A DNA stretch of 64,000 bases from Lepidostoma basale (taxonomy: Eukaryota > Arthropoda > Insecta > Trichoptera > Lepidostomatidae). The stretch covers positions 1,178,001 through 1,242,000 of the forward strand of contig JAHDVF020000067.1 of assembly GCA_022606425.2 (NCBI GenBank), written 5' to 3'. Position numbers and translations under genes: made by a program. Positions 1 through 64,000 of the stretch are shown here, one piece after another. How positions within the stretch are numbered: position 1 is the stretch's first letter; every line of letters begins with the position of its first letter. Under the pieces are notes generated by a model. That model was not told the DNA's origin, made no database searches, and was given only the letters and a program-made list of their open reading frames with translations.

Positions 1-487
1 TAACTAACTAACTAACCATCACACCGTCTCCCCAAAGGGGTAAGCAGAAGTAATGGACTGCTACACTTTTCTTTCCTGACATATTTCTCACGATTTCTCA
101 ACATTCATACATCGTGTCATGCACGCGCATCGATTTCTCTTACCCCTCACATGGGCGACATTCAATATTTGATTTATTTGATCGTGCCACGTTTTCCTCG
201 GTCTTCCTCTATTTCTGGTTCCATTTACATCGCTATCATATAATTTTTTAACCATTCTTTCTTCATTCATTCTTTCCGTAACTCAAAACCATCTTAATGA
301 CCCTTTCATTATTTTGTTCATAACACCATCATTCGCACCGCATTTACTTCTTATATTTTCATTCGACAATCTATCATACACATAGTATCTACACATTCGT
401 CTAAGAGATCTCATTTCTACTGCATTTATTCTACTTTCATCCTTCTTTTGCCAGTTCCATGCTTCACTTCTATACATACGGGTCGAA
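1..487 (-). mobile_element. 5'-truncated RTE copy, subfamily A
   Basis: This is the 3' part of an RTE-type retrotransposon on the minus strand, starting at the window edge with its TTAG-repeat tail (read as taac on the plus strand). The decayed minus-strand reading contains the C-terminal landmarks of the full-length copy at 16.5-20 kb: SEAWNWQKKDESRINAVEMR, then GRPRKTWHDQINQ, then the terminal YPFGET. It is broken by stops and ends at about 487, so it lacks the endonuclease and catalytic reverse transcriptase. Confidence 0.88.
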
Positions 488-600
488 CATTATAAATTAT
501 TATAAGAACGAACATAGCAATATAAATAATAATAAATTAATGCTTTTATAATCTTATTATAATAAATTATAAAAAATAAATTATTTTTTTATAATCTAAT

Positions 601-716
601 TCTATGATTAGCTGTATGAATGTTGAAAAACTAGAGAGGTGTAAGCGGATCGAGGAGTGTGGCGCTCCATTATCTCTGCCTCTCCTTCCGGGGAAAGAGC
701 GTGATGGTTTGTTATT
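601..716 (+). mobile_element. 3'-end scrap of RTE, subfamily B
   Basis: About 115 bases match the end of the RTE reading frame (CMNVE motif, then the proline-glycine-glutamate end) followed by tgatggtttgtt, the TTG-type tail of subfamily B. It is a heavily degraded 5'-truncated insertion with no coding capacity. Confidence 0.7.
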
Positions 717-814
717 GCTCCTATTGTTATCTAATAATTTTACTGAAATATCTGTATGGTATTTACTAAACTAATTAAGAATTATTAAAAATTTATTTTA
801 ATTCTATTTAGGTT

Positions 815-958
815 TATGGCTTCGATCGGTTTCGGCTGCTCGCTAAGATCATTAAAACAATATTTTATTAACTTTGTAACAAAACACATTATATAAAATA
901 GAAAAAATAAAATTCTAATTTACCTGTTTCGAGACACAGAAGCCCTTCATCAGTGTAG
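815..958 (-). repeat. Two degenerate hammerhead-like foldback fragments
   Basis: At 815-845 the plus strand carries a decayed copy of the ACCGGT-type motif (atcggtttcggctgctcgct). At 921-958, read on the minus strand, an intact CUGAUGA core is followed by a weak stem II and GAAACAGGUA. The self-complementary stem III is lost in this second copy, so it is probably inactive. No full inverted partner was found nearby. Confidence 0.5.
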
Positions 959-1244
959 TTTCATATTGAAATATATAATATACGAAATAGATATTTTAGC
1001 AAAATGTTCATAAACGTGGTCAATTTTGACAGATGTTAAAATGATAAATTAGAATTAGACTGTATATGTAGAGCAAAATTCTTTTTAATTATTTTTATTT
1101 TTGTAATTTACAATTAACTTATGCGAAATTTCTAATAAGAACATTATTATATTTATGGAAGTAAAAAAACATTTAATTATAATATGTACTATAGGTTCGT
1201 ATTTATTGTTTCTTAAAAAATGATGTAAAACTCCATATTAAATA

Positions 1245-1396
1245 GGTAATACGAATTAAAACGTCAATTTTCTAGAGGTTTTATTATGTTTTATGGGAAT
1301 GACATGTTTCGGCTTTCTAAGGCATTATCAAATGTCTATTCACATAAAATATAATAAAAATTCTAGAAAACTTACGTTTTCATTCGTATTAACTAT
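1245..1396. repeat. Foldback repeat, family P5, with hammerhead-like centre
   Basis: Inverted arms (tctagaggttttatta on the left against taataaaaattctagaaaac on the right) flank a centre that reads on the minus strand as UUGAUAAU, a GCCUUAG...AAGC stem, then GAAACAUGUC (plus-strand gacatgtttc at 1301-1310). The layout equals the other hammerhead-like families, but core base G8 is A. Similar copies lie at 11.2, 12.9, 21.2, 22.2, 42.2 and 63.3 kb. Confidence 0.7.
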
Positions 1397-1524
1397 AATT
1401 TCGTTTTTAATTAAGCATACAATTTTTTTTTTATTCCAATTAATGCATTTTATGATCCCTCTCATTATTTAATCATATGAATGTATAGTTTTACTAAAAA
1501 ACCTGCAGCTTTCTTAATATTTAT
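1397..1524. other. AT-rich spacer
   Basis: I see no gene or recognisable repeat between the two P5 foldbacks here. Confidence 0.4.
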
Positions 1525-1590
1525 AGATAATAAATACGAAAGAAAAGTCTGTTTTCTAGATGTTTTACTATATTATATGGGAGTGACATA
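1525..1590. repeat. Left arm of P5 foldback split by mariner
   Basis: This is the left half of a P5 foldback (tctgttttctagatgtttta ... gggagtgaca). It resumes at 2876 after the mariner insertion and continues to about 3000. The duplicated TA target is at 1589-1590 and 2876-2877. Confidence 0.75.
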
Positions 1591-2875
1591 TTAGGTCCTT
1601 ACATATGAAATTGGCGTTTTGCCGTACTGGCAACTTTGATCTCAAATATCTTCTCTTTGGTTAGGAATTCCAAATTCAAATTTATACAGCTATTTACTCA
1701 AGTATTTTTGTTTCGAAAATTATAATTCATTTGTTTTTTCCTAAATTGTTTTTTTTCTTTGCGTCACTCAGTTTACAAAATGGAAAACTTGAAATATCGT
1801 TATTTACGAGTACGAGTTCCACCGTGGCACCAGTGCTGCAGAAACGGCTCGAAGGATTAATGATGTGCATGGCGACGGTGCCGCAAAAGAAAACACAGTG
1901 CGTTTTTGGTTCCAATGTTTTCGTTCTGGAAATTTCGACCTGCAGAACAAGCCCCGTGGACGGCCGGAGACCAAAGTTGATAATGAAGAATTGAAGGCTA
2001 TTGTGGAAGCGGATCCATCGCAAACCACGTCCGAGTTAGCTGCAGGCTGCGGTGTTAGTGATAAAACTGTTTTAATCCGCTTGAAGCAAATCGGGAAGGT
2101 GAAAAAGCTTGAAAGGTGGGTACCTCACGAATTGAATGAAGCAAATCAACAAACGCGCGTTGACTGCTGCGTTGTATTACTCAACGGGCACAATAATGAA
2201 GGGATTTTGAATCGAATCATTACCTGTGATGAAAAGTGAATCTTGTATGATAATCGGAAGCGCTCATCGCAATGGCTGAACCCTGCCGAACCAGCCAAAC
2301 CATGCCCCAAGCGAAAATTGACTCCAAAAAAGTTACTTGTGAGCGTTTGGTGGACTAGTGCTGGTGTCGTTCACTACAGCTTTCTTAAATCAGGCCAGAC
2401 GATTACGGCAGATGTCTATTGTCAGCAACTGCAAGCCATGATGGAAAAGCTAGCTGCTAAACAACCGAGGCTGGTTAATCGCTCTAGGCCACTGCTGCTT
2501 CATGATAACGCTAGACCACACACTGCACAACAGACGGCTACCAAATTAGAAGAGCTTCAATTGGAATGTCTAAGACATCCACCGTACTCTCTGGACCTTG
2601 CCCCAACAGATAACTATTTTTTTCGAAATTTGGATAACTTCTCGCAAGGGAAAAAATTCAACTCCGATGGGGCAGTCCAAACCGACTTCAAAGATTTTAT
2701 TGATTCCCGTCCGAATGGTTTTTTTAGTAAAGGGATCGATGAACTACCTATGAGATGGCAAAAGTGCATAGATAGCAATGGTACATACTTTGATTAAATA
2801 AATATATTGTATTTTAAAAAAATCAACTTTATGTTCCTCCCATACAAAACGCCAATTTCATATGTAAGGACCTAA
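1591..2875 (+). mobile_element. mariner transposon, 1,285 bp, perfect 31-bp TIRs
   Basis: A complete Tc1/mariner-family element. Its terminal inverted repeats are identical over 31 bp (1591-1621 and 2845-2875, beginning TTAGGTCCTTACATA) and it is flanked by the TA duplication diagnostic of the superfamily. The internal transposase has the mariner DD34D arrangement but is broken. The protein most resembles the cecropia subfamily, the lineage that includes Hsmar1; this is judged from remembered motifs, not from a search. Intact TIRs mean it could still be a substrate if an active transposase exists elsewhere. Confidence 0.95.
1780..2797 (+). pseudogene. mariner transposase pseudogene
   Basis: This is a decayed DD34D mariner transposase, a cut-and-paste recombinase acting on the element's own TIRs. 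The start ATG at 1780 opens MENLKYRY, then a frameshift near 1810 moves the reading to the frame open at 1865-2239. That part holds the helix-turn-helix region and WVPHEL. The codon after CDEK, normally Trp, is TGA at 2237-2239. Reading resumes in the same frame with HDNARPH and YSLDLAPTD, the second and third catalytic aspartates 34 residues apart, and ends at CIDSNGTYFD. The first catalytic Asp is in ITCDEK. One frameshift and one nonsense change make it non-functional. Length is normal for the family, about 340 residues. Confidence 0.92.
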
Positions 2876-3000
2876 TATTTCGTCTATCTTAGTCATTATC
2901 AATGCCTTTTGATAATTCCTTAGGCTCGCGAGACGTGTTATCCACATAAAATATATAATAATAAAACTTCTATAAGAAAACAGACGTTTTCATTCGATTT
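2876..3000. repeat. Right part of the P5 foldback interrupted by mariner
   Basis: It continues the repeat at 1525-1590: decayed centre, then aaaacttctataagaaaacagacgt, the inverse of the left arm. Confidence 0.7.
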
Positions 3001-3122
3001 ATTTATTTAATACAGAGATATAAACCATTATTCAAGCCGTAATAAAAAAATTACCACTTTGAATAGAGTGCTGTAATTTAAAAATATACTGATTTCGAAT
3101 AATGAAAACAAAACAAAAAATT

Positions 3123-3306
3123 ATACAAAATTTCTTTATTATTGTGTATTTAGTGTGCTTCCACTTGTGTTTATGTTCGACCGGTTTCGGCAGCTTGCTG
3201 CCATCTTCTGGTCATCACCAGAAGATGGCAGCAAGCTGCCGAAACCGGTCGAACATAAACACGAGTGGAAGCACACTAAATACATAATAATAAAGAAATT
3301 TTGTAT
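3123..3306. repeat. 184-bp near-perfect hairpin, family P1
   Basis: Two arms of 90 bp (3123-3212 and 3217-3306) are complementary with only two mismatches around a 4-base centre. Both arms carry accggtttcggcagc, which on the other strand is a GGCAGC/GCUGCC stem, then GAAA, then ACCGGU C. The 5' core reads CAGAAGA instead of CUGAAGA. The arms are too similar to be old, so this is a recent insertion or is being corrected by gene conversion. Relatives are at 25.1 and 42.7-43.9 kb. Confidence 0.9.
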
Positions 3307-3789
3307 ATTATTTTTATTTATTATTTTTTAAAGTTATGTCGTTCATTACCAAAAAAATTCAATTAAAAACATTAATTATATTAATTTCGGTCCAAGAACC
3401 ACAAAACATTATTGTTAAGTGCTTATATTTTCTCTCCTTTCCTTATTGCTGAAAATCTTATTTCAGGATATGTCTTGTCAGTACAATCTCAAGTGATTTT
3501 TATTCAACGCTTCCGGCAGATAACATAAAAACAAGGAAAACGTGGTAATCTAATGTAAACATTTACACGAAACAAAACAAAAGAATGGTCTGTTGGTTAC
3601 AAGAATATTTATGTATTCATTTTAATAAACGCGCTGTTCTTACGTGTCTGGAATAAAGAAAATAGTTAAGTATAGGCAATATCAGTTTTTATTATAATAT
3701 TAAATCCCACCGTGATCTATAGTTTGTTATATAAGATGGTTTCTATTACTAAAACGCTGATACTGAAAATATCGTTTTGTTTTTCTTCA
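3307..3789. other. Unrecognised AT-rich sequence
   Basis: No gene, RNA or repeat was recognised here. Confidence 0.4.
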
Positions 3790-4146
3790 CAAACAAACAA
3801 ACAAACCATCACGCCGTTTCCACGTAGGGGTAGGCAGAGATAATGAACCCCCACACTATTCTATCCTGGCAAACATTTCTAGATTCCTCCACATTCATAC
3901 AACGAGTCATACACGCACGTCGATTCCTCCGACTTCTAACATGACCAACCTTTAAAATTTGATTAATTTGGTCATGCCATGTTTTCCTCGATTTGCCTCG
4001 ACTCCGTACCCCATTTACATCATTAACGTATACTTTCTTAACCATTCTTTCTCCATCCATGCGTTCCATATGTCCGAACCAACGCAGCGATCCTTTCATA
4101 ATTTTGTTCATAATACCTTCTTCCGCTCTACATTCCATTCTTATAT
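3790..4146 (-). mobile_element. 5'-truncated RTE copy, subfamily B
   Basis: The minus strand encodes an uninterrupted C-terminal piece (EEGIMNKIMKGSLRWFGHME ... GKSRKTWHDQINQ ... CMNVEES ... AYPYVETA), ending beside a GTTT-repeat tail (acaaacaaacaaac on plus). It covers only the region after the reverse transcriptase. Confidence 0.88.
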
Positions 4147-4394
4147 CTTTTTTTTCATCATATTTCTCAAGAATGTATTGTGAAAAATTATATATGTATA
4201 TATCATAGAGTGAGATAACAATTTTTCATCGTGGCTTAAAAGAAAAAATATTAGAGTTTTAAATAAATAAAAAAAGTCAAATTGAGTGCTTTGATGTCAG
4301 CGAAGAGAACGGAAAGGGGATATTTGTAGCAAACTAAAGTTACTTTGGCCTCATTTAACATTTTAAATCACGTCTACTATCCAGGAAAACAGAG
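4147..4394. other. Unrecognised AT-rich sequence
   Basis: Nothing was recognised here. Confidence 0.3.
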
Positions 4395-4941
4395 ACCACT
4401 TAATATAAAACATTGATGAGACCAGTTTTGACGTATGCCTATGATACATTACGTTATGTTCTCACTTCCAAAATACCACAATGCCTCAAGACAAAAATCT
4501 ACAACCAGTGTGTCTTGCCAGTCATGACGTACGGAACCGAGATGTGGACACCGACAAAAGGTCTAGTCTACAGATTCAAGGTCGTCCAGCGCGCCATGGA
4601 AAGAGCCATGCTTGGAATTACCTTGAGGGACAGATTTAGAAACGAATTTATTCGACAACAAACCAAGGTGACTGAAGTGGCTCTGCGGATAGGCGAGCTG
4701 AAGTGGCGGTGGGCTGACCATATATGTCGGAGAACCGACAGCCGATAGGGAAGACGGGTTCTGGAGTGGAAACTGCGTACAGATTCCTTAGAGTTGGACG
4801 TCCCCCTCCCCGCTGGACCGACGATCTGAAAAGAACTGCTGGACATGGAGGGATGGTAGCGGCAATGGATAGGGGGCGGTAGCGTGCTTTCGGAGAATCA
4901 ATACATTCAGCAGTGGATGACAGACGGCTGATGATGATGAC
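4395..4941 (+). mobile_element. RTE-type retrotransposon fragment, family C
   Basis: An open stretch of 111 codons (4413-4748) shows the post-RT region of RTE elements: CVLPVMTYGTEMWT, AMERAMLGITLRDR, VTEVALRIGELKWRWADH. After a stop the reading continues in other frames to a TGATGA-rich tail near 4935. A second copy of the family is on the minus strand at 9461-10190. Confidence 0.85.
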
Positions 4942-5325
4942 AAATGCCTCGAAGACAAGGATACTTACTAAATGTAATGAAACAAGATTAGACTGCTACG
5001 GATGGTCAGATATGGAGAAAATTATTAAATATGGAGTTCTACAATCTATACCAAGTCGTCATCGAAGTCAAATTTATTATAATAAGTTGCGTTGGCTAGG
5101 GCATTTGGACCGCATGAAGGATATGAGCCCCCAAAAATAATGTTGTTTAATGACTCAGTAAAGCAAAGGATATTCTGCAATGGTTGGATAGTTTTGTGGT
5201 AGACTATCGAGCCCACGTGTGGCAAAATAGGAATAAGGAAGCCAGACACATGACAGGATAGAGACGTTTCTTGGAGAAAGCTTAGACCCGCCGAGGGTTT
5301 TATGGTTGAAGATGATGATTATGGT
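4942..5325 (+). mobile_element. Non-LTR retrotransposon fragment, family D
   Basis: A short decayed coding stretch contains LRWLGHLDRM, the family's usual motif, and ends in a GAT-rich tail. It is a relative of the copy at 7495-7896 and abuts the family C fragment with no gap. Confidence 0.7.
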
Positions 5326-5385
5326 GAACAGTCTTTTATAAATGGCTTTTAATCTATTCTGGCGTTTCTCATTAACAAATCTTTC

Positions 5386-5536
5386 GTAAATGAAACACTT
5401 GTTTTTCACCACTTGAGTTTTATATTTTACACGACTAGTTTCGGAAGCTACAGTTTATATTTAAACCTGTAAATGGAAGCATCTGTAACTTCCGAAAGAA
5501 GTCGTGTAAAATATAAAACTCAAGTGTTTCATTTAC
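5386..5536. repeat. Foldback repeat, family P2, hammerhead-like
   Basis: Inverted arms (gtaaatgaaacactt ... against aagtgtttcatttac) enclose two inverted motifs. On the minus strand, plus-strand gactagtttc (5433-5442) reads GAAA-CUAGU-C, with stem III self-complementary ACUAGU. On the plus strand at about 5466-5505 the core reads CUGUAAAUGGAAG...CUUCCGAAAG. Neither half keeps a full consensus core. Confidence 0.7.
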
Positions 5537-6022
5537 AATTTAATCATGTCCTACCACAAAGTGAATGCCGAAACAATAAATAAAATAACAAATCTTTCAC
5601 TTTAAGCTACACATTTATTCACAATATGTACACTTTTTTTTCGATCGATATATGCATCAAACTCTGTTAATGTTATATACTTAAGAAATTACTATGGAAT
5701 TACACGGTGTGAAATGCTCTAGCGTTCAATAAGTCTGTTAATGTAATACTTTTTTTGAATTTTTGAAAGACTTGAAGTGTTTACACTGTGGAATTTTGAA
5801 TCGAAATCAAAACTTAACAGAATATAAAATCAGTATCGTTAAAAAAACGTCATAAAAAATATGGAAAATAAAAATAAAATTCATCTTACAGATTTCTGAT
5901 AAACTTAAAGCGTTCGTACTGTGTAATTTTATAATGACGAATTTTATTATGAATTAAAACAATACTTATTCTGTAATCAAATTAATCTTCTCTATATATC
6001 ACGAAACAAGTCAAAAACGGTC
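5537..6022. repeat. Decayed foldback arm of family P7, otherwise AT-rich
   Basis: Short blocks such as ctctagcgttcaataagt and cactgtggaatt match the arms of family P7 (12.7, 41.5, 58.3-58.7 kb). The rest is unrecognised. Confidence 0.35.
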
Positions 6023-6197
6023 TTTACAACATTTTTTAATGTATACAAAATACTTGTAGATGTATATTGTATTTTACCCATTGCGGGTAATCAATTCAAA
6101 GATTTATTGTACAATTATTCCTTGAATTGATAACCCGCAATGGGTAAAATCCAGTATTCGTCTACAAGTATTTGTAAACATTCAAAAATGTTGTAAA
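6023..6197. repeat. Foldback repeat, family P6
   Basis: Arms of about 75 bp around acaattattcc carry tacccattgcgggt on the left and acccgcaatgggta on the right. Half copies occur at 12.0, 15.5 and 56.6 kb, always next to family R2 sequence. No GAAA core is present, so it is not counted among the hammerhead-like families. Confidence 0.75.
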
Positions 6198-6229
6198 AAC
6201 AAAAACTGGTTTAAGTTATAGCATATAAA

Positions 6230-6690
6230 TTGGAGTGACATCTCCAGGCGCTATCTAGCAATACGATAATGGCGGTAGCCTTTCACTTGCGTTAATAAAA
6301 AGATCTTCTGCTTAATGCTTTAAATCCAATCTTCATTTTTCCTTAATCTAGCTTCCAGTAACAATCACTTACTCCACGCCTTGGTAGACTTCATAGATTA
6401 CGGGTACAGAAAACCTTCATTGAAAACATAAATATGTTTATGAAGATTTATGGCGCTAGTGTGTAGATTGAAACTAACATGTGAAGTTTGGTATTACAGA
6501 TTAACATGTATACAACTTTCAAAAAAAATTGTCAGACATGGTGGTCATAATAAAAGATGGAATGGGGAATGTTGTATAACATAAAGCGTGCGCTTAACCC
6601 AACCAATGACAGTTCATAAGTCCTGTAAACACCTCGATCACCATATTCTGTTTCCAATTTGCATCTTCGTCTCTATTGAGATACAAAAAC
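6230..6690 (+). repeat. R2 repeat, partial, with a roughly 90-bp insertion
   Basis: It matches the right arm of the R2 family: blocks ggcgctagtgt, gtcagacatggtggtcat, cccaaccaatgacag, ttcgtctctattgagata. Unrelated sequence interrupts it at about 6343-6433. R2 elements are non-coding with long inverted repeats. Confidence 0.7.
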
Positions 6691-7179
6691 GGTATATTAA
6701 TTCATAAATAATATATCATATTTGAAAACATATTGGATATTTTCTACTAAACAAGTGAACATAGGTAAATTTCGAAAACAAATGTATTCTCATATGAATT
6801 TTATATTTCTACGATGCAAGCATATTTTGGTCTTAATAAAATTCTCGTATATCCTCTCACGTGTCACCACGCAATAATTCCCGCGAGAAAGTCTACAAGG
6901 TACAAAATTTCTCTTGCATGCATATTCCTTGAATATCGCGTAAGGTGAGTTGCAAACCTCTTTACTTTTCTCCGAGATTATGGAGGCTATATGAGAGAGG
7001 TCACACTATTACAAAACTTGCGTCTTCCTGAATAGGGTTAAAATCTACATTTTATTATTTTGGATTATCTTATGTGTGAAGCTTTCTAGCTTTCTAGGAT
7101 GAAAGTGGAATATGGTATGTGCCGTCGGAATGCTATCACTTAAAAGAATGTGCGAAAAAATAAACTTAAAAAACTAAAT
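6691..7179. other. Unrecognised sequence
   Basis: No gene or known repeat was seen. Confidence 0.35.
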
Positions 7180-7318
7180 AACTAACTAACCATCACGCCA
7201 CCTCTCCGAAAGGCTAGGCAGAAAGAATGGACTGCCACAATTTTCTTTCCTGACACATTTCTCTCGCTTCCTCAACATTCATACATCGTGTCATGCACGC
7301 GCGTCGATTTCTCAGTCA
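7180..7318 (-). mobile_element. Very short RTE subfamily A copy
   Basis: A TTAG-type tail and the last 45 codons' worth of the reading frame are present. It is truncated at about 7318. Confidence 0.8.
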
Positions 7319-7354
7319 GAGATGTTTATATAATTGTATTTTTTAATATCAGTG

Positions 7355-7435
7355 TTGTATATACAAATTGTATAAAAAAGAAAAATAGAAATAAACCATC
7401 ATAGCAACACAAAGTATGGCGTATAAAGAAGAAAA
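7355..7435 (+). repeat. Partial P4 repeat without ribozyme core
   Basis: The blocks tgttgtatatacaaattgta and caacacaaagtatggcg are shared with the outer parts of the P4 foldbacks at 38.3, 43.5 and 52.4-54.0 kb. Confidence 0.5.
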
Positions 7436-7494
7436 TAATGTCGCGTCTACTATCCATAAAAACAATGACATAAATGAATTAATTGAATTAAAAC

Positions 7495-7896
7495 AATTTT
7501 AGACCAGTTTTAAAACGAGTTTATGCATCAGAAACCTGGACACATACTCAACGTGATGAAACAAAACCAGTCGACTTCAAAATGAAAGTCCTATGCAGAA
7601 TCCTAGGGTCCCTTAAGCATGGTCAGACATGGAGAAGGAGATTCAACATCGTAGTCAAGATTATTAAGATTAACAGATTGAGCTGGCTAGGTCATTTGCA
7701 CAGCATGAGGAATCTGGAGCTCCCTCAAAGAGCGTGTTTAACAATCCAGTAGGGATAAGAAGACGAGACTGCGATGGTTGGATGGACTATCAGACCTGGG
7801 GTGGCAAGGAACAGGGCAAGATGGAGACGTTTCTTGGAGGAAGCTAAAACCCGCCAAGGATTATTACACTGAAGATGATGATGATTATTATTTTGC
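7495..7896 (+). mobile_element. Non-LTR retrotransposon fragment, family D
   Basis: The frameshifted coding sequence reads RPVLKRVYASETWT, then RLSWLGHLHSMRNLELPQR, then RARWRRFLEEAKTRQG, the post-RT end of an RTE-like element. It is followed by a GAT-rich tail near 7880. Confidence 0.8.
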
Positions 7897-8849
7897 CTGA
7901 AATTCATATATCAGAATATTTGATATTAATATATACATGAGGATTTTCCATTTCGTATATGAATTTATTAATTTCGATATTTAAAAGTAAACATAATTTT
8001 CATATTTTTTTGCCAGGATTTGTTTTCGCAAAGACTTCAAATGGTAGTTACTTTGCAAAAGATGTATTTACAAATACGGTTTTTTGTATTTGTTTTCTCA
8101 ACACAATATTTACATATGCTTAAAAGACGTTCCACAAAAACCTACCCGTTCCGGGTAGGTGCCACCCATTTACATTATAAAAAATACTAGAGAAAGGGAA
8201 AGTAAAAAAATAAAATAAAAGTACTGTTTTTCTTATCAGTAAATTATAAATTTTATACACAAAAGTACACAAAATCTACTTTGAGTATATTGTGATTTTT
8301 TCCCTTTAACTAGTATCTATAACAGAGTCGCGTTTGTTACCGCTTATATAATTCAAGAACCTCTTGACAGATTTTTTTGATCTTTGCTTTGTTATTTTTT
8401 TTACGATTTTTCTCCACGGAGAATGGCAGAACTATCAAAACATTGGAAACAATCACGAAAAATAAATATGAAAAAAAAATTCAAATAAAATATTATACAT
8501 TTTTAGCAATTTGTATATACACCACTTTATTTGGTAACACCAACCGGTTTTCTAAGCTTCGTTAGGGTGAGAGAGTAAACTAAATATAAAATAAGAGAAC
8601 TACATATTATGAAAAAAGAATTAAGGAGGAGAGAAAGAGGGGTAGGAGAAAATGGAAGAATAGATTGTTAGAACGATGAGTCATGCACACCACAAATTAA
8701 TTGATACATACGAAAGTTTTCAAATTCTATTTTCTCATTCTCAACGGCTTTTCTGATAATATTTCGAGAACTGATCTTGATTGTTTCGTATTTGTTACTT
8801 ATTTCCAAAACATTCAAGATCCATTGCAACGGGGAGTATTCCAATTCAG
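7897..8849. other. AT-rich, unrecognised; one small perfect hairpin
   Basis: No gene was recognised. At 8140-8160 there is a perfect hairpin with 9-bp arms (acctacccg / cgggtaggt) and a 3-base loop. The 8377-8565 and 8701-8913 reading frames show no recognisable domain. Confidence 0.35.
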
Positions 8850-8854
8850 TGGTG

Positions 8855-9470
8855 GTAGTAGTAGTCCATCAAATATGTCACCGAAGGCAGCGTCGTTATG
8901 TGAGTTGCAATGAGAAGATATGGCATATATTCCCCATTCATGAACGTCATCCCACTGTTGTATATTTGGCGGTACATTTGGAGAAAGTTAAACGAGATTA
9001 TTGCAACGCATCGAATGTTGCTCAACGTGCTGAATCACCTCCAGTGTTAACATTGACCAGTTTCTTTTCAATTTGCCAAAGCGATCCGTTTGCACGAACG
9101 TTGCTCTACTCTGGGATGTCACGTTATTACACTTGGAAAGCTTCGTCGAAAAAATTTCAACGTCGGAAGCAAGGCGATGCGGATGTGCGTTTTACTGATG
9201 CTCTTGGTGGCATTTACACAGTTCATACGAAGAGTGATGAATGCTTCTACTTGCAGTTTTGCTGGTAAATGTTCATGGGCCAACATCATTTGAATCACTC
9301 CGAACTGTCAGTGATGCAGTGTGCCCAACATGTTGTGCTGCATGTCAACAGTTCAATTTGCTTGAAAATAGTTCAATTTGCTTGAAAACAGTACTCATTG
9401 GGACATGACAATTGATAAAGTAATTTTTTCTGCATCTAAAAGTCAGATTCGCACATTATTTCATCATCAT
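8855..9470 (+). mobile_element. Helitron replicase/helicase fragment (pseudogene)
   Basis: The plus strand encodes a decayed piece of a Helitron Rep/helicase. Visible blocks are FPIHERHPTVVYLAVHLE, NASNVAQRAESPP, SFFSICQSDPFARTLLYS, YYTWKASSKKFQRRKQGDA and TDALGGIYTVH. These are the conserved segment between the Rep and helicase domains that is highly similar across eukaryotic Helitrons. Reading is open from 8777 to 9268 in one frame, then shifts. No Helitron ends (5'-TC, 3' hairpin-CTRR) were found, so this is a fragment. Confidence 0.8.
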
Positions 9471-10190
9471 CATCATCATCAGCCGTCTGTCATCCACTGC
9501 TGAATGTAGGTTTCTCCCAATGCACGCCATTGCCCCCTATCCATTGCCGCTCCCATCCATATATGTCCTGCTATCCTCTTTAGATTGTCGGTCCATCGGG
9601 CAGGGGGACGTCCAACTCTGCAGAATCCTGTACGCGGTCTCTACTCCAGAACCCGTCTCCCCCATCGGCAAGGTTATTCCGACCATAGCTTTTTCCATGG
9701 CGCGTTGAGCGACCTTGTATCTGTAGACTAAACCTTTTGTCAGTGTTCACGTCTAGGCTCCGCATGTCATGACTGGCAAGACGCACTGGTTGAAGACGGT
9801 AGTCTTGAAGCATTGTGGTATTTTAGAGATGAGAACATGACGTAATTTTCCAAAGGCTGCCCAACCCAACTGAAATTGTTTCTACCTAGTTGAATGATTT
9901 GGCCAAGATATGTACCACTTCGAGAGCCGACCCATCGACGGTTTCTGATTTCGGGGTAATATGTTCATTATACATGACTTTCGTCTTGTCCCAATTCATC
10001 GCGAGACCCACTCGTCTGGATGCAGTGTTCAGTTCATTAAGCATGCCTTCGAGTTCCCCCACAGATTCCGCTACAATGACAATGTCATCTGCAAAGCGAA
10101 GGTGGGAAATGCACTCGCCATTTATGCACAGTATTTGCTTTCATTCATTCGACATGCTTCCCATCGAATCCACATGAACTATGAAACAAG
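9461..10190 (-). mobile_element. RTE-type fragment, family C
   Basis: Begins with a TCA-repeat tail at 9461-9481. The minus-strand reading, with several shifts and stops, contains the end of the RT (ADDIVIVAESVGELEGMLNE) and the post-RT block (FNQCVLPVMTC..., QRAMEKAMVGI). It is the same family as 4395-4941, in the opposite orientation. Confidence 0.82.
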
Positions 10191-10282
10191 TACAAGGGTA
10201 ACATGTCATAAGACATTTTACATAGAATTTGTGTCAGTTCAGGAAATCCCGATCACGAGGTGAATAAGTAGATACGCTCTAA

Positions 10283-10525
10283 TTTTTTTTTTTTTTTTTT
10301 TTTTATGTACACAACAGGTCGTTTGGACCCAATTACAGTATACAATTTTAATTTGTTTAGCTATTATATTGATTCTTGTGACATGTGATAGGTAGCCAAT
10401 CTATCACCATTTTATTGTCACGTGAATTCTACACCAGACCAAAGACAGTGTGACAATCACATTGCCATCGCCGGGAATCGAACCCAGGACCTTCGGCATG
10501 GAAGTCAGAGCTCGTAACCACTCAT
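10283..10525 (-). mobile_element. tRNA-derived SINE
   Basis: On the minus strand a tRNA-like head carries a box B of type GGTTCGATTCC (plus ggaatcgaacc, 10474-10484) and a box A-like tggttacgagc (10510-10520). A family-specific body follows (ctggtgtagaattcacgtga, then ctatcacatgtca) and ends at a 22-base T run at 10283-10304, the poly-A tail. Relatives are at 36.5-37.3, 50.0-50.6 and 60.2 kb. It would be copied by another element's machinery. Confidence 0.85.
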
Positions 10526-10894
10526 TTTGATCGAAAACATGTATTATCTCATGTGCGGCTGGTCAAGTTGGTCAAGTTACGACCCTTTTAATCGAGAATT
10601 GGAACGCAAACGTGAATATGATTGAAATGCATTGAATCGATTAGTTTAAACGAATGTACCACTGTTGAACCCACAACAAAAGGAAGTGTAAAATACATTC
10701 ATGAAGATAATTGATTATGAAAATGGTGGTAATTTTTTCTCGATGCGCCCGAGAATGGCAAATATCATATTTGGGAGATGCGAAGACGGTTTATCTGCTA
10801 ATTTCACATAACTCATTCATTTAAATATATTTTTGATAACTAACTTGGTATCAAATAGATTTTTTTTTCATTTTTTTTACCATCGCCGAAGTAA
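10526..10894. other. Unrecognised sequence
   Basis: No gene or repeat was recognised. Confidence 0.3.
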
Positions 10895-11215
10895 TATAAA
10901 TATACAGTGTACATATTAACATTACTTTGTTTTTTGTATCACAACTGTATTTTATTATGTTGACATCATCAGGTGTTACAATAATATATCACACGTCAAA
11001 TTTTCGTGATTTTTCGAATCGAATCTTTATAATTATGTATTTGTTCCTATGTCAATTTGAATAATTTCTTTGATATTATTTTGAAGTTCTTGCTGAAATT
11101 AAGTTAGGTACCTAAATATTTTAATTAAAACAAAGTTATTATATAAATATTAATTTAACAGTTTTTAAATGTTAAGATATTATAGTGTTTTGGCCAAAAC
11201 AGTGGACTATCGAAA
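10895..11215. repeat. Degenerate half of P3 foldback
   Basis: Shared P3 blocks: ctttgttttttgtatcaca, the core ttgacatcatcaggtgtta (minus CCUGAUGAUGUCAA) and ttttggccaaaacagtgga. The GAAA half of the motif is missing. Confidence 0.55.
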
Positions 11216-11225
11216 ATATTCAGTT

Positions 11226-11412
11226 AATACGAATGAAATCATCTGTATTTTAGAAGTTTTATTGTATATTCTGTTATGTTCATGACTTGTTTCGCCTGTC
11301 TAAGGCATCATAAAAAGTCTGATACTATTTGATAATGCCTTAGACAGGCAATACATCCCATTAGAATTAAATATAATAAAACTTCTAAAAAATAGACGTT
11401 TTTATTCGTATT
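11226..11412. repeat. Foldback repeat, family P5
   Basis: Arms gaagttttattgtatatt and aatataataaaacttc enclose cttgtttcgcctgtctaagg and its inverse gataatgccttagacaggc. It is a decayed relative of 1245-1396. Confidence 0.7.
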
Positions 11413-12004
11413 TATTATTTAATATAAAGTTTTACATTATTGTTCAAAAACAATAAATATATAAGAGAAAATATCATTCCAATCCGAACCGTATTTGCGG
11501 ATTCTATTGCGTACATACTCAGAAGTATTGCCTTTGTATTTACAGCTCTATTCAACAATACAGATATTACATTAAAATTTAATCAGTAGCAACTAGACGC
11601 AAGTAATAATTCTGGATATCGCTTTACGCGTCAAAGAATTCAACTAAAGATAGGTGCATGTGCATTGAAGTAAGAATATCAGATATTTAAATAAGCCAAT
11701 AAAATGATCTGTGTTGAATCATTTGGAAAACCCAACGTGACAAATCAATTGGCTTATCTAGAAATACAATGTAAAATGATTTCTCTAAACCATCGTATCT
11801 CAACCTAGGGTTTGCGACCCCCCAGAAATGATAAAAAGTAAGGGGGATCGCAATCTGGCCAAAAAATAAGCTTTTTTAACTTGCACAAATCTGTCTCTGC
11901 TTATCATAGAGGACAAATATGTTCGCGACGCCACCTCCAGCGTCGCCACGTAATGCTACTTAACAATTGACTGCAAGTGTGGTAATTAGTAACAAGTTCA
12001 AACT
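11413..12004. other. Unrecognised sequence
   Basis: No gene was seen. The block at 11805-11880 (aggatcgcaatctggcc-like) may be a transposon end but was not identified. Confidence 0.3.
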
Positions 12005-12605
12005 GATAAAAGTATTTACAACATTTTGAATGTATACAAACACTTGTAGACGAATACTGGAAATTTACCATTGCGGGTTATCAATTAAATAATTAATTGT
12101 ATCTCAACAGAGACGAAGATGCAAATTGGAAACAGAATATGGTTGATCGAAGTGTTTACAGGACTTATGACCTATCATTGGTTGAGTTAAGCGCACGCTT
12201 TATGTAATACAACATTCCCCATTCCATATTTTTTCTGATGACCACCATGTCTGACAAACACCACCCTTTGCATGGTAGTATATTCAATCTACACACTAAC
12301 GCCATCTATGAAGATTGTATTTTAAGCATTTAGCAGAAGATCTTTTTAACGCAATGTGAAAGGCTACCGCCATGCGCCAATGCGCTGATGGCGGTAACAT
12401 ATATACAACTTCCAAAAAAATTGTCAGACATGGTGGTCATAATAAAAAAGGTGGAATGGGGAATGCTGTATTACCTAAAGCGTGCGCTTAACCCAACCAA
12501 TGACAGGTCATAAGTCCTGTAAGCACCTCGATCAACCATATTCTGTTTCCAATTTGCATATTCGTCTCTATTGAGAAACAATTAATTTTTTAATTGATAA
12601 AAGTA
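12005..12605. repeat. R2 long-inverted-repeat element with P6 half
   Basis: A P6 half (12005-12090) is joined directly to an R2 foldback. The left arm (about 12098-12280) and right arm (about 12413-12600) are inverted copies: cagagacgaagatgcaaatt against aatttgcatattcgtctct, and catgtctgacaaa against tttgtcagacatg. The central spacer carries ctacacactaacgccatcta. Confidence 0.8.
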
Positions 12606-12689
12606 TTTTTTTAAAGTATAATTCATTGAATGTTTCTTGAACAATGACAAAAAACGCTATATTAAACAATATGATTGAAAATTTTCTTG

Positions 12690-13010
12690 AAAGTTAAGGC
12701 GTTAACACTGAGGAATTCCATAGTTTTTACACAGGATTTAAAAAAAAAAAAAAATGTTAATTATTCAACTATGCTATATTTATAGACTACACAACATATT
12801 TGGGAGTTACCTCCATCTTCGGGTGTAAATATACGACTGAGTGAAAAAATGTGTTTCTGTAAGTTTCGTTATATTTTAAGGGAAACACAAGATGTTTCGT
12901 CTGCTAAAGTAAAATCAAATGTTTTGAATTTAATAATTCCTTAGCAAGACGGAACGTGTCTTTTACAAAAAATATAGTTAAATTTTAGAAACAGTGTAAT
13001 TTATGCCAGA
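12690..13010. repeat. Decayed P7 and P5 foldbacks, adjoining
   Basis: At 12785-12830 the minus strand reads a weak P7 motif (CCGAAGAUGGAGG...CUCCCAAAUAUGU). At 12860-13000 P5 arms surround gatgtttcgtctgctaaag and its inverse. Confidence 0.55.
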
Positions 13011-13094
13011 TGATTTAAACGCTTTTATTTGTCGATATTTGTGGTAAGTGTGAACAATTTATTTATTAAGATTAATTAATACAGTCGCGTTATT

Positions 13095-13372
13095 CTCCTT
13101 TTTCTTCTATTTGTCCTGTCACACCTCCGTGGTGCATAGGGCCTCAAGGAATCTTCTCCACCCGACTCTATCGCTTGCCTGATGCTTAACATCATCCCAA
13201 GTGAGGCCTGCTGCCTTAACCTCGTCCTGCAGGGTTCTTCTCCAGGTGGCTCTAGGTCTGCCTCGCTTTCTCTTTCCCCCCATAGGGGACCAGTCTAGTG
13301 CGCCCTGAGCGATGCAGGCTGGGTTCCGTCTCAGAGTGTGACCGATCCACTGCCATTTGCGTCTAGCGTTAG
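13095..13372 (-). mobile_element. Non-LTR retrotransposon 3' fragment, family E
   Basis: The minus strand reads KWIGHTLRRNPAC, ALDWSPMGGK, RGRPRATWRRTLQDE, then WRRFLEALC, the C-terminal end of an RTE-like protein. The same family is at 51208-51944 and 63385-64000. Confidence 0.85.
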
Positions 13373-13779
13373 TTTTACTATTTTATTTTATTTTATCTTT
13401 AAAATAAAATAAAACGCCATACCAAAAAGGGTTTAGAAACATTGCTCTAAGCAATGTGCATAGAATTGCTTAAATAGAAACGACAAAATCTAAAAAGCTA
13501 TTTAAGGATTGCTAATATAAATGAATACTTTAATTATTGAGTTACATTAGTATTTTTTACTGAGAGGTAGATATTAGAACAACATGGTTGATCAGAGTTG
13601 CCTGCACAAACCGCCCCTACCAGTCAATATCCACTGCGGTTCATTTTCAGTCTACCGTATCAAAGTGCTCATTTAACCAGGGAAGCCTCAATCTGGCTTT
13701 GCTTTTGTATCCGGCTGAATTGTTGAACAAAGTACTATTGCCATCGAGCCTTTGCTTTGCTAAAGTTTCAGGGTTTTGA

Positions 13780-14010
13780 ACAGGTTTCAAATCTAAGCTG
13801 AAAACCCATATTTTTCATATTTTATACCCAAATTGAAATTCATATTTCATAATTGATTTATTTTACATCAAAACCGATTGAAAATATCAGGTACAGCGCT
13901 CATATTTAGATTTTTAGATTTTCAATGCACCCTTGGGGTGATTACATAAAAATGACACTCTAACAGTTAGCATATTATTATTTTTATTAATTTTATTATT
14001 ACCTGTGAGT
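13780..14010 (+). mobile_element. CR1/L2-type 3' end
   Basis: It shares the end of the CR1/L2-like element at 35265-36086: caaatctaagctgaaaaccc (the SKLKTH codons), then the 3' untranslated block cccttggggtgattacat and an ATT-rich tail. The upstream open frame at 13588-13779 is unrecognised. Confidence 0.7.
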
Positions 14011-14284
14011 CTTCCTCGTTTGCGCATAAAACACGACTAAAGCTGAGTGAAGCTTTTTTAAAGGATTAAAATTAATGTTACTAGAAATGATTTTAAAAAC
14101 TTCAATGTGAGAAGAATATAGCTCATTATTTTGAACAGGTATCCGATCGTGTCGAGGTTTGGAACCAAGTCTCCTGGATCAGAAACCAAGCGTTCCATCT
14201 CCTAGACTACTCAGTACCAGATTCGTTATACTTAAAGAGTGATTATGTAATTGTATGAGTTTGTTATTTATTGTTTCTTAAACA
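14011..14284. other. Unrecognised sequence
   Basis: Nothing was recognised here. Confidence 0.3.
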
Positions 14285-14590
14285 ATAACGTAAAACTGTA
14301 TATTAAATCAGTAATCTTCTTCTTCTTCCTTATTGTAGACCTATGTGGATATTCTCCGGAGTGTTGCTCCTCCTGTGAGGTAGACTTTCAGCTGTCCTTC
14401 CATCTTTTGGAAGGTCTTCCACAAATACGACTCCCATGAGGCCGATTATGCAATTTAATATAGAGGAATCTGCTGGTGTCCATTCTTTGAACTTGACCGC
14501 ACCAGTCCCTTTTTCGTTGTTTGCTCCTTCTTATAATATCTTCAAAGAGAGAGAGAGAGATAGGCGAGGTTGAGGATATTATAAATCATT
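14285..14590. repeat. Dispersed repeat R4
   Basis: It shares long blocks with 26935-27190 (gacctatgtgg, ggtcttccacaaat, ctggtgtccattctttgaac). It is probably the 3' end of a retroelement with a TTC tail at its left edge. A short GA microsatellite is at 14550-14563. Confidence 0.5.
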
Positions 14591-14639
14591 AATATGAATT
14601 CAAATTACTTGTTTCTAGATTTATTATAATATATTTTAT

Positions 14640-14887
14640 AAGAATGGTAAAAAAAAAATTTGTTAACGATGCATATGGAACTAGAAATAGAGGAAGACCG
14701 AAGAAAATGTGGCACTATCAAATAAATCAAATATCGAATGTCGGCCACGTGAAGTGTCAAAGAAATCGACGCGCGTGCATGACAGGATAAAATAATGTTG
14801 AGGAAGTGAGAGAAATATGTTAAGAAAGATAAGTGTGGCAGTCCATTCTTTCTGCCTTTCCCTTCGGGGATGGTTAGTTAGTTAGTT
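14640..14887 (+). mobile_element. RTE subfamily A, 3' fragment
   Basis: Decayed codons for GTRNRGRPRKMWHYQINQ and the C-terminus are followed by the tail ggttagttagttagttt. Confidence 0.82.
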
Positions 14888-14936
14888 TATAAGAATGATT
14901 TGTTTTGCCTTGTTAAGGCATTATCAAATATTTCTA
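14888..14936. repeat. P5 half repeat
   Basis: The block gatttgttttgccttgttaa matches one side of the P5 centre, with stem II visible (ttgccttgttaaggca). Confidence 0.5.
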
Positions 14937-14939
14937 AAA

Positions 14940-15087
14940 CAGGTCTTGTTAGAAGTCGGACGAATCGACTACGTGTATGACTCGTTACATGAATGTGGAG
15001 GAAACTAGACAGGTGTGTGAGGATAGAGTAGTATGGCGGCCAATTCTCTTTGCATACCCTTCCAGAGAAACGGTTTGATGATTTAAT
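14940..15087 (+). mobile_element. RTE subfamily B, 3' fragment
   Basis: It carries the last 45 codons (VRSRTNRLRV-like, then CMNVE), then tttgatgatttaattgattg as tail. Confidence 0.75.
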
Positions 15088-15168
15088 TGATTGATTGATA
15101 ATTTATTTCAGTTTCTAAAGTATGATTTCGGAAATATTAAAACATAAAATGAATTTTAAAAAAAATTA

Positions 15169-15478
15169 TAAGGATTAATTGTATCTCAATTGAGATGAAG
15201 ATGTAAATTGTTTTTCTGGGAACAGAATGTGGTGGCCGAGGCGGTTACAGGACTTATGACCTGTCATTTGTTGGGTTGAGCGATCGCTTTATGTTTAACA
15301 ACATTCTCCATTCCGCCCTTCTTATGACCACCACACCTGACAAATTTTTGGAACTTGTATATATGCTAGCATCCTGCGTTTATCTTTACATATTTTAGTT
15401 CACTCTACACTAGCCTGTTCTGTTGCTAAGAAAACAATTTACATCTTCGTCTCTATTGAGATACAATTAATCCTCATA
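15169..15478. repeat. R2 short element (MITE-like), about 310 bp
   Basis: Terminal inverted repeats of about 45 bp (aaggattaattgtatctcaa against ttgagatacaattaatcct) bound a non-coding core with tgacctgtcatttgttgggt. No transposase is present. The duplication at the insertion site is unclear. Confidence 0.8.
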
Positions 15479-15489
15479 AAAATAATAAA

Positions 15490-15560
15490 ATTAAAATTAT
15501 CCGCAATGGGTAAAATCCAGTATTTGTCTACAAGAATTTGGATACATTCAAAATGTTGAA
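15490..15560. repeat. P6 half repeat
   Basis: The block atccgcaatgggtaaaatcc followed by gtctacaagaatttgg matches the right arm of 6023-6197. Confidence 0.6.
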
Positions 15561-16256
15561 TTTAAATTGTATTTCATAGTACTTGTCTTCAGCGTTCTAC
15601 GTATAACGATAACTGAAAAAGAAAATGTCAGAAAATGTGAACTTGATGACGTTGTCATAATACGAAAATAGCAGGTGTACATACGTTTCCATTCATATTT
15701 TATATAAAGGATATTTTCACCATATACAATGTACTAAGTAGAGTGTAAAGGAAGTGTATTTTGATGATCGTATATATTGCAGCTATATGCTTCGGTGTGG
15801 AGTATATAGTACAAGCGGAGGAGTGATATTTTTGGTTGTCGAGGGGGGCATGACATAGGAGGGTAAAATAAATAAATAAAGTTTAACAAAAAAACACGTT
15901 TTACTTACCCATTCACCCGCGGTCCATTATTTCTGCCTACCCCTTCGGAGAGATGGCATGTTGGATAGTTGAGATAGTTGGATAGTTAGATAGTTGGATA
16001 GTAGTATATAAAAATCTAGCTCACTTTTATATTACGAAGATTTATGCAGCCTACATGACAATTTTTAAAATGATGTAGTTTTTAATATTGATGAAAACAT
16101 CTGTTTTTAAAAGTTTTTTTTTTAATTATGTGTTTTAATTTGCTAGGGGATTATTAGATGATCTTTTCACACAAAATTCGTTACTCCTGTAAAAAAAATA
16201 GCAATGAAGATACAATAATTTATCAGAATTATCAGAATTTCAAAACAATTAAATAA
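15561..16256. other. Mostly unrecognised; RTE scrap at 15920-15990
   Basis: Only a 3'-terminal scrap of RTE subfamily A (tctgccTACCCCTTCGGaga then tail-like gttggatagttg) is recognised, at 15920-15990. The remainder shows nothing. Confidence 0.4.
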
Positions 16257-16372
16257 TTTTTTTAAGGATTAATTGTATCTCAATAGAGACGAATATGTAA
16301 ATTATTTGGAAACAGAATATGGTAGTCGAGGCGTTTATAGGGCTTATGACCTGTCATTTGTTGGGTTAAATT
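16257..16372 (+). repeat. R2 left arm, truncated
   Basis: This is the left R2 terminus (taaggattaattgtatctca) through to gtcatttgttgggttaaa, cut at an ATT repeat. Confidence 0.7.
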
Positions 16373-16500
16373 TTTATCATTATTATTATTATTATTATCT
16401 AGTTGATAAAACGGAGCATCTTCTACAGCGCCCTTGAGATGAGCAATTCATAAAAATGGCGCTTAATAAATTATCCAATTTATTATTATATAAGCGATCA
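16373..16500 (+). mobile_element. CR1/L2-type 3' end scrap
   Basis: An ATT microsatellite plus the block agcgcccttgagatgagcaa, the 3' untranslated motif of the CR1/L2-like copies at 13.8 and 36.0 kb. Confidence 0.55.
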
Positions 16501-16516
16501 CTTATACAAAAAAAAA

Positions 16517-16543
16517 ATCAATTAAATAACTTATACAAATGAA
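16517..16543. repeat. 27-bp target-site duplication, left
   Basis: Identical to 20030-20056. It begins atcaattaaataac and ends caaatgaa. It directly abuts the TTAG tail of the full-length RTE. Confidence 0.96.
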
Positions 16544-16563
16544 ACTAACTAACTAACTAACCA

Positions 16564-19500
16564 TCACGCCATTTCCCCGGAGGGGTAGGCAGAGAGGATG
16601 GATCGCCACACTGGCCTGTCCTGGCACACCTCTCGGGCTTCCTCCACATTCATACATCGCACCATGCACGCACGTCGATTATTCCGACTTCGAATTTGGC
16701 CGCCTTTTAGTAATTGGTTAATTTGGTCATGCCATGTTTTCCTCGGTCGTCCTCGGCTTCTTTTCCCACTCACACTGCTTGTGTACAACTTTTTAACCAT
16801 TCTACTCTCATCCATTCGTTCCATATGTCCGAACCATCTCAGGGATCCTTTCTTAATTTTATTCATGATGCAGTCATCTGTCTTACATTTCTTTCTTATT
16901 TCATCGTTCGGTATTCTATCATACAATGTTTTCCCGCACATTCTTCTTAGTGATCTCATTTCTACGGCGTTTATCCTGCTTTCATCCTTCTTTTGCCAGC
17001 TCCAAGCTTCACTTCCATACATGAGAGTTGGCACTAGAACTCCATTGTGTACTGCCATCTTTGCTTCTGTGGATATATTTCTATTTGCAGTAATAACTTT
17101 GAGTGCGCCATTTATTTTATTCCCAGCACCAACCCTCCTTTCGATGTCTTTCTCCATTTTTCCGTCTCTTGTAAACATGCTTCCCAGATACGTAAATTCA
17201 GTAACTTGCTCCAATTTCTCGCCCATCGCACTTATATCACAAATCGTCATACATTCTTCTTTCTCGAAAACCATCACTTTAGATTTAGACACATTCATCA
17301 CCAAGTCACTCTTTTTGCATGCCTCATACATCCTTGCCACTAAGACTTGCAAATTGTCTTTACTGTCAGCGATTAACACAGCATCGTCTGCATATAACAA
17401 ACAGCTGACTGACAAACAATTCATCTGAGCACCAGCGTCTATGCCTTCAAGTTCTTTCATACACTTGTCCAAGTATAGATTGAACAACCACGGGGACATC
17501 ACACAACCCTGTTTGACACCTTTGGTGATGTCAAACCAAGATGTGACAGCCCCATTAACCCTGACACAAGCGGTGCTTCCCTCATAGAGGGATGCGACCG
17601 CGCGTATCAGTTTTGTGCCCACTCCATACTCGGCCAAGACCTTCCAAAGTTTTTTCCTATCAACTCGGTCATACGCTTTCTGCAGATCCACAAACGCACA
17701 GAAAAGTTTTCGGTCCTTGGCCAATACCTTCTCTGTTAGACTGCGGAGTGCAAAAATCTGGTCCATGCATCCACGTCCACTCATAAAGGCTCCTTGTACA
17801 TCCCAAATCTTTCCAGATGTCACTTTCCTCACTCTTTCTATCAGTATCCTGCCGTATAGTTTACCAACGGAGCTCAGCAGACTGATGGCCCTGTGGCTCC
17901 CACAGTCTACACGGGCTCCCTTACCCTTGTAAAGAGGCATGATAACTGCTCTTCTCCAGTCCAGCGGAGTATACCCCTCCTCCAAACATTGGTTAAGGAG
18001 TCCGCAAAGCCATGCAAGAACCACCTGGCCACCACTCTTGACAAACTCTATTGCAACGCAATCATATCCAACTGCTTTTCCACCTTTCATCATTTTCAAT
18101 GCATTCTTCATCTCATTCATGCTTATCTCTTCTGTACTACTTACTTCATTTGTGTTCACAGCACTTACATTTTCTCTGGCATCCATATCAGCTGCTACGT
18201 TACTGCCATACATTTCTTTAAAATAGTTCATCCATCTTTCTTGTACACTCTTATCATCTGTCAGCATTCTTCCGTCTTCTTCCAGAATTGCTTTCACACA
18301 TCCGCTTTCCGAGGAGTTCTGAGATTTTTTAACCTCCTTCCAGAACATTTTTATATTCTCCTGGAAGTGGTGGGTGATTTTTTCTCCCTCTTCTATTTTC
18401 ATCTTTTCTTTGCACTCTTTTACTCTCACTTTCACATTATTCTTACAAACCTTATATATTTCTTTCGCTCTCATATATTTTTCACTATCGCCCCTATCCA
18501 CTGCAAGCAAATTCTTCCACGCATCCTTTTTTTCTATAACGCTGTTTTTTACGTCCTCGTTCCACCAAGCGTCACCATTCATTCTCCCTGTCTTACACGT
18601 CCCGCATACTTCTTTTGCTCCTTCATATAAACTTTCTTTCAGATGGTTCCACTTTTCATCTACACTTAAATCATCCATCTCATATTTGCTCATTCTCGTA
18701 TTAACTGTATTAACATACTTCTCTTTCACTTCGTTATTTTGCAGTTTTTCGGTTTTGACTCTAGACAGGGCAGACACTGTTTTGCGGGTCTTGGATCGCC
18801 ATCCTCGAAACAAGATCACTCTAGCAACCACCAAGAAGTGGTCCGTCTCGAGTTCGGCTCCCCTGTACACTCTGGTATCCACCATGTCGCCTCTCAGTCT
18901 AGAGTCAATTGCAACATAATCAATCATCGTTCTCTCATTCCCTCTTTGCCATGTATACATATGGATCCTTTTGTGGTCGAAAATAGTATTCGCCACAAAG
19001 AGGTTCCATTCCAGGCATACGTCAAGCAATCTCATCCCATTATCATTCGTCTTAGGATCACCGAACTTGCCCAGACATTCCTCAAAACCACTCCTTTGGG
19101 TTCCCACCCAACCATTCATATCCCCTGCCAAAATTAATCTTTCGTTCACTTTCTTAACTTCCGCGATTTCCCTAACTTTATCCCAAAACTCATCCTTCAC
19201 CGCCTCTCCATCGGAGTTGACTGGAGCGTACCCTATGATGAGGAAAATCCTTGTCAATCCGATTTTAAAGCGAATCCACATAAGCCTCGGGCTCACACAT
19301 TCATATTCTTTCATACATTCTGCCATTCTAGGAGAAAGTAGCGCCGCAACGCCCTGACAGCCTCTTTGTGATTGCTTCACTCCAGACCACAACACAAGCG
19401 TGTCGCCATGCTCCTTCATTCCTCTCTCTTTCATCATGCTCTCAGTCACGCACAGGATGTCTATACAATGCCTTTTCATTTCAATACACATTTCATTCAT

Positions 19501-19635
19501 CTTTCTTTCCATTCCTCCTCTTACATTCCACGTACCAATCCGGCACTCCACCCTCCTCTGTTCGCCATCTCGGGAGATGCGGCGTGATGGGTTGCGTGCC
19601 TCATCGCCACCTATAGGCATAACTCCCGCGCCCAC
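16564..19635 (-). CDS. RTE endonuclease-reverse transcriptase, intact
   Basis: This is the protein that nicks target DNA and copies the element RNA onto it (target-primed reverse transcription). Residues about 30-270 form an apurinic-type endonuclease: TWN at 36-38, Glu65 in VTES, GDMN at 171-174, MIDY at 238-240 and TDH at 264-266. The reverse transcriptase spans about 510-800: MPLYKGKG at 566, Asp650 in FVDLQKAYD, GVKQGC at 706-711, and YADD at 748-751. The C-terminal region (about 860-1023) has LMYGSEAW, RWFGHMERM and GRPRKTWHDQINQ and ends SGEMA. All catalytic residues are present. The start is the first ATG after the upstream stops and leaves a plausible N-terminus. Plus-strand frames opposite it are shadows. 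Confidence 0.96.
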   Translation of the reverse strand: MGAGVMPIGGDEARNPSRRISRDGEQRRVECRIGTWNVRGGMERKMNEMCIEMKRHCIDILCVTESMMKERGMKEHGDTLVLWSGVKQSQRGCQGVAALLSPRMAECMKEYECVSPRLMWIRFKIGLTRIFLIIGYAPVNSDGEAVKDEFWDKVREIAEVKKVNERLILAGDMNGWVGTQRSGFEECLGKFGDPKTNDNGMRLLDVCLEWNLFVANTIFDHKRIHMYTWQRGNERTMIDYVAIDSRLRGDMVDTRVYRGAELETDHFLVVARVILFRGWRSKTRKTVSALSRVKTEKLQNNEVKEKYVNTVNTRMSKYEMDDLSVDEKWNHLKESLYEGAKEVCGTCKTGRMNGDAWWNEDVKNSVIEKKDAWKNLLAVDRGDSEKYMRAKEIYKVCKNNVKVRVKECKEKMKIEEGEKITHHFQENIKMFWKEVKKSQNSSESGCVKAILEEDGRMLTDDKSVQERWMNYFKEMYGSNVAADMDARENVSAVNTNEVSSTEEISMNEMKNALKMMKGGKAVGYDCVAIEFVKSGGQVVLAWLCGLLNQCLEEGYTPLDWRRAVIMPLYKGKGARVDCGSHRAISLLSSVGKLYGRILIERVRKVTSGKIWDVQGAFMSGRGCMDQIFALRSLTEKVLAKDRKLFCAFVDLQKAYDRVDRKKLWKVLAEYGVGTKLIRAVASLYEGSTACVRVNGAVTSWFDITKGVKQGCVMSPWLFNLYLDKCMKELEGIDAGAQMNCLSVSCLLYADDAVLIADSKDNLQVLVARMYEACKKSDLVMNVSKSKVMVFEKEECMTICDISAMGEKLEQVTEFTYLGSMFTRDGKMEKDIERRVGAGNKINGALKVITANRNISTEAKMAVHNGVLVPTLMYGSEAWSWQKKDESRINAVEMRSLRRMCGKTLYDRIPNDEIRKKCKTDDCIMNKIKKGSLRWFGHMERMDESRMVKKLYTSSVSGKRSRGRPRKTWHDQINQLLKGGQIRSRNNRRACMVRCMNVEEAREVCQDRPVWRSILSAYPSGEMA
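16575..16585 (-). promoter_or_regulatory. Conserved 3'-terminal hairpin in RTE coding end
   Basis: On the RNA the last codons form CCCC-UCC-GGGG. Other copies keep the CCCC/GGGG stem with different 3-base loops: UUC at 38.7 kb, UGC at 58.8 kb, UUU at the window start. With no 3' UTR, this hairpin plus the tail is the likely recognition site for the element's own reverse transcriptase. That role is inferred. Confidence 0.5.
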
Positions 19636-20029
19636 TTAAATACTACATTATTATGACAACTTATTACAAAATTATTACAACTATACTATTACTACATTAT
19701 CAATACTAAGCGAAAAAAATAAATAATAATAATAATAAGAAAAGAAAGTTGAAACACAGAAGAGTACATATTAAAACAATAAATCACCGACACAAACATA
19801 ATAATAAAAGAAAGTTGAAACACAGAAGAGTACATATTAAAACAAAAATTCACTGAATAATCCAAACAAAACCGATGTCTTTCCACTTGTCAGCAAACAG
19901 CAGACCGTGTATCCATTGCGGTGGCGGCTATCGACACGACGGGGTCCGGGTACAGCGGTACGGGGATGGGGGGTGCGGGGTGCAGGGTGCAGTCGTCCAC
20001 TGTCCAGAGCAGATAACGCATGCGTAGGC

Positions 20030-20056
20030 ATCAATTAAATAACTTATACAAATGAA
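20030..20056. repeat. 27-bp target-site duplication, right
   Basis: A perfect copy of 16517-16543, adjoining the GC-rich 5' end of the element. Confidence 0.96.
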
Positions 20057-20970
20057 TATTCTGAAATATTAAGATTTTACAGAAATAAGGTTTTACTATT
20101 GATTTTACAGGTTTTTAATTACTACTTCCACTTTTATCATTAATTCTACAGCGACGTATTAAAACAAAAGTTTAAAAAAATATAACTTTTCTTAACCGCG
20201 ATAACAATTATACAACCCTTTCAATAGCGTATAGGTTTTTTTTTTTCAATTTTTCTAATTTATTTTCCCCGTGATTTAAAAACATTTACGTTTAAAAACC
20301 AATTTAGCTGCTGACTGCTTATGTGATAGATTTCAATAATTAACAAAACATAAAAATAAAATATAACCAAAAATTGTTTTTTATATTATTTTACTATCGC
20401 CATTCGTCGTTATTTTGTGCGTTCAAATTAAAATTTCTTATGAAAAATATTTAGTATTCTCAACATTTTTTAACACTTGTCTCAAACATAATTTAGACTG
20501 TAGAAATTCTTCCTAATTAACGTTAAGGGTTTAAAAATAATACACTTATAAATGACGTCAGCAGGTCAAAAACATATTTACAAAAAGTGGAAAGATGTGT
20601 TTTAAAAAACATTAATTTTCTAACGTTATTCAAAATAATCCTGTATCTATTTCTTAATATATTTATTTTTAAGAACACGTTTGCCAATTCACAATATTTC
20701 CGAACAAAACTATCAAAAATATTGTAAATGTCGTTGTAAGAATGAGAAGAATTTAAAATTTTGTTTGCTTCGTTTTTAATGATCCGAATTGCTTTCCCAA
20801 AATTCCACCCACCGCCCCTGTCACCGGTTGGTGAAGAGGTGGTGAAATATGCCAAGACATGAATATCAATAATATATTACAGCTAGAGTCACGACCCTTT
20901 GGGAAAATCCAGCCGCAAGATCAATAGCAGAAGAATAGAAACCTCCGTTACTGCTAAGCTTTTAGTTTTG
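20057..20970. other. AT-rich sequence, no supported gene
   Basis: A 110-codon minus-strand frame (20523-20855) has no recognisable domain and an AT-driven composition, so I do not call it a gene. Confidence 0.4.
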
Positions 20971-20971
20971 G

Positions 20972-21213
20972 CATCATCTGGGGCTAGTTTCTACACAACT
21001 TTGTTATAATATTTATCAAATGCAAACACCTTATCATATGTAAATAGGCAACTTAGCATGTGGTTAAACTTCCCAAGGTAAGCCTTTACATTTCAAGTTA
21101 TTTTTAATTGTATAAATGAAAACATCAGTCATTTTGGAGTTTCGAAAATGGTGTTTGCATTTGATAAATATTATATTATAACAAAGTTGTGTAGAAACTA
21201 GCCCCAGATGATG
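20972..21213. repeat. Foldback repeat, family P8
   Basis: Arms of about 58 bp (catcatctggggctagtttc ... against gaaactagccccagatgatg) flank a spacer of about 120 bp; the right arm has a 5-base insertion. It contains gaaactagc, resembling the ACUAGU stem of P2, but no convincing full core. Confidence 0.75.
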
Positions 21214-21214
21214 T

Positions 21215-21262
21215 AGAATGACATGTTTCGCCCTTCTAAGGCATTATTAAATAGTCCATTGT
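21215..21262. repeat. P5 half repeat
   Basis: The block gacatgtttcgcccttctaa then ggcattattaaatag, the left side of a P5 centre. Confidence 0.55.
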
Positions 21263-21600
21263 TTCGGCCGAAACACTATGATGTTTTAACATTTTATAGC
21301 TGTTATTGCAAAAACTTTGTTTTATACCACAATTGTATTTATTTTACGACAGCTGTTTTATCAACCAATGTTGACATCATCAGGTGTTACGAAAATATAT
21401 CAAACATTGGTTGATGAAACAGCTGTCTGATGATCCATTATTTTGGAAGTAAAACTTTGATATTTCAACAATATGAACTATTTAATTGAAACACTGTTAT
21501 ACAGTAACGCAAATTATTATGATCCTATGAAAGTGTCGCGACAGCTGTTTCGCTCACCACCGTTAACATCATCAGGTGTCACAAGCAACTCTTTACACCT
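21263..21600. repeat. P3 foldback pair with hammerhead-like motifs
   Basis: Two P3 units with ttgttttataccacaattgt-type arms. Three motif copies are present: minus at 21348-21383 (CUGAUGA intact, GAAA mutated to AAAA), plus at 21403-21432 (GAAA-CAGCUGUC only), and minus at 21540-21575, which is fully intact. Confidence 0.75.
21540..21575 (-). ncRNA. Hammerhead-like ribozyme motif (P3), intact core
   Basis: Read on the minus strand: CUGAUGA, one extra U, a stem II (GUUAACGGUGGUGAGC region, imperfect), GAAA, then self-complementary ACAGCUGU and C as the cleavage-site base. An 8-base palindrome as stem III suits a two-molecule ribozyme. Stem I pairing is not evident in this copy, and the extra base before stem II departs from the textbook consensus. 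Confidence 0.5.
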
Positions 21601-21624
21601 AAGATAAAATAAAATACAATTTTA

Positions 21625-22010
21625 ACTAACTTACTAACTAACGATCACGCTGTCTCTCCGAAGATGTAGGCAAAATAAATTTTCCGCCTCAGTTTTCTTC
21701 CCTTACATATTTCAAACATCATTCAAAATTTGATTTATTTGATCGTGACACTTTTTCCTAGGTCTTTCTCCATTTCTAGATCCATTTATATCGTAACCAT
21801 ATATATATTTTTACCATTCATTCTTCATTCATTCTTCCCATCTGTCCAAACCAACTTAACGATCCTTTCATCATTTTGTTCATAACGCTTTCATTCAAAG
21901 CTCTATCATATATCATAGATAGATTTTCTACATATTCGTCTGACAGATCTCATTTCTACTGCATTAATTCTACTTTTATCCTTCTTTTGCCAATTATATA
22001 ACTTAAGTCT
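21625..22010 (-). mobile_element. Decayed RTE subfamily A copy
   Basis: Tail ttactaactaacgatcac, then recognisable but stop-ridden C-terminal codons to about 22010. Confidence 0.78.
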
Positions 22011-22134
22011 TTTAAAGAAAACATCTTTCACCGTACTTTCAAGTCTGGGTCTCTGGAGCCGGAATATATCACAACCTCTCGTCTAATAGTCATGTATTTC
22101 CTAACTATTTGCTACATTTCAAGTCACATATGCC

Positions 22135-22260
22135 GGCACCATATTTAATAATGCTTTAGACAAGCAAAACATGTCATTCACATAGTATTTAATAAAACTT
22201 CTAGGAAACAAAAGTTTTCATTCGTATTGATTGTTTAATATCGAGTAATATAACATTATT
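22135..22260. repeat. P5 right half
   Basis: Stem II half gctttagacaagc, then AAAACAUGUC at the GAAA position, and the arm aataaaacttctaggaaac. Confidence 0.6.
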
Positions 22261-22329
22261 CAAGAAACAAAAAATAATTAGTGAATTGGTTTTTACATTT
22301 ATTTCATTACTAAGGTTATTTTTTTTCTA

Positions 22330-22805
22330 AACTAACCATCACACCGTCTCCCCGGAGGGGTAGGCAGAAAGAATGGAACGCCACACTGTTCTGTCCTGAC
22401 ATACTTCTCTCGTTTCCTCTACATTCATACATCTTGGCATGCACGCACGTCGATTTCTCCGACTCCTCACGTGACCGACATTTAATATTTGATTGATTTG
22501 ATCGTGCCACGTTTTCCTTCCTCTATTTCTAGCTCCGTTCACGCCGTATATACCTTCTTTACCATTCTGTCTTCACTCATTCTTTCCATGTGTCCAAACC
22601 ATCTTCATGAATCTTCTCTTATTTTGTTCATAACACTTTCATTCGCACCACATTCCCTTCTTTTACTTGCATTTGTCAATCTATCATATACAGATTTGTC
22701 ACACATTCGTCTTATTGATCTAATTTCTACTGCATTTATTCTACTTTCATCCTTCTTTTGCCAGTTCCATGCTTCACTTCCATACATAAGGGTCGGTACA
22801 AGAAC
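22330..22805 (-). mobile_element. 5'-truncated RTE subfamily A copy
   Basis: Minus-strand frames 22787-22605 (YGSEAWNWQKKDESRINAVE) and 22542-22339 (WHDQINQILNVGHVR ... AYPSGET) are separated by a small deletion. The 3' hairpin is CCCC-UCC-GGGG, as in the full-length copy. Confidence 0.87.
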
Positions 22806-23554
22806 ACTATTCTTGTCTTATAATACTCAAGGAACTTAAATTTTCCTCCGTCGGTTTCGATGTGAACTGGCTGATATAAGTCAGCCGGAAAAGTGAATGA
22901 AATATAAATTTATTATTTTATAAACGTGAATTTAGCATTTCTTTATTTATTTTTTCCTCCAACGTTTTCGGATACATTTTCATATATCAATACTAGCTTA
23001 ACGTCAACATGACTTTCCTTTCGAACGTCAATATTTAAATTTTTATCCCGCAAATTTATGAACGCTGGTTTCCCTGCAGGATTTATGTTCCCATTCTTTT
23101 CCCGGGTTTGAAAAAATCAGCCAAAACTATTTTCAATACAGTAATAAATATTGCAAAATATTTTCAAATTGTTTGGAAACTAGCAGCTAGATGGAAATTT
23201 CTTCCGTGGAAAGTTATTACAATTTTTTTTCGATTGAAATTTGGTGTCGGTGAGAAAAGTTAGTTTTGGTTTTGTTTTTATGGAAGTTTTTGCCATATTG
23301 TGCCTCCTGCCTAGAAAATCCGTATTTCATCAATACAAGGGTGGTTTTGTATAAAATATTTTTGAAATCTCTCAAATCTTATCACACTAATTCACAAGTG
23401 AGATGTTTGAAATTTGTTACATTTTTTTTATTATAACAACGACTAGTATTTATTAAAAATATAAATTTAAACTGATTACAATATATATTTTTTAAATTTA
23501 TAATTATCAGTTTCTTCTATATTCACAAATAATAAAAAATCATATATCCTTAAT
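22806..23554. other. Unrecognised, probably single-copy sequence
   Basis: No repeat family in this window matches, and no frame shows a known domain. Confidence 0.35.
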
Positions 23555-24140
23555 TCGATTGTGCCGAAATAACCAAAACGCAGAGCAAAAACGAAGAATT
23601 GGACTAAGCTGGGCAGCTTTCGGAAACATGAGTTACATCCTTAAAAACCGGAAAACACCGATCAACCTGAAACGAAAAACCAATAAAGCCTGCGTTTTGC
23701 CAGTTGGTACTTATGGTCTTGAAACTGTAACATTGTCCAAACAAAGTGCCGAGAAACTACGAGTAACCCAAAAAGCCATGGAAAAAGCCATGTTAGGAAT
23801 AAGCCTAAGAGACAGAGTCAGAAACGATACGATATAACGAGAAAAAACAAAGGTCACTGACATTATCCATCGATTGGCGACTCTAAAATGGCAATGGGCA
23901 GGTCATTTAACCAGAAGCTCAGATGAAAAGTGGACAAGGAGACTGCTGACTTAGAGACCGTAGACGGCAAAGAGAAGTGCAGGGCGACCGCAACTACGGT
24001 GGAAGGATGATCTGAACAGACACGTCGGAATAACCTGGATGCAGTCTGCACAGGACAGAGTGACATGGAAGCAAATGGAGGAGGCCTTTGTCCAGGAGTG
24101 GACGGGAATAGGCTGAGGAAGAAGAAGAAGAAGAAGAATT
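23555..24140 (+). mobile_element. RTE-type fragment, family F, GAA tail
   Basis: The coding stretch reads RRIGLSWAAFGNMSYILKN, CVLPVGTYGLET, QKAMEKAMLGISLRDRVRND, then past a stop VTDIIHRLATLKWQWAGHLT, GRPQLRWKDDL and EEAFVQEWTG. It ends in a GAA microsatellite (24117-24137). Minus-strand relatives are at 29870-30125 and 44620-45065. Confidence 0.87.
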
Positions 24141-25072
24141 ATATTTATTTTGTTATATTCTACTTCCTGCTTCAAACGGTATTTTATTAAATTTTCTTCT
24201 CTACCGGGAAATTTCAATTAACAACAAATTTCAATTAACAACATAATATACATTCCATTTGCCTTTGCTTTGTGTTGTGGATTCACATTTGATATTTTAA
24301 AATTTGTGTGTAGAAAAAGGTTGTATCACAATCAAAAGATTTCTGCAAAAGTAATTTGAAGTGTTATTCTTTACATTCAAATGTATTTTAAATGTAATAT
24401 TAAACTATAATACTTTGTGTGTTTAAATCATTTTGTATGCCAATATTTACATCTTCATGTGCTTATAAAAACAGTTTTTTTAAGCTTTTACATTAGCATT
24501 GTGTACGAAACATATTGTGTGATTTTAATATAAACATGCTTAACTTATATCACAAAATATAATTAGCTTTTAATTGAAGATTATATTTTAATGAGAATGC
24601 AGTTGAATTTATTACTTCAGACTCTTCTAATTTGATTTGAATTATAAATTTTTGAAATGCATTTCTAATTACAATATTTATTCCAGAAAAAAATATCCGT
24701 TAAGAATGAAATAGAGACGACTAAAGTAAAGATAAATGGTTAAGAAACGAAATTCTATAAGAAATGTGATGTGAAGAGAAAAATTAAGCATTGTTTAGAG
24801 GTATTATAATTTGCAACACAACACTTTATAATTTTTCACTTTTGTTTATTCAATATCTTTATAAAATAATAATTTTAAAATACGACGATACTTCAATTCA
24901 ACACACGTTCAATGAAATATTTTCGTGTTTTTATAGTTTTATTATAATATTATTTTATAAAGATATTGAATATTTATATAAAATATTTTAACACATTTTA
25001 TTCAAAATCCCACGCAAGTTCTTATATTTTTTTTTCCTTTCACGCAAATTATTAAAATTAAAAAAATGATTA
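24141..25072. other. Very AT-rich sequence, nothing recognised
   Basis: No gene or repeat found. Confidence 0.35.
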
Positions 25073-25240
25073 AATTCTTTATTATTATATATATTTTGGG
25101 CTTCCACTTGTGTTTTACGTCGACCGGTTTCGGCAGCTTGCTGACATTATCTGGATCAGAACACGGCAGCTAGCTGCCGAAACCGGTCGACGTTAAACAC
25201 AAGTGGAAGCGCAGTAAATACATAATAATAAAGACATTTC
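25073..25240. repeat. Foldback repeat, family P1
   Basis: Inverted arms with cttccacttgtgttttacgt on the left and its near inverse on the right. GAAACCGGUC is intact on both strands (plus at 25179-25188), but the 5' core is decayed. Confidence 0.82.
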
Positions 25241-25770
25241 GTATAATTGTTTTTTTTTCATTATTTAAAATGAACTTGTACAAAGAAATTTCTATTAACA
25301 ATATTAATTTTTGAAAAGTGTTAACTATCTTTATTATTTAAAACAATATCCATATCATTTTTTTATCTTTGTTCGTAACAAAACAAAAAGTTCTTTGTCT
25401 CTTTAAAATTGAAATTTTCCGCAAAAAGAGATAATAAATTCCTACTTCCAGAACCGACTCTCCCAAGAAAGATTAATGAAGCACGTAGGCGTAGGTGGAT
25501 GAATGCGATGATTCTTGTGGTTATACAATAGTTTAGTAAGACAAATTATTATGCGAAAAATCAAATATGATATTTTTTGTGATAACAAACGTGCAAAATA
25601 AGACAAAATAAACATTATTGGATAGTAATGATAGCTAATTGGTTTTAAAATTAATGTATAGTTTTACTAGAGTTTAAAGATATAAGGAAAATAAAAGAAA
25701 AAATCGATGAAATGCTTATTAAGTTTAATTTTACTTGAATTTTTTTTTTGAAACCTTGTATTTTCACAAC
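25241..25770. other. Unrecognised AT-rich sequence
   Basis: Nothing recognised. Confidence 0.3.
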
Positions 25771-25786
25771 AATTTTTTGCACTTTT

Positions 25787-25829
25787 CACAAACATGTTTC
25801 GGGACACAAACTTCCCTTCTTCAGTGTAT
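25787..25829 (-). ncRNA. Hammerhead-like motif (P9), intact core
   Basis: Minus strand: AUACA, CUGAAGA, an extra A, stem II GGGA...UCCC with loop AGUUUGUG, GAAA, self-complementary ACAUGU, U, then UGUG pairing with the 5' ACA for a short stem I. A decayed inverted partner is at 27755-27800 on the plus strand (cccgaaacatgtttgtg). Confidence 0.5.
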
Positions 25830-25879
25830 GAATTTTAATCTTAAAAATTGAATTCAATATTTCCATTGTTAATTCAATG

Positions 25880-26020
25880 TTTCCAAACCGTTTTTCAAAT
25901 GTGAATCCACAACACAAAGTTATAACGAATATAGAAGACATATTTCCTCTTGATTTTATGGCTTTGACTGGTTTCAGCAACTTCCCATATTCTGGTGGAA
26001 TCGAAACTGGTTTAATCCAG
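25880..26020. repeat. Degenerate foldback fragment
   Basis: It holds gtgaatccacaacacaaagt, shared with 24.28, 45.12 and 56.49 kb, and an inverted ctggtttcagcaac / cgaaactggttta pair. It is too decayed to assign to a family. Confidence 0.4.
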
Positions 26021-26934
26021 GGCGTTTGTGCGGGAAGAATTTGTATTTTTATTTTCGTTTCTTATCCTATATTATATTAAGAGATTCGTATAAAGCATTG
26101 CTACGACTCCTTATGAATGGAATGGCTTTTTTCTAGAAGTGAGGTTATATTTTATTGGAGTGATAATGTTTCACCTTACTAAGATGTTGTTTTTAAAGTC
26201 ATTCCAATTCAATGTAAGTAAATTTCTTGACATACGAATTACTATGAAGTAATACGTCAATGTTTAAGAAACGATAAAAAGATTTGAAGTTGCATTGAAT
26301 TGATCATTCAGTTTTACGTGATTTCATTCTCCATTTACATAAATAGCATGCAAATCATCATTCTATAATATTAGAGATCTCTACTTTACCATATTGACTC
26401 TAGTTTCATCCTCATTTTAGCATTTTTAGGATCATTTTAATTGTCTTGTTTGTTTCTTAAATATATTTAAAAAGATTGCTACGAACTAATAAACAGAGTT
26501 TTATTCCTTAATCCATCGTAATTTTAGAGTATTATCCAAGTCGACGGGTAGATTAAAAGTTATTTGAAGTCTTTAGAGAGTCGTTAAATGCTAACAAAGT
26601 GGAATCTCACAATAAATTGACCAGATGTTTGACCTGATTTCGGCAGCGGCGGAGGCAGGCGTTGCAATATACTATTAAAGATAACAGTTCTATTATGCGG
26701 TTCAGTTTTTACTTTTTTATTTTAATTAAAATGTAACGTAATCTTCGATTCTGGATTTTTAGGAATACCAGAGACAATTGTTCCCCTATAATGTAAGAAT
26801 TACTTTTATTGGAGTTAAATATTATTAGATGATTGAAAGGTTTTACGGGGGGTGTGGTGGCTTAGGACCGACTGGTGGACCTGACTACCCAAGTATGGGA
26901 AAGTGTAAAGGGACTGGGGTGGATATATTTTTAA
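26021..26934. other. Unrecognised sequence
   Basis: Only a short P5-like trace at about 26155-26180. Otherwise nothing. Confidence 0.3.
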
Positions 26935-27190
26935 ATCGTTATTATTCTTCTTATTCTTTGCTATCAACCTATGTGGTCTGTTATTCATAGGGTTGCTCCT
27001 CGTGTGCGGTAGATTCCTAGATATCCTTCCATATTTAAGAAGGTCTTCTACAAATTGCAATATAAAGGCGTCTGATGGTGTCCATTCTTTGAACATAACC
27101 ATGTCAGTCCCTCCTTCACAATCTTATACATCTTACAATATCATCAGCCTTACTTGCCTCTCTTATTAATCTCTATGTATCTTACCTTCT
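26935..27190. repeat. Dispersed repeat R4, second copy
   Basis: It matches 14285-14590 in the same orientation (caacctatgtgg, aaggtcttctacaaat, gtgtccattctttgaac). Confidence 0.5.
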
Positions 27191-27709
27191 ATCATCCTCA
27201 GTGTTTTCATTTCAAAAAATCTCAAAACTTGTTTGGTCCTAACTTTGTCTGCCCTTGCGCCAACGCCATATGTTACTATGATATTACTTAAGCTTTATAA
27301 ATCCTTATCTTAATCTTAATGATCACTTTTCATTTCATGAATTTTGAGCACCAAAGATACCAACCAGCTGGCTTATTGATATCAAAAATAGCTGGTTTGT
27401 TCTTGATTATGTTTTTAAAAAAACATGCGTCACTCCTGGGAACAGTACAAAGTCGGACAAACCTTTCGAAACAACGACAAAAGAAAAAATGAGAAATAAA
27501 ACCCATATTTGGGCAATTATTACAATATAATAAGACGAGCTTCCCAGAAGATGAAGAAGTGCATAATAGGTATCTTGTGGCAATCTTTATGTTTTGAAAA
27601 TGATCCATGGAACTGTTAAAAAACGAGGAAAGTAAAGCAAATGCAGATCTCTTAGACATTAATTTTTCATATTTTATTGCACTTTAAACGTACATATTTA
27701 GGACCACAA
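27191..27709. other. Unrecognised sequence
   Basis: A 109-codon minus-strand frame (27330-27659) has no recognisable motif and is not called. Confidence 0.35.
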
Positions 27710-27754
27710 ACGTTCTTACTCAAGTGAAGGTTAAAGTTAAATAATCTACACCCA

Positions 27755-27800
27755 GGGAGAAGATATGGCCCGAAACATGTTTGTGTAAAGTGCATAAAGG
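27755..27800 (+). ncRNA. Degenerate hammerhead-like motif (P9)
   Basis: The block atggcccgaaacatgtttgt keeps GAAACAUGU-U, but the CUGANGA core reads GGAGAAGA. It is the inverted partner of 25787-25829. Confidence 0.4.
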
Positions 27801-27869
27801 TGTTTTAAAAATTCAATGTTTTAAAAAACATTCAAAAGTTAATAATCGATTTTCGCATATTATTTTTAC

Positions 27870-28145
27870 ATATGGACATATGGAGCACATGGCTGGAGAA
27901 CGAATGGTTAAGAAAGTATACGTTAATGATGTAGATGGAGTACGGAGTTGAGGCAGACCGAGTAAAACATGGCATGACCAAATTAATCAAATTTTAAAGG
28001 TTGGTCATATTAGAAGTCGGAAGAATCGACGTGCGTGTATGACTCGCTATATGAATGTGGAGAATTCTAGAGAGGTGTGCCAGGATGGCGGTCCATTCTA
28101 TCTGCCTACCCCTGCAGGGAAACAGCGTGTTGGTTTGTTGTTGTT
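27870..28145 (+). mobile_element. RTE subfamily B, 3' fragment
   Basis: Codons for HMAGERMVKKVYVNDVDGV, a stop, then TWHDQINQILKVGHIRSR and CMNVENSREVCQD, ending with a TTG-repeat tail (gtttgttgttgttg). Confidence 0.85.
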
Positions 28146-28287
28146 GTATTTTTTTATAAATGATTTTGATCTACCAAATATGAAACTAAACAAGAGTTTG
28201 CATCATAAAAAAATATTTAAAACAATAAATCATGAACAATGTAAACTTATAAATATAAAATAATAAAAACACTTTGTATTTTTGTAT

Positions 28288-29653
28288 AAGGATTAATTGA
28301 TCTAATAAAGATGTAAATTGTTTTCTACGAACAGAATATGGTGGTCGAGGCGCTTACGAGACTTATGACCTGTCATTGGTTGAGTTAAGCGATCGCTTTA
28401 TGTTAACAACATTCCACATTCCGCCCTTCTTACGGCCACCACGTCTGACAATTTTTTGGAAGATGTATATATGCTACAATGTTGAGGAATACTTCACATT
28501 TTTTAAGTCCAATCTACACTAGTGCCATCCATTAAGATTAGGTGTAAGCATTAAGGAGAAAATCTTTATTAATGCACTGTGAAAGGCTTTGCAATTATCT
28601 TATAGTGCTAGACTACGCCTTTCAGTTTAAATTGTATAACCATAAAGTGAGTGCTTCATATGAAAATTTTCATGTACAATGTGTCTACGTTTTGAAATGT
28701 CATTGTTTAAAAGTTTCAAATTTACTTCGTATAAAATTTCGTCTTGATTCGTGTAGCAATATTCCAAACCTATACCTGAACACTTTTCGTTCACCTTTTC
28801 AACGATTTTATTTTTTCTTTTCTCTCTTTGTCTTGTCTAATCCGTCTCCCCACACTTTGCATTATTTACTTACGTGCTCGTTTCTCATATCTCCCGTCCC
28901 ATTACTCTTCCTTTCTTTCCACATTTTTCATTCCTTAGCGGTGATTCAGACAGCTTCTGCGAAGATATAAAAAATATTGCAACTCAAATAGTTTACATCG
29001 ACGCTCTCTTAAATTCTAATAAGGGAACGTTATAAGCGGTTTCTACACATAAAGTTGTTTACGAAAAATACACTATTTTACTCTTCACGAGCTGATTTGT
29101 TAGCTTTCAATCTTAAAAATATGGGATCATTGTTTTTAAATTGGTTAATAAAAACAGTTAAGAAAGATGTTCTGCTTAATGCTTACACCTAATCTTAATA
29201 GATGGCGCCAGAGTAGATTAACCAAAAATATGTGAAGTGTTCCTCAACATATTAGCATATATACAGCTTTCAAAAATTTGTCAGACGTGGTAAATTTTTG
29301 AAAGATGTATATATGCTAATATGTTGAAGAATACTACACATATTTTTGTTCAATTTACACTAGCGCCATCTATTAAGATTTAGTGTAAGCATCATTTTCA
29401 GACGTGGTAACTCATCAATGGAAAGGAGTAACAGACTTCCGAGTCTCACTCTAACAAGTCAACGATCCAAGTCCAAGTGTCGGACGTGGTGGTCGTAAAA
29501 AGGGTGGAATGGGGAATGTTGTGTTACATAAAGCGATCGCTTAACCCAACCAATGACAGGTCATAAGTCCTGTAAACGCCTCGACCGCCATATTATGTTT
29601 CCAAAAAACAATTTACATCTTCGTCTCTATTGAGATAAAATTAATCCTTAAAA
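28288..29653. repeat. R2 long-TIR element, about 1.37 kb
   Basis: The largest R2 copy. Left arm 28288 to about 28600 and right arm about 29130-29653 are inverted copies (aaggattaatt ... against ...aattaatcctt). Both carry the gcgatcgctt and ctacactagcgccat-type blocks. The right arm holds an internal inverted duplication (29255-29400) and an unrelated piece at 29410-29490. The roughly 530-bp centre has no transposase; frame 28572-28970 shows no domain. Non-autonomous DNA element by structure. Confidence 0.75.
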
Positions 29654-29869
29654 ACAGTTGATGTACATAAAAAATAATGGGATTTTTCAACAAGGTTTTA
29701 TTGAAGAGGTTATTATAATATTCTGTTATGTAATATTTTGTGCATTTAATTTAATTATGTTTATTCGAAGAGACCAAATTCCGTATAATATTATGTACAA
29801 TTTATTAAGATTAATATATGTTTTATTGAAAATCATTTATATTTTTTTTAAATAGTACATTTTAATTCT
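29654..29869. other. AT-rich sequence
   Basis: Nothing recognised. Confidence 0.3.
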
Positions 29870-30125
29870 TCGTAAAGTCTTCTTGCCTCTTTTAGAGTTT
29901 TTAGAGTCACTACCCAGTGGATGATATCGGTGACTTTTGTTTTTTCTCTCACCGTATCGTTTCTGACTCTGTCTCTAAGGCTTATTCCTAACATGGGTCT
30001 TTCTGTGGCTCTTTAGGTTACTCGAAGTTCTCAAAACTTTGTATGGACAATGTAACAGTTTTGAGAACATTTAGTGGCAACTAGCCGGACACACGCTTTG
30101 TACAGGTTTCTCTTCAAGTTGATCA
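29870..30125 (-). mobile_element. RTE family F fragment
   Basis: The minus-strand reading, with frameshifts, contains RPMLGISLRDRVRN- and VTDIIHWV-like blocks, as in 23555-24140. Confidence 0.65.
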
Positions 30126-30649
30126 GAATTTTTCAGTTTTTTTTAATGTAGGTAAAAAAAAATACCGAAAACAGCCTAGCTTAGTTAGCTTCTCGAGATC
30201 TCAGTAGTCTGGCTTTATTATATTATATAAAAACTTTTTTTATCGAGGTGTTTCGGGATGTATGATATACGAGTATGTATGATATACGAGTGATATATGA
30301 TTTTATGAATATATGTTCTCCTTGCTCATTTTATTGTGGATCCCTGAATGATGTTAACTTAACTAAATAAAACTTTGAGACGAAGCCATTACTCGGTGAA
30401 TTTAAAATATTTAAAAATAAAATTAAATACTTTTTCACTTAGTATAAACCATAAACCATAAATGACATAAACTGGCCAAAACAAAATTTCTATATAGCCC
30501 TGAGAAAGCTCGCTACAGAGTAAAATCGGTTGGCGCTACTTACTGAAATTACGTAGTTTATTTATATTTAAGTTAATTTTTTTTTATTGTAAGATACTGT
30601 AACAGTTCATAGGTATTTTTTTCAATTTCGTCTGCAATACTTACTACTT
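30126..30649. other. Unrecognised sequence
   Basis: Short direct repeat gtatgatatacgag at 30260-30295. Nothing else. Confidence 0.3.
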
Positions 30650-30735
30650 ACTTAGACAGCCGTTGTCGTCCACTGCTGGACATAGGCCTCCCCCATACTT
30701 CTCCACGTATCCCTGTCTTGTGCCTTTTGCATCCT
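30650..30735 (-). mobile_element. Non-LTR 3' scrap
   Basis: Minus-strand codons RDTWRSMGEAYVQQWTT, the very end of an RTE-type protein, on about 85 bp. Confidence 0.65.
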
Positions 30736-31439
30736 GCATCTGCAATATAATCCATCTGTAATACAAACAAAATATTTGCAGCTGAAACTGTTTAAAACAT
30801 TATAATATCCTTAATTAATTTAAATTTTAAATAACCAATCAATAACAAATCAGGTTAGTTTTGGGTTTAATTCTGTAATTTATTTGACTTGATAAATGTC
30901 TTCCCGTACATTTCCAAGTGAAATGAATCGTTTTTTTATTTCCTCCTTGCCTTCGTTATAATAATTTAAGATCAATATATCTCCTCGCCTGTCAATAGTG
31001 AAACTAAGTTGTCCCCCGCCCCGGGATGGAAGTTCCGATTTATTGACATCCCTTCAAGATTACTTGACATGTTGCCAAACAGAAAAGCACCAACATTGTA
31101 CGCAATCGTTTTTCCTCGTAGAAAACAACGTAAAAATAGCGGGACCATTTATCTCGTTCAAAGTTTCCTTTGATAAAATCATCTCGGGTGCCCGGGACAC
31201 AGAATCAAGGGATCGTGAAATTTTCGTGATAGAGCCGTACTAAGATAATACAAAAACTCTCCCGTGATGCCTCTATGACAACAGAATGTATTACAACTTT
31301 TACTTGATGACGTGACACTTTTCATACTCGCGAACAAAATAACTAATCATCATACCGTCAAGGGTAACGAACAGATGAAGCACCTCTTCTTTTTCTTTTT
31401 CTATCCATGGCAATTTTTTCATATTAACTTTTGAGGAAC
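30736..31439. other. Probably single-copy sequence
   Basis: GC content rises at 30990-31220 without matching any repeat here. An 81-codon frame at 30998-31243 shows no domain or splice context, so no gene is called. Confidence 0.35.
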
Positions 31440-32197
31440 TTACTAACTAACTAACCATCACGCCGTCTCCCCGGAAGGGTAGGCAAAAAGAAATGGAATG
31501 CCACACTGTTCTGTTCTGACATACTTCTCTCGCTTCCTCTATATTCATACATCTTGTCATGCACGTACGTCGATTTCTCCGACTCCTCACGTGACCGACA
31601 TTCAATATTTGATTGATTTGATCATGTCACGTTTTCCTCGGCCTTCCTCTATTTCTAGCTCCGTTTACGCCGTTTACATATACCTTCTTTACCATTCTGT
31701 ATTCACTCATTATTTCCATGTGTCCAAACCATCTTAATGACCTTTTCCTTATTTTGTTCATGACACTTTCATTCGCACCACATTCACATCTCATACATGC
31801 ATTTGTCACTCTATCATATACAGATTTGACATACATTCGTCTTAGAGATCTCATTTCTACTGCATTTATTCTACTTACATCCTTCTTTTGCCAGTTCCAT
31901 GCTTCACTTCTATACATAAGGGTCGGCACAAGAACACCATTGTGCACTGCCATCTAAGCTTTTTGGATAGCCTTTTATTTGCGATGACAACTTTTGCCTG
32001 CCCCAATCCTTCTTTCAATATCCTTAAACAAATTCATCCACTTATTCCAGATTTTCACCGTTTACACCAATGTTGCAGACTGTCATGCTTCCTTCTTTTT
32101 CGAAAATCATTACCTTGGACTTATTCACATTCATCATCAAATCGTATCGCTTGCATACCTCATACATACTAGACACCAGGGCTTGAATGGTCCTTAA
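31440..32197 (-). mobile_element. 5'-truncated RTE subfamily A copy
   Basis: The frame at 31953-31627 reads MAVHNGVLVPTLMYRSEAWN through RWFGHMEIM. The part beyond 31953 continues, frameshifted, into the end of the RT (VNKSKVMIFEKEG region) to about 32197. The end coincides with a perfect inverted repeat at 32187-32206 (atggtcctt / aaggaccat). Confidence 0.87.
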
Positions 32198-32206
32198 AAG
32201 GACCAT

Positions 32207-32814
32207 ATATCTCTTCTTCACTTGCTACTGTGGTGGTGAGTTTAGCCGATGTGTGTCGTCTCCAGGGGTGTCAGGTATTAAAGTTATAGTAATATACACA
32301 TGAATACACCTTCTTTGTCTCCAAATAATTTTTTTTTTACTTTGTACAGTCATAATTTTTTTTTTACTTTGTACAGTTATAGCCATTTCTTTTATGACCC
32401 GTTTTACGAGTATCTCTATGACACAATATTTTCAGGAGTTGGTATTTTTTACTCGTAAAAACATATGAGAGTGCTTTCAGTAAAGAATAATTTATTTATA
32501 CTGTAATCAAAAATTAATATTTTCAAATGAGAAAATACTTAATAGATAGACACATATAGGACTCCTAATGTACTTAGTGTTTCAATTTCGAAGTAAGAAA
32601 GTGCTCTCAGAAAAAATATGCTCATAACACGATCGTAAAAGCTATACGTCTTACTTGACTAAGTGCAAAATTGAATCAAGACTTGTGTATATAAATACAT
32701 TAACTCAAAAATCTCCAAAATCGTAAAAAAACATAATAAAATACATTCCACTAAATGAAATTTTTTTTTTAACTGCTTAAAAATAAATAAAAACTTTATT
32801 TATAAATATCACAA
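32207..32814. other. Unrecognised; 25-bp tandem pair
   Basis: A direct duplication of about 25 bp around ttttactttgtacagt at 32328-32384. Otherwise nothing. Confidence 0.35.
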
Positions 32815-33015
32815 CTGATTATGTTTTCTCGCGGCAGCTGTTTCGTTAACCGATGTTAGCATCATCAGGTCTTACATCAACTAAAAGATATATCAGAAGG
32901 ACTTAGTTTACTACATCAGAAAGACTGACGATGCTACCATCGGTTAAAGGTAAATCAGAAAGACTGACGACGCTAACATCGGTTAGCGAAACAGCTGTTG
33001 CGAAAAAATATAATC
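32815..33015. repeat. P3 foldback with hammerhead-like motifs on both strands
   Basis: Inverted arms (gcagctgtttcgttaaccgatgttagc ... and the inverse at 32971-32999) around a partly duplicated centre; an about 46-bp unit with ctgacga repeats at 32924 and 32964. Confidence 0.8.
32964..32999 (+). ncRNA. Hammerhead-like motif (P3), intact core
   Basis: CUGACGA, an extra C, a perfect 6-bp stem II (GCUAAC-AUCG-GUUAGC), GAAA, self-complementary ACAGCUGU and U. The minus-strand partner at 32833-32868 has CUGAUGA but ends GCC instead of GUC. No clear stem I. Confidence 0.5.
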
Positions 33016-33225
33016 ATTTGTAATATTTATAAAAATAAAATAAAAAATTATGCTTGTATACAATTAATAATGTTGAAATAACGAAATGTTTCCGCCAAAA
33101 TAATGTATTATTTAATTTATTTCTTCTTTCAAACTTTTACTTTGAAAATTATTTGGTATTTTTTAATGAATAAAAAAAAACTCTTTGGGATTTGTTTTTC
33201 TCTATATATTTCAAAGGTTTCTTGC
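33016..33225. other. AT-rich sequence
   Basis: A P3-like outer arm trace, otherwise nothing. Confidence 0.3.
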
Positions 33226-33245
33226 CACTAGTTTATGTCGTTATT

Positions 33246-33280
33246 CTGATGATGAAGGTGTAAAACTTTTTAAACATGTC
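33246..33280 (+). ncRNA. Hammerhead-like motif (P10)
   Basis: CUGAUGA, then a weak stem II (AAG...CUU), UAAA in place of GAAA, self-complementary ACAUGU and C. One core base is changed. A further decayed relative is at 41385-41430. Confidence 0.4.
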
Positions 33281-33369
33281 GAGAAAAATAAACTTAGATT
33301 GGGAAGAAAAAAAAGTGTTTTCACAGATAAAATATCTGTATTCTCGGTCTTTTCGTAGGTGTGGAGACA

Positions 33370-33505
33370 TACGACGAGACCGAGGAAAATGAAGTATGAT
33401 CAAATTAATTAAATAGTAAATGTCGGACTCGGATTTGGAGGAATCAACGTGCACGCATGACATGATGTATGAATATAAAGGAACAAAAAGAAGTATATCA
33501 AGGAA
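33370..33505 (+). mobile_element. RTE 3' scrap
   Basis: Decayed PRKMKYDQIN and RRNQRARMT-like codons; no tail is preserved. Confidence 0.5.
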
Positions 33506-33732
33506 AGAACGGTGTATTTTTTCTCGTAATATGTTGAAGGTTTTCACCTTTATCATCGGAAAACGATATAAACTAAGAAACAAAAGCTCGCAAGTAAACA
33601 AAGTATTTACTTAGAAAATTGAATATAACTTTGTTTATTCCACTAATTATTTGAAAAAATATGAAATAGAGAAACTCCTGAATGTCATAATGCATGCTCC
33701 ATAGATACGACATAGCTGAAAGTGAAATGAAG

Positions 33733-34250
33733 TAACAACAACAACAAACCATCGCGCTGTTTCTCCGCAAAAGTAGGCAGAGAGAATTAACCGCCACACT
33801 ACTCTATCCTGGCACACCTCTATAGTTTCCTCCACATTCACACAACGAGTCATACACGCACGTCGATTCTTCCGATTCTACCGATTCGATTCTAACATGA
33901 CCAACCTTTAAAATTTGATTAATTTGGTCATGCCATGTTTTTCTCGGTCTGCCTCGACTCCGTACTCCATTTATATTATTAACGTATACTTTCTTAACAA
34001 TTCTTTCTCCATCCATGCGCTCCATATGTCCGAACCAACGCAGCGATCCTTTCATAATTTTATTCATAATACCTTCTTCCGCCCTACATTCCTTTCTTAT
34101 ATCAGCATTTGAGATTCTGTCGTATATCATTCTACACACATACGTCTTAGAGACCTCATCTTTACCCCATTTATTCTGCTGTCATCCTGCTTTTGCCAGT
34201 TCTCTGCCATGCTTTGCTTCCATACATTAGGGTTGGGACCAGAACTCTAT
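33733..34250 (-). mobile_element. 5'-truncated RTE subfamily B copy
   Basis: Starts with a TTG-type tail (aacaacaacaac on plus). The frame 34139-33804 reads YDRISNADIRKECRAEEGIM ... TWHDQINQILKVGHVR. A small duplication near 33890 and shifts precede the C-terminus. Confidence 0.86.
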
Positions 34251-34894
34251 TGTGAAAGGAATTGATAAATTATTGTTTCCAATAACTACGAAATGAATTG
34301 ATTTTAGAAAAATATGGAGTCTGAGAATGTGAAGAGCCGACCCCAAAAGCCAACCTGGGTAGTGAGTTGGGACAGTGCCAGAGAGAAGAATAAATGTTGC
34401 TGAGGGTGTACGATCACGCTTAAGATAAAATATACGTTTAGTAATATAATCAAGCCATTTTTGGTTCAGTGTTTTGGTAATTATTAAGCGGATTTGTTTT
34501 AATCAATTTAAGCGCTTATTAAAATTTATGTTTAACACGTATAATAGAAATGATCGTTATTAAATCCATTATGCCGGAGCGGTTCGGAGTGTCTGTGAGA
34601 CACCGCACGTTAATGAAGGGTTAACCCTTGACGTCACCATTAATTTGCTCCAGCCCAGAAAATTATTTGCTACCTCTAGTAACATGTCAAATTTAATAAA
34701 ACACCGGGGACTTAATTACATTTTGATGATTAATTCTCGTGTGAATATTTCCGAACACCCTGTATGGCCAGACACAATAATAATACCATAGTCTCTGCTT
34801 CCGCTTCGTTAGAAATAATGATTGATGACTTAATACCGAAGGTGGAAAGGCGAAAATACTTAATCCCAAATAATGCTTTCCAAATATAAAATTA
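34251..34894. other. Probably single-copy sequence
   Basis: No repeat family here matches, and no coding signal was found. Confidence 0.35.
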
Positions 34895-36235
34895 GAAAGT
34901 TACTAACTAACTAACTAATCATCACGCCGTCTCTCCGAAGGGGTAGGCAGAAAGAATGGACTGCCATACTATTCTTTCCTGACATATTTCTCTCGCTTCC
35001 TCAACATTCATACATCGTGCACGCGCGTCGATTTCTCTGACTCCTCACATTCAATATTTGATTTATTTGATCAGGCCACGTTTTCATCGGTCTTCCTCTA
35101 TTTCTGGTTCCATTTACATCATTAACATACAATTTTTTTACCATTCTTTCTTCATTCATTCTTTCCATATGTCCGAACCATCTTAATGAACCTTTCATTA
35201 TTTTGTTAATGACACCATCATTCGCACCGCATTGACTTCTTATATGTTCATTCGACATTCTATCGTTATATCGTTCCCAAAAACTCCACAAAGCTTCTTG
35301 GTGTTTATCTTGACGCAAATCTGTCTCTAAAATCCCAAATTAATAACACGGTCAGCGCTAGTTTCTTCCACCTAAGACGATTAAAATCCGTCAAAAGGAG
35401 TATTCCCCACGACACTTTCAAAACTCTTGTAAATTCCTTCGTTGTGTCACGACTTGATTATTGTAATGGAATTTATGCAAACATTCCAAAACAACAAATA
35501 AACAAACTTCAATCTGCGTTCAATGCAGCAGCAAGGCTCATTAAAGGCATTCCAAAAAAGTCTCATATAACACAACATCTCAAAGAACTTCACTGGCTTA
35601 AAAGTCCAGAAAGAATCCAGTATAAACTCTGCTGGACGGTCTTCAAAGCGCTACATGGAATGGCACCAAGTTATATATCTGAACTCTGTATAACGGACAG
35701 CCTAAATTCACGGAAATCCACACTTCGCTCGGCGAACTCCTCAGCAATAGGAAGATTAGTTGAGCCGAAGCGTTGCCCCAATACAAATTTCGGGGATCGA
35801 GCGTTCGCGGTAGCCGGTCCATCAGCTTGGAACAATCTCCCTTCACACCTTAGATGCATAAATGATCCGACAGATTTCAGATCTAAATTGAAAACCCATC
35901 TTTTTCATATTTCATACCCAATTTAAACATTTATACTTTGTTCTACTATACTTTCAAACCGATCGTTTTTTAAGCGGTCACATTTAGATTTTTAAGATTT
36001 AAAACACGTCTTAATGCGCCCTTGAGGTGATTACATCACAAAAACGGCGCTTTAAAAGTTAGCATATTATTATTATTATTATTATTATCATACACAGAGT
36101 ATCCACACATTCGTCTAAGAGATCTCTTTCTACTGCATTTATTCTACTTTCATCCTTCTTTTGCTAGTTCCATGTTTCGCTTCCATACATAAGGGTCGGT
36201 AGAAGAACACCATTGTGCACTGCCATTCTAGCTTT
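34895..36235 (-). mobile_element. RTE subfamily A copy split by a CR1/L2 insertion
   Basis: The 3' part (34895-35264) and the continuation (36087-36235) read across the insertion: ...ERYNDRMSNEHIRSQCGAND on one side and SRRMCG...MAVHNG on the other. At 36235 the orientation flips (see 36236-36452). Confidence 0.9.
35265..36086 (+). mobile_element. CR1/L2-type retrotransposon, 5'-truncated
   Basis: About 820 bp inserted into an RTE copy, with TATC repeated at both borders. The frame 35444-35926 encodes the end of a CR1/L2-group reverse transcriptase: SRLDYCNGIYANIP, LQSAFNAAARLIKG, HITQHLKELHWL, RIQYKLCWTVFKALHGMAPS, FAVAGPSAWNNLP, FRSKLKTHLF. The 3' UTR and an ATT-repeat tail follow. Upstream codons are frameshifted. 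Confidence 0.88.
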
Positions 36236-36452
36236 TATGCCCCTGTACAAAGGAAAAGGATCGCGTATGGAATGTGGAAACCACAGAGCTATTAGTCTTT
36301 TGAGTGTCGTTGGTAAAGTCTTTGGCAGAATTTTAATAGAAAGAGTAAGAAAATTGACGAGTGACAAAGTTTGGGATGTGCAAGGTGCCTTTATGAATGG
36401 CAGAGGATATATGGATCAAATTTTTGGACTTCGTACATTGACAGATGTAAAT
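36236..36452 (+). mobile_element. Inverted 5' segment of the RTE copy
   Basis: Reads on the opposite strand to its neighbour: MPLYKGKGSRMECGNHRAIS, GRILIERVRKLTSDK, WDVQGAFMNGRGYMDQIFGL, matching residues about 566-632 of the full-length protein. It joins head-on to residues from about 860 onward, the pattern of a 5' inversion made during insertion. Confidence 0.88.
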
Positions 36453-36454
36453 TA

Positions 36455-36636
36455 GAAAGTTTTTTTTTATATTTCAATCCTAGGGATTATTTTGAAGCAA
36501 AGTGTAATATTTTGCTGATTCTTATGAAGTCACTTGGACCTTAAATGTGGTAGTTTCCCGATGCTCTCCACTTTTTTTAAACAAATGTTAAATGAACCCA
36601 ATTACTGTATACAATTTATTGATTCTCATGACATTT
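36455..36636 (-). mobile_element. SINE 3' part
   Basis: It shares the block tgtggtagtttcccg ... ttgattctcatgacat with the 49.98 and 51.1 kb copies. Its tRNA-like head is at 37179-37305, so the SINE is split by 36637-37178. Confidence 0.7.
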
Positions 36637-36935
36637 GGTTATGTTTTTCTTCTTCTTCATCTTTGATAGCCCTACAGCCCATATCGAGCCTCAACCTCCA
36701 ATATTTCTGTCTCTTTCTGTCCTCCGCTTTGACCCTCCAATCTGACACTCGTAACAATTTCGCCCCATCTTTTCAAATCAAATCAGTTTATTTCATCAAC
36801 AGACATTACAAAATTTATTTTTAAGGCATCTATTGAGAACAGGTAAAATAATATATTGTGTATAGTATACTACCAGAATCGCATTAGAGATGGTTCAACA
36901 TTAGGAAGACAGGATACTCTCCAGAATTAAGAGTA
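36637..36935. repeat. Insertion in SINE: unidentified piece plus R3 repeat
   Basis: 36640-36775 is unidentified. 36776 to about 36930 is R3 (caaatcagtttatt ... cgcattagaga), also found at 56264-56430. Confidence 0.5.
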
Positions 36936-37178
36936 TTTGCCTTCTGAACGTACTTTTACTGACATGAAAGACGTCGATCTCCGAGGAGACCGCGTTCAGC
37001 AGACTAATTGCTCTTCCTACCGGTGTCACCAGAGTCATCTTTCCCAAATTTATCCTCCCATCGCAGTCTTGGTCGTCCAAGTGGTCTTCTACCACCTGGG
37101 TGCCACTCCAGCAATCTTTTTGGGGTTCGCGATGACGGCGTCCTTTGCACATGCCGTGTGTGTTTTTCTTTCCCCATT
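36936..37178 (-). mobile_element. Non-LTR retrotransposon 3' fragment, family G
   Basis: Minus strand: RTPKRLLEWHPGGRRPLGRP, then RLRWEDKF, typical of RTE-like C-terminal ends. Confidence 0.7.
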
Positions 37179-37305
37179 TTTATTGTCACGTAAATTCTAC
37201 CAGACCGAAGAAAACGTGATTTTTTTCATACGGTCGACGCCGGGAATCGAACCCGGTACATTCTATGCTGCAATCATAGCTGTTACCACTCTGAAATGAA
37301 GAACG
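37179..37305 (-). mobile_element. SINE head, tRNA-derived
   Basis: The minus strand carries agagtggtaacagctatgat (box A region) and GGTTCGATTCC box B (plus 37243-37253), then the SINE body tctggtagaatttacgtgac. A divergent subfamily relative to 10.3 kb. Confidence 0.82.
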
Positions 37306-37332
37306 ACCGTAAGAGTATGAAAAAAATATGTT

Positions 37333-37480
37333 TTAACAACAACAAACCATCACACCATTTCTCCGGAAGGGTAGGCTAAGAAAATGGACAGCCACAGTAC
37401 TCTACACTGACACACCTGTCTAGCTTCCTGCACATTCATACAGCCAGTTAGATTCTTCCGACATATAACATGACCGACCA
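37333..37480 (-). mobile_element. RTE subfamily B 3' scrap
   Basis: TTG tail (aacaacaacaaacc) and decayed C-terminal codons, truncated near 37480. Confidence 0.7.
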
Positions 37481-37569
37481 TAAAAAAATTATTCATTTAA
37501 TCTTAACGTGTTTTATCCATCTTTATCTACTTCATATTGGTCTATTTTTCAAAATAAAGTCGATAAAAA

Positions 37570-37720
37570 AAGTTGTCCATGAGAGTAAATCCGAGGAAAA
37601 TGTGGCATAATCAAATCAATCAAATATTATTGTTAATGTCGGCTATGTTAAGGAATCGGAAAAATAAATGTGCATGCATGATGCGATGTATTAATGTAGA
37701 GGAACTGAAAGAAGGCGTTA
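37570..37720 (+). mobile_element. RTE 3' scrap
   Basis: NPRKMWHNQINQILL then CMMRCINVEEL. No tail. Confidence 0.7.
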
Positions 37721-37789
37721 TGGCTAGTAAGTTTGTAAGCTATGTCGATCAATGTATTGAACATTTTGGGTTTCACTACAATTTTAAAC

Positions 37790-38015
37790 TAACTTACTAA
37801 CTACCACGGCCTCTATCCGAAGGGGTAGGCAGAACGAATGAACTGCCAAACTTTTCTTGCCTGAATATCTTTTTTTTTTATTTGGAAAGCATCACACCGC
37901 GTGTCCCGCGGGGGCGAAAGGAGAAGGATGTAGTGCCGCATCGGTTAAAGTATAGTAGTCCATTATTTCTGCCTACCCCTTCGGGAAGACAGCTTGATGG
38001 TTAGTTAGTTAGTTA
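37790..38015. mobile_element. Two facing RTE subfamily A 3' scraps
   Basis: A minus scrap with taac tail at 37790-37870 and a plus scrap ending ccttcgggaagacagcttga plus TTAG tail at 37955-38012, separated by an unidentified GC-rich 60 bp. Confidence 0.65.
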
Positions 38016-38264
38016 GAAAAGCGTTATTTTAGAGTTTGAATCCTTTTACTTTACAATATACATGGACGTAAGGTGAAATATGTTTGTAAGTTCAACGTAA
38101 AAATCCGAAATATGACAGATTACCGTGAAATACGGATTTGGCTTGTTTGCTTCTATGTAGTAAACAGAACATTAATATACAATATTTCAAAGCTTTATAA
38201 TTTCGAGTTGAGCACATTTACGTAAGACTTTCTTAGAAACAGTGTCAAAAATCTAATTTCTTCT
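38016..38264. other. Unrecognised sequence
   Basis: Nothing recognised. Confidence 0.3.
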
Positions 38265-38425
38265 ATGTTCGCCATAACTTTGCGTTGTAGATGTTTAATA
38301 TTTCTTTTTTATATAATTTGTATATAGCACTCACACTTGTTTAAAAAAAATTTAAACATAAAACATCATTTGGACTAACCAGCCCTTCATCAGTGATATT
38401 ATATAAATATTGAAATATTACAAAT
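38265..38425 (-). repeat. P4 foldback, left half, with hammerhead-like motif
   Basis: The minus strand at 38361-38400 reads AAUAUCA, CUGAUGA, A, stem II GGGCU...AGUCC, then a damaged GAAA/stem III (AAAUGAUG). The partner half is at 38745-38910. Confidence 0.7.
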
Positions 38426-38740
38426 AATGAGCGGATCATTAAAATGGTTTGGACATATGGAAAGAATGAATGAAGAAATAATGGTAAAAAAATTATATGT
38501 TAATGATGTTAATGGAACCAGAAATAGAGGAAGACCGAGGAAAACGTGGCACGATCAAATAAATCAAATATTGAATGTCGGCCATGTGAGGAGTCAGAGA
38601 AATCGACGCGCGTGCATGACACGATGTATGAATGTTGAGGAAGCGAGAAAAATATGTCAGGAAAGAAAAGTGTGGCAGTCCATTATTTCTGCCTACCCCT
38701 TCGGGGAGACGGCGTGATGGTTAGTTAGTTAGTTTTTTTT
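38426..38740 (+). mobile_element. RTE subfamily A 3' copy inside a P4 foldback
   Basis: The intact frame 38427-38717 (GSLKWFGHMERM ... GRPRKTWHDQINQILNVGHV ... AYPFGETA) with a CCCC-UUC-GGGG hairpin and TTAG tail. Well preserved, so inserted after the foldback formed. Confidence 0.9.
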
Positions 38741-38744
38741 TTTT

Positions 38745-38910
38745 AATATTATAAAATTATTTACATATATTTGCAAACCATTTTATAATATTTAAAATAC
38801 TTGCATAATATTACTATTACTGGCTGGTTAGTCCGAAACATGATTGATATTTAATTTTTTTTTTATTAAATGAGAGTGTTGAATAAAAAGTATATAAAAA
38901 AGAAGCATTA
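38745..38910 (+). repeat. P4 foldback, right half
   Basis: The block ggctggttagtccgaaacatgattgatatt keeps stem II's right side, GAAA and a slightly changed stem III. Outer arm: gagtgttgaataaaaagtat. Confidence 0.65.
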
Positions 38911-39114
38911 AAAAATCGAATTTATAAATAATAAATTTGTCTAAATATTTGATTTTGACTTAATATAAACCTTAAAAAGGTTTATTACAAAAAAATAATT
39001 ATTAAGTAAATGTGTATTAGAAAATTATGAAAAATATTTAAAAGTTCACTGTCAGTTAGTTCTCGCCATATTTTTTATTTTTATTGTTTGATGAACTAAA
39101 AATCACTTGATACA

Positions 39115-39245
39115 ATAAATGTTCGATGTGTCCAAACCACCTTAATGACCCATTCATTATTCATCAAAAATATGTCATTTCTACTCCATTATTCTGCATA
39201 CTTCGGTACAAATACACCATTTAGCACTGCCATATTAGCTTTTGT
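39115..39245 (-). mobile_element. Decayed RTE fragment
   Basis: Blocks tgtccaaaccaccttaatga and tagcactgccatattagctt match internal RTE codons (RWFGH, MAVHN) with a large deletion between. Confidence 0.6.
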
Positions 39246-40384
39246 TCACAAATTTCTTTAATTTAAAATTCTATAGAATGTATGTATATTTGTATATTAC
39301 ATAGCAACAACCCCTAAAAATAAATTTATCGTCCAAACCAAAATGTAACAATATTGCTGATTCGCGGAGAACTTATTATTGCGGTGTTTTGAAAATACCC
39401 CTCGCGCTGATTGTTTTAAAGTTTAATTAAACAATTTCCTGATTACAAAAGGCTCGAATTGACAGCACACTGCCCAAAATATAAATCTTCATCCCTTAAC
39501 AGTTATTATATTTCATTTTCCTTTACGGCTCACAGCCGCGGGGATGATCTTAAATAAAGGGAGAGTATCCTTTAATTGGAAGCCAGGATACCCATTTTGA
39601 TAACAAATTAATGAGAAAAGGACGACACAAAAACAATCTTGTGAAAACAATCTAGATAATATTTTGATCTCTATTTAATGAATGTTTTTATGTATGAAAT
39701 AAAAACAAAAAAATTTACCTTTTTAATTATAAGTTTTCGGTTCAATATATGGTAATAGTCCTGTAATATAGTCTGTATAATGCAATAGAAATAAAGAACT
39801 TAATTTGCTATTTCTTCTATTCGGATATATGTTTTTTTAACAATAAGAGATTCATCGTTTAAAAGCATGCTGTAAGGTGATACCTTTAAGGTGATAAACC
39901 CTAAGATGATATAAGTAACGTATGTGATGATGGAGTGTAAAGGTCCATCATTAACGTCTACTACTTCACATTAACGTCATTGCAGCCAATAAGTTATTTT
40001 TTCTCAAAATTTGAAAAGAAAGTTCATAACATGATCTGTAATCAGTACCCTTCCCTCGCTCCGATAAAGACACGTCGTTAGATAAACTACGTGAGTTTTC
40101 CGTCCAACTTTTCATTAAGTTCAGTCAAATTACTTCCACTCTGCTCCAGGAAGAAAATTCACCTTAAAACTCTTCCCTTCCTAGGTCTCTGGTAAAAAAA
40201 GCAAAAAAAATATACGTTTCCAGTTTCACAGAAGTTTTATTTTCACTTGGAGTATTAATCGAATATTTTGACGCTCGAAGAGTTACACAAAAGTAATTAC
40301 TTATGTAAACTTAGCATGATTGGAAAAGTTTTCTTAATAAATTAACAATTTCATGCATTATTATTAAAGTAAACCTAATTTTTC
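39246..40384. other. Probably single-copy sequence
   Basis: Moderate GC at 39360-39620, no repeat match, no coding signal recognised. Confidence 0.35.
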
Positions 40385-40680
40385 ACAAACCAAAGGTGCC
40401 GTGTCAGGTTCCTCCAACGTTGGCGATCACTGGAGCAAAGACATCTCTGTCCTGCGCAACTTGGAACAGGTTCTGAATTCTTGTCATTCTTGGCCATTCT
40501 TTTACGATCCGCATCTACGACAACTGTATTCTACCAACTCCTCGACGTCCCTCCACTTAACCCATTAATATCAGTCGAAGGAGGTGGTATTTTTCTCCCC
40601 TTAGCACATGACCCAAATAATGAGAACTTTCTAACTTTCACACTCAAAAATAGCTCTCTATTGGCTCTGGCTCTCTGTAG
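40385..40680 (-). mobile_element. Non-LTR 3' fragment, family H
   Basis: Minus strand: LFQVAQDRDVFAPVIANVGG near the end, with upstream GRKIPPP. Plus-strand relatives are at 50111-50469 and 53180-53560. Confidence 0.7.
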
Positions 40681-40934
40681 TTAACACTGTCGAATTTTAT
40701 AAAGACGGATATATTTATTAATAAGAATACTGTATATAATTGTATATAATTGCATTCTTATTAAAAGTTTTTTTACTTCATATGTAAATAGTTTTTATTT
40801 TTTAGTTTTTGTTTTTGTTTTTATTTTTTCTTAATATAGATCAGTTTCTTTGCTAAATCAATAGCTTTAGTATAAAAAAATCACCCTCACCCAAAAACTT
40901 CCAATCAAAAGTTCTTTTCAAAATTTAAAGTATG
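40681..40934. other. AT-rich sequence
   Basis: Nothing recognised. Confidence 0.3.
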
Positions 40935-41262
40935 ATAATTGTAAAGCCTTTCACAGTGCATTAATAAAGATTTTCTACTTAATGCTTACACCTAATCTCA
41001 ATGGATGGCGCTAGTGTAGATTGAACTAAAAATGTGAAGTGTTCTGCAACATTGTAGCATATATACATCTTTCAAAAATTTCTCAGACGTGGTGGTCGTA
41101 AGAAGGTCGGAATGGGGAATGTTGTAAAACATAAAGCGATTGCTTAACCCAACCAATGACAGGTCATAAGTCCTATAAGCACCACGACCACCATATTCTG
41201 TTCCCAGAAAACAATTTACATCTTCGTCTCTATTGAAATACAATTAATCCTTACATAAATTA
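40935..41262 (+). repeat. R2 right arm
   Basis: Runs from aagcctttcacagtgcatta through ggcgctagtgtagatt and ccaaccaatgacaggtcata to aatacaattaatcctta. The left arm is absent. Confidence 0.78.
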
Positions 41263-41384
41263 TTATATTTACCAATTGATCTCTTGTTGATGCTATGTTC
41301 CTGGTACTCTGCCTAATGTTTTAAATGTTATTACGATCTTGTATTTTGTATGGAATATTTTTGTTAAATTTGTATCGTTCTCCC

Positions 41385-41720
41385 AATAATGAAGGTGTAA
41401 AACATTTTGAAACAAATCGAAGAAAACAATCTCAACTCAAGTGGATTTACTGTATTTATTGTTTCTTGAACAATGATGTAAGATTTGTTGAATGTTAAGG
41501 CATTAACACTGTGAAATTCCATTGTAATACACTTTGAAATTGAAAAATAACGTTGTTTATTTTCCTCTTAAATATTATTTATCACGAAATGCTTAAGAAA
41601 ATATGGAGGTCTCCTCCGAAACATGGCGTGATATTGTGCATTGAAGTCAATAATTAACAACGTTATTTTTCAATTTCAAAGTGTCTTGATGTAAAACTCC
41701 ATATTAAATAATTAATTCGA
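41385..41720. repeat. P10 and P7 hammerhead-like foldback fragments
   Basis: 41385-41430 is a decayed P10 motif. 41460-41720 is P7: plus 41604-41627 holds a perfect GGAGG-UCU-CCUCC stem II then GAAACAUGG, with atattgtgcattgaagtcaa arms. Confidence 0.6.
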
Positions 41721-41744
41721 ATGAGAATGTCTGTTTTTTAGAAA

Positions 41745-42135
41745 ACAAAAACAAAAACAAACCATCACGCCGTTTTCCCGTAGGGTTAGGCAAAGTGAAT
41801 AGACCACCACACTACTCTATTCAGACACACCTCTCTAGATTCTTCAACATTCATACAGCGAGTCATACACGCACGTCGATGCTTCCGGCTTCTAACATGA
41901 CCAACCTTTAAAATTTGATTAATTTCGTCATACCATATTTTTCTCGGTCTACCTCGACTCCGTACTCCATTTAATCGTTGACGTTTACTTTTTAAACCAT
42001 TCTTTCTTCACCCATGCACTCCATAGATCCTTTCATAATTTTGTTATTATATAATAATAATACCTTCTTTCGCTCTACATTCCTTTCTAATATCAGCATT
42101 TGAGATTCTATGTCTTAGGGACCTCATCTTATTAT
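41745..42135 (-). mobile_element. Decayed RTE subfamily B copy
   Basis: Tail aaaacaaaaacaaacc, then stop-ridden C-terminal codons; an internal duplication of taataata near 42050. Confidence 0.78.
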
Positions 42136-42275
42136 AATTGAAAGGAATGACCTACTTCGCCTTTCTTAGGAATAATTAAATATCAGAGAATGGCGAAACA
42201 TGTGATTCCCATAGATTAAAATAAAATTTCTTGAAAACAGACATTTTCATTCGTATTTATTATGGAAAAAAACAG
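42136..42275. repeat. P5 foldback, partial
   Basis: cctacttcgcctttcttagg, its inverse, and plus-strand GAAACAUGUG at 42195-42204. Confidence 0.6.
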
Positions 42276-42719
42276 TGTTTCCAAATTTGAAAAACTTAAA
42301 ACGTTAACACTGGAATTATAATATATTGACGAATTTTTATGATTTAATTCATAAAAAAATCGTCAAGTAAAATAAAAAATCCTTTATGATGTATTTAATA
42401 TAATCTGAATCCTTGCGTCCCTTCTTCTACAAAGTGGTCCGCACCTTCCGAGTTCTAGATTTCATCTCTTTCCTCGTCCTAGTTCAGGCAAATTAAAAAC
42501 GTGAGTCCCAAGCGGAGCCGAGAATTTGAGTATTCTAATCAATTTTCTAAAGACCGTCTCAGGATGTAATTAATTATTTAAGTCTTTTTCATTATTTTAG
42601 TGTTCCCTGAGACCATTTTACATTTTTAATTGCGTATTTGGAAATTGTAGCCAGCTGTCATGAGCGTAGTGAACTTCGCGTCAAATTGAGAGACCCATTT
42701 TTATTTAACATAAAAAAGA
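42276..42719. other. Unrecognised sequence
   Basis: Nothing recognised. Confidence 0.35.
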
Positions 42720-42724
42720 TACTG

Positions 42725-43010
42725 AAAATATTGTCCTTAAAAACTACAAAAAAACGTATTAAATAATAATAATTAAATAAAACGATGTTTTTTAACTACT
42801 AGAAATTTGGTTTTTATTTCGACAGCGACCGGTTTTGCCAGGCTCGCTGGCATCGATGGACTGGTCTGCCTTCTTAAAAACTAAAAAAAAAACATATTAA
42901 ATAATAATATTTAAATAAAACGATGTTTTTTAACTACTTCCACTTTTGTCTTTATTTCGACAGCGACCGGTTTCGCCAGACAGACTAGACAGACAAAGTC
43001 TACCTAGTAG
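42725..43010 (-). repeat. P1 units in direct tandem
   Basis: Two head-to-tail units of about 150 bp share aaataaaacgatgttttttaa and cgacagcgaccggttt. Each ends in the P1 motif (minus AAAACCGGUC in the first, GAAACCGGUC in the second). Direct tandem arrangement contrasts with the foldbacks elsewhere. Confidence 0.78.
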
Positions 43011-43479
43011 GCCACCCATAAGATTGTAAGAAACTTTCTAACTTTTTTCATCGCAAGAGGAATCATATTCCAAGACAACCATCACCAGATTTAGTTCAAG
43101 AAGAAAAATTAAAATGACTGTTTTCTAAAATGAAAAGGAAATGGTTTGAAGAAGAATAAAATCTGAAACGCGTTTATTAATGCTCTTTAATTAATTTTTT
43201 AATTTGTTAATTGTCGGCACACAAACAAAGCATCTTATTGTATAATAGTGATAAGTAATAAAACATATATATTATATTAAAAAGGATTAGATGCCACAGT
43301 TAGATTTGCACACCCAGTTTACTGGAAGTTCAACCTTCATTGTAAACAACCGTCAGGCAAATAAAAGCTAGAGAAAGATACAAATTAATTAAAATAATAC
43401 AATAGCAATGTAAAAAGGTAATACCGAGGTTTACGGGCTATAATATACTATTCCTAAACAATGAAAATAAAAATAAACG
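43011..43479. other. AT-rich sequence
   Basis: Nothing recognised. Confidence 0.3.
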
Positions 43480-43780
43480 TATAAAAAATGTCTTCTATGT
43501 TCACCATAATTTGCGTTATAAATGTTTTATTTGTCTCTCTAACTTAAAAAAAGTTTGAAATTACATATCAGACATGTTTCGGACAACCGGTCCTTCTTCA
43601 GCGATACTGTCAAAACTGATCTTATTTGTAAACAATTTATAATATGTTAAATACTCGGGTGTATCTTTATAATATGTATCACGGAAGAAGAACCGGTTGT
43701 CCGAAACATGTCTGATATGTATTAATTTTTTTAAGTTAGTGTTGTATATACAAAGTATACAAAAAAGAAAAAAGACAAAT
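43480..43780. repeat. P4 foldback with two opposed hammerhead-like motifs
   Basis: The halves share ttacatatcagacatgtttc / gaaacatgtctgatatgtat around a spacer of about 75 bp. Outer arms hold cttctatgttcaccata and tatacaaagtatacaaaaaa. The minus motif (43571-43601) is intact; the plus motif (43680-43712) has CGGAAGA for CUGAAGA. Confidence 0.85.
43562..43608 (-). ncRNA. Hammerhead-like motif (P4), intact core
   Basis: GUAUCG pairs with UGAUAU(G) as stem I (including G-U pairs). CUGAAGA, an extra A, stem II GGAC-CGGUU-GUCC, GAAA, self-complementary ACAUGU, C follow. Confidence 0.55.
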
Positions 43781-43834
43781 ATAATAAAAAAATTTAAAGT
43801 ATATATTTAGTTAAAATCCACTGATGTTTATATC

Positions 43835-43880
43835 TTCGACCGGTTTTGGCAGCTCGCTGCCATCTTGAGATTTATTCCCT
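43835..43880 (-). repeat. P1 half repeat
   Basis: cgaccggttttggcagctcg then ctgccatctt: one side of the P1 centre with GAAA mutated. Confidence 0.6.
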
Positions 43881-44619
43881 AAACCTTTTAACAGCAATTT
43901 TTTTTTAAACTAAGAGTAAATATATATTTGTATCGTTCATTATTAAATGCCAAAATTACCAAATATAAGCGAGGCCACGTGGACGATGAGCGGAATGAAA
44001 CTTAGTCGGATGATATGGTGGGGGCATGTTGGAGAACAAGGATACGTTAGGGACCATCATCAAAATAATTGGCACCATAATGACGGAAAAGGACGGCGAT
44101 GAAAAACAAAGAAGAAGGAAGTAATTAACAAGTCTAAGAAACATTGTTAATTCTTTCTACAAGACAAGGCTCCAACGAAAAAGTACTGAAAGAGGGTACC
44201 ATTCCAGAAAGGAAGCACCAGAGCAGAGAAGGGCAAGAGTCCTGCATTCATTTATGATGATTCCCATGCCTCCCTTAAGCACAAAATAAATTAAAATCTA
44301 CATCAAAATATGACAATGATTTGGATATATCTAAAGCTACACAATTTATATCCAAAAAACAGCTTAGATAAGAATTAAGTCGCGCCACTGAGCTGAATTC
44401 TCCAAAATGGTGGCGGTCTCATTTTGCTGTTCTTGCAAATTAGTGTTTGATTTAATTACTCAGAAAATTTTATTAGTGTCAGTTAAATCCCGGCATTTTC
44501 GTTAGTCAAAAGTCAAAATACAGATTCCGAAAGGACAGTCGACCCCAATAAAACAGAACAACATAACGTATCGGGTTTTGTTATTGTTTGACTCACTAGC
44601 AGCATACGAATATAATAAT
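43881..44619. other. Unrecognised sequence
   Basis: No known domain or repeat match. Confidence 0.35.
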
Positions 44620-45065
44620 TAGCTTTCTTCTTCTTCTTCCTCAGCTTATTTCCGTCCACTCCTGGACAAAGGCCTCCTCTATTCGCTTCCATGTCATTCT
44701 GTCCTGTGCAGACTGCATCCAGGTTATTCCGACGTGTCTGTTCAGATCATCCTTCCACCGTAGTTGCAGTCGCCCTGCACTTCTCTCCGCCGTCCACGGT
44801 CAAGTCAGCAGTCTTTTTGTCCACTTTGTAACTCGTGTTTCCGAAAGCTGCCCAGCTTAGTCCAATTTATCTTTTTAACTCTGCGGTTTGATTATTTCGG
44901 CCCAATCGAATATTGTGTCTCAGGTATATATTTTCTAGGACATTCTCAATTCTGTTGCCGTCCACGTTGATTTCAAGCCTTTCCGTGCCCATCACCTTGG
45001 TCTTTGCCAGGTTCATATTCAAACCTACAGATTTGGATACATCGTTTAGTTTTATCAGCAATAAG
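44620..45065 (-). mobile_element. RTE family F fragment with internal deletion
   Basis: GAA-type tail (cttcttcttctt on plus) at 44622. Minus codons: LNMNLAKTKVMGTERLEINV, IGLSWAAFGNTSYKVDKK, then a jump to the C-terminal RRNNLDAVC and GLCPGVD blocks. Confidence 0.82.
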
Positions 45066-45588
45066 TTTTAGATCTATCATAATAAAGCATTAAGAAAATA
45101 CTTTTTTAATGTATTCAAATGTGAATCCACATCACAATATGATAAAAAAATTACAGAAGAATTTTAGAAGAATATATTATGTAACATTATTTTTTAAATT
45201 GTACTCCAAAGAGAGATGAGAACCACCGGAAATATATCTATGAAGATCTTAATATAAAAAGAGGAATTTAAAAAATGTTACTGCTGTCCATTTGGGGAGG
45301 AAGCATGATAGTCAGTTAGTTTGAAGTGTTTCATTATTTTCTAAGTATTTATTCTGATTGTATTTCTATCATTTCGTAAACATTCATAAAATGAATTAGT
45401 ACACTTATTTTTTAGTCAAACTGTGCCCGTTTAAAGATAAATACTCGTATCTCCCTTTACAGTTATTTCATATGTAATTAACGTTCGTTTATTTTGTCAT
45501 TTGACACCAATTTTACATGTTTTGATTCTTATACAATATATGTACCAGATGCGAAAAACAAATAAATTAGTGAACATTTTTTTTAAAT
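45066..45588. other. Unrecognised; RTE tail scrap near 45290
   Basis: 45285-45325 resembles an RTE 3' end (gtccatttggggaggaagc then tagttag). Otherwise nothing. Confidence 0.3.
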
Positions 45589-45760
45589 AGTCCATTGTTT
45601 TGGCCCAAATACCATGATACTTTAACATTTTAAACAGCTAAATTTAATAACTTTGTTTTTGTATCACAAAATTGTATTTTAATTGTCTGTTATCTACACA
45701 AAATTTTATTTAGCTTATACAGGTATAAGGAATTTTAATGGTTATTGTTGAAATGTAATG
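45589..45760. repeat. P3 outer-arm fragment
   Basis: gtccattgttttggcccaaa and aactttgtttttgtatcaca, shared with 11.2, 21.3 and 59.7 kb. Confidence 0.5.
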
Positions 45761-45810
45761 ATTTTGCATCTCCCTCTTCCTAATTCTTAATCTCTTCACA
45801 GTTTGGGGAA

Positions 45811-46468
45811 TGTGGTGAGCGTTTAAAGCAGTGGAGGTTTCAGCGTTTATTGTCGATCACAAGTTATCATACGTTAACAGTATTATGTACTCGTAATGGA
45901 GCGTACGCCTGGATGTCGATAGCAGCGGGAGCAGAGTCCGGGTGGTGAGCAGTAGATGATGATGACGCGTTGGGCAGTAGCGTCGGTCCGCTGGAGCGAA
46001 GACTCATCGGAAGTTACGTGGCGTAGCAGTGTAGATAGTAGCGTAGCTCGGTGGAAGAGTCGGAGGTTCTTTGTACGTAGACTTGACGGCGTAGACTCGT
46101 GTCGGTTAGAAGTCACAAGAAGGAATGACGTAGTAGCGTGGCTTCGTAGGTCGGCGCGGAGGGAGTCCGAGATCCTTCGTGGCGTAAACTTATTTGCGTA
46201 GACTCGTGTCGTTTAGAAGCCGAAATACTGACTGACCTCTTGGGTGGTCGGAAGTACCGCTTTTAAATGCTTTGCTTCCTTTTGCACACGATGCTCTGCT
46301 CTAGTGACCTAGTGACCTGTGTGAATGAATTCGGGCCCTGAATCATCACTTTTGCCTATGCAATGTATGTCATCATTGCGATAAGTAGGTCCTAAGTCAG
46401 GCGTTTTCGGTTATTCGCGTAATATATTTCATCATGAAATATGCTGGTTCACCGGTGGGTCACCTACA
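45811..46468 (-). mobile_element. Probable solo LTR, 658 bp
   Basis: Read on the minus strand it begins TGTAGGTGACCCACCGG and ends CTCACCACA (TG...CA). It has a TATA-like ATTTAAAAGC about 190 bases in, and an AATAAA followed by GCTGAAACC near the 3' end. Base composition is much richer in GC than its surroundings. Gypsy or BEL/Pao type is likely from the GTGACCCACCGG start. No matching 5-bp duplication was found at the edges, so exact borders are uncertain. No internal gag-pol is present. Confidence 0.7.
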
Positions 46469-46499
46469 ATAGTTAGATATAAGCCTCTTCCAAACGTTT

Positions 46500-47102
46500 C
46501 CACTTCTTCTTATCACTCACATTTTTCACCCACTATTTATTAGTTATTGAGGCTCCATAGCACGCCTATCCCTTCTGTGGCCCTCCGACACCTCTTTTGT
46601 TTTCCAATTATTATTTCGTCTCATTGTGCGTCATGCCCAATGCCACTTTATTATCGCTTCGTCAGCTTGTCTCTCCACCCCCACGCTATTCCTCTCTGTC
46701 TCTCGCCAGTGTTATCCAGGCCCTTCCCGCCGTCCGCACAACATCATCGCTCAAATTGGTAGGCTATCTTCTGACACTTTTCCGGCCTAACCTTGGCTTC
46801 CATTCAGTAACCCTCTGACTTCATATTCCATCATTCCGTCGGCACACATGACCAGCCCATTGCCACTTCATTCTCGCAATGCGTAACCCTTTATCGGTGA
46901 CGCTGGTGCATTTTCTAATCTCCACGTTTGGTATATGGTATAGTTGATTCACAAACTGAAGAGCTATATAGTATGGTACTCTTTCTTGAAATCTGATAGG
47001 TTGCCGGGTCAAATGCGTCAAACGGTGATTCGAAATATACTCGTTTTGCAGGAGTGTTTGTAAAACATTATTTTTATAATTGATTAATCGCAAATTTACC
47101 AT
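46500..47102 (-). mobile_element. RTE-type C-terminal fragment
   Basis: The minus frame 47102-46821 ends LRIARMKWQWAGHVCRRNDG. After a shift, DDVVRTAGRAWITLARDREE is read near 46690-46750. Sequence left of 46640 may be its 3' UTR. Confidence 0.75.
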
Positions 47103-48109
47103 GTCGAAATTATTAAAAGGAAAGCCACTTTCGGGTCAGTTTAAATACATAATAACCTTATATAATATTATATATTTTAGAAAGAAATTTTATAATAACT
47201 ACTAATAATATCCTAAGGATCAATTATTGTAATTGGAACCAATTAAAGAAAAAAAAAGTTTCATTATTAATATTATTCTCACCCTTAGTCGCTTTTCCAA
47301 GGAAAAATCAATAAAAAAAATTATATTTTTAATGAAGTCAATTTTTATCATCATTACAATTAAGCCGATAGCATTTTTGTTAATTTAATAATAATAAAAA
47401 TAACATGTTGATTTATTTCAATGTTTGAATTGATTGAAACATTTTTTGGTTTTCGAATCATAAGAAAGTAAAATAAAAATGGCATCTAGATTTTTTATTA
47501 ACGCACTGTCACTCATACTATTGCAAACGATCTCCTTGTAGTGAATGGACTTTAACTAGCGAGATTTCCAACATGGATCATCTAATGCCCGTTGGGCAAC
47601 TTTTTTATAACTTTTAACTGTGCAACTTTTAAAAACAAAAAACTTTACTATGTTTGTTTGAAAATCGCATTAATTTTAAAGTAAAATCAAAAAACACATC
47701 AATCAAAATATTTTCTATCGTTAGCCACTTCTTTTCCCATCTTTCTAGCAAGAGATTAATCTATCTTCGAAAAAACGCCTCGTATATTGATGTAATCCTG
47801 GCATCGACCCAATTCTTGACATCCGCATATGAATGTAAGTGGTGCTCTTCTAATGTCCAGAATGTCCCTCTGCCTTATCATGTGTCGTGGATCTGAATAA
47901 GTGGTAGTCCGATGGTGCCACGTCTGGTGAATAAGGCGGTTGCGGCAGAATCTCGTGTTACCCAGGATTGACAGACATTGAAGCAAATGAAGGAAACCTA
48001 CGTTTAGGATTGAACAGATATAGACTGGTTATGATAATAATTAAATCCAAATTGAGGATGTTATGGACACAATGGATAATAAAATGCACTTTTTGGAAAA
48101 AGTTTACGT
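47103..48109. other. AT-rich sequence, no supported gene
   Basis: Frames at 47654-47896 and 47968-48330 show no domain. Confidence 0.35.
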
Positions 48110-48910
48110 TACATTTAGTTAGAAAGTTTCTATCCTGGGATTGGTTTGCATCAATTTCTTCTATTCTTCTCTTCCATTCTTCCCTGTCTTGTGCGTCTCT
48201 TTTGAAATCTGCATATGATGAGCAGCGCACGTCCACCAACAGGTCCTCCAGGTACTCTCGGCGTGAGCGTCACCTAGAGTTTGTCCCCTCGGTCATTCCC
48301 TCCATTATGGCATGCAAGAGGCCTTCTTGACGTATTACACGGCCTATCCATCTTGCGCGCCTTTCGGACAAGGTCCTGAGCAGATGCCTTCCTACTTCGA
48401 TTCTTTGAAGAACCTCCTCATTTGTGATATGGTCTCTCCAGGAAATTCCTAATAGTATACTATAGGACCACATCTCAAAAGCCTCTAATCTCCGTTTATC
48501 TCTTTCGTATAGGCACCATGTCTCGCAGCCGTACATCAAGATACTCCATACATAGTTCTTGATGAGGAGTTTTCTCAGTTTTAGGTCTATATTATTTGAT
48601 ACTTTTATTTTCGACCTTTTATTAAATGCAAGTCTAGCCTGATGTATACTGCTGTTGACCTCGCTCATTAGACCGACCGTTCCATGTTATTTTGCTCCCG
48701 AGGTAGACAAACTCCTTGGTGTTCTTTAGTGGAACTCCTGACATCACTACTCATCTGATATTGTATTCGGTCTACAGTCAGCATCTTTGTTTTGTCTTTA
48801 TTTATATCATGTTGTAGTTATTTTAAAGAATGCTTTGCTAAGTTGTTAAGGCCTCTTGCAGTTCTTCTTCACTTTCAACAACCAGCAACCATAGCAATAT
48901 CATGTACCAT
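48110..48910 (-). mobile_element. RTE-type fragment, family I
   Basis: The minus frame 48668-48270 reads IKNYVWSILMYGCETWCLYE, then ISWRDHITNEEVLQRI, then ERRARWIGRVIRQEGLLHAI. The C-terminus continues to about 48110 (DAQDREEWKRRIEEIDANQ). Upstream, frameshifted RT codons extend to about 48910. Confidence 0.85.
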
Positions 48911-49974
48911 ATATTTATACTTCGTAATTAATTAACTTGACGTATTGATGAAGCTTAACTGATGGCTGAGCATTAACTTATGCCTTGGGAAATAACATGT
49001 GATTTATACTGGTAATTTGGGCGAAAAACCATTGTTCAAACATGTTCTAATTGATTTTTCAGTTCTTTTATTTTTCTTTGTTAGATTTTTTCTGTAGGTA
49101 CTTTGAGCACTTAAAGAATGAAATCTAAAGCCTTGTAACAGTGGTTCTAAAACTTTTTTTTCTTTTCAAAACAATTTTGTTAACTTTAAAACTAAAATTT
49201 TGTATTGTTTCTATTGTATAATATACGAGTATATTATACATAAAAGTAATGTGAACAAAATTCTTTTTGACAAATATAAAACGCTGAAACTGTATAATTA
49301 TAATGTGTATTTTATTTTTTTTATTGAGTTAAATGTTATGCCTCATTTACATACGTATAAAATTAAAATTATAAGAACTTCATGAAAAACTTTAAAACTA
49401 TTCCATACTTGATACGTATGGTGTACTCGTAGTTAGTATGATAATGTCTCTCGCTTACCCACTTCAACTCTGACGGAAACATCCAAAGTTCTGTTTTTAA
49501 GCACTTAAGTAATATGCATTTGGGATCCAAAAACTTTTTACCTACAAGCACCAGCGTTTGAGTAGTGAGCTGTCTTGAGTGACGGCGGCACGGTATCGCT
49601 AAGTGGTTTCTTAGCCCATCGCGTTTTAACAAAGAACACACTCTTTGTATGACAGATTACTGCGTAGTGTCACAAAGAACCGATTTTCAAGAAAATTGTT
49701 TTTCGTGGATTTTTTTCTTAATAAGTTGATTATTATTTTACATAATCAAAGTCAACAAGCACGAACATTATTATGAGACAAGAAAGATAATTTAACTAAG
49801 GCTCTCTTTAAAAACAAATACCAAAATTTTCTTATACAGAAAGCACTGAAGATATATTGTTATTTGTATTATTATTTTGTTGAATCGTTCTTTACATCAT
49901 TATAATGTATGAGGATGTTCCCGAGGAGATCAGAAGTAAGAAGTAAATAAGTAGATTCAAAGTAAAATGGAGTG
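48911..49974. other. Unrecognised sequence
   Basis: No gene or repeat recognised. A 90-codon minus frame at 49369-49641 has no known domain. Confidence 0.35.
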
Positions 49975-50110
49975 AAACAGTGTTGACAGTAAAGTGCAAC
50001 ATTTTTTGCTGGTTCTTGGGATGTCATTAAAGCCTTTGATGTGATAGTTTCCCATTGTTTTCCACGTTATTTGAACCCTATTACTAAATACAACTTCTTA
50101 GCTATTAATT
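49975..50110 (-). mobile_element. SINE 3' part, split by a retroelement
   Basis: Contains aaagtgcaacattttttgct and tgatgtgatagtttccca, continuing at 50470-50625 after the family H insertion. Confidence 0.7.
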
Positions 50111-50469
50111 GCGCCGAATGCCAAGAATTTCCTGGACAGACATGGTTACCAGTACCGAAGTCCTGAGGCGAGCTAGAGTTGACAGGGAACTGCTGTCAAC
50201 TATCAAGGTTCGGAAAATTTCACATCTGGGTCATATACTGCATGGGGAAAAGTACCACCTTCTCCAACTGATATTGGAGGGGAAAATTTAAGAACGCTGA
50301 GGGCCCGGTAGGAGACAAATGTCCTGGCCGTGAAACGTGAGGGAGTGGACCGGCATCCGAAGTGTGGAAGAGCTGTTCCAAGTGGCGCAGGACAGGGATA
50401 GGTTCGCCGAGGTGATCGCCAACGTTGGGGGAACCCGACATGGCGCTTCTTCTTCTTCTTCAAGAAGAA
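50111..50469 (+). mobile_element. Non-LTR fragment, family H, with target duplication
   Basis: Codons for RMPRISWTDMVTSTEVLRRA, ISHLGHILHGEKYHLLQLIL, then the CTT-rich 3' end. It is bounded by gctattaatt (50101-50110) and gctattgatt (50470-50479), a 10-bp duplication with one difference. Confidence 0.82.
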
Positions 50470-50625
50470 GCTATTGATTCTCATGACATGTGATAGGTAG
50501 CTAATCCATCGCCATTTTATTGGCACGTGAATTCTATACCAGGCCAAATACAGTGTAACAATTACACTACCATCGCCGGGAATAGAACCCGGGACATTTT
50601 GTGTGGCAGTCATAACTATGGGCAA
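50470..50625 (-). mobile_element. SINE head, tRNA-derived
   Basis: Minus box B GGTTCTATTCC (one change from GGTTCGATTCC), and the body shared with 10.3 kb. Confidence 0.8.
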
Positions 50626-50820
50626 AAATTCGCCACAAGTTGTAAATTATTACTTTTCAGTGTAAATATGTTTATAGGAATATGGGTTTATGTACATGTT
50701 TATGTAAATATATTTAAATAAATGAGAGTTATGACGTTTCCGTATAAATAAGAGCCATTCGATTTAATGAGAATTTTCAGTGATTGCATTTTGATTCAAC
50801 GGTTGTTTATTTGTTTTCAG
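50626..50820 (+). other. Intron sequence with 3' splice site
   Basis: It ends ggttgtttatttgttttcag, a good pyrimidine tract and AG acceptor at 50819-50820. Confidence 0.8.
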
Positions 50821-50999
50821 GAAAATGGACTGGCATAGTGACGACAACTCGTATCACCCACGCCACTCCAGCCGCTCTCTTCGCTCATGCAGCATCGAGG
50901 TACTGGGAGGATGATAGCAAGATCCCCCCAGCCAGCAGGAAGAGCTGCAAGGACATAGCCTTGCAGCTGGTGGACAATCATCCTGGCAGGAACATCAAT
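50821..50999 (+). CDS. Alkaline phosphatase, one internal exon
   Basis: A 179-bp exon of a membrane-type alkaline phosphatase, a zinc/magnesium phosphomonoesterase on cell surfaces such as insect midgut. It starts with two bases completing a split codon (probably Gly) and then 59 codons, ending on a codon boundary before the donor GTGAGT at 51000. Visible motifs: WTGIVTTTRITHATPAALFA, where the His and the Thr two residues later match metal-site residues of the family, and ASRYWEDD, whose Arg matches the phosphate-contacting Arg of mammalian and bacterial enzymes. SRKSCKDIALQLVDNHPGRN follows the family pattern up to the usual GGGR segment, which would be in the next exon. The active-site Ser lies upstream. 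No other exon was recognised in the window. No gene symbol is given since insects carry several paralogues. Confidence 0.92.
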
Positions 51000-51089
51000 G
51001 TGAGTTCAGAAGTTTCCACCTATCCGTATTGGTCCAATGATATTTGAAAAACTGTTCTGCAACTGTTCAAATTGTGTATTCTACGCTAG
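51000..51089 (+). other. Intron start with splice donor
   Basis: GTGAGT at 51000-51005, then unremarkable sequence. Confidence 0.8.
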
Positions 51090-51207
51090 TTTTAATTAAA
51101 GGGATTGATTTGCAGCAAAGTGCAACATTTTTGCTGGTTCTTTGGATCCACATAGGCCTTTAATGTGGTAGTTTCGCACTGCTTTTCACATTTATATACA
51201 GCAGGTT
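51090..51207 (-). mobile_element. SINE 3' part
   Basis: gattgatttgcagcaaagtg ... tttaatgtggtagtttcgca; resumes at 51945-51990 (cccaattactgtatacaatt) after the family E insertion. Confidence 0.7.
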
Positions 51208-51944
51208 CTTCTTCTGGCCTCAAGGAACCTTCTCCACCCGACTCCATCGCACGCCTGATGCCTAACATCATCCCAAGTGAGGCCTGCTGTTTTAACCTCG
51301 TCCTGCAGGACTCTTCTCCAGGTGGCTGTAGGTCTGCCTCGCTTCCTCCTTCCCCCCATAGGGGACCAGTCTAGTGCACCCTGAGCGATGCAGGCTGGGT
51401 TTCATCTCAGAGTGTGATCGATCCACTGCCATTTGCGTCTTGCGACTTGTTCTGTAATTGGCTTCTCGCATGCCATGGTCCAGTGAACGGCATTTGACAC
51501 TGTTTGGGGCTAATAGATCTTGAATATTAAGCGAAGGCACCTATTTATAAACACCTGGAGTTTTCCAATATCGTCTGCGGTAGATTTCCAAGTCTCACAT
51601 CTGTACAGCAGTGCGCTTTTAACGCTACTGCTGAATATTTGGAGATTGAGCCTTCTCGAAATGATACTGGAACGCCAAACAGGGCAAAGCACAGCGAAAG
51701 CTCTCCTTGCCTTGTTGAGTCTGTTGGCTACATCTTCATCCGTACCTCCTTAGCCTGCTATCTACTACCGAAGTAAAAGCTGGTTGTGGTCTTAAGTGGG
51801 ACACCGTGGAGCAAGATTGGGGGTGGAGTCATTTGTGGACACTCGTAGGTCTACTGTATTGGACATGTTAATTTAGAGACCTATTTTTGCCGCTTCCTCT
51901 TGAAGTCTACACGGCTTCTGCTCTGTTTCTACCCGGTTTATCGA
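51208..51944 (-). mobile_element. Non-LTR fragment, family E, with 10-bp target duplication
   Basis: It has a GAA-type tail at 51208 and the C-terminal codons of family E (RRTLQDE, ALDWSPMGG) plus upstream post-RT sequence (LYRCETWKSTADDIGKLQ). Flanked by acagcaggtt at 51198-51207 and 51945-51954, an exact 10-bp duplication. Confidence 0.88.
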
Positions 51945-51990
51945 ACAGCAGGTTAATTAAACCCAATTACTGTATACAATTTTTGATCTA

Positions 51991-52389
51991 TTTATAGAAA
52001 AATATTATCGTTACACCAAATTCCACATAGTCGTAATAAAAAAATAACGCTCTGTTCTAGTGAATATTCATAAATATGAGTTGCATTGGTCGCGGCATCC
52101 ATTGTTATGTATTATGCATACAGTCATCTTCTTATTATTAGTGTTAGTCTTATGGTTGTTTTTTCAAAAGGCCTCCTGAGAGGTCGATTCGCTGTCATCC
52201 TTTTAGTGGTCATGCTGGGGCGCCTACCTTGGGGATGGCCGTGCAATGCAAAACGAGGGAGTTTATATGGACTCTTTCAAATAAGCAATAATGTACGTAA
52301 TTAGTTATTTTAATAACATCTGATATATAAAGGCCATATGGAATTTAATATTTCATGTTATGAGACAAAACATGTTTATCCACTTTTCT
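51991..52389. other. Unrecognised sequence
   Basis: The 52086-52304 frame shows no domain. Confidence 0.3.
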
Positions 52390-53170
52390 CAGTTTATTCA
52401 TAATAATGTTTCTTTTTTTTATATACTTTGTATACAACACTCATATTTATTAAAAAAATAAAAATTGAATATCAAACATGTTTTGGACTAACCAGCTGTT
52501 ATAATGATTTATTTTGGAACGTTTATGCTTTTGTGATAATGAATTCAAAATTTAATATAATTATTTAAAGCTCTTATTAGCAAACCATCTCATTGAAACA
52601 GAGCATTTATTTAATAGAGATAATGGCGTTGGATTTTTGTGTGTTAATAATAGAAATATTACTTTGATAATCTTGAAATTTTAGAAATTAAAAATGTATT
52701 TAAAAATAAAGAAAATATTATAAATAATCAAATAAATTTAACGTCAAGTCCAATCTTTGATTAATTTCTTTGTTGTTAGTTAATACCTGAACCCCAATAA
52801 AAACTTTAAATTATTATTTTAAAAAAGTTATTTATTCATAATATTTGTTATAACAAAAGCATAAAAGTTTCAAAATAAATCATCATAACATTTGTCAAAA
52901 CTGATCATGTTTGTAAACAATTTCATAATATCTGTCTTTTTCTTTTCTATATACTTTGTATATACAACACTAACATTTAATACAATTAAATTACATATCA
53001 GACATGTTTCGGACAACCGGTCCTTCTTCAGTGATACATATTATAAAGATACATATTTAAAATATTACAACAATTGTTTTCAAATACGATCAGTTTTGAC
53101 AGATATTATAAAGATTTATAAGATTTTAAAGATGTTATAACAACACAAAGTATGGCGAACATAGAAGAAA
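52390..53170 (-). repeat. P4 repeats (two left halves)
   Basis: One half at 52400-52500 (AAAACAUGUUU in place of GAAA) and a second at about 52860-53165 with an intact motif at 52993-53039. Both carry tatatactttgtata and the outer block aacacaaagtatggcgaac. Confidence 0.75.
52993..53039 (-). ncRNA. Hammerhead-like motif (P4), best copy
   Basis: AUGUAUCA pairs over 8 bp (two G-U) with UGAUAUGU as stem I. CUGAAGA, an extra A, stem II GGAC-CGGUU-GUCC, GAAA, self-complementary ACAUGU and C complete it. All core bases except the extra A fit a hammerhead. Confidence 0.6.
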
Positions 53171-53179
53171 TTTCAGTTT

Positions 53180-53560
53180 CAAACTGCCGAAATTAAAGTC
53201 GGTGATGCCTGCTCAAAAGAAATTGAAATTAGGCTTCGATATGTGGTTGCACAGCAGAATGCTTCGCATTCCGTGGACAGATTTCGTCAGAAATTTAGAA
53301 GTTTTGAGGAAAGCCATATCTGGGTCACATTCTGCGGGGAGATAAATACAGTTTGCTCCAAAATGGGTTTTCTCCACGCTGGTAAAACATTGAGGGGCAG
53401 CGTGGTCCTGGTAGAAGGCAAACGTCTTGGCTTGCAACATAAGAGACTGGACTGAGATAAGACATGTGGGGAAGCTGTTCCGGGTTGCGCAAGATAGAGA
53501 AGCCTTCGTCGGAATGATTGCCAACGTCAGGGGGACCTGATACGGCACGCGAAGAAGAAG
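53180..53560 (+). mobile_element. Non-LTR fragment, family H
   Basis: Codons MPAQKKLKLGFDMWLHSRML, RIPWTDFVRNLEVLRK, then frameshifted LFRVAQDREAFVGMIANVRG and a GAA tail (gaagaagaag). Confidence 0.82.
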
Positions 53561-53564
53561 ATAT

Positions 53565-53660
53565 AATATCACTGATGTAGGGCTGGTTAGTCCGAAGCAT
53601 ATTTGATATATTTTTTTTTTATGATTATGAGTGTTGTATACAAAGTATATAAAAAAAGAC
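53565..53660 (+). ncRNA. Hammerhead-like motif (P4), near-intact
   Basis: AAUAUCA and UGAUAU form stem I. CUGAUGU (A9 changed), A, GGGCU-GGUU-AGUCC stem II, GAAGCAUAUU (one change in GAAA). Outer arm tgttgtatacaaagtatata pairs with the half at 52.4 kb. Confidence 0.45.
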
Positions 53661-53689
53661 TTGGGACTTGGACTTGGATCTTCTGGCTT

Positions 53690-53990
53690 ACAGAGGTTCA
53701 GCTCATGTGGCTATTCCTCTTACGTCTGATGGGAACATTGTTGGAAGGTGATTTGGTGAGTTGTTAGTTTGTGTGGCCCGTTAGCGATTTTGGGCGCTTG
53801 TGGCGGCTGGAAGTGTTTGGGTCGTAATTAGAGAGGTATTTTATTGTGGGGTTGGGATGTGAAGGGAGTCCTTTGTAAAAACGTTCGGCAAGTTTCAGAA
53901 AGAATTCATCTATCATCGGGATTCCCGATTCTATGTGCAGTTGTGTAATCCTGGTCCATGAAGGCGCACCAAGATAAAAAAAGAATCATT
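53690..53990 (-). mobile_element. Jockey-type C-terminal fragment
   Basis: Minus codons: SWTRITQLHIESGIPMIDEF, FLKLAERFYKGLPSHPNPTI, the end of a jockey-clade reverse transcriptase protein. Confidence 0.72.
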
Positions 53991-54544
53991 AAACATCTAC
54001 AACACAAAGTTATGGCGAACATATGTTAGAAGAAATTATTTATAATATATATCTTTGTTTCTCTTTGTGTTGAAATTGGGATCAATTTGTTGACTGTTTT
54101 GATACTTGGCACCCTTGTAATGATCTGCCCTCAATTGATCACGATTTCGCACGTGTCGTCAGAGCACTCGCATGGTCTCAACACTCCCCGCATATACCGC
54201 ACCCCATATCTAAGATTCCCATCACGTTTGAAGTTTTATAGAATGAAATGACGCACCCAGCAAAATATAATAGATAACGTCGTATTGACTAGTTCGGACA
54301 TCGTTTGAAAACACACAAAAGCATTGTACTTGAGATCTCATTACAACTTTCTTAGAAATGTGGTAATCCCGAAACACCGCATCCTGTGAATCAGCCACTC
54401 AGCGCGCTTCCCTCGGGACCTCTTACCCAGGGTTCTCAAACATACCAGTAATATGTACATGCCGTCATACCTCGAAACCAAGAATTTATCCCAAATAATG
54501 TCTTAGGGATCAACCCTTTTAGATCACGAAGGTTTCACAATACA
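53991..54544. other. Mostly unrecognised
   Basis: A P4 outer block (aacacaaagttatggcgaac) at 54000. The rest has no repeat match. Confidence 0.35.
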
Positions 54545-55031
54545 CACTTATATATGGAAGCGAAGCAAGGAACCGGCAATAGAAGGATGAAAGTAGAATA
54601 AATGCAGCAGAAATAAGATCTCTTAGACGAATGTGTGGATACTCTGTGAATGATAGAATGTCGAATGAAAATATAAGAAGTGAATGCGGTGCGAATTATG
54701 GTGTTGTGAACAAAATAATGAAAGGATCATTAAGATGGTTTGGACATATTGAAAGAATGAATGAAGAAAGAATGGTAAAAAAATTATATGTTAATGATGT
54801 AAATGGAACCAGAAATAGAGGAAGACCGAGGAAAACGTGGCACGATCAAATAAATCAAATATTGAATGTCGGCCATGTGAGGAGTCAGAGAAATCGACGC
54901 GCGTACATGACACGATGTATGAATGTTGAGGAATCGAGAAAAATATTTCAGGAAAGAAAAGTGTGGCAGTCCATTCTTTCTGCCTAATCCTTCGGGGAGA
55001 CGGCGTGATGGTTAGTTAGTTAGTTAGTTAG
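54545..55031 (+). mobile_element. 5'-truncated RTE subfamily A copy
   Basis: The frame 54631-54987 is open: NDRMSNENIRSECGANYGVV ... RWFGHIERMNEERMVKKLYV ... GRPRKTWHDQINQILNVGHV. The tail is five TTAG repeats. Confidence 0.9.
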
Positions 55032-55611
55032 GTTACACCAAATGGATTTAAAAGAAAACTTGTGTCTTTTAACAATCGTTATGTTAAGTACTAAAAGAAC
55101 GATCTCTGCTGTCATATTTTAAAAAAACGCACCAATCGAAATCTAATTTAGTAACATATCGATATAATTAAATTTTTCGTTTGTTCAATGACAATTTTAA
55201 TAAATTCTTCAATAATATTTTAAAGTTAAGTTGAATTGGCTAATTACACTTAAAAATGGTGGATACGTGGAATTTAAATTAAATAAACACGAATGTCCGG
55301 ATCGTCCAGCTGACAACATGTGCACCATCGAAAATAACATTTGTGAATTTTTTTATTGTTTTCATATCATTGTATTTTATATTTTTTTGTTTTAGATTTA
55401 TTTTGTGGACGTTGGACACTCACAAAGTGAATGCTTCATACGAAAATTTATTTATTATTTCTTGTACGATGACACAAAACTACATTTTGAATAATTAATA
55501 CGAATAAAAACGTAGATGCTGTTTTACAGATCGTTGGATCTATTTAAAGAAACTGAATGTGATGAATATTTTAGATTTTTTACTATGCATCGTGAATATT
55601 TTTTTTTTAAA
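55032..55611. other. Unrecognised sequence
   Basis: Nothing recognised beyond a P-family trace near 55480. Confidence 0.3.
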
Positions 55612-55830
55612 CTAACCAACTTACTAACTAACCATCACGCCGTCTCTCGGAAGGGGTGGACAGAAAGAATGGTCAGGCACACTTTTCTTTCCTGACGTAT
55701 TTCGCTCGCTTCCTAAACATTTATACATCGTGTCATGCACGCGCGTCAATTTCGCCGATTTCTGACGTTGCCGACATTCAATATTTGATTTATTTGATCG
55801 TGCCACATTTTCTTTGGTCTTCCTCTCTTT
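55612..55830 (-). mobile_element. RTE subfamily A, 3' copy
   Basis: taac tail then decayed C-terminal codons to about 55830. Confidence 0.78.
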
Positions 55831-55884
55831 ATTAATTGACAAACATATCGAATTAAATATATTTTTAATTGCATTATTTCTACC

Positions 55885-56480
55885 TTCATTATAAGGATGA
55901 CAGTAGTATAAATGCAGTAGAAATTAGATCTCTTAGACGAATGTGTGGAAAATCGAATGAAAATAAAACAAGTGAATGCAATACGAATGTGGGTGTTATG
56001 AACAAAATAATTGAAGAATCATTAAAGTGGTTTGGACACATTGAAAGAATGAAAGAATGAAAAAATATATATGTAAACGATGTAAACGGAAGTAAAAATA
56101 TAGGAAGATCGAGAAAAGTGGGGCACGATCAAATATATTAAATATTAAATGTCGGCTACGTGAGGAGTCGGAGAAATCAACGTGCGTGCAAGACTCAATG
56201 TAATAAATGCTGAGGAATATAAAGAAATATGCCAGGAAAGATCAATGTATCAGTCCACTATTTTTCAAATCAAATCAGTTTATTAACTCAAAAAACATTA
56301 CAAACAGGAAAATGTTTAAGGCATCTATCTATCGAGTACAGATAAAATATTATAAAAATACAACATAATACCAGGAACGCATTAGAGATAGCTCGACATT
56401 AGAAAGACCAGATACTTTCTAAAGTCAAGATTTCTGCCTACTCTTTCGGAGAAACGGCGTGATGGTTAGTAAGTTAGTCA
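55885..56480 (+). mobile_element. RTE subfamily A copy interrupted by R3
   Basis: DDSSINAVEIRSLRRMCGKS ... SLKWFGHIERMKE, with shifts after 56060. The 3' end after R3 (56431-56480) is tctgcctactctttcgga plus tail. Confidence 0.82.
56264..56430 (-). repeat. R3 repeat inserted in RTE
   Basis: caaatcaaatcagtttatta ... gaacgcattagagata; the same family is at 36776-36930. RTE sequence resumes exactly with tttctgcc, a TTT repeated at the border. Confidence 0.7.
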
Positions 56481-56549
56481 GTTTGTTCAATTGTGAATCC
56501 ACAACACAAAGTAACGATGAATACATAATATAATAATTTGTTTTTTGTA

Positions 56550-56960
56550 TACAAATACTTGTAGACAAATACTGGATTTTTACCCATTGCGGGTTAATCA
56601 TTTTTTAAGGATTAATTGTTGTTAATATCTAGCAATGTGATTATTGCATAAAAGCCTTTCACATTGCATTAATAAAGATTTTCTTCTTATAGCTTACAAA
56701 TTATCTTAATAGATGGCGCTAGTGTAGATGTACCTACTAACAGTGAAGTTATTAAAAAATATTAACATATATACAAGTTCTAAAAATTTGTCAGACGTGG
56801 TTTCGTAAGAAGGGCGGAATGGTGAATGTTGTTAAACATAAAGTGATCACTTAGCCCAACCAATGACAGGTCATAAGTCCTGTAAACGCCTCGACTACCA
56901 TATTCTGTTTCCAAATAATTTACATCTTCGTCTCTATTGAGATACAATTAATCCTTAAAA
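56550..56960. repeat. P6 half plus R2 short element
   Basis: P6 half at 56550-56607 (tacccattgcgggtt). R2 at 56611-56960 with ttaaggattaatt and aattaatccttaa ends, carrying ggcgctagtgt and ccaatgacaggtca. Confidence 0.75.
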
Positions 56961-57514
56961 CATAATAATTGTATACAACTCTTCATATTTTAGATTAACA
57001 TTCCTAATGATATGATACGTTCCAGATTTGATATTAAATTATGATAAATAAAACTATGTAAGTTCCTTCATAGATGCTTCGGCAGGCGGGTAGAATATAT
57101 CCCTTTCCTTAAGTATGATTCACTCACATTCCGTATGAATTTTTAACCCAAAATCCCTTGAATATTTCCCACAACCTTAATTAAACCCTGTCACGACCCT
57201 TTAATTCCCGACAGTTAAACAACCGCTGCTTCACTAAGACGAGGTCAAAAGTTTGACCTACGACCTGCGGTTTTCTAGAGACGCTTCGTCCTTTCCAAAA
57301 ATCGTTCAATTTCATTGAACACAGCGTGACGGCAATAATATTGATGGCTTACATTGCTCTTGAGAGAATTCAATTGGATTGAAACCCATCTCGTATGTCT
57401 GTCTAATCGATTATCGAGATATTCAATGCTGTAGAACTCAACATCATATCGAAATCACGCCATTATTGCGATTTCAGTTTATTTTCGTTATTAATACTAT
57501 TGATTATAAAGCGT
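56961..57514. other. Probably single-copy sequence
   Basis: 57040-57480 has higher GC and no repeat match. No coding signal recognised. Confidence 0.35.
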
Positions 57515-57955
57515 TAAAGGGTTGGATGCAGGTGCAAAAATGAACGGTGTGTCAGTAAGCTGTTTGTTGTATGCAGACAACGAACAATATCTACAAGCCC
57601 TGGTGTCTAGTATGTATGAGGTATGCAAGCGATACGATTTGATGATGAATGTGAATAAGTCCAAGGTAATGATTTTCGAAAAAGAAGGAAACATGGCAGT
57701 CTGCAACATTAGTGTGAGCGGTGAAAATCTGGAACATGTGGATAAATTTTGTTTATTTGTGGATAAGTGGATAAGTATATTTAAAAGTAGATAAATATGT
57801 TTACCAAGAATGGAGTAGTGGTGAAGGATATTGAAAGAAGGTGTGTCAACAGAGTAAATGGTGCACTTAAAGTTGTCATCGCAAACAAAAGCCTATCCAA
57901 AACAGCTAAGATGGCAGTGCATAATGGTGTTCTTGTGCTTACCCTTAAGTTTTAA
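57515..57955 (+). mobile_element. Internal RTE fragment without 3' end
   Basis: GAKMNGVSVSCLLYADN with the middle of the YADD block deleted, then VNKSKVMIFEKEGNMAVCNI, a shift, NGALKVVIANKSLSKTAKMA and VHNGVLVL. It stops abruptly where the Penelope relic starts. Confidence 0.83.
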
Positions 57956-57959
57956 TAAA

Positions 57960-58330
57960 TTATTAATTTGCATTTGATTGGGAATGGGAGCTTGGGGATT
58001 AAATGTAGACAAAGTATTCCAGGAGAAAGGAGTAAAAGGAGGAATCTGTTTATTAATGATGTTTTTACACAATTTCACCGACTTATAATAGTATTTCTAA
58101 ATTTTCAAGTTTGTTTAATTTATTGCTATTGTTAACCGTGTGTAGAAATTTTGTGTCATTTTTTATCGAAACTATGGTCAAATGCAATACAATGGTTAGC
58201 CATCTCAGAAAAAACAGTATATTTGGTGAACGCTTGTTATTGTTCGTCGATACGTGTTTTAAAAGTTCGTCCTGTTTTGTCTATGTAAAAAGCATTATTT
58301 ATTTTCAAGTATCTTTCTTTGTTTAGTTTT
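57960..58330 (-). pseudogene. Penelope-like element relic with GIY-YIG endonuclease
   Basis: On the minus strand, 58305-58137 reads NNAFYIDKTGRTFKTRIDEQ, stop, QAFTKYTVFSEMANHCIAFD, HSFDKK. This is the GIY-YIG nuclease pattern of Penelope-like retroelements: (F)YIG-x-T-G-R-x-F-x-x-R, a spacer, then N/A-x-H-C-I...DH. The Gly of YIG is Asp and there are two stops, so it is dead. Codons at 58078-57960 (IINKQIPPFTPFSW) may be the C-terminus. No reverse transcriptase part remains. It adjoins tandem hammerhead-like P7 units at 58331-58680. Confidence 0.68.
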
Positions 58331-58680
58331 TATTGTATTTTTACACCTGAAGGTATCCTCCGAAACATGCCGTCTTTTTTAATATTATTTACTAAATACT
58401 GGATTAAACAAAGTTTTTTAATTTCCTAAGTATAATACCATGGAATTCTACAGTGTTAATGCCTTAGCGTTCAATAAGTTAGTCTTTAGTTGTTTGTTTT
58501 TAATTATATTTTTACATCGAAAGATGGAGGTATTCTGAAACATGTCGTGTTTTTTAATATATTTTGTGGATTAAAAAAAGTTATTATCAATTTCCTAAGA
58601 ATATTACTATGGAATTCCACAGTGATAATGCCTTAGCGTTTAATAAGTTGATTAATTGAAACACTTATATATAAGTATAA
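58331..58680 (+). repeat. Two tandem P7 units, hammerhead-like
   Basis: Direct units of about 167 bp, each with (a)tattttta ... motif ... ggaattc(t/c)acagtg ... ccttagcgtt. Motif 1 (58345-58374): CCUGA, then AGG-UAU-CCUCC, GAAACAUGCC, with 6 bases of core lost. Motif 2 (58517-58546): CGAAAGAUGGAGGUAUUCU, then GAAACAUGUC. Confidence 0.7.
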
Positions 58681-58800
58681 AATCACAATTGATTTAATTT
58701 CTATGAAATTGTCGCGACAGCTGTTACGCTAAAAAATGTAAGCATCATTGCGTGTTACATTCTACTAGTTGACGACGTCGCGACAATTTCATAGCAATTA
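58681..58800. repeat. P3 foldback, decayed
   Basis: Arms tatgaaattgtcgcgacagc and gtcgcgacaatttcata are inverted; the centre motif is lost. Confidence 0.65.
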
Positions 58801-59690
58801 AATCAATACAACAACAACAACAACAAACCATCACGCCGTTTCCCCGCAGGGGTAGGCAGAGAGAATGGACCGCCACACTACTCTATCCTGGCACACCTCT
58901 CTAGCTTCCTCCACATTCATACATCGAGTCATACACGCACGTCGATTCTTCCGGCTTCTGACATGACCAACTTTTAATATTTGATTAATTTGGTCTTGCC
59001 GTGTTTTCCTCGGTCTACCTCGAATCCTTACTCCATTTACATTGTTAACGTATACTTTTTTAACCATTCTTTCTTCACCCATGCGCTCCATATGTGAACC
59101 TACCAACGCAGCGAACCTTTCATAATTTTGTTCATAATACCTTCTTTCGCTCTACATTCCTTCCTAATATCAGCATTTGAGATTCTGTCGTACATCGTTC
59201 TACCACACATACGTCTTAGGGACCTCATCTCTACCGCATTTATTCTGCTCTCATCTTTCTTCTGCCAGTTCCATGCTTCGCTTCCATACATAAGGGTTGG
59301 AACCAGAACTCCATTGTGAACGGCCATTTTCGCTTTCATTGATAAATTCTTGTTTCCAATAACTACTTTTAAAGCTCCATTCACTTTGTTACCCGCACCA
59401 ACCCTTCTTTCAATATCACTGTCCGTTCGGCCATCCGCTGTGAACATGCTACCTAAATACACAAATTCCCTCACCTGTTCCAAGTTCTCTTCATTTACAC
59501 TTATATTACAAACTGTCATTTGCTCTTCCCTTTCAAAAACTAACACCTTTGACTTTCCGACATTCATCATTAAATCGTTCGACTTGCATACCTCATACAT
59601 TCTCGACACCAAGACTTGTAATTCGTCCGCACTATCCGCAACGAGAACGGCGTCGTCCGCGTAAATTAAATCAATTGTTATATTATAACA
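58801..59690 (-). mobile_element. 5'-truncated RTE subfamily B copy, long
   Basis: Tail of TTG repeats at 58810. The frame 59699-59100 runs from LIYADDAVLVADSADELQVL through VNGALKVVIGNKNLSMKAKM and SEAWNWQKKDESRINAVEMR. A small change at 59095 shifts it to the C-terminal frame (59106-58831), ending AYPCGETA. The best preserved subfamily B copy. Confidence 0.92.
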
Positions 59691-59894
59691 GTAATTCAAT
59701 TAAACAGTTAATAATGTTGAAATATCAAAGTGTTTCCGTCAAAACAATGGATTGTCGAATCATTTCATAAAACAATTTTACAAATTTTTAAATGTTGTGT
59801 GCATAATTCTGTACACGGGGTCTAAAGGGGTTATTGATTATAAAATAGAAAGAAGCATATTTTTCGTTCGGCGGGAAAATAGGGTTCTGAATGT
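59691..59894. repeat. P3 outer-arm fragment
   Basis: ttgaaatatcaaagtgtttc and gtcaaaacaatggattgtcg, then unrecognised sequence. Confidence 0.4.
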
Positions 59895-60062
59895 TTCTAT
59901 ATCTTCTTCTTCTATCGATGTCATGTCAGACCCTCCCGACGACTTTCACTTAAATGTAGGCATCTCTGTCCCTGACAGCTCAAAACAGCTTCTCAACGTT
60001 TGTTTAAGCCAGCCCAGTCCCTTGTGTTTCGGTATCTAGAGATACGCCTCCTGCCAACAGGT
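59895..60062 (-). mobile_element. Non-LTR 3' scrap
   Basis: Minus codons with AVRDRDAYI and VGRV, then HDIDRRRR-like tail (cttcttcttct on plus): the end of an RTE-type protein. Confidence 0.5.
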
Positions 60063-60171
60063 AGAAGAAAATTTATTTACATTGAGAATATTTACAAATA
60101 AAAACAAATATAAAAAAATCTTTTTCATGTACTCGTACATAAAACAGAAATTTACAAACAAAGAATATTAC

Positions 60172-60345
60172 CTTCGTGGCCAGTAGCAAGTGCTATGACT
60201 GTCAGACCGAAGGTCCTGGGTGCGGTTCCTGGCGATGGCAGTACGTTTGTCACGCTGTCTTTGGTCTGGTGTAGAATTCACGTGACAATAAATGGCGATA
60301 GATAAGCTACCTATCACACGTCATGAGAATCGATATGAAAGCTAT
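60172..60345 (+). mobile_element. tRNA-derived SINE
   Basis: tRNA-like head with a degraded box B (ggtgcggttcc, 60219-60229), then the family body tctggtgtagaattcacgtg and tatcacacgtcatgagaatc. The only plus-strand copy. Confidence 0.82.
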
Positions 60346-60469
60346 ACCCTTTACATCGATTTGAATCACACTGTAATAATGTAAAGAACGATTCATCAAA
60401 ATAATAAAACGATAATAGTAAATAATTTGCTATTTTTGCCAATAAATATATTCATTTGTCAATAGTATT

Positions 60470-60770
60470 TTAACTAACTAACTAACTAAGGGTAGGTAGA
60501 GAGAATGGACCGCCTTACTGCTCTGTCCTGATATACCTCTGTAGTTTACTCTACATTCATTAATCGTAACATGCACGCTCGTCGATTTTTGTTATTTCTT
60601 ACTCCTTCTATTAACGTTCTGGAATATACTTTAATATCGACTCTCTTTAATAGCTCTGTGGTTTCCACATTCCATACGCGTCCCTTTTCATATGTACAGA
60701 GGCATGTTTACCGCTCTCTTCTAGTCGATCCGCGACAAGCTTATATATAATATTAATACACATTTAAATT
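60470..60770 (-). mobile_element. RTE subfamily A copy with internal deletion
   Basis: taac tail and the 3' terminus (60473-60600) are fused directly to RT codons matching residues about 560-600 (minus MECGNHRAI block at about 60650-60710). About 1.2 kb is missing between. Confidence 0.8.
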
Positions 60771-61260
60771 TAATGGCTACTGTTTATTATTGAACCTCAA
60801 AAATTCTTAGAAATTCAGTTGTAATATTATTGTTTATCATTATGTATTAAACCTCAAAAATTCCTTGAAATTCAATTGTAATGTTATTGTTTATCATTAC
60901 GTATTGAACCTCAAAAATTCCTAGATGTTCAGTTGGAAATTAACTTAATGTTTGTTTTAAGAAAAACCTTAAAATTTTGTGTATTTAACAATCCGAAAAT
61001 TTGCAATATGTATAATAATTTCCCCCCACCCTCAAGTTTTCTAAAATCAATACAAAGACACACTGTTCGGCGATTACGTTCAGTTTGAGAATGCCCCTCG
61101 CAAGACGAAACAAATTTGTCTTTATTTATATTATTCATATAAATCATATTCAATTCAAACCATTAAGCAATCGTGTTCACATAATAAATTAATATAAAGT
61201 TTGTCTGAATCATGATATTATTTTAAAATCAATACCTTCTTAAATTCTTTTTCATAAAAC
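60771..61260. other. AT-rich; short tandem repeat
   Basis: Three copies of a unit of about 66 bp containing gaacctcaaaaattc at 60792, 60850 and 60906. No gene. Confidence 0.45.
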
Positions 61261-61261
61261 G

Positions 61262-61755
61262 GCCGTTCACAGTGGAGTTCTGGTCCCATCCCTAATGTAT
61301 GGAAGCGAAGCATGGAACTGGCAGAAAAAGGATGAAAGCAGAATAAATACGGTAGAAATGAGGTCCTTAAGACGTATGTGTAGTAGAACGATATACGACA
61401 GAATCTCAAATGCTGATATAAGAAAGGAATGTAGAGCGGTAGAAGGTATTATGAACAAAATTATGAAAGATCGCTGCGATGGTTCGGACATAGGAGCATA
61501 TGGATGTAAAAGAATGGTTAAGAAAATATACGTTAATGATGTAAATGGGGTACGGAGTCGAGGTAGACCGAGAAAAACATGGCATGACCAAATTAGTCAA
61601 ATTTTAAAAGTTGGTCACGTTAGAAGTCGGAGGAATCGACGTGAGTGTATGACTCGTTGTATGAATGTGGAGGAATCTAGAGAGGTTTGCCAGGATAAAG
61701 AAGTGTGGCGGTCCATTCTCTCTGCCTACGGTTCGATGGTTTGTTTGTTTGTTTG
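61262..61755 (+). mobile_element. 5'-truncated RTE subfamily B copy
   Basis: Open from 61295: YGSEAWNWQKKDESRINTVE, DRISNADIRKECRAVEGIMN, a small rearrangement at about 61470-61500, GRPRKTWHDQISQILKVGHV, then tail of GTTT repeats (gtttgtttgtttgt). Confidence 0.9.
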
Positions 61756-62329
61756 TCAAATATTAAACATGATACATAAATTCTACTTACCTTGCTCTGA
61801 ACTTTTTTATCATACTAATTTTAGTATAAATTCCAACACTCTCTTCGGTTTCAATAAACTAAAAGGTTATTCAATACTCTAGAAAGCTAATCATTTTCTT
61901 ATTAACAACTTCAATTATTCTCTATTTAATATAGTTCTCAGGAAGTAGAAACCACCGGGTGAGAAAGCTATTTCAATGGCATGAGATATCATTTTACTAT
62001 AAAGGAATTAGATCTCTCTAGCAAATTTACTGTCTTCAGAGAAATTCATTATAACACAACGTAGTAAATATTTGAGCAATGTATTATATATTTATTTTTG
62101 GGATAGTGCTCCACCTATCGTACAAAGTGTTTACTTACATTCCTTTATTCTAGGATTCCTTTCACATATTTAAGGTTTGACGGTACTAAAAACCAACTGA
62201 AAGTGAACACATTTCAATATTTAAAGTAATCGTGGTTTTTATTTCTTCGGGTGGTTCGCGAATCACCTGAAGATAAAAGTACTCGTATTTAACATGTGCA
62301 TCCCCTCCCAGTACTGACATACGGTATTG
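61756..62329. other. Unrecognised sequence
   Basis: Nothing recognised. Confidence 0.3.
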
Positions 62330-62760
62330 AAACAATAACTTTCACAAAAAGAACAGTATATACAAGACATGCGTTCGCCCCATCATAACGTATGGAATAG
62401 AGGTCAGAGCCGATACCAATAGAATTAAGAACCTTCTTAGAGTAGCAGAAATGCGAACCCGACGCTCCATCGCAGGCAAAACCCTCAGAGATCGGATCAG
62501 AAATGAAACGATAAGGTCTGTCTGTGGTGTTGAAGACAAAGTGAGATGGGGAAGAAACAAAAAGCGCTTTTGAAGAGACCACGTGGAGCGTATGGAGAAT
62601 ACAAGAATTGCAAAAATTGTTAAGGATGAAAACCCAAGCAGTAAGAGATTACCAGGAAGGCCGCCGAATAGATGGAGAGATGGCTATACTTCATCATCCC
62701 AGGACAGAGCACCGTCACAAACAGGTCATACGACCTAAACTAAGAAGAAGAAAAGAACAG
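62330..62760 (+). mobile_element. RTE-type fragment, family J
   Basis: Codons TCVRPIITYGIEVRADTNRI, LRVAEMRTRRSIAGKTLRDR, then after a stop RDHVERMENTRIAKIVKDEN and RLPGRPPNRWRDG, with an AAG-rich tail at about 62740. Confidence 0.85.
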
Positions 62761-63284
62761 TACAGGAACTCCGAGTGACCTAGCTAGCAAAGGATGTTGA
62801 AATGCGGTATGCGAGACAAGAAATGAAATGAGAGGATCAGAGAAAGGTCCAATGTTGCCGATGTAGCGTGCAAAATGGCTTCGTTGAAGTGCGATTATGT
62901 CTTCCATATAGCGAAGATGACGGATGATCGGTAGATCAGATGCATCACGGAGTGGGGACCGAGAACCGGCCACAGAAACTGGTCATTAGGAAGAAATGAC
63001 AAGTGGTCATTGGGTTCTCTTAAAATTTTGTGATTCCTTTAATCCTGTTTATTTGATAAAGCTTTGAAAAGAACATAAGAATATTTTTAAATCCCTTACG
63101 TGGCATACATTAATTTGGTATACATACGATTTTTAACTCTTTTTTTCATCATAGCAATAGGCTATTTATGTTTTCTTATGTTGATAGTGAACTACATTTA
63201 ATTAAAACAAAGTATGTAGCTATTTTATTAGCCCACACTAATTACTTTAAGTACCGTTTTCTGCTCCGTTAGCTCGGGTGTACT
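62761..63284. other. Unrecognised sequence
   Basis: Nothing recognised. Confidence 0.3.
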
Positions 63285-63345
63285 AACAGTAACGCCCTAA
63301 CAAGGTGAAACATGTCATTCCCATAAATTAAAATGAATTGTTGAA
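63285..63345 (+). repeat. P5 half repeat with GAAACAUGUC
   Basis: gccctaacaaggtgaaacat then gtcattcccataaat; GAAACAUGUC at 63307-63316. Confidence 0.6.
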
Positions 63346-63384
63346 TGTATTTTTTTATTTACAGTCAAATACATTCATATTCAG

Positions 63385-64000
63385 TCTTCATCTTCTTATT
63401 TTTGTTCTGTCACACCTCCGTGGCGCATAGGGCCTCGAGGAACCTCCTACACCCGATTCTATTGCATGGCTGATGCCTAACATCATCCCAAGTGAGGTCT
63501 GCTGCCTTAACTTCGTCCTGCAGGGCTCTTCTCCAGGTGGCTCTAGGTCTGCCTCGCTTCCTCTTTTCCCCAATAGGAGACCAGTTTAGTGCGCTCTGAG
63601 CGATGTAGGCTAGGTTCCATCTCAGGGTGTGACCAGTCTACTGCCATTTGCGTCTAGCGACTTGTTCTCTAATTGACTTTTTGCCTGCCATGGCCCAGAG
63701 AACGGCATTTGACACAGTTTGGGGCCAATAGATTTTGAATATTGAGCGAAGGCACCTATTTATAAACACATTAAGTTTTCCAATTACGTCCGCGGTAGAT
63801 TTTCAAGTCTTACATCCGTACAGCAGTACGCTTTTAACGCTACTGCTAAATATTTGGAGTTTGAGCTTTCTCGAAATGATTCTGGATCGCCATACAGGGC
63901 GAAGAATAGCGAAAGCTCCCCTTGCCTTGTTGAGTCTGCTGGCTACATCTTCCTCCGAACCTCCCGAGCCTGCTATCATACTACCGAGGTAGCAAAAGCT
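63385..64000 (-). mobile_element. Non-LTR fragment, family E, running off the window
   Basis: C-terminal codons (RGRPRATWRRALQDE-like, near 63500-63560) and post-RT sequence to the edge. It matches 51208-51944 along its length and continues beyond 64000. Confidence 0.87.

Follow-up and report, generated by a model that had tools for sequence, protein, structure and literature searches.

Hammerhead motifs with an extra core base in foldbacks of Lepidostoma basale, probable head-to-head insertions of Penelope-like elements

Foldbacks in a 64,000-nt stretch of the Lepidostoma basale genome (assembly GCA_022606425.2, contig JAHDVF020000067.1, positions 1,178,001-1,242,000, forward strand; this whole stretch is termed the window) carry a motif that is very probably the minimal dimer-type hammerhead of Penelope-like elements (PLEs), the foldbacks themselves being PLE insertions primed on both target strands and joined head to head. 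The directly observed basis comprises the position of the motif, covariation, target site duplications (TSDs), polarity, unequal truncations, the tendency towards a single tail and the variants carried by the arms.

A sequence-only reading of the window had described a shared hammerhead-like layout and named five intact cores (21540-21575, 25787-25829, 43562-43608 and 52993-53039 on the minus strand, 32964-32999 on the plus strand). All five display CUGANGA, one extra base, stem II, GAAA, a palindromic stem III and C or U. The covariance model R1, built from 32 cores of the same families located outside the window, yielded 30 matches in the window at E<=1, 12 of them with E<0.005, in agreement with that layout. 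In the foldbacks 3107-3322 and 25076-25234, CUGANGA is replaced by CAGAAGA, CAGAACA or CAGATAA. The assignment of the ACUAGU family as a hammerhead is not confirmed, as 5410-5526 reaches only E=0.52 with R1 and no CUGANGA is recognizable by eye in its intact arm; foldback 41526-41687 gave no R1 match at E<=1. Rfam models returned no match in the window at the gathering threshold, and no hammerhead was present among the 20 matches at E<=10. RNAfold predicts for 52993-53039 a stem I of 8 bp and a stem II of 4 bp with the core unpaired, and nearly the same for 25783-25832, while for 43563-43609, 21532-21583 and 32956-33007 the best fold departs from the hammerhead. Unusual stability was absent in all five cores folded (z 0.03 to -1.74).

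Hammerhead cores, foldbacks and PLE remnants in the window (scores from model R1 unless stated otherwise)
Feature	Position	Strand	Remarks
Hammerhead core, ACAUGU stem III, extra A, C3/G8	52993..53039	-	48.1 bits, E 3.9e-9
Hammerhead core, ACAUGU stem III, extra A	25783..25832	-	46.6 bits, E 9e-9
Left-arm hammerhead core, ACAUGU	43563..43609	-	43.9 bits
Right-arm hammerhead core, first box altered	43674..43720	+	30.7 bits, E 7e-5
Hammerhead core, ACAGCUGU stem III, extra U	21532..21583	-	33.7 bits, E 1.3e-5
Decayed hammerhead core, same ACAGCUGU family	21340..21391	-	28.5 bits
Hammerhead core, foldback left arm, ACAGCUG family	32825..32876	-	25.3 bits
Hammerhead core, foldback right arm, ACAGCUGU, extra C	32956..33007	+	29.9 bits, E 1e-4
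Inverted arms of the foldback with the two preceding cores	32799-32868/32964-33033
Hammerhead core, UUGAUAA (U3/A8) replacing CUGANGA	1293..1339	-	26.8 bits
Decayed core, U3/A8 family	11276..11322	-	24.4 bits
Decayed core, U3/A8 family	21212..21258	-	23.2 bits
Decayed core, ACAUGU family	53564..53611	+	26.7 bits
Two-sided insertion of PLE type; hammerhead in left arm, right arm consisting of little besides the tail (start codon region)	52929..53171		Left end short, right end long; by eye
Head-to-head insertion of PLE type, ends long (tail) and short	43488..43784		Arms 43562-43607/43676-43721
Two-sided insertion, U3/A8 family, one end long, the other short	1200..1396		Arms 1242-1300/1338-1396
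Two-sided insertion, U3/A8 family	11224..11459		Ends short/long
Two-sided insertion with ACAGCUGU family ends	10915..11210		Ends short/long
Head-to-head foldback, ACCGGU family	3107..3322		Arms 93% complementary
Loop-sharing ACCGGU cores in the preceding foldback	3171-3217, 3211-3258	-, +	20.6 bits each, E 0.02
Head-to-head foldback, ACCGGU family as 3107..3322	25076..25234		One core 25114-25161 (-), E 0.23; other arm no match
PLE endonuclease frame remnant	52580..52666	+	tblastn with own PLE fragment, E 3e-14
PLE endonuclease frame remnant	58092..58443	-	tblastn with P0004 E 3e-7, P0007 E 5e-4

Genome searches with exact core patterns returned 5,293 matches for ACCGGU (reversed-pattern control 12), 16,032 for ACAGCUGU (control 0) and 21,307 for ACAUGU (control 9), together 42,632 matches for the three C3/G8 patterns versus 21 in the controls. 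A pattern with U3/A8 instead of C3/G8 adds 23,658 matches, so that the four patterns amount to 66,290 with a control sum of 139. Since the reversed C3/G8 patterns give 0-12 matches where the real ones give thousands, the core layout is commoner than expected by chance. Position H17, which was not part of the patterns behind the 42,632 matches, is A, C or T in all 65 cores inspected.

The suggestion of selection on RNA structure gains support, as stems I and II covary and so does the tertiary pair 3-8. For stem II the covariation score exceeded all 500 shuffles in each of three alignments (0.324 versus 0.213+-0.017 shuffled in 55 rows, 0.245 versus 0.193 in 54 rows and 0.264 versus 0.141 in 25 rows). 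Stem I pairs at 65.6% versus 38.9+-4.0 in shuffled alignments, with a score of 0.567 versus 0.186 (32 rows), and in 37 signatures 3.46 versus 2.38 of its six pairs are formed (0 of 10,000 shuffles); in the ACAGCUGU family it is imperfect, mostly with one contiguous pair. These scores are to be read with the caveat that kinship among rows can beat shuffles even without structure, and two of the five covariation measures (double-change pairs and further pair types) did not exceed shuffles in the 55-, 25- and 32-row sets. The 3-8 pair is C/G in 21,307, U/A in 23,658 and U/G in 2,072 genome matches, and U3/A8 cores occur with two different stem II sequences. These data bear on the notion that the ribozyme is dead in this genome and its conservation reflects the recent spread of a few master copies. 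Many copies are indeed near-identical, and in the PLE studied by Frangieh et al. cleavage seemed dispensable for insertion: mutating the ribozyme left insertion unaffected, and reads at the cut site were absent (PMC11167929). The core is nevertheless kept across families while its stems change in a compensated manner, including U3/A8 with two stem II sequences, and we regard a dead ribozyme as unlikely, albeit a reading to be taken seriously.

With the CUGANGA...GAAA core and A15.1-U16.1 the motifs conform to type I hammerheads, where nothing is expected between A9 and stem II. The extra base found here after A9, which the sequence-only reading had singled out as in need of explanation, is present in the six families looked at, though not in every copy, and is required by stem II: a shift of the partner by -1 lowers pairing from 87.0% to 43.9%. 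In at least one copy (L004) stem II pairs without it. De la Pena and Flores reportedly described in 2001 an extra nucleotide in the core of a viroid hammerhead (CChMVd), said to be located next to A9. As such a nucleotide is published, the extra base appears compatible with function. Both cases share one extra core base (in CChMVd reportedly after A9), although CChMVd has a viroid ribozyme and not that of a retroelement. Minimal type I hammerheads of PLEs are said to have been described by Cervera and de la Pena in 2014 and by Lunse, Weinberg and Breaker in 2017. These reportedly resemble the present motifs in their pseudo-LTR position, minimal stem III, proposed dimer action and thousands of copies per genome, whereas the extra base after A9 and the large U3/A8 family may distinguish the latter. 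The same compensated U3-A8 pair occurs in hammerheads reported to be active in vitro, with several examples in PMC3088659 as compared to a pattern with 23,658 matches here.

The proposed tie to PLEs and dimer-type hammerheads is borne out by the ACAUGU family, whose motif is found downstream of a reading frame for reverse transcriptase (RT) and GIY-YIG endonuclease. At L071 a single frame (717-aa stretch) contains RVT_1 (E 8e-10, residues 240-432) and a C-terminal GIY-YIG domain (E 9e-5, residues 606-657), the arrangement expected of PLEs. A 217-aa frame end has 11 homologs, two with GIY-YIG and PF26215 and one with RVT_1 and PF26215. Among the frame candidates in the genome, of which 150 of 9,581 were scored, open frames extend up to 873 aa. 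The hammerhead adjoins the frame end in all 20 loci fetched (17 places); in the best family 116 nt (115 in L077) lead from the final codon of the RT/GIY-YIG frame to the start of the core, and the cut is predicted about 55 nt upstream of the next ATG. At L085 an ACCGGU hammerhead is located in the arm opposite to the one carrying an 858-aa frame, a relative of the ACAUGU-family frame. The frame ends of the two families are 56-59% identical, and ACCGGU-family frames of 840-873 aa match the GIY-YIG-bearing end at 58-59%, the RT part lying outside this comparison. No reading frame adjoins the motif in the examined loci of the ACAGCUGU and U3/A8 families; the tails of these families start with ATG and their ends obey the same rule as those of the PLE families. 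Contrary to the earlier description, the families are thus not unrelated: two belong to PLEs and others share the PLE anatomy of pseudo-LTR and tail. A pseudo-LTR with optional tail, inverted copies and TSDs, all typical of PLEs, are present.

In the foldbacks both 3' ends point outward. Among 22 neighbouring PLE 3' matches within 4 kb, 21 are divergent, one is on the same strand and none is convergent (binomial 4e-12). TSD-like words of 10-16 nt flank 12 of 12 elements, as compared to a maximum of 11 (mostly 4-7) in 132 mismatched flank pairs. One long end (with tail) and one short end are found in all 12 frame-bearing elements and in 43 of 49 unique hand-sorted pairs from four families (p 3e-8), a tally in which two more pairs are partial and L081, L082 and L086 were set aside. 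The six exceptions are short/short (L048, L052, L016 and one in L054) or long/long (L021 and window 24257-25938), the latter two being possibly nested or false pairs. Long inverted arms, TSDs and the palindromes ACCGGT, ACATGT and ACAGCTGT would also suit ordinary DNA transposons of the MITE or foldback class, the hammerhead likeness then being a common palindromic protein-binding site. Yet one family has RT/endonuclease frames within its arms, the outward ends halt at two fixed points around the start codon, the arms are unequal, and two RNA stems as well as the 3-8 pair covary, leaving this explanation extremely improbable. For the ACAUGU PLE family it is largely refuted already.

The sequence-only reading had additionally pointed to small circular-RNA retroelements, for which these families provide no support, one three-copy tandem aside. 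Metazoan retrozymes, small non-LTR elements that spread as RNA circles and are cleaved by type I hammerheads, possess the same ribozyme type and are placed by PMC7229834 in many invertebrates, insects included. Three U3/A8 cores form a direct tandem with a 269-bp step (C1:1464008-1464575); it matches a retrozyme array in size and order and is not predicted by the model of two-sided PLE insertion. Units elsewhere are arranged head to head and start at PLE tails, one family is joined to coding frames, and the members of the sole same-strand pair among the 22 neighbouring matches are 2 kb apart; a retrozyme origin is very improbable.

The two arms of an insertion are truncated unequally with overlaps of 1-5 nt (L067, L069, L072, L078/79), in some cases strongly so (1265/2251 and 1010/2228), and in 8 of 14 elements, corresponding to 7 of 13 origins, they differ at variants recurring in other elements, which suggests two RNA templates. 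Arm differences may also stem from conversion or recurrent change, and the difference in L080 is a change in length. L066 and L078/79 share the same junction at different places, which implies at least one copying or duplication of a completed unit. Self-priming, in which a single cDNA or antisense RNA copy folds back so that both arms derive from one molecule, is proposed in PMC3846280 for head-to-head bdelloid Penelope copies with palindromic junctions. It would fit the six elements whose arm ends are no more than about 25 nt apart (L062, L064, L065/70, L074, L075, L080) and a snap-back of about 20 nt, recognized by eye, at the L063/L049 junction, but not the tail at one end only in 12 of 12, the recurring variants, the very unequal arms and the TSDs enclosing the whole unit; we consider it quite unlikely. 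In contrast to the self-priming put forward for Adineta vaga Penelope, the arm variants favour two templates here, and the same paper shows 37 frames as compared to thousands of copies in the present genome.

Two-strand priming followed by head-to-head joining probably proceeds as follows. The ribozyme is located within the pseudo-LTR, where it separates one frame's end from the start codon of the frame that follows. After a staggered target cut both strands would prime reverse transcription of PLE RNA, presumably with two RNA templates per insertion, and synthesis would begin at one or the other of two sites a short way downstream from the ribozyme. The two cDNAs would stop early and be joined head to head, leaving 3' ends outward on both sides and TSDs flanking the unit. 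The ribozyme presumably cleaves, and cutting may split a translatable unit from RNA without priming sites. Where a copy contains both the motif and an outward 3' end, its synthesis passed the cut site, so the template of that copy was uncut at this point. The region 3171-3258 folds at -84 kcal/mol and seals the ribozyme in the hairpin of the foldback transcript; the foldback is not the working RNA, and PLE RNA is the most plausible source of the layout.

This scheme has a counterpart in PAc (Poseidon of Anolis), where both target strands are cut and extended in vitro and two start sites bound the tail (PMC11167929). PAc shares with the elements studied here the C-terminal GIY-YIG, the hammerhead beside the start codon and the tail-bounding RT start sites. 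Its cut site, however, is located 26 bp inside the frame instead of the predicted ~55 nt before the ATG, and in vitro it displays no strand difference in start site, whereas most insertions here have one of each (PMC11167929). In a doubtful variant, the palindromic stem III would persist in order to link two RNAs as a dimer and not for cutting: two PLE RNAs would pair via their hammerheads, and a protein dimer would initiate one cDNA at the tail site of one RNA and the second at the pre-ATG site of its partner, each serving one target strand. Foldbacks would then be the fossil record of such two-template insertion, with cleavage removing unused RNA from the template pool.

PLE hammerheads, their action as dimers and head-to-head copies are already known; what is added is the extra base that recurs in several families, the family with U3/A8, the copy numbers and the near-strict one-tail rule. 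The role of hammerheads in PLEs is described as a continuing mystery in PMC7761336, and the formation of head-to-head copies is treated as unsettled in PMC3846280. In L. basale the insertions are young, and their ends, duplications and arm variants are readable one by one. The covarying core variants (extra base, U3/A8) constitute natural mutants for ribozyme work, and the one-tail tendency together with mixed arms leads to testable predictions on the number of RNAs and the start sites per insertion.

The sequence-only reading had proposed one hammerhead-like layout shared by several foldback families of the window. In an exact pattern search cores were found on both strands, and all five cores that it had named are present, each composed of CUGANGA, one extra base, a stem II and GAAA, followed by a stem III that is palindromic and by C or U. 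A covariance model (R1) was built from an alignment of 32 cores at other loci (A4), with the window left out of the training set but the families of the window included. The unfiltered scan of the window with R1 yielded 30 matches at E ≤ 1 and 12 at E < 0.005, the best being located at 52993-53039 (E 3.9e-9). For the ACUAGU family the match is weak (E 0.52). The ACCGGU foldbacks at 3 kb and 25 kb carry an altered first box and reach E 0.02 and 0.23, respectively. The Rfam hammerhead models detected no hammerhead in the window, neither at the gathering score nor at E ≤ 10. According to RNAfold, hammerhead stems are formed in 52993-53039 and nearly so in 25783-25832, and the best folds of three further window cores differ from a hammerhead. 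The fold energies of single cores, with z between 0.03 and -1.74 from sequence only, are uninformative. Stem III is palindromic in 79 of 106 cores of the examined loci, a biased sample as most of these loci were chosen by palindromic patterns; the core pattern open to any stem III is GAAACNNGT.

The extra base after A9, a feature pointed out in the sequence-only reading, is supported by the register of stem II. In the alignment of the ACAGCUGU cores (A1) the base after A9 is unpaired with the base preceding GAAA, and shifting the register to omit the extra base (slide -1) lowers stem II pairing from 87.0% to 43.9%. The same register is found in the ACCGGU (A2), ACAUGU (A3) and 32-core (A4) alignments, the base being A, U or C. 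At one genomic locus, L004, stem II pairs without it, and the extra base is hence the rule of the families examined and not of every copy. De la Pena and Flores reportedly placed an extra nucleotide of a viroid hammerhead core next to A9 as well.

Since the search patterns left stem II open, its covariation could be tested. In the ACAGCUGU family (55 rows) the second pair is C-G in 28 and U-A in 19 rows, the third C-G in 33 and U-A in 10, and the covariation score is 0.324 compared to 0.213±0.017 for shuffled alignments, with the scores of the ACCGGU (54 rows) and ACAUGU (25 rows) families in agreement. Counting against covariation, two of five measures do not exceed the shuffles, in the ACAGCUGU and ACAUGU stem II sets and in A4 alike, and the ACCGGU set shows 22 (slide -1) and 25 (slide -3) double-change cells in shifted registers versus 10 for the structure. 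The perfect stem II in A4 results from the choice of rows with at least 4 stem II pairs. Stem I, which was no selection criterion, pairs at 65.6% in A4 (32 rows) versus 38.9±4.0, and over 37 signatures cores form 3.46 of 6 pairs with their own flanks versus 2.38 with swapped ones (0 of 10,000 shuffles). Beside the core of the ACAGCUGU family stem I is poor, with one contiguous pair in most rows.

A further exchange concerns the core itself, where U3-A8 replaces C3-G8 in a family at window 1293-1339 and in copies with a different stem II (GGUUAU/AUAACC). Among the states counted (C/G, U/A and U/G), U/G accounts for 2,072 matches (control 35), roughly one tenth of either paired state. Covariation of 3-8 in several hammerheads, with activity in vitro, is described by Perreault et al. 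(PMC3088659).

Genome-wide counts were obtained on both strands of the 768.8-Mb assembly (1,572 contigs), with the reversed pattern as control. They amount to 5,293 matches for the ACCGGU core pattern (control 12), 16,032 for ACAGCUGU (control 0), 21,307 for ACAUGU (control 9) and 23,658 for UUGANAA with ACAUGU, i.e. the U3/A8 family (control 118). Together these are 66,290 matches or about 5.5 per 64 kb; the window resembles the rest of its genome and is nothing special.

Other features of the window are listed in the table, among them a 1,023-aa open frame that is read as a putative LINE. The spacer-free inverted repeat matches the plant miRNA precursor family MIR9555 below the gathering score, probably owing to its foldback shape. 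Repeats with CTGCCTACCCC-like ends are located at 37782-38019 and 58830-58900; such repeats also adjoin some insertions of Penelope-like elements (PLEs).

Further features of the window
Feature	Position	Strand	Remark
Mariner-type transposase, two adjacent frames	1793-2797	+	HTH_48, Transposase_1
Inverted repeat, 63-nt arms without spacer	6048-6173		no R1 match inside
Long inverted repeat, 180-nt arms, 92% complementary	12078-12600		no R1 match inside
1,023-aa open frame with reverse transcriptase domain	16564-19635	-	RVT_1 E 8e-36
Second reverse transcriptase remnant	59103-59699	-	

Two of the families are linked to PLE reading frames. Locus L049, with an ACAUGU core, is an inverted repeat of 662-bp arms (99.8% identical), and in either arm lies the terminal part of a GIY-YIG-bearing reading frame (Pfam E 8e-5). 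Its sister copy L071 contains RVT_1 and GIY-YIG in one frame, within a 717-aa stretch, which by its predicted domains is the make-up of canonical Penelope-like elements. Among 11 homologs of the frame end, one of them from an insect, GIY-YIG is present in 2 and reverse transcriptase in 1, each alongside PF26215. A genome search for the frame, in which 150 of 9,581 candidates were scored, revealed open frames of up to 873 aa. All 20 loci (17 places) have a hammerhead next to the frame end, with its core 116 nt past the final codon (115 in L077). From the predicted cut it is about 55 nt to the ATG of the next unit, and in copy L082 the leader continues into the frame. A second PLE family is 56-59% identical in the protein end; its member L085 carries an ACCGGU hammerhead in the arm opposite the 858-aa frame. 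No frame was found beside the motif of the ACAGCUGU and U3/A8 families in the loci examined; as in the frame-bearing families, the outer ends of these copies terminate at an ATG-led tail or just beyond it.

The start of the ACAUGU PLE was found in 3 copies. Relative to the predicted cut the 5′ ends, judged by eye and including two of the second family, lie about 5-7 nt upstream (L082) and at +1/+2 (L087), +7 (L083), +23 (L086) and +40 (L085). Five 5′ ends are too few to claim that ribozyme cutting sets the PLE 5′ end. Upstream of the 5′ end of L087 lies, by eye, a stretch resembling the N-terminal part of the same frame; it has the same orientation and may be a partial tandem.

The insertions are predominantly head-to-head. 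Neighboring pairs within 4 kb among the 150 scored matches (n=22) are divergent in 21 cases, same-strand in 1 and convergent in 0. The outer ends have two stop points: short ends reach to just before the ATG, and long ends, with the published tail, run about 40 nt further into the first codons. One long and one short end are combined in each of the 12 frame-bearing elements whose two ends could be read, 11 from an end-reading script and L080 from the probe search; a single core was detected in L066, L068, L071 and L074. Words of 10-16 nt are shared by the flanks of all 12, as a test for target-site duplication, versus ≤11 nt in 132 mismatched pairs. The probe search, run over four families, yielded 65 raw pairs; in 50 of them a long end is combined with a short one. 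After removal of overlapping-locus repeats, two partial cases and three places with a cut end or frame start, 43 of 49 unique pairs have one long and one short end (24.5 expected); these were sorted by hand and a few may combine two insertions. No description of this end rule was found in the literature searched, which covered few subscription papers; the optional tail on one inverted pseudo-LTR has already been described.

The arms are unequal in several elements, whose joints show 1-5 nt of overlap or filler, and nearly equal in length in six. The arms of 8 of 14 elements (7 of 13 origins) differ at a variant recurring in other elements, as copying from two RNAs would produce; recurrent change could also account for such differences. 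L066 and L078/L079, situated at different places, have an internal joint and diagnostic variants in common, so finished units can also be copied or duplicated whole. The L063/L049 joint between the arms contains, by eye, a snap-back copy some 20 nt long, which resembles products of polymerase theta end joining. On one contig (C1:1464008-1464575) three U3/A8 cores follow each other on one strand in exact 269-bp steps and form a direct tandem, in contrast to the units in head-to-head order.

For a lizard PLE, Frangieh et al. (PMC11167929) reported that both target strands are cut and extended, that synthesis starts at two tail-bounding sites, alike on both strands, and that insertion persists with ribozyme mutants. 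Arkhipova et al. (PMC3846280) noted that one of the inverted pseudo-LTRs may or may not carry the tail, and proposed self-priming for head-to-head copies. Readings of the foldbacks as MITEs or foldback transposons, or as retrozymes, are considered improbable. In the proposed mechanism both target strands would prime cDNA synthesis, and the foldback anatomy is what such two-strand priming would leave. In contrast to the lizard PLE, where the strands behave alike, the two start sites are here mostly used once each per insertion. Any copy whose 3′ end faces outward extends through the ribozyme, so that its template was uncut at that site; for one RNA, cutting and templating would be alternatives. 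As a guess that fits the facts, the palindromic stem III might link two RNA templates.

PLE hammerheads, their action as dimers, tails and head-to-head copies are of an already known kind. Added here are the copy numbers of hammerhead cores in this genome, the large U3/A8 family, the extra base across families of this genome, and the one-tail tendency and mixed arms.
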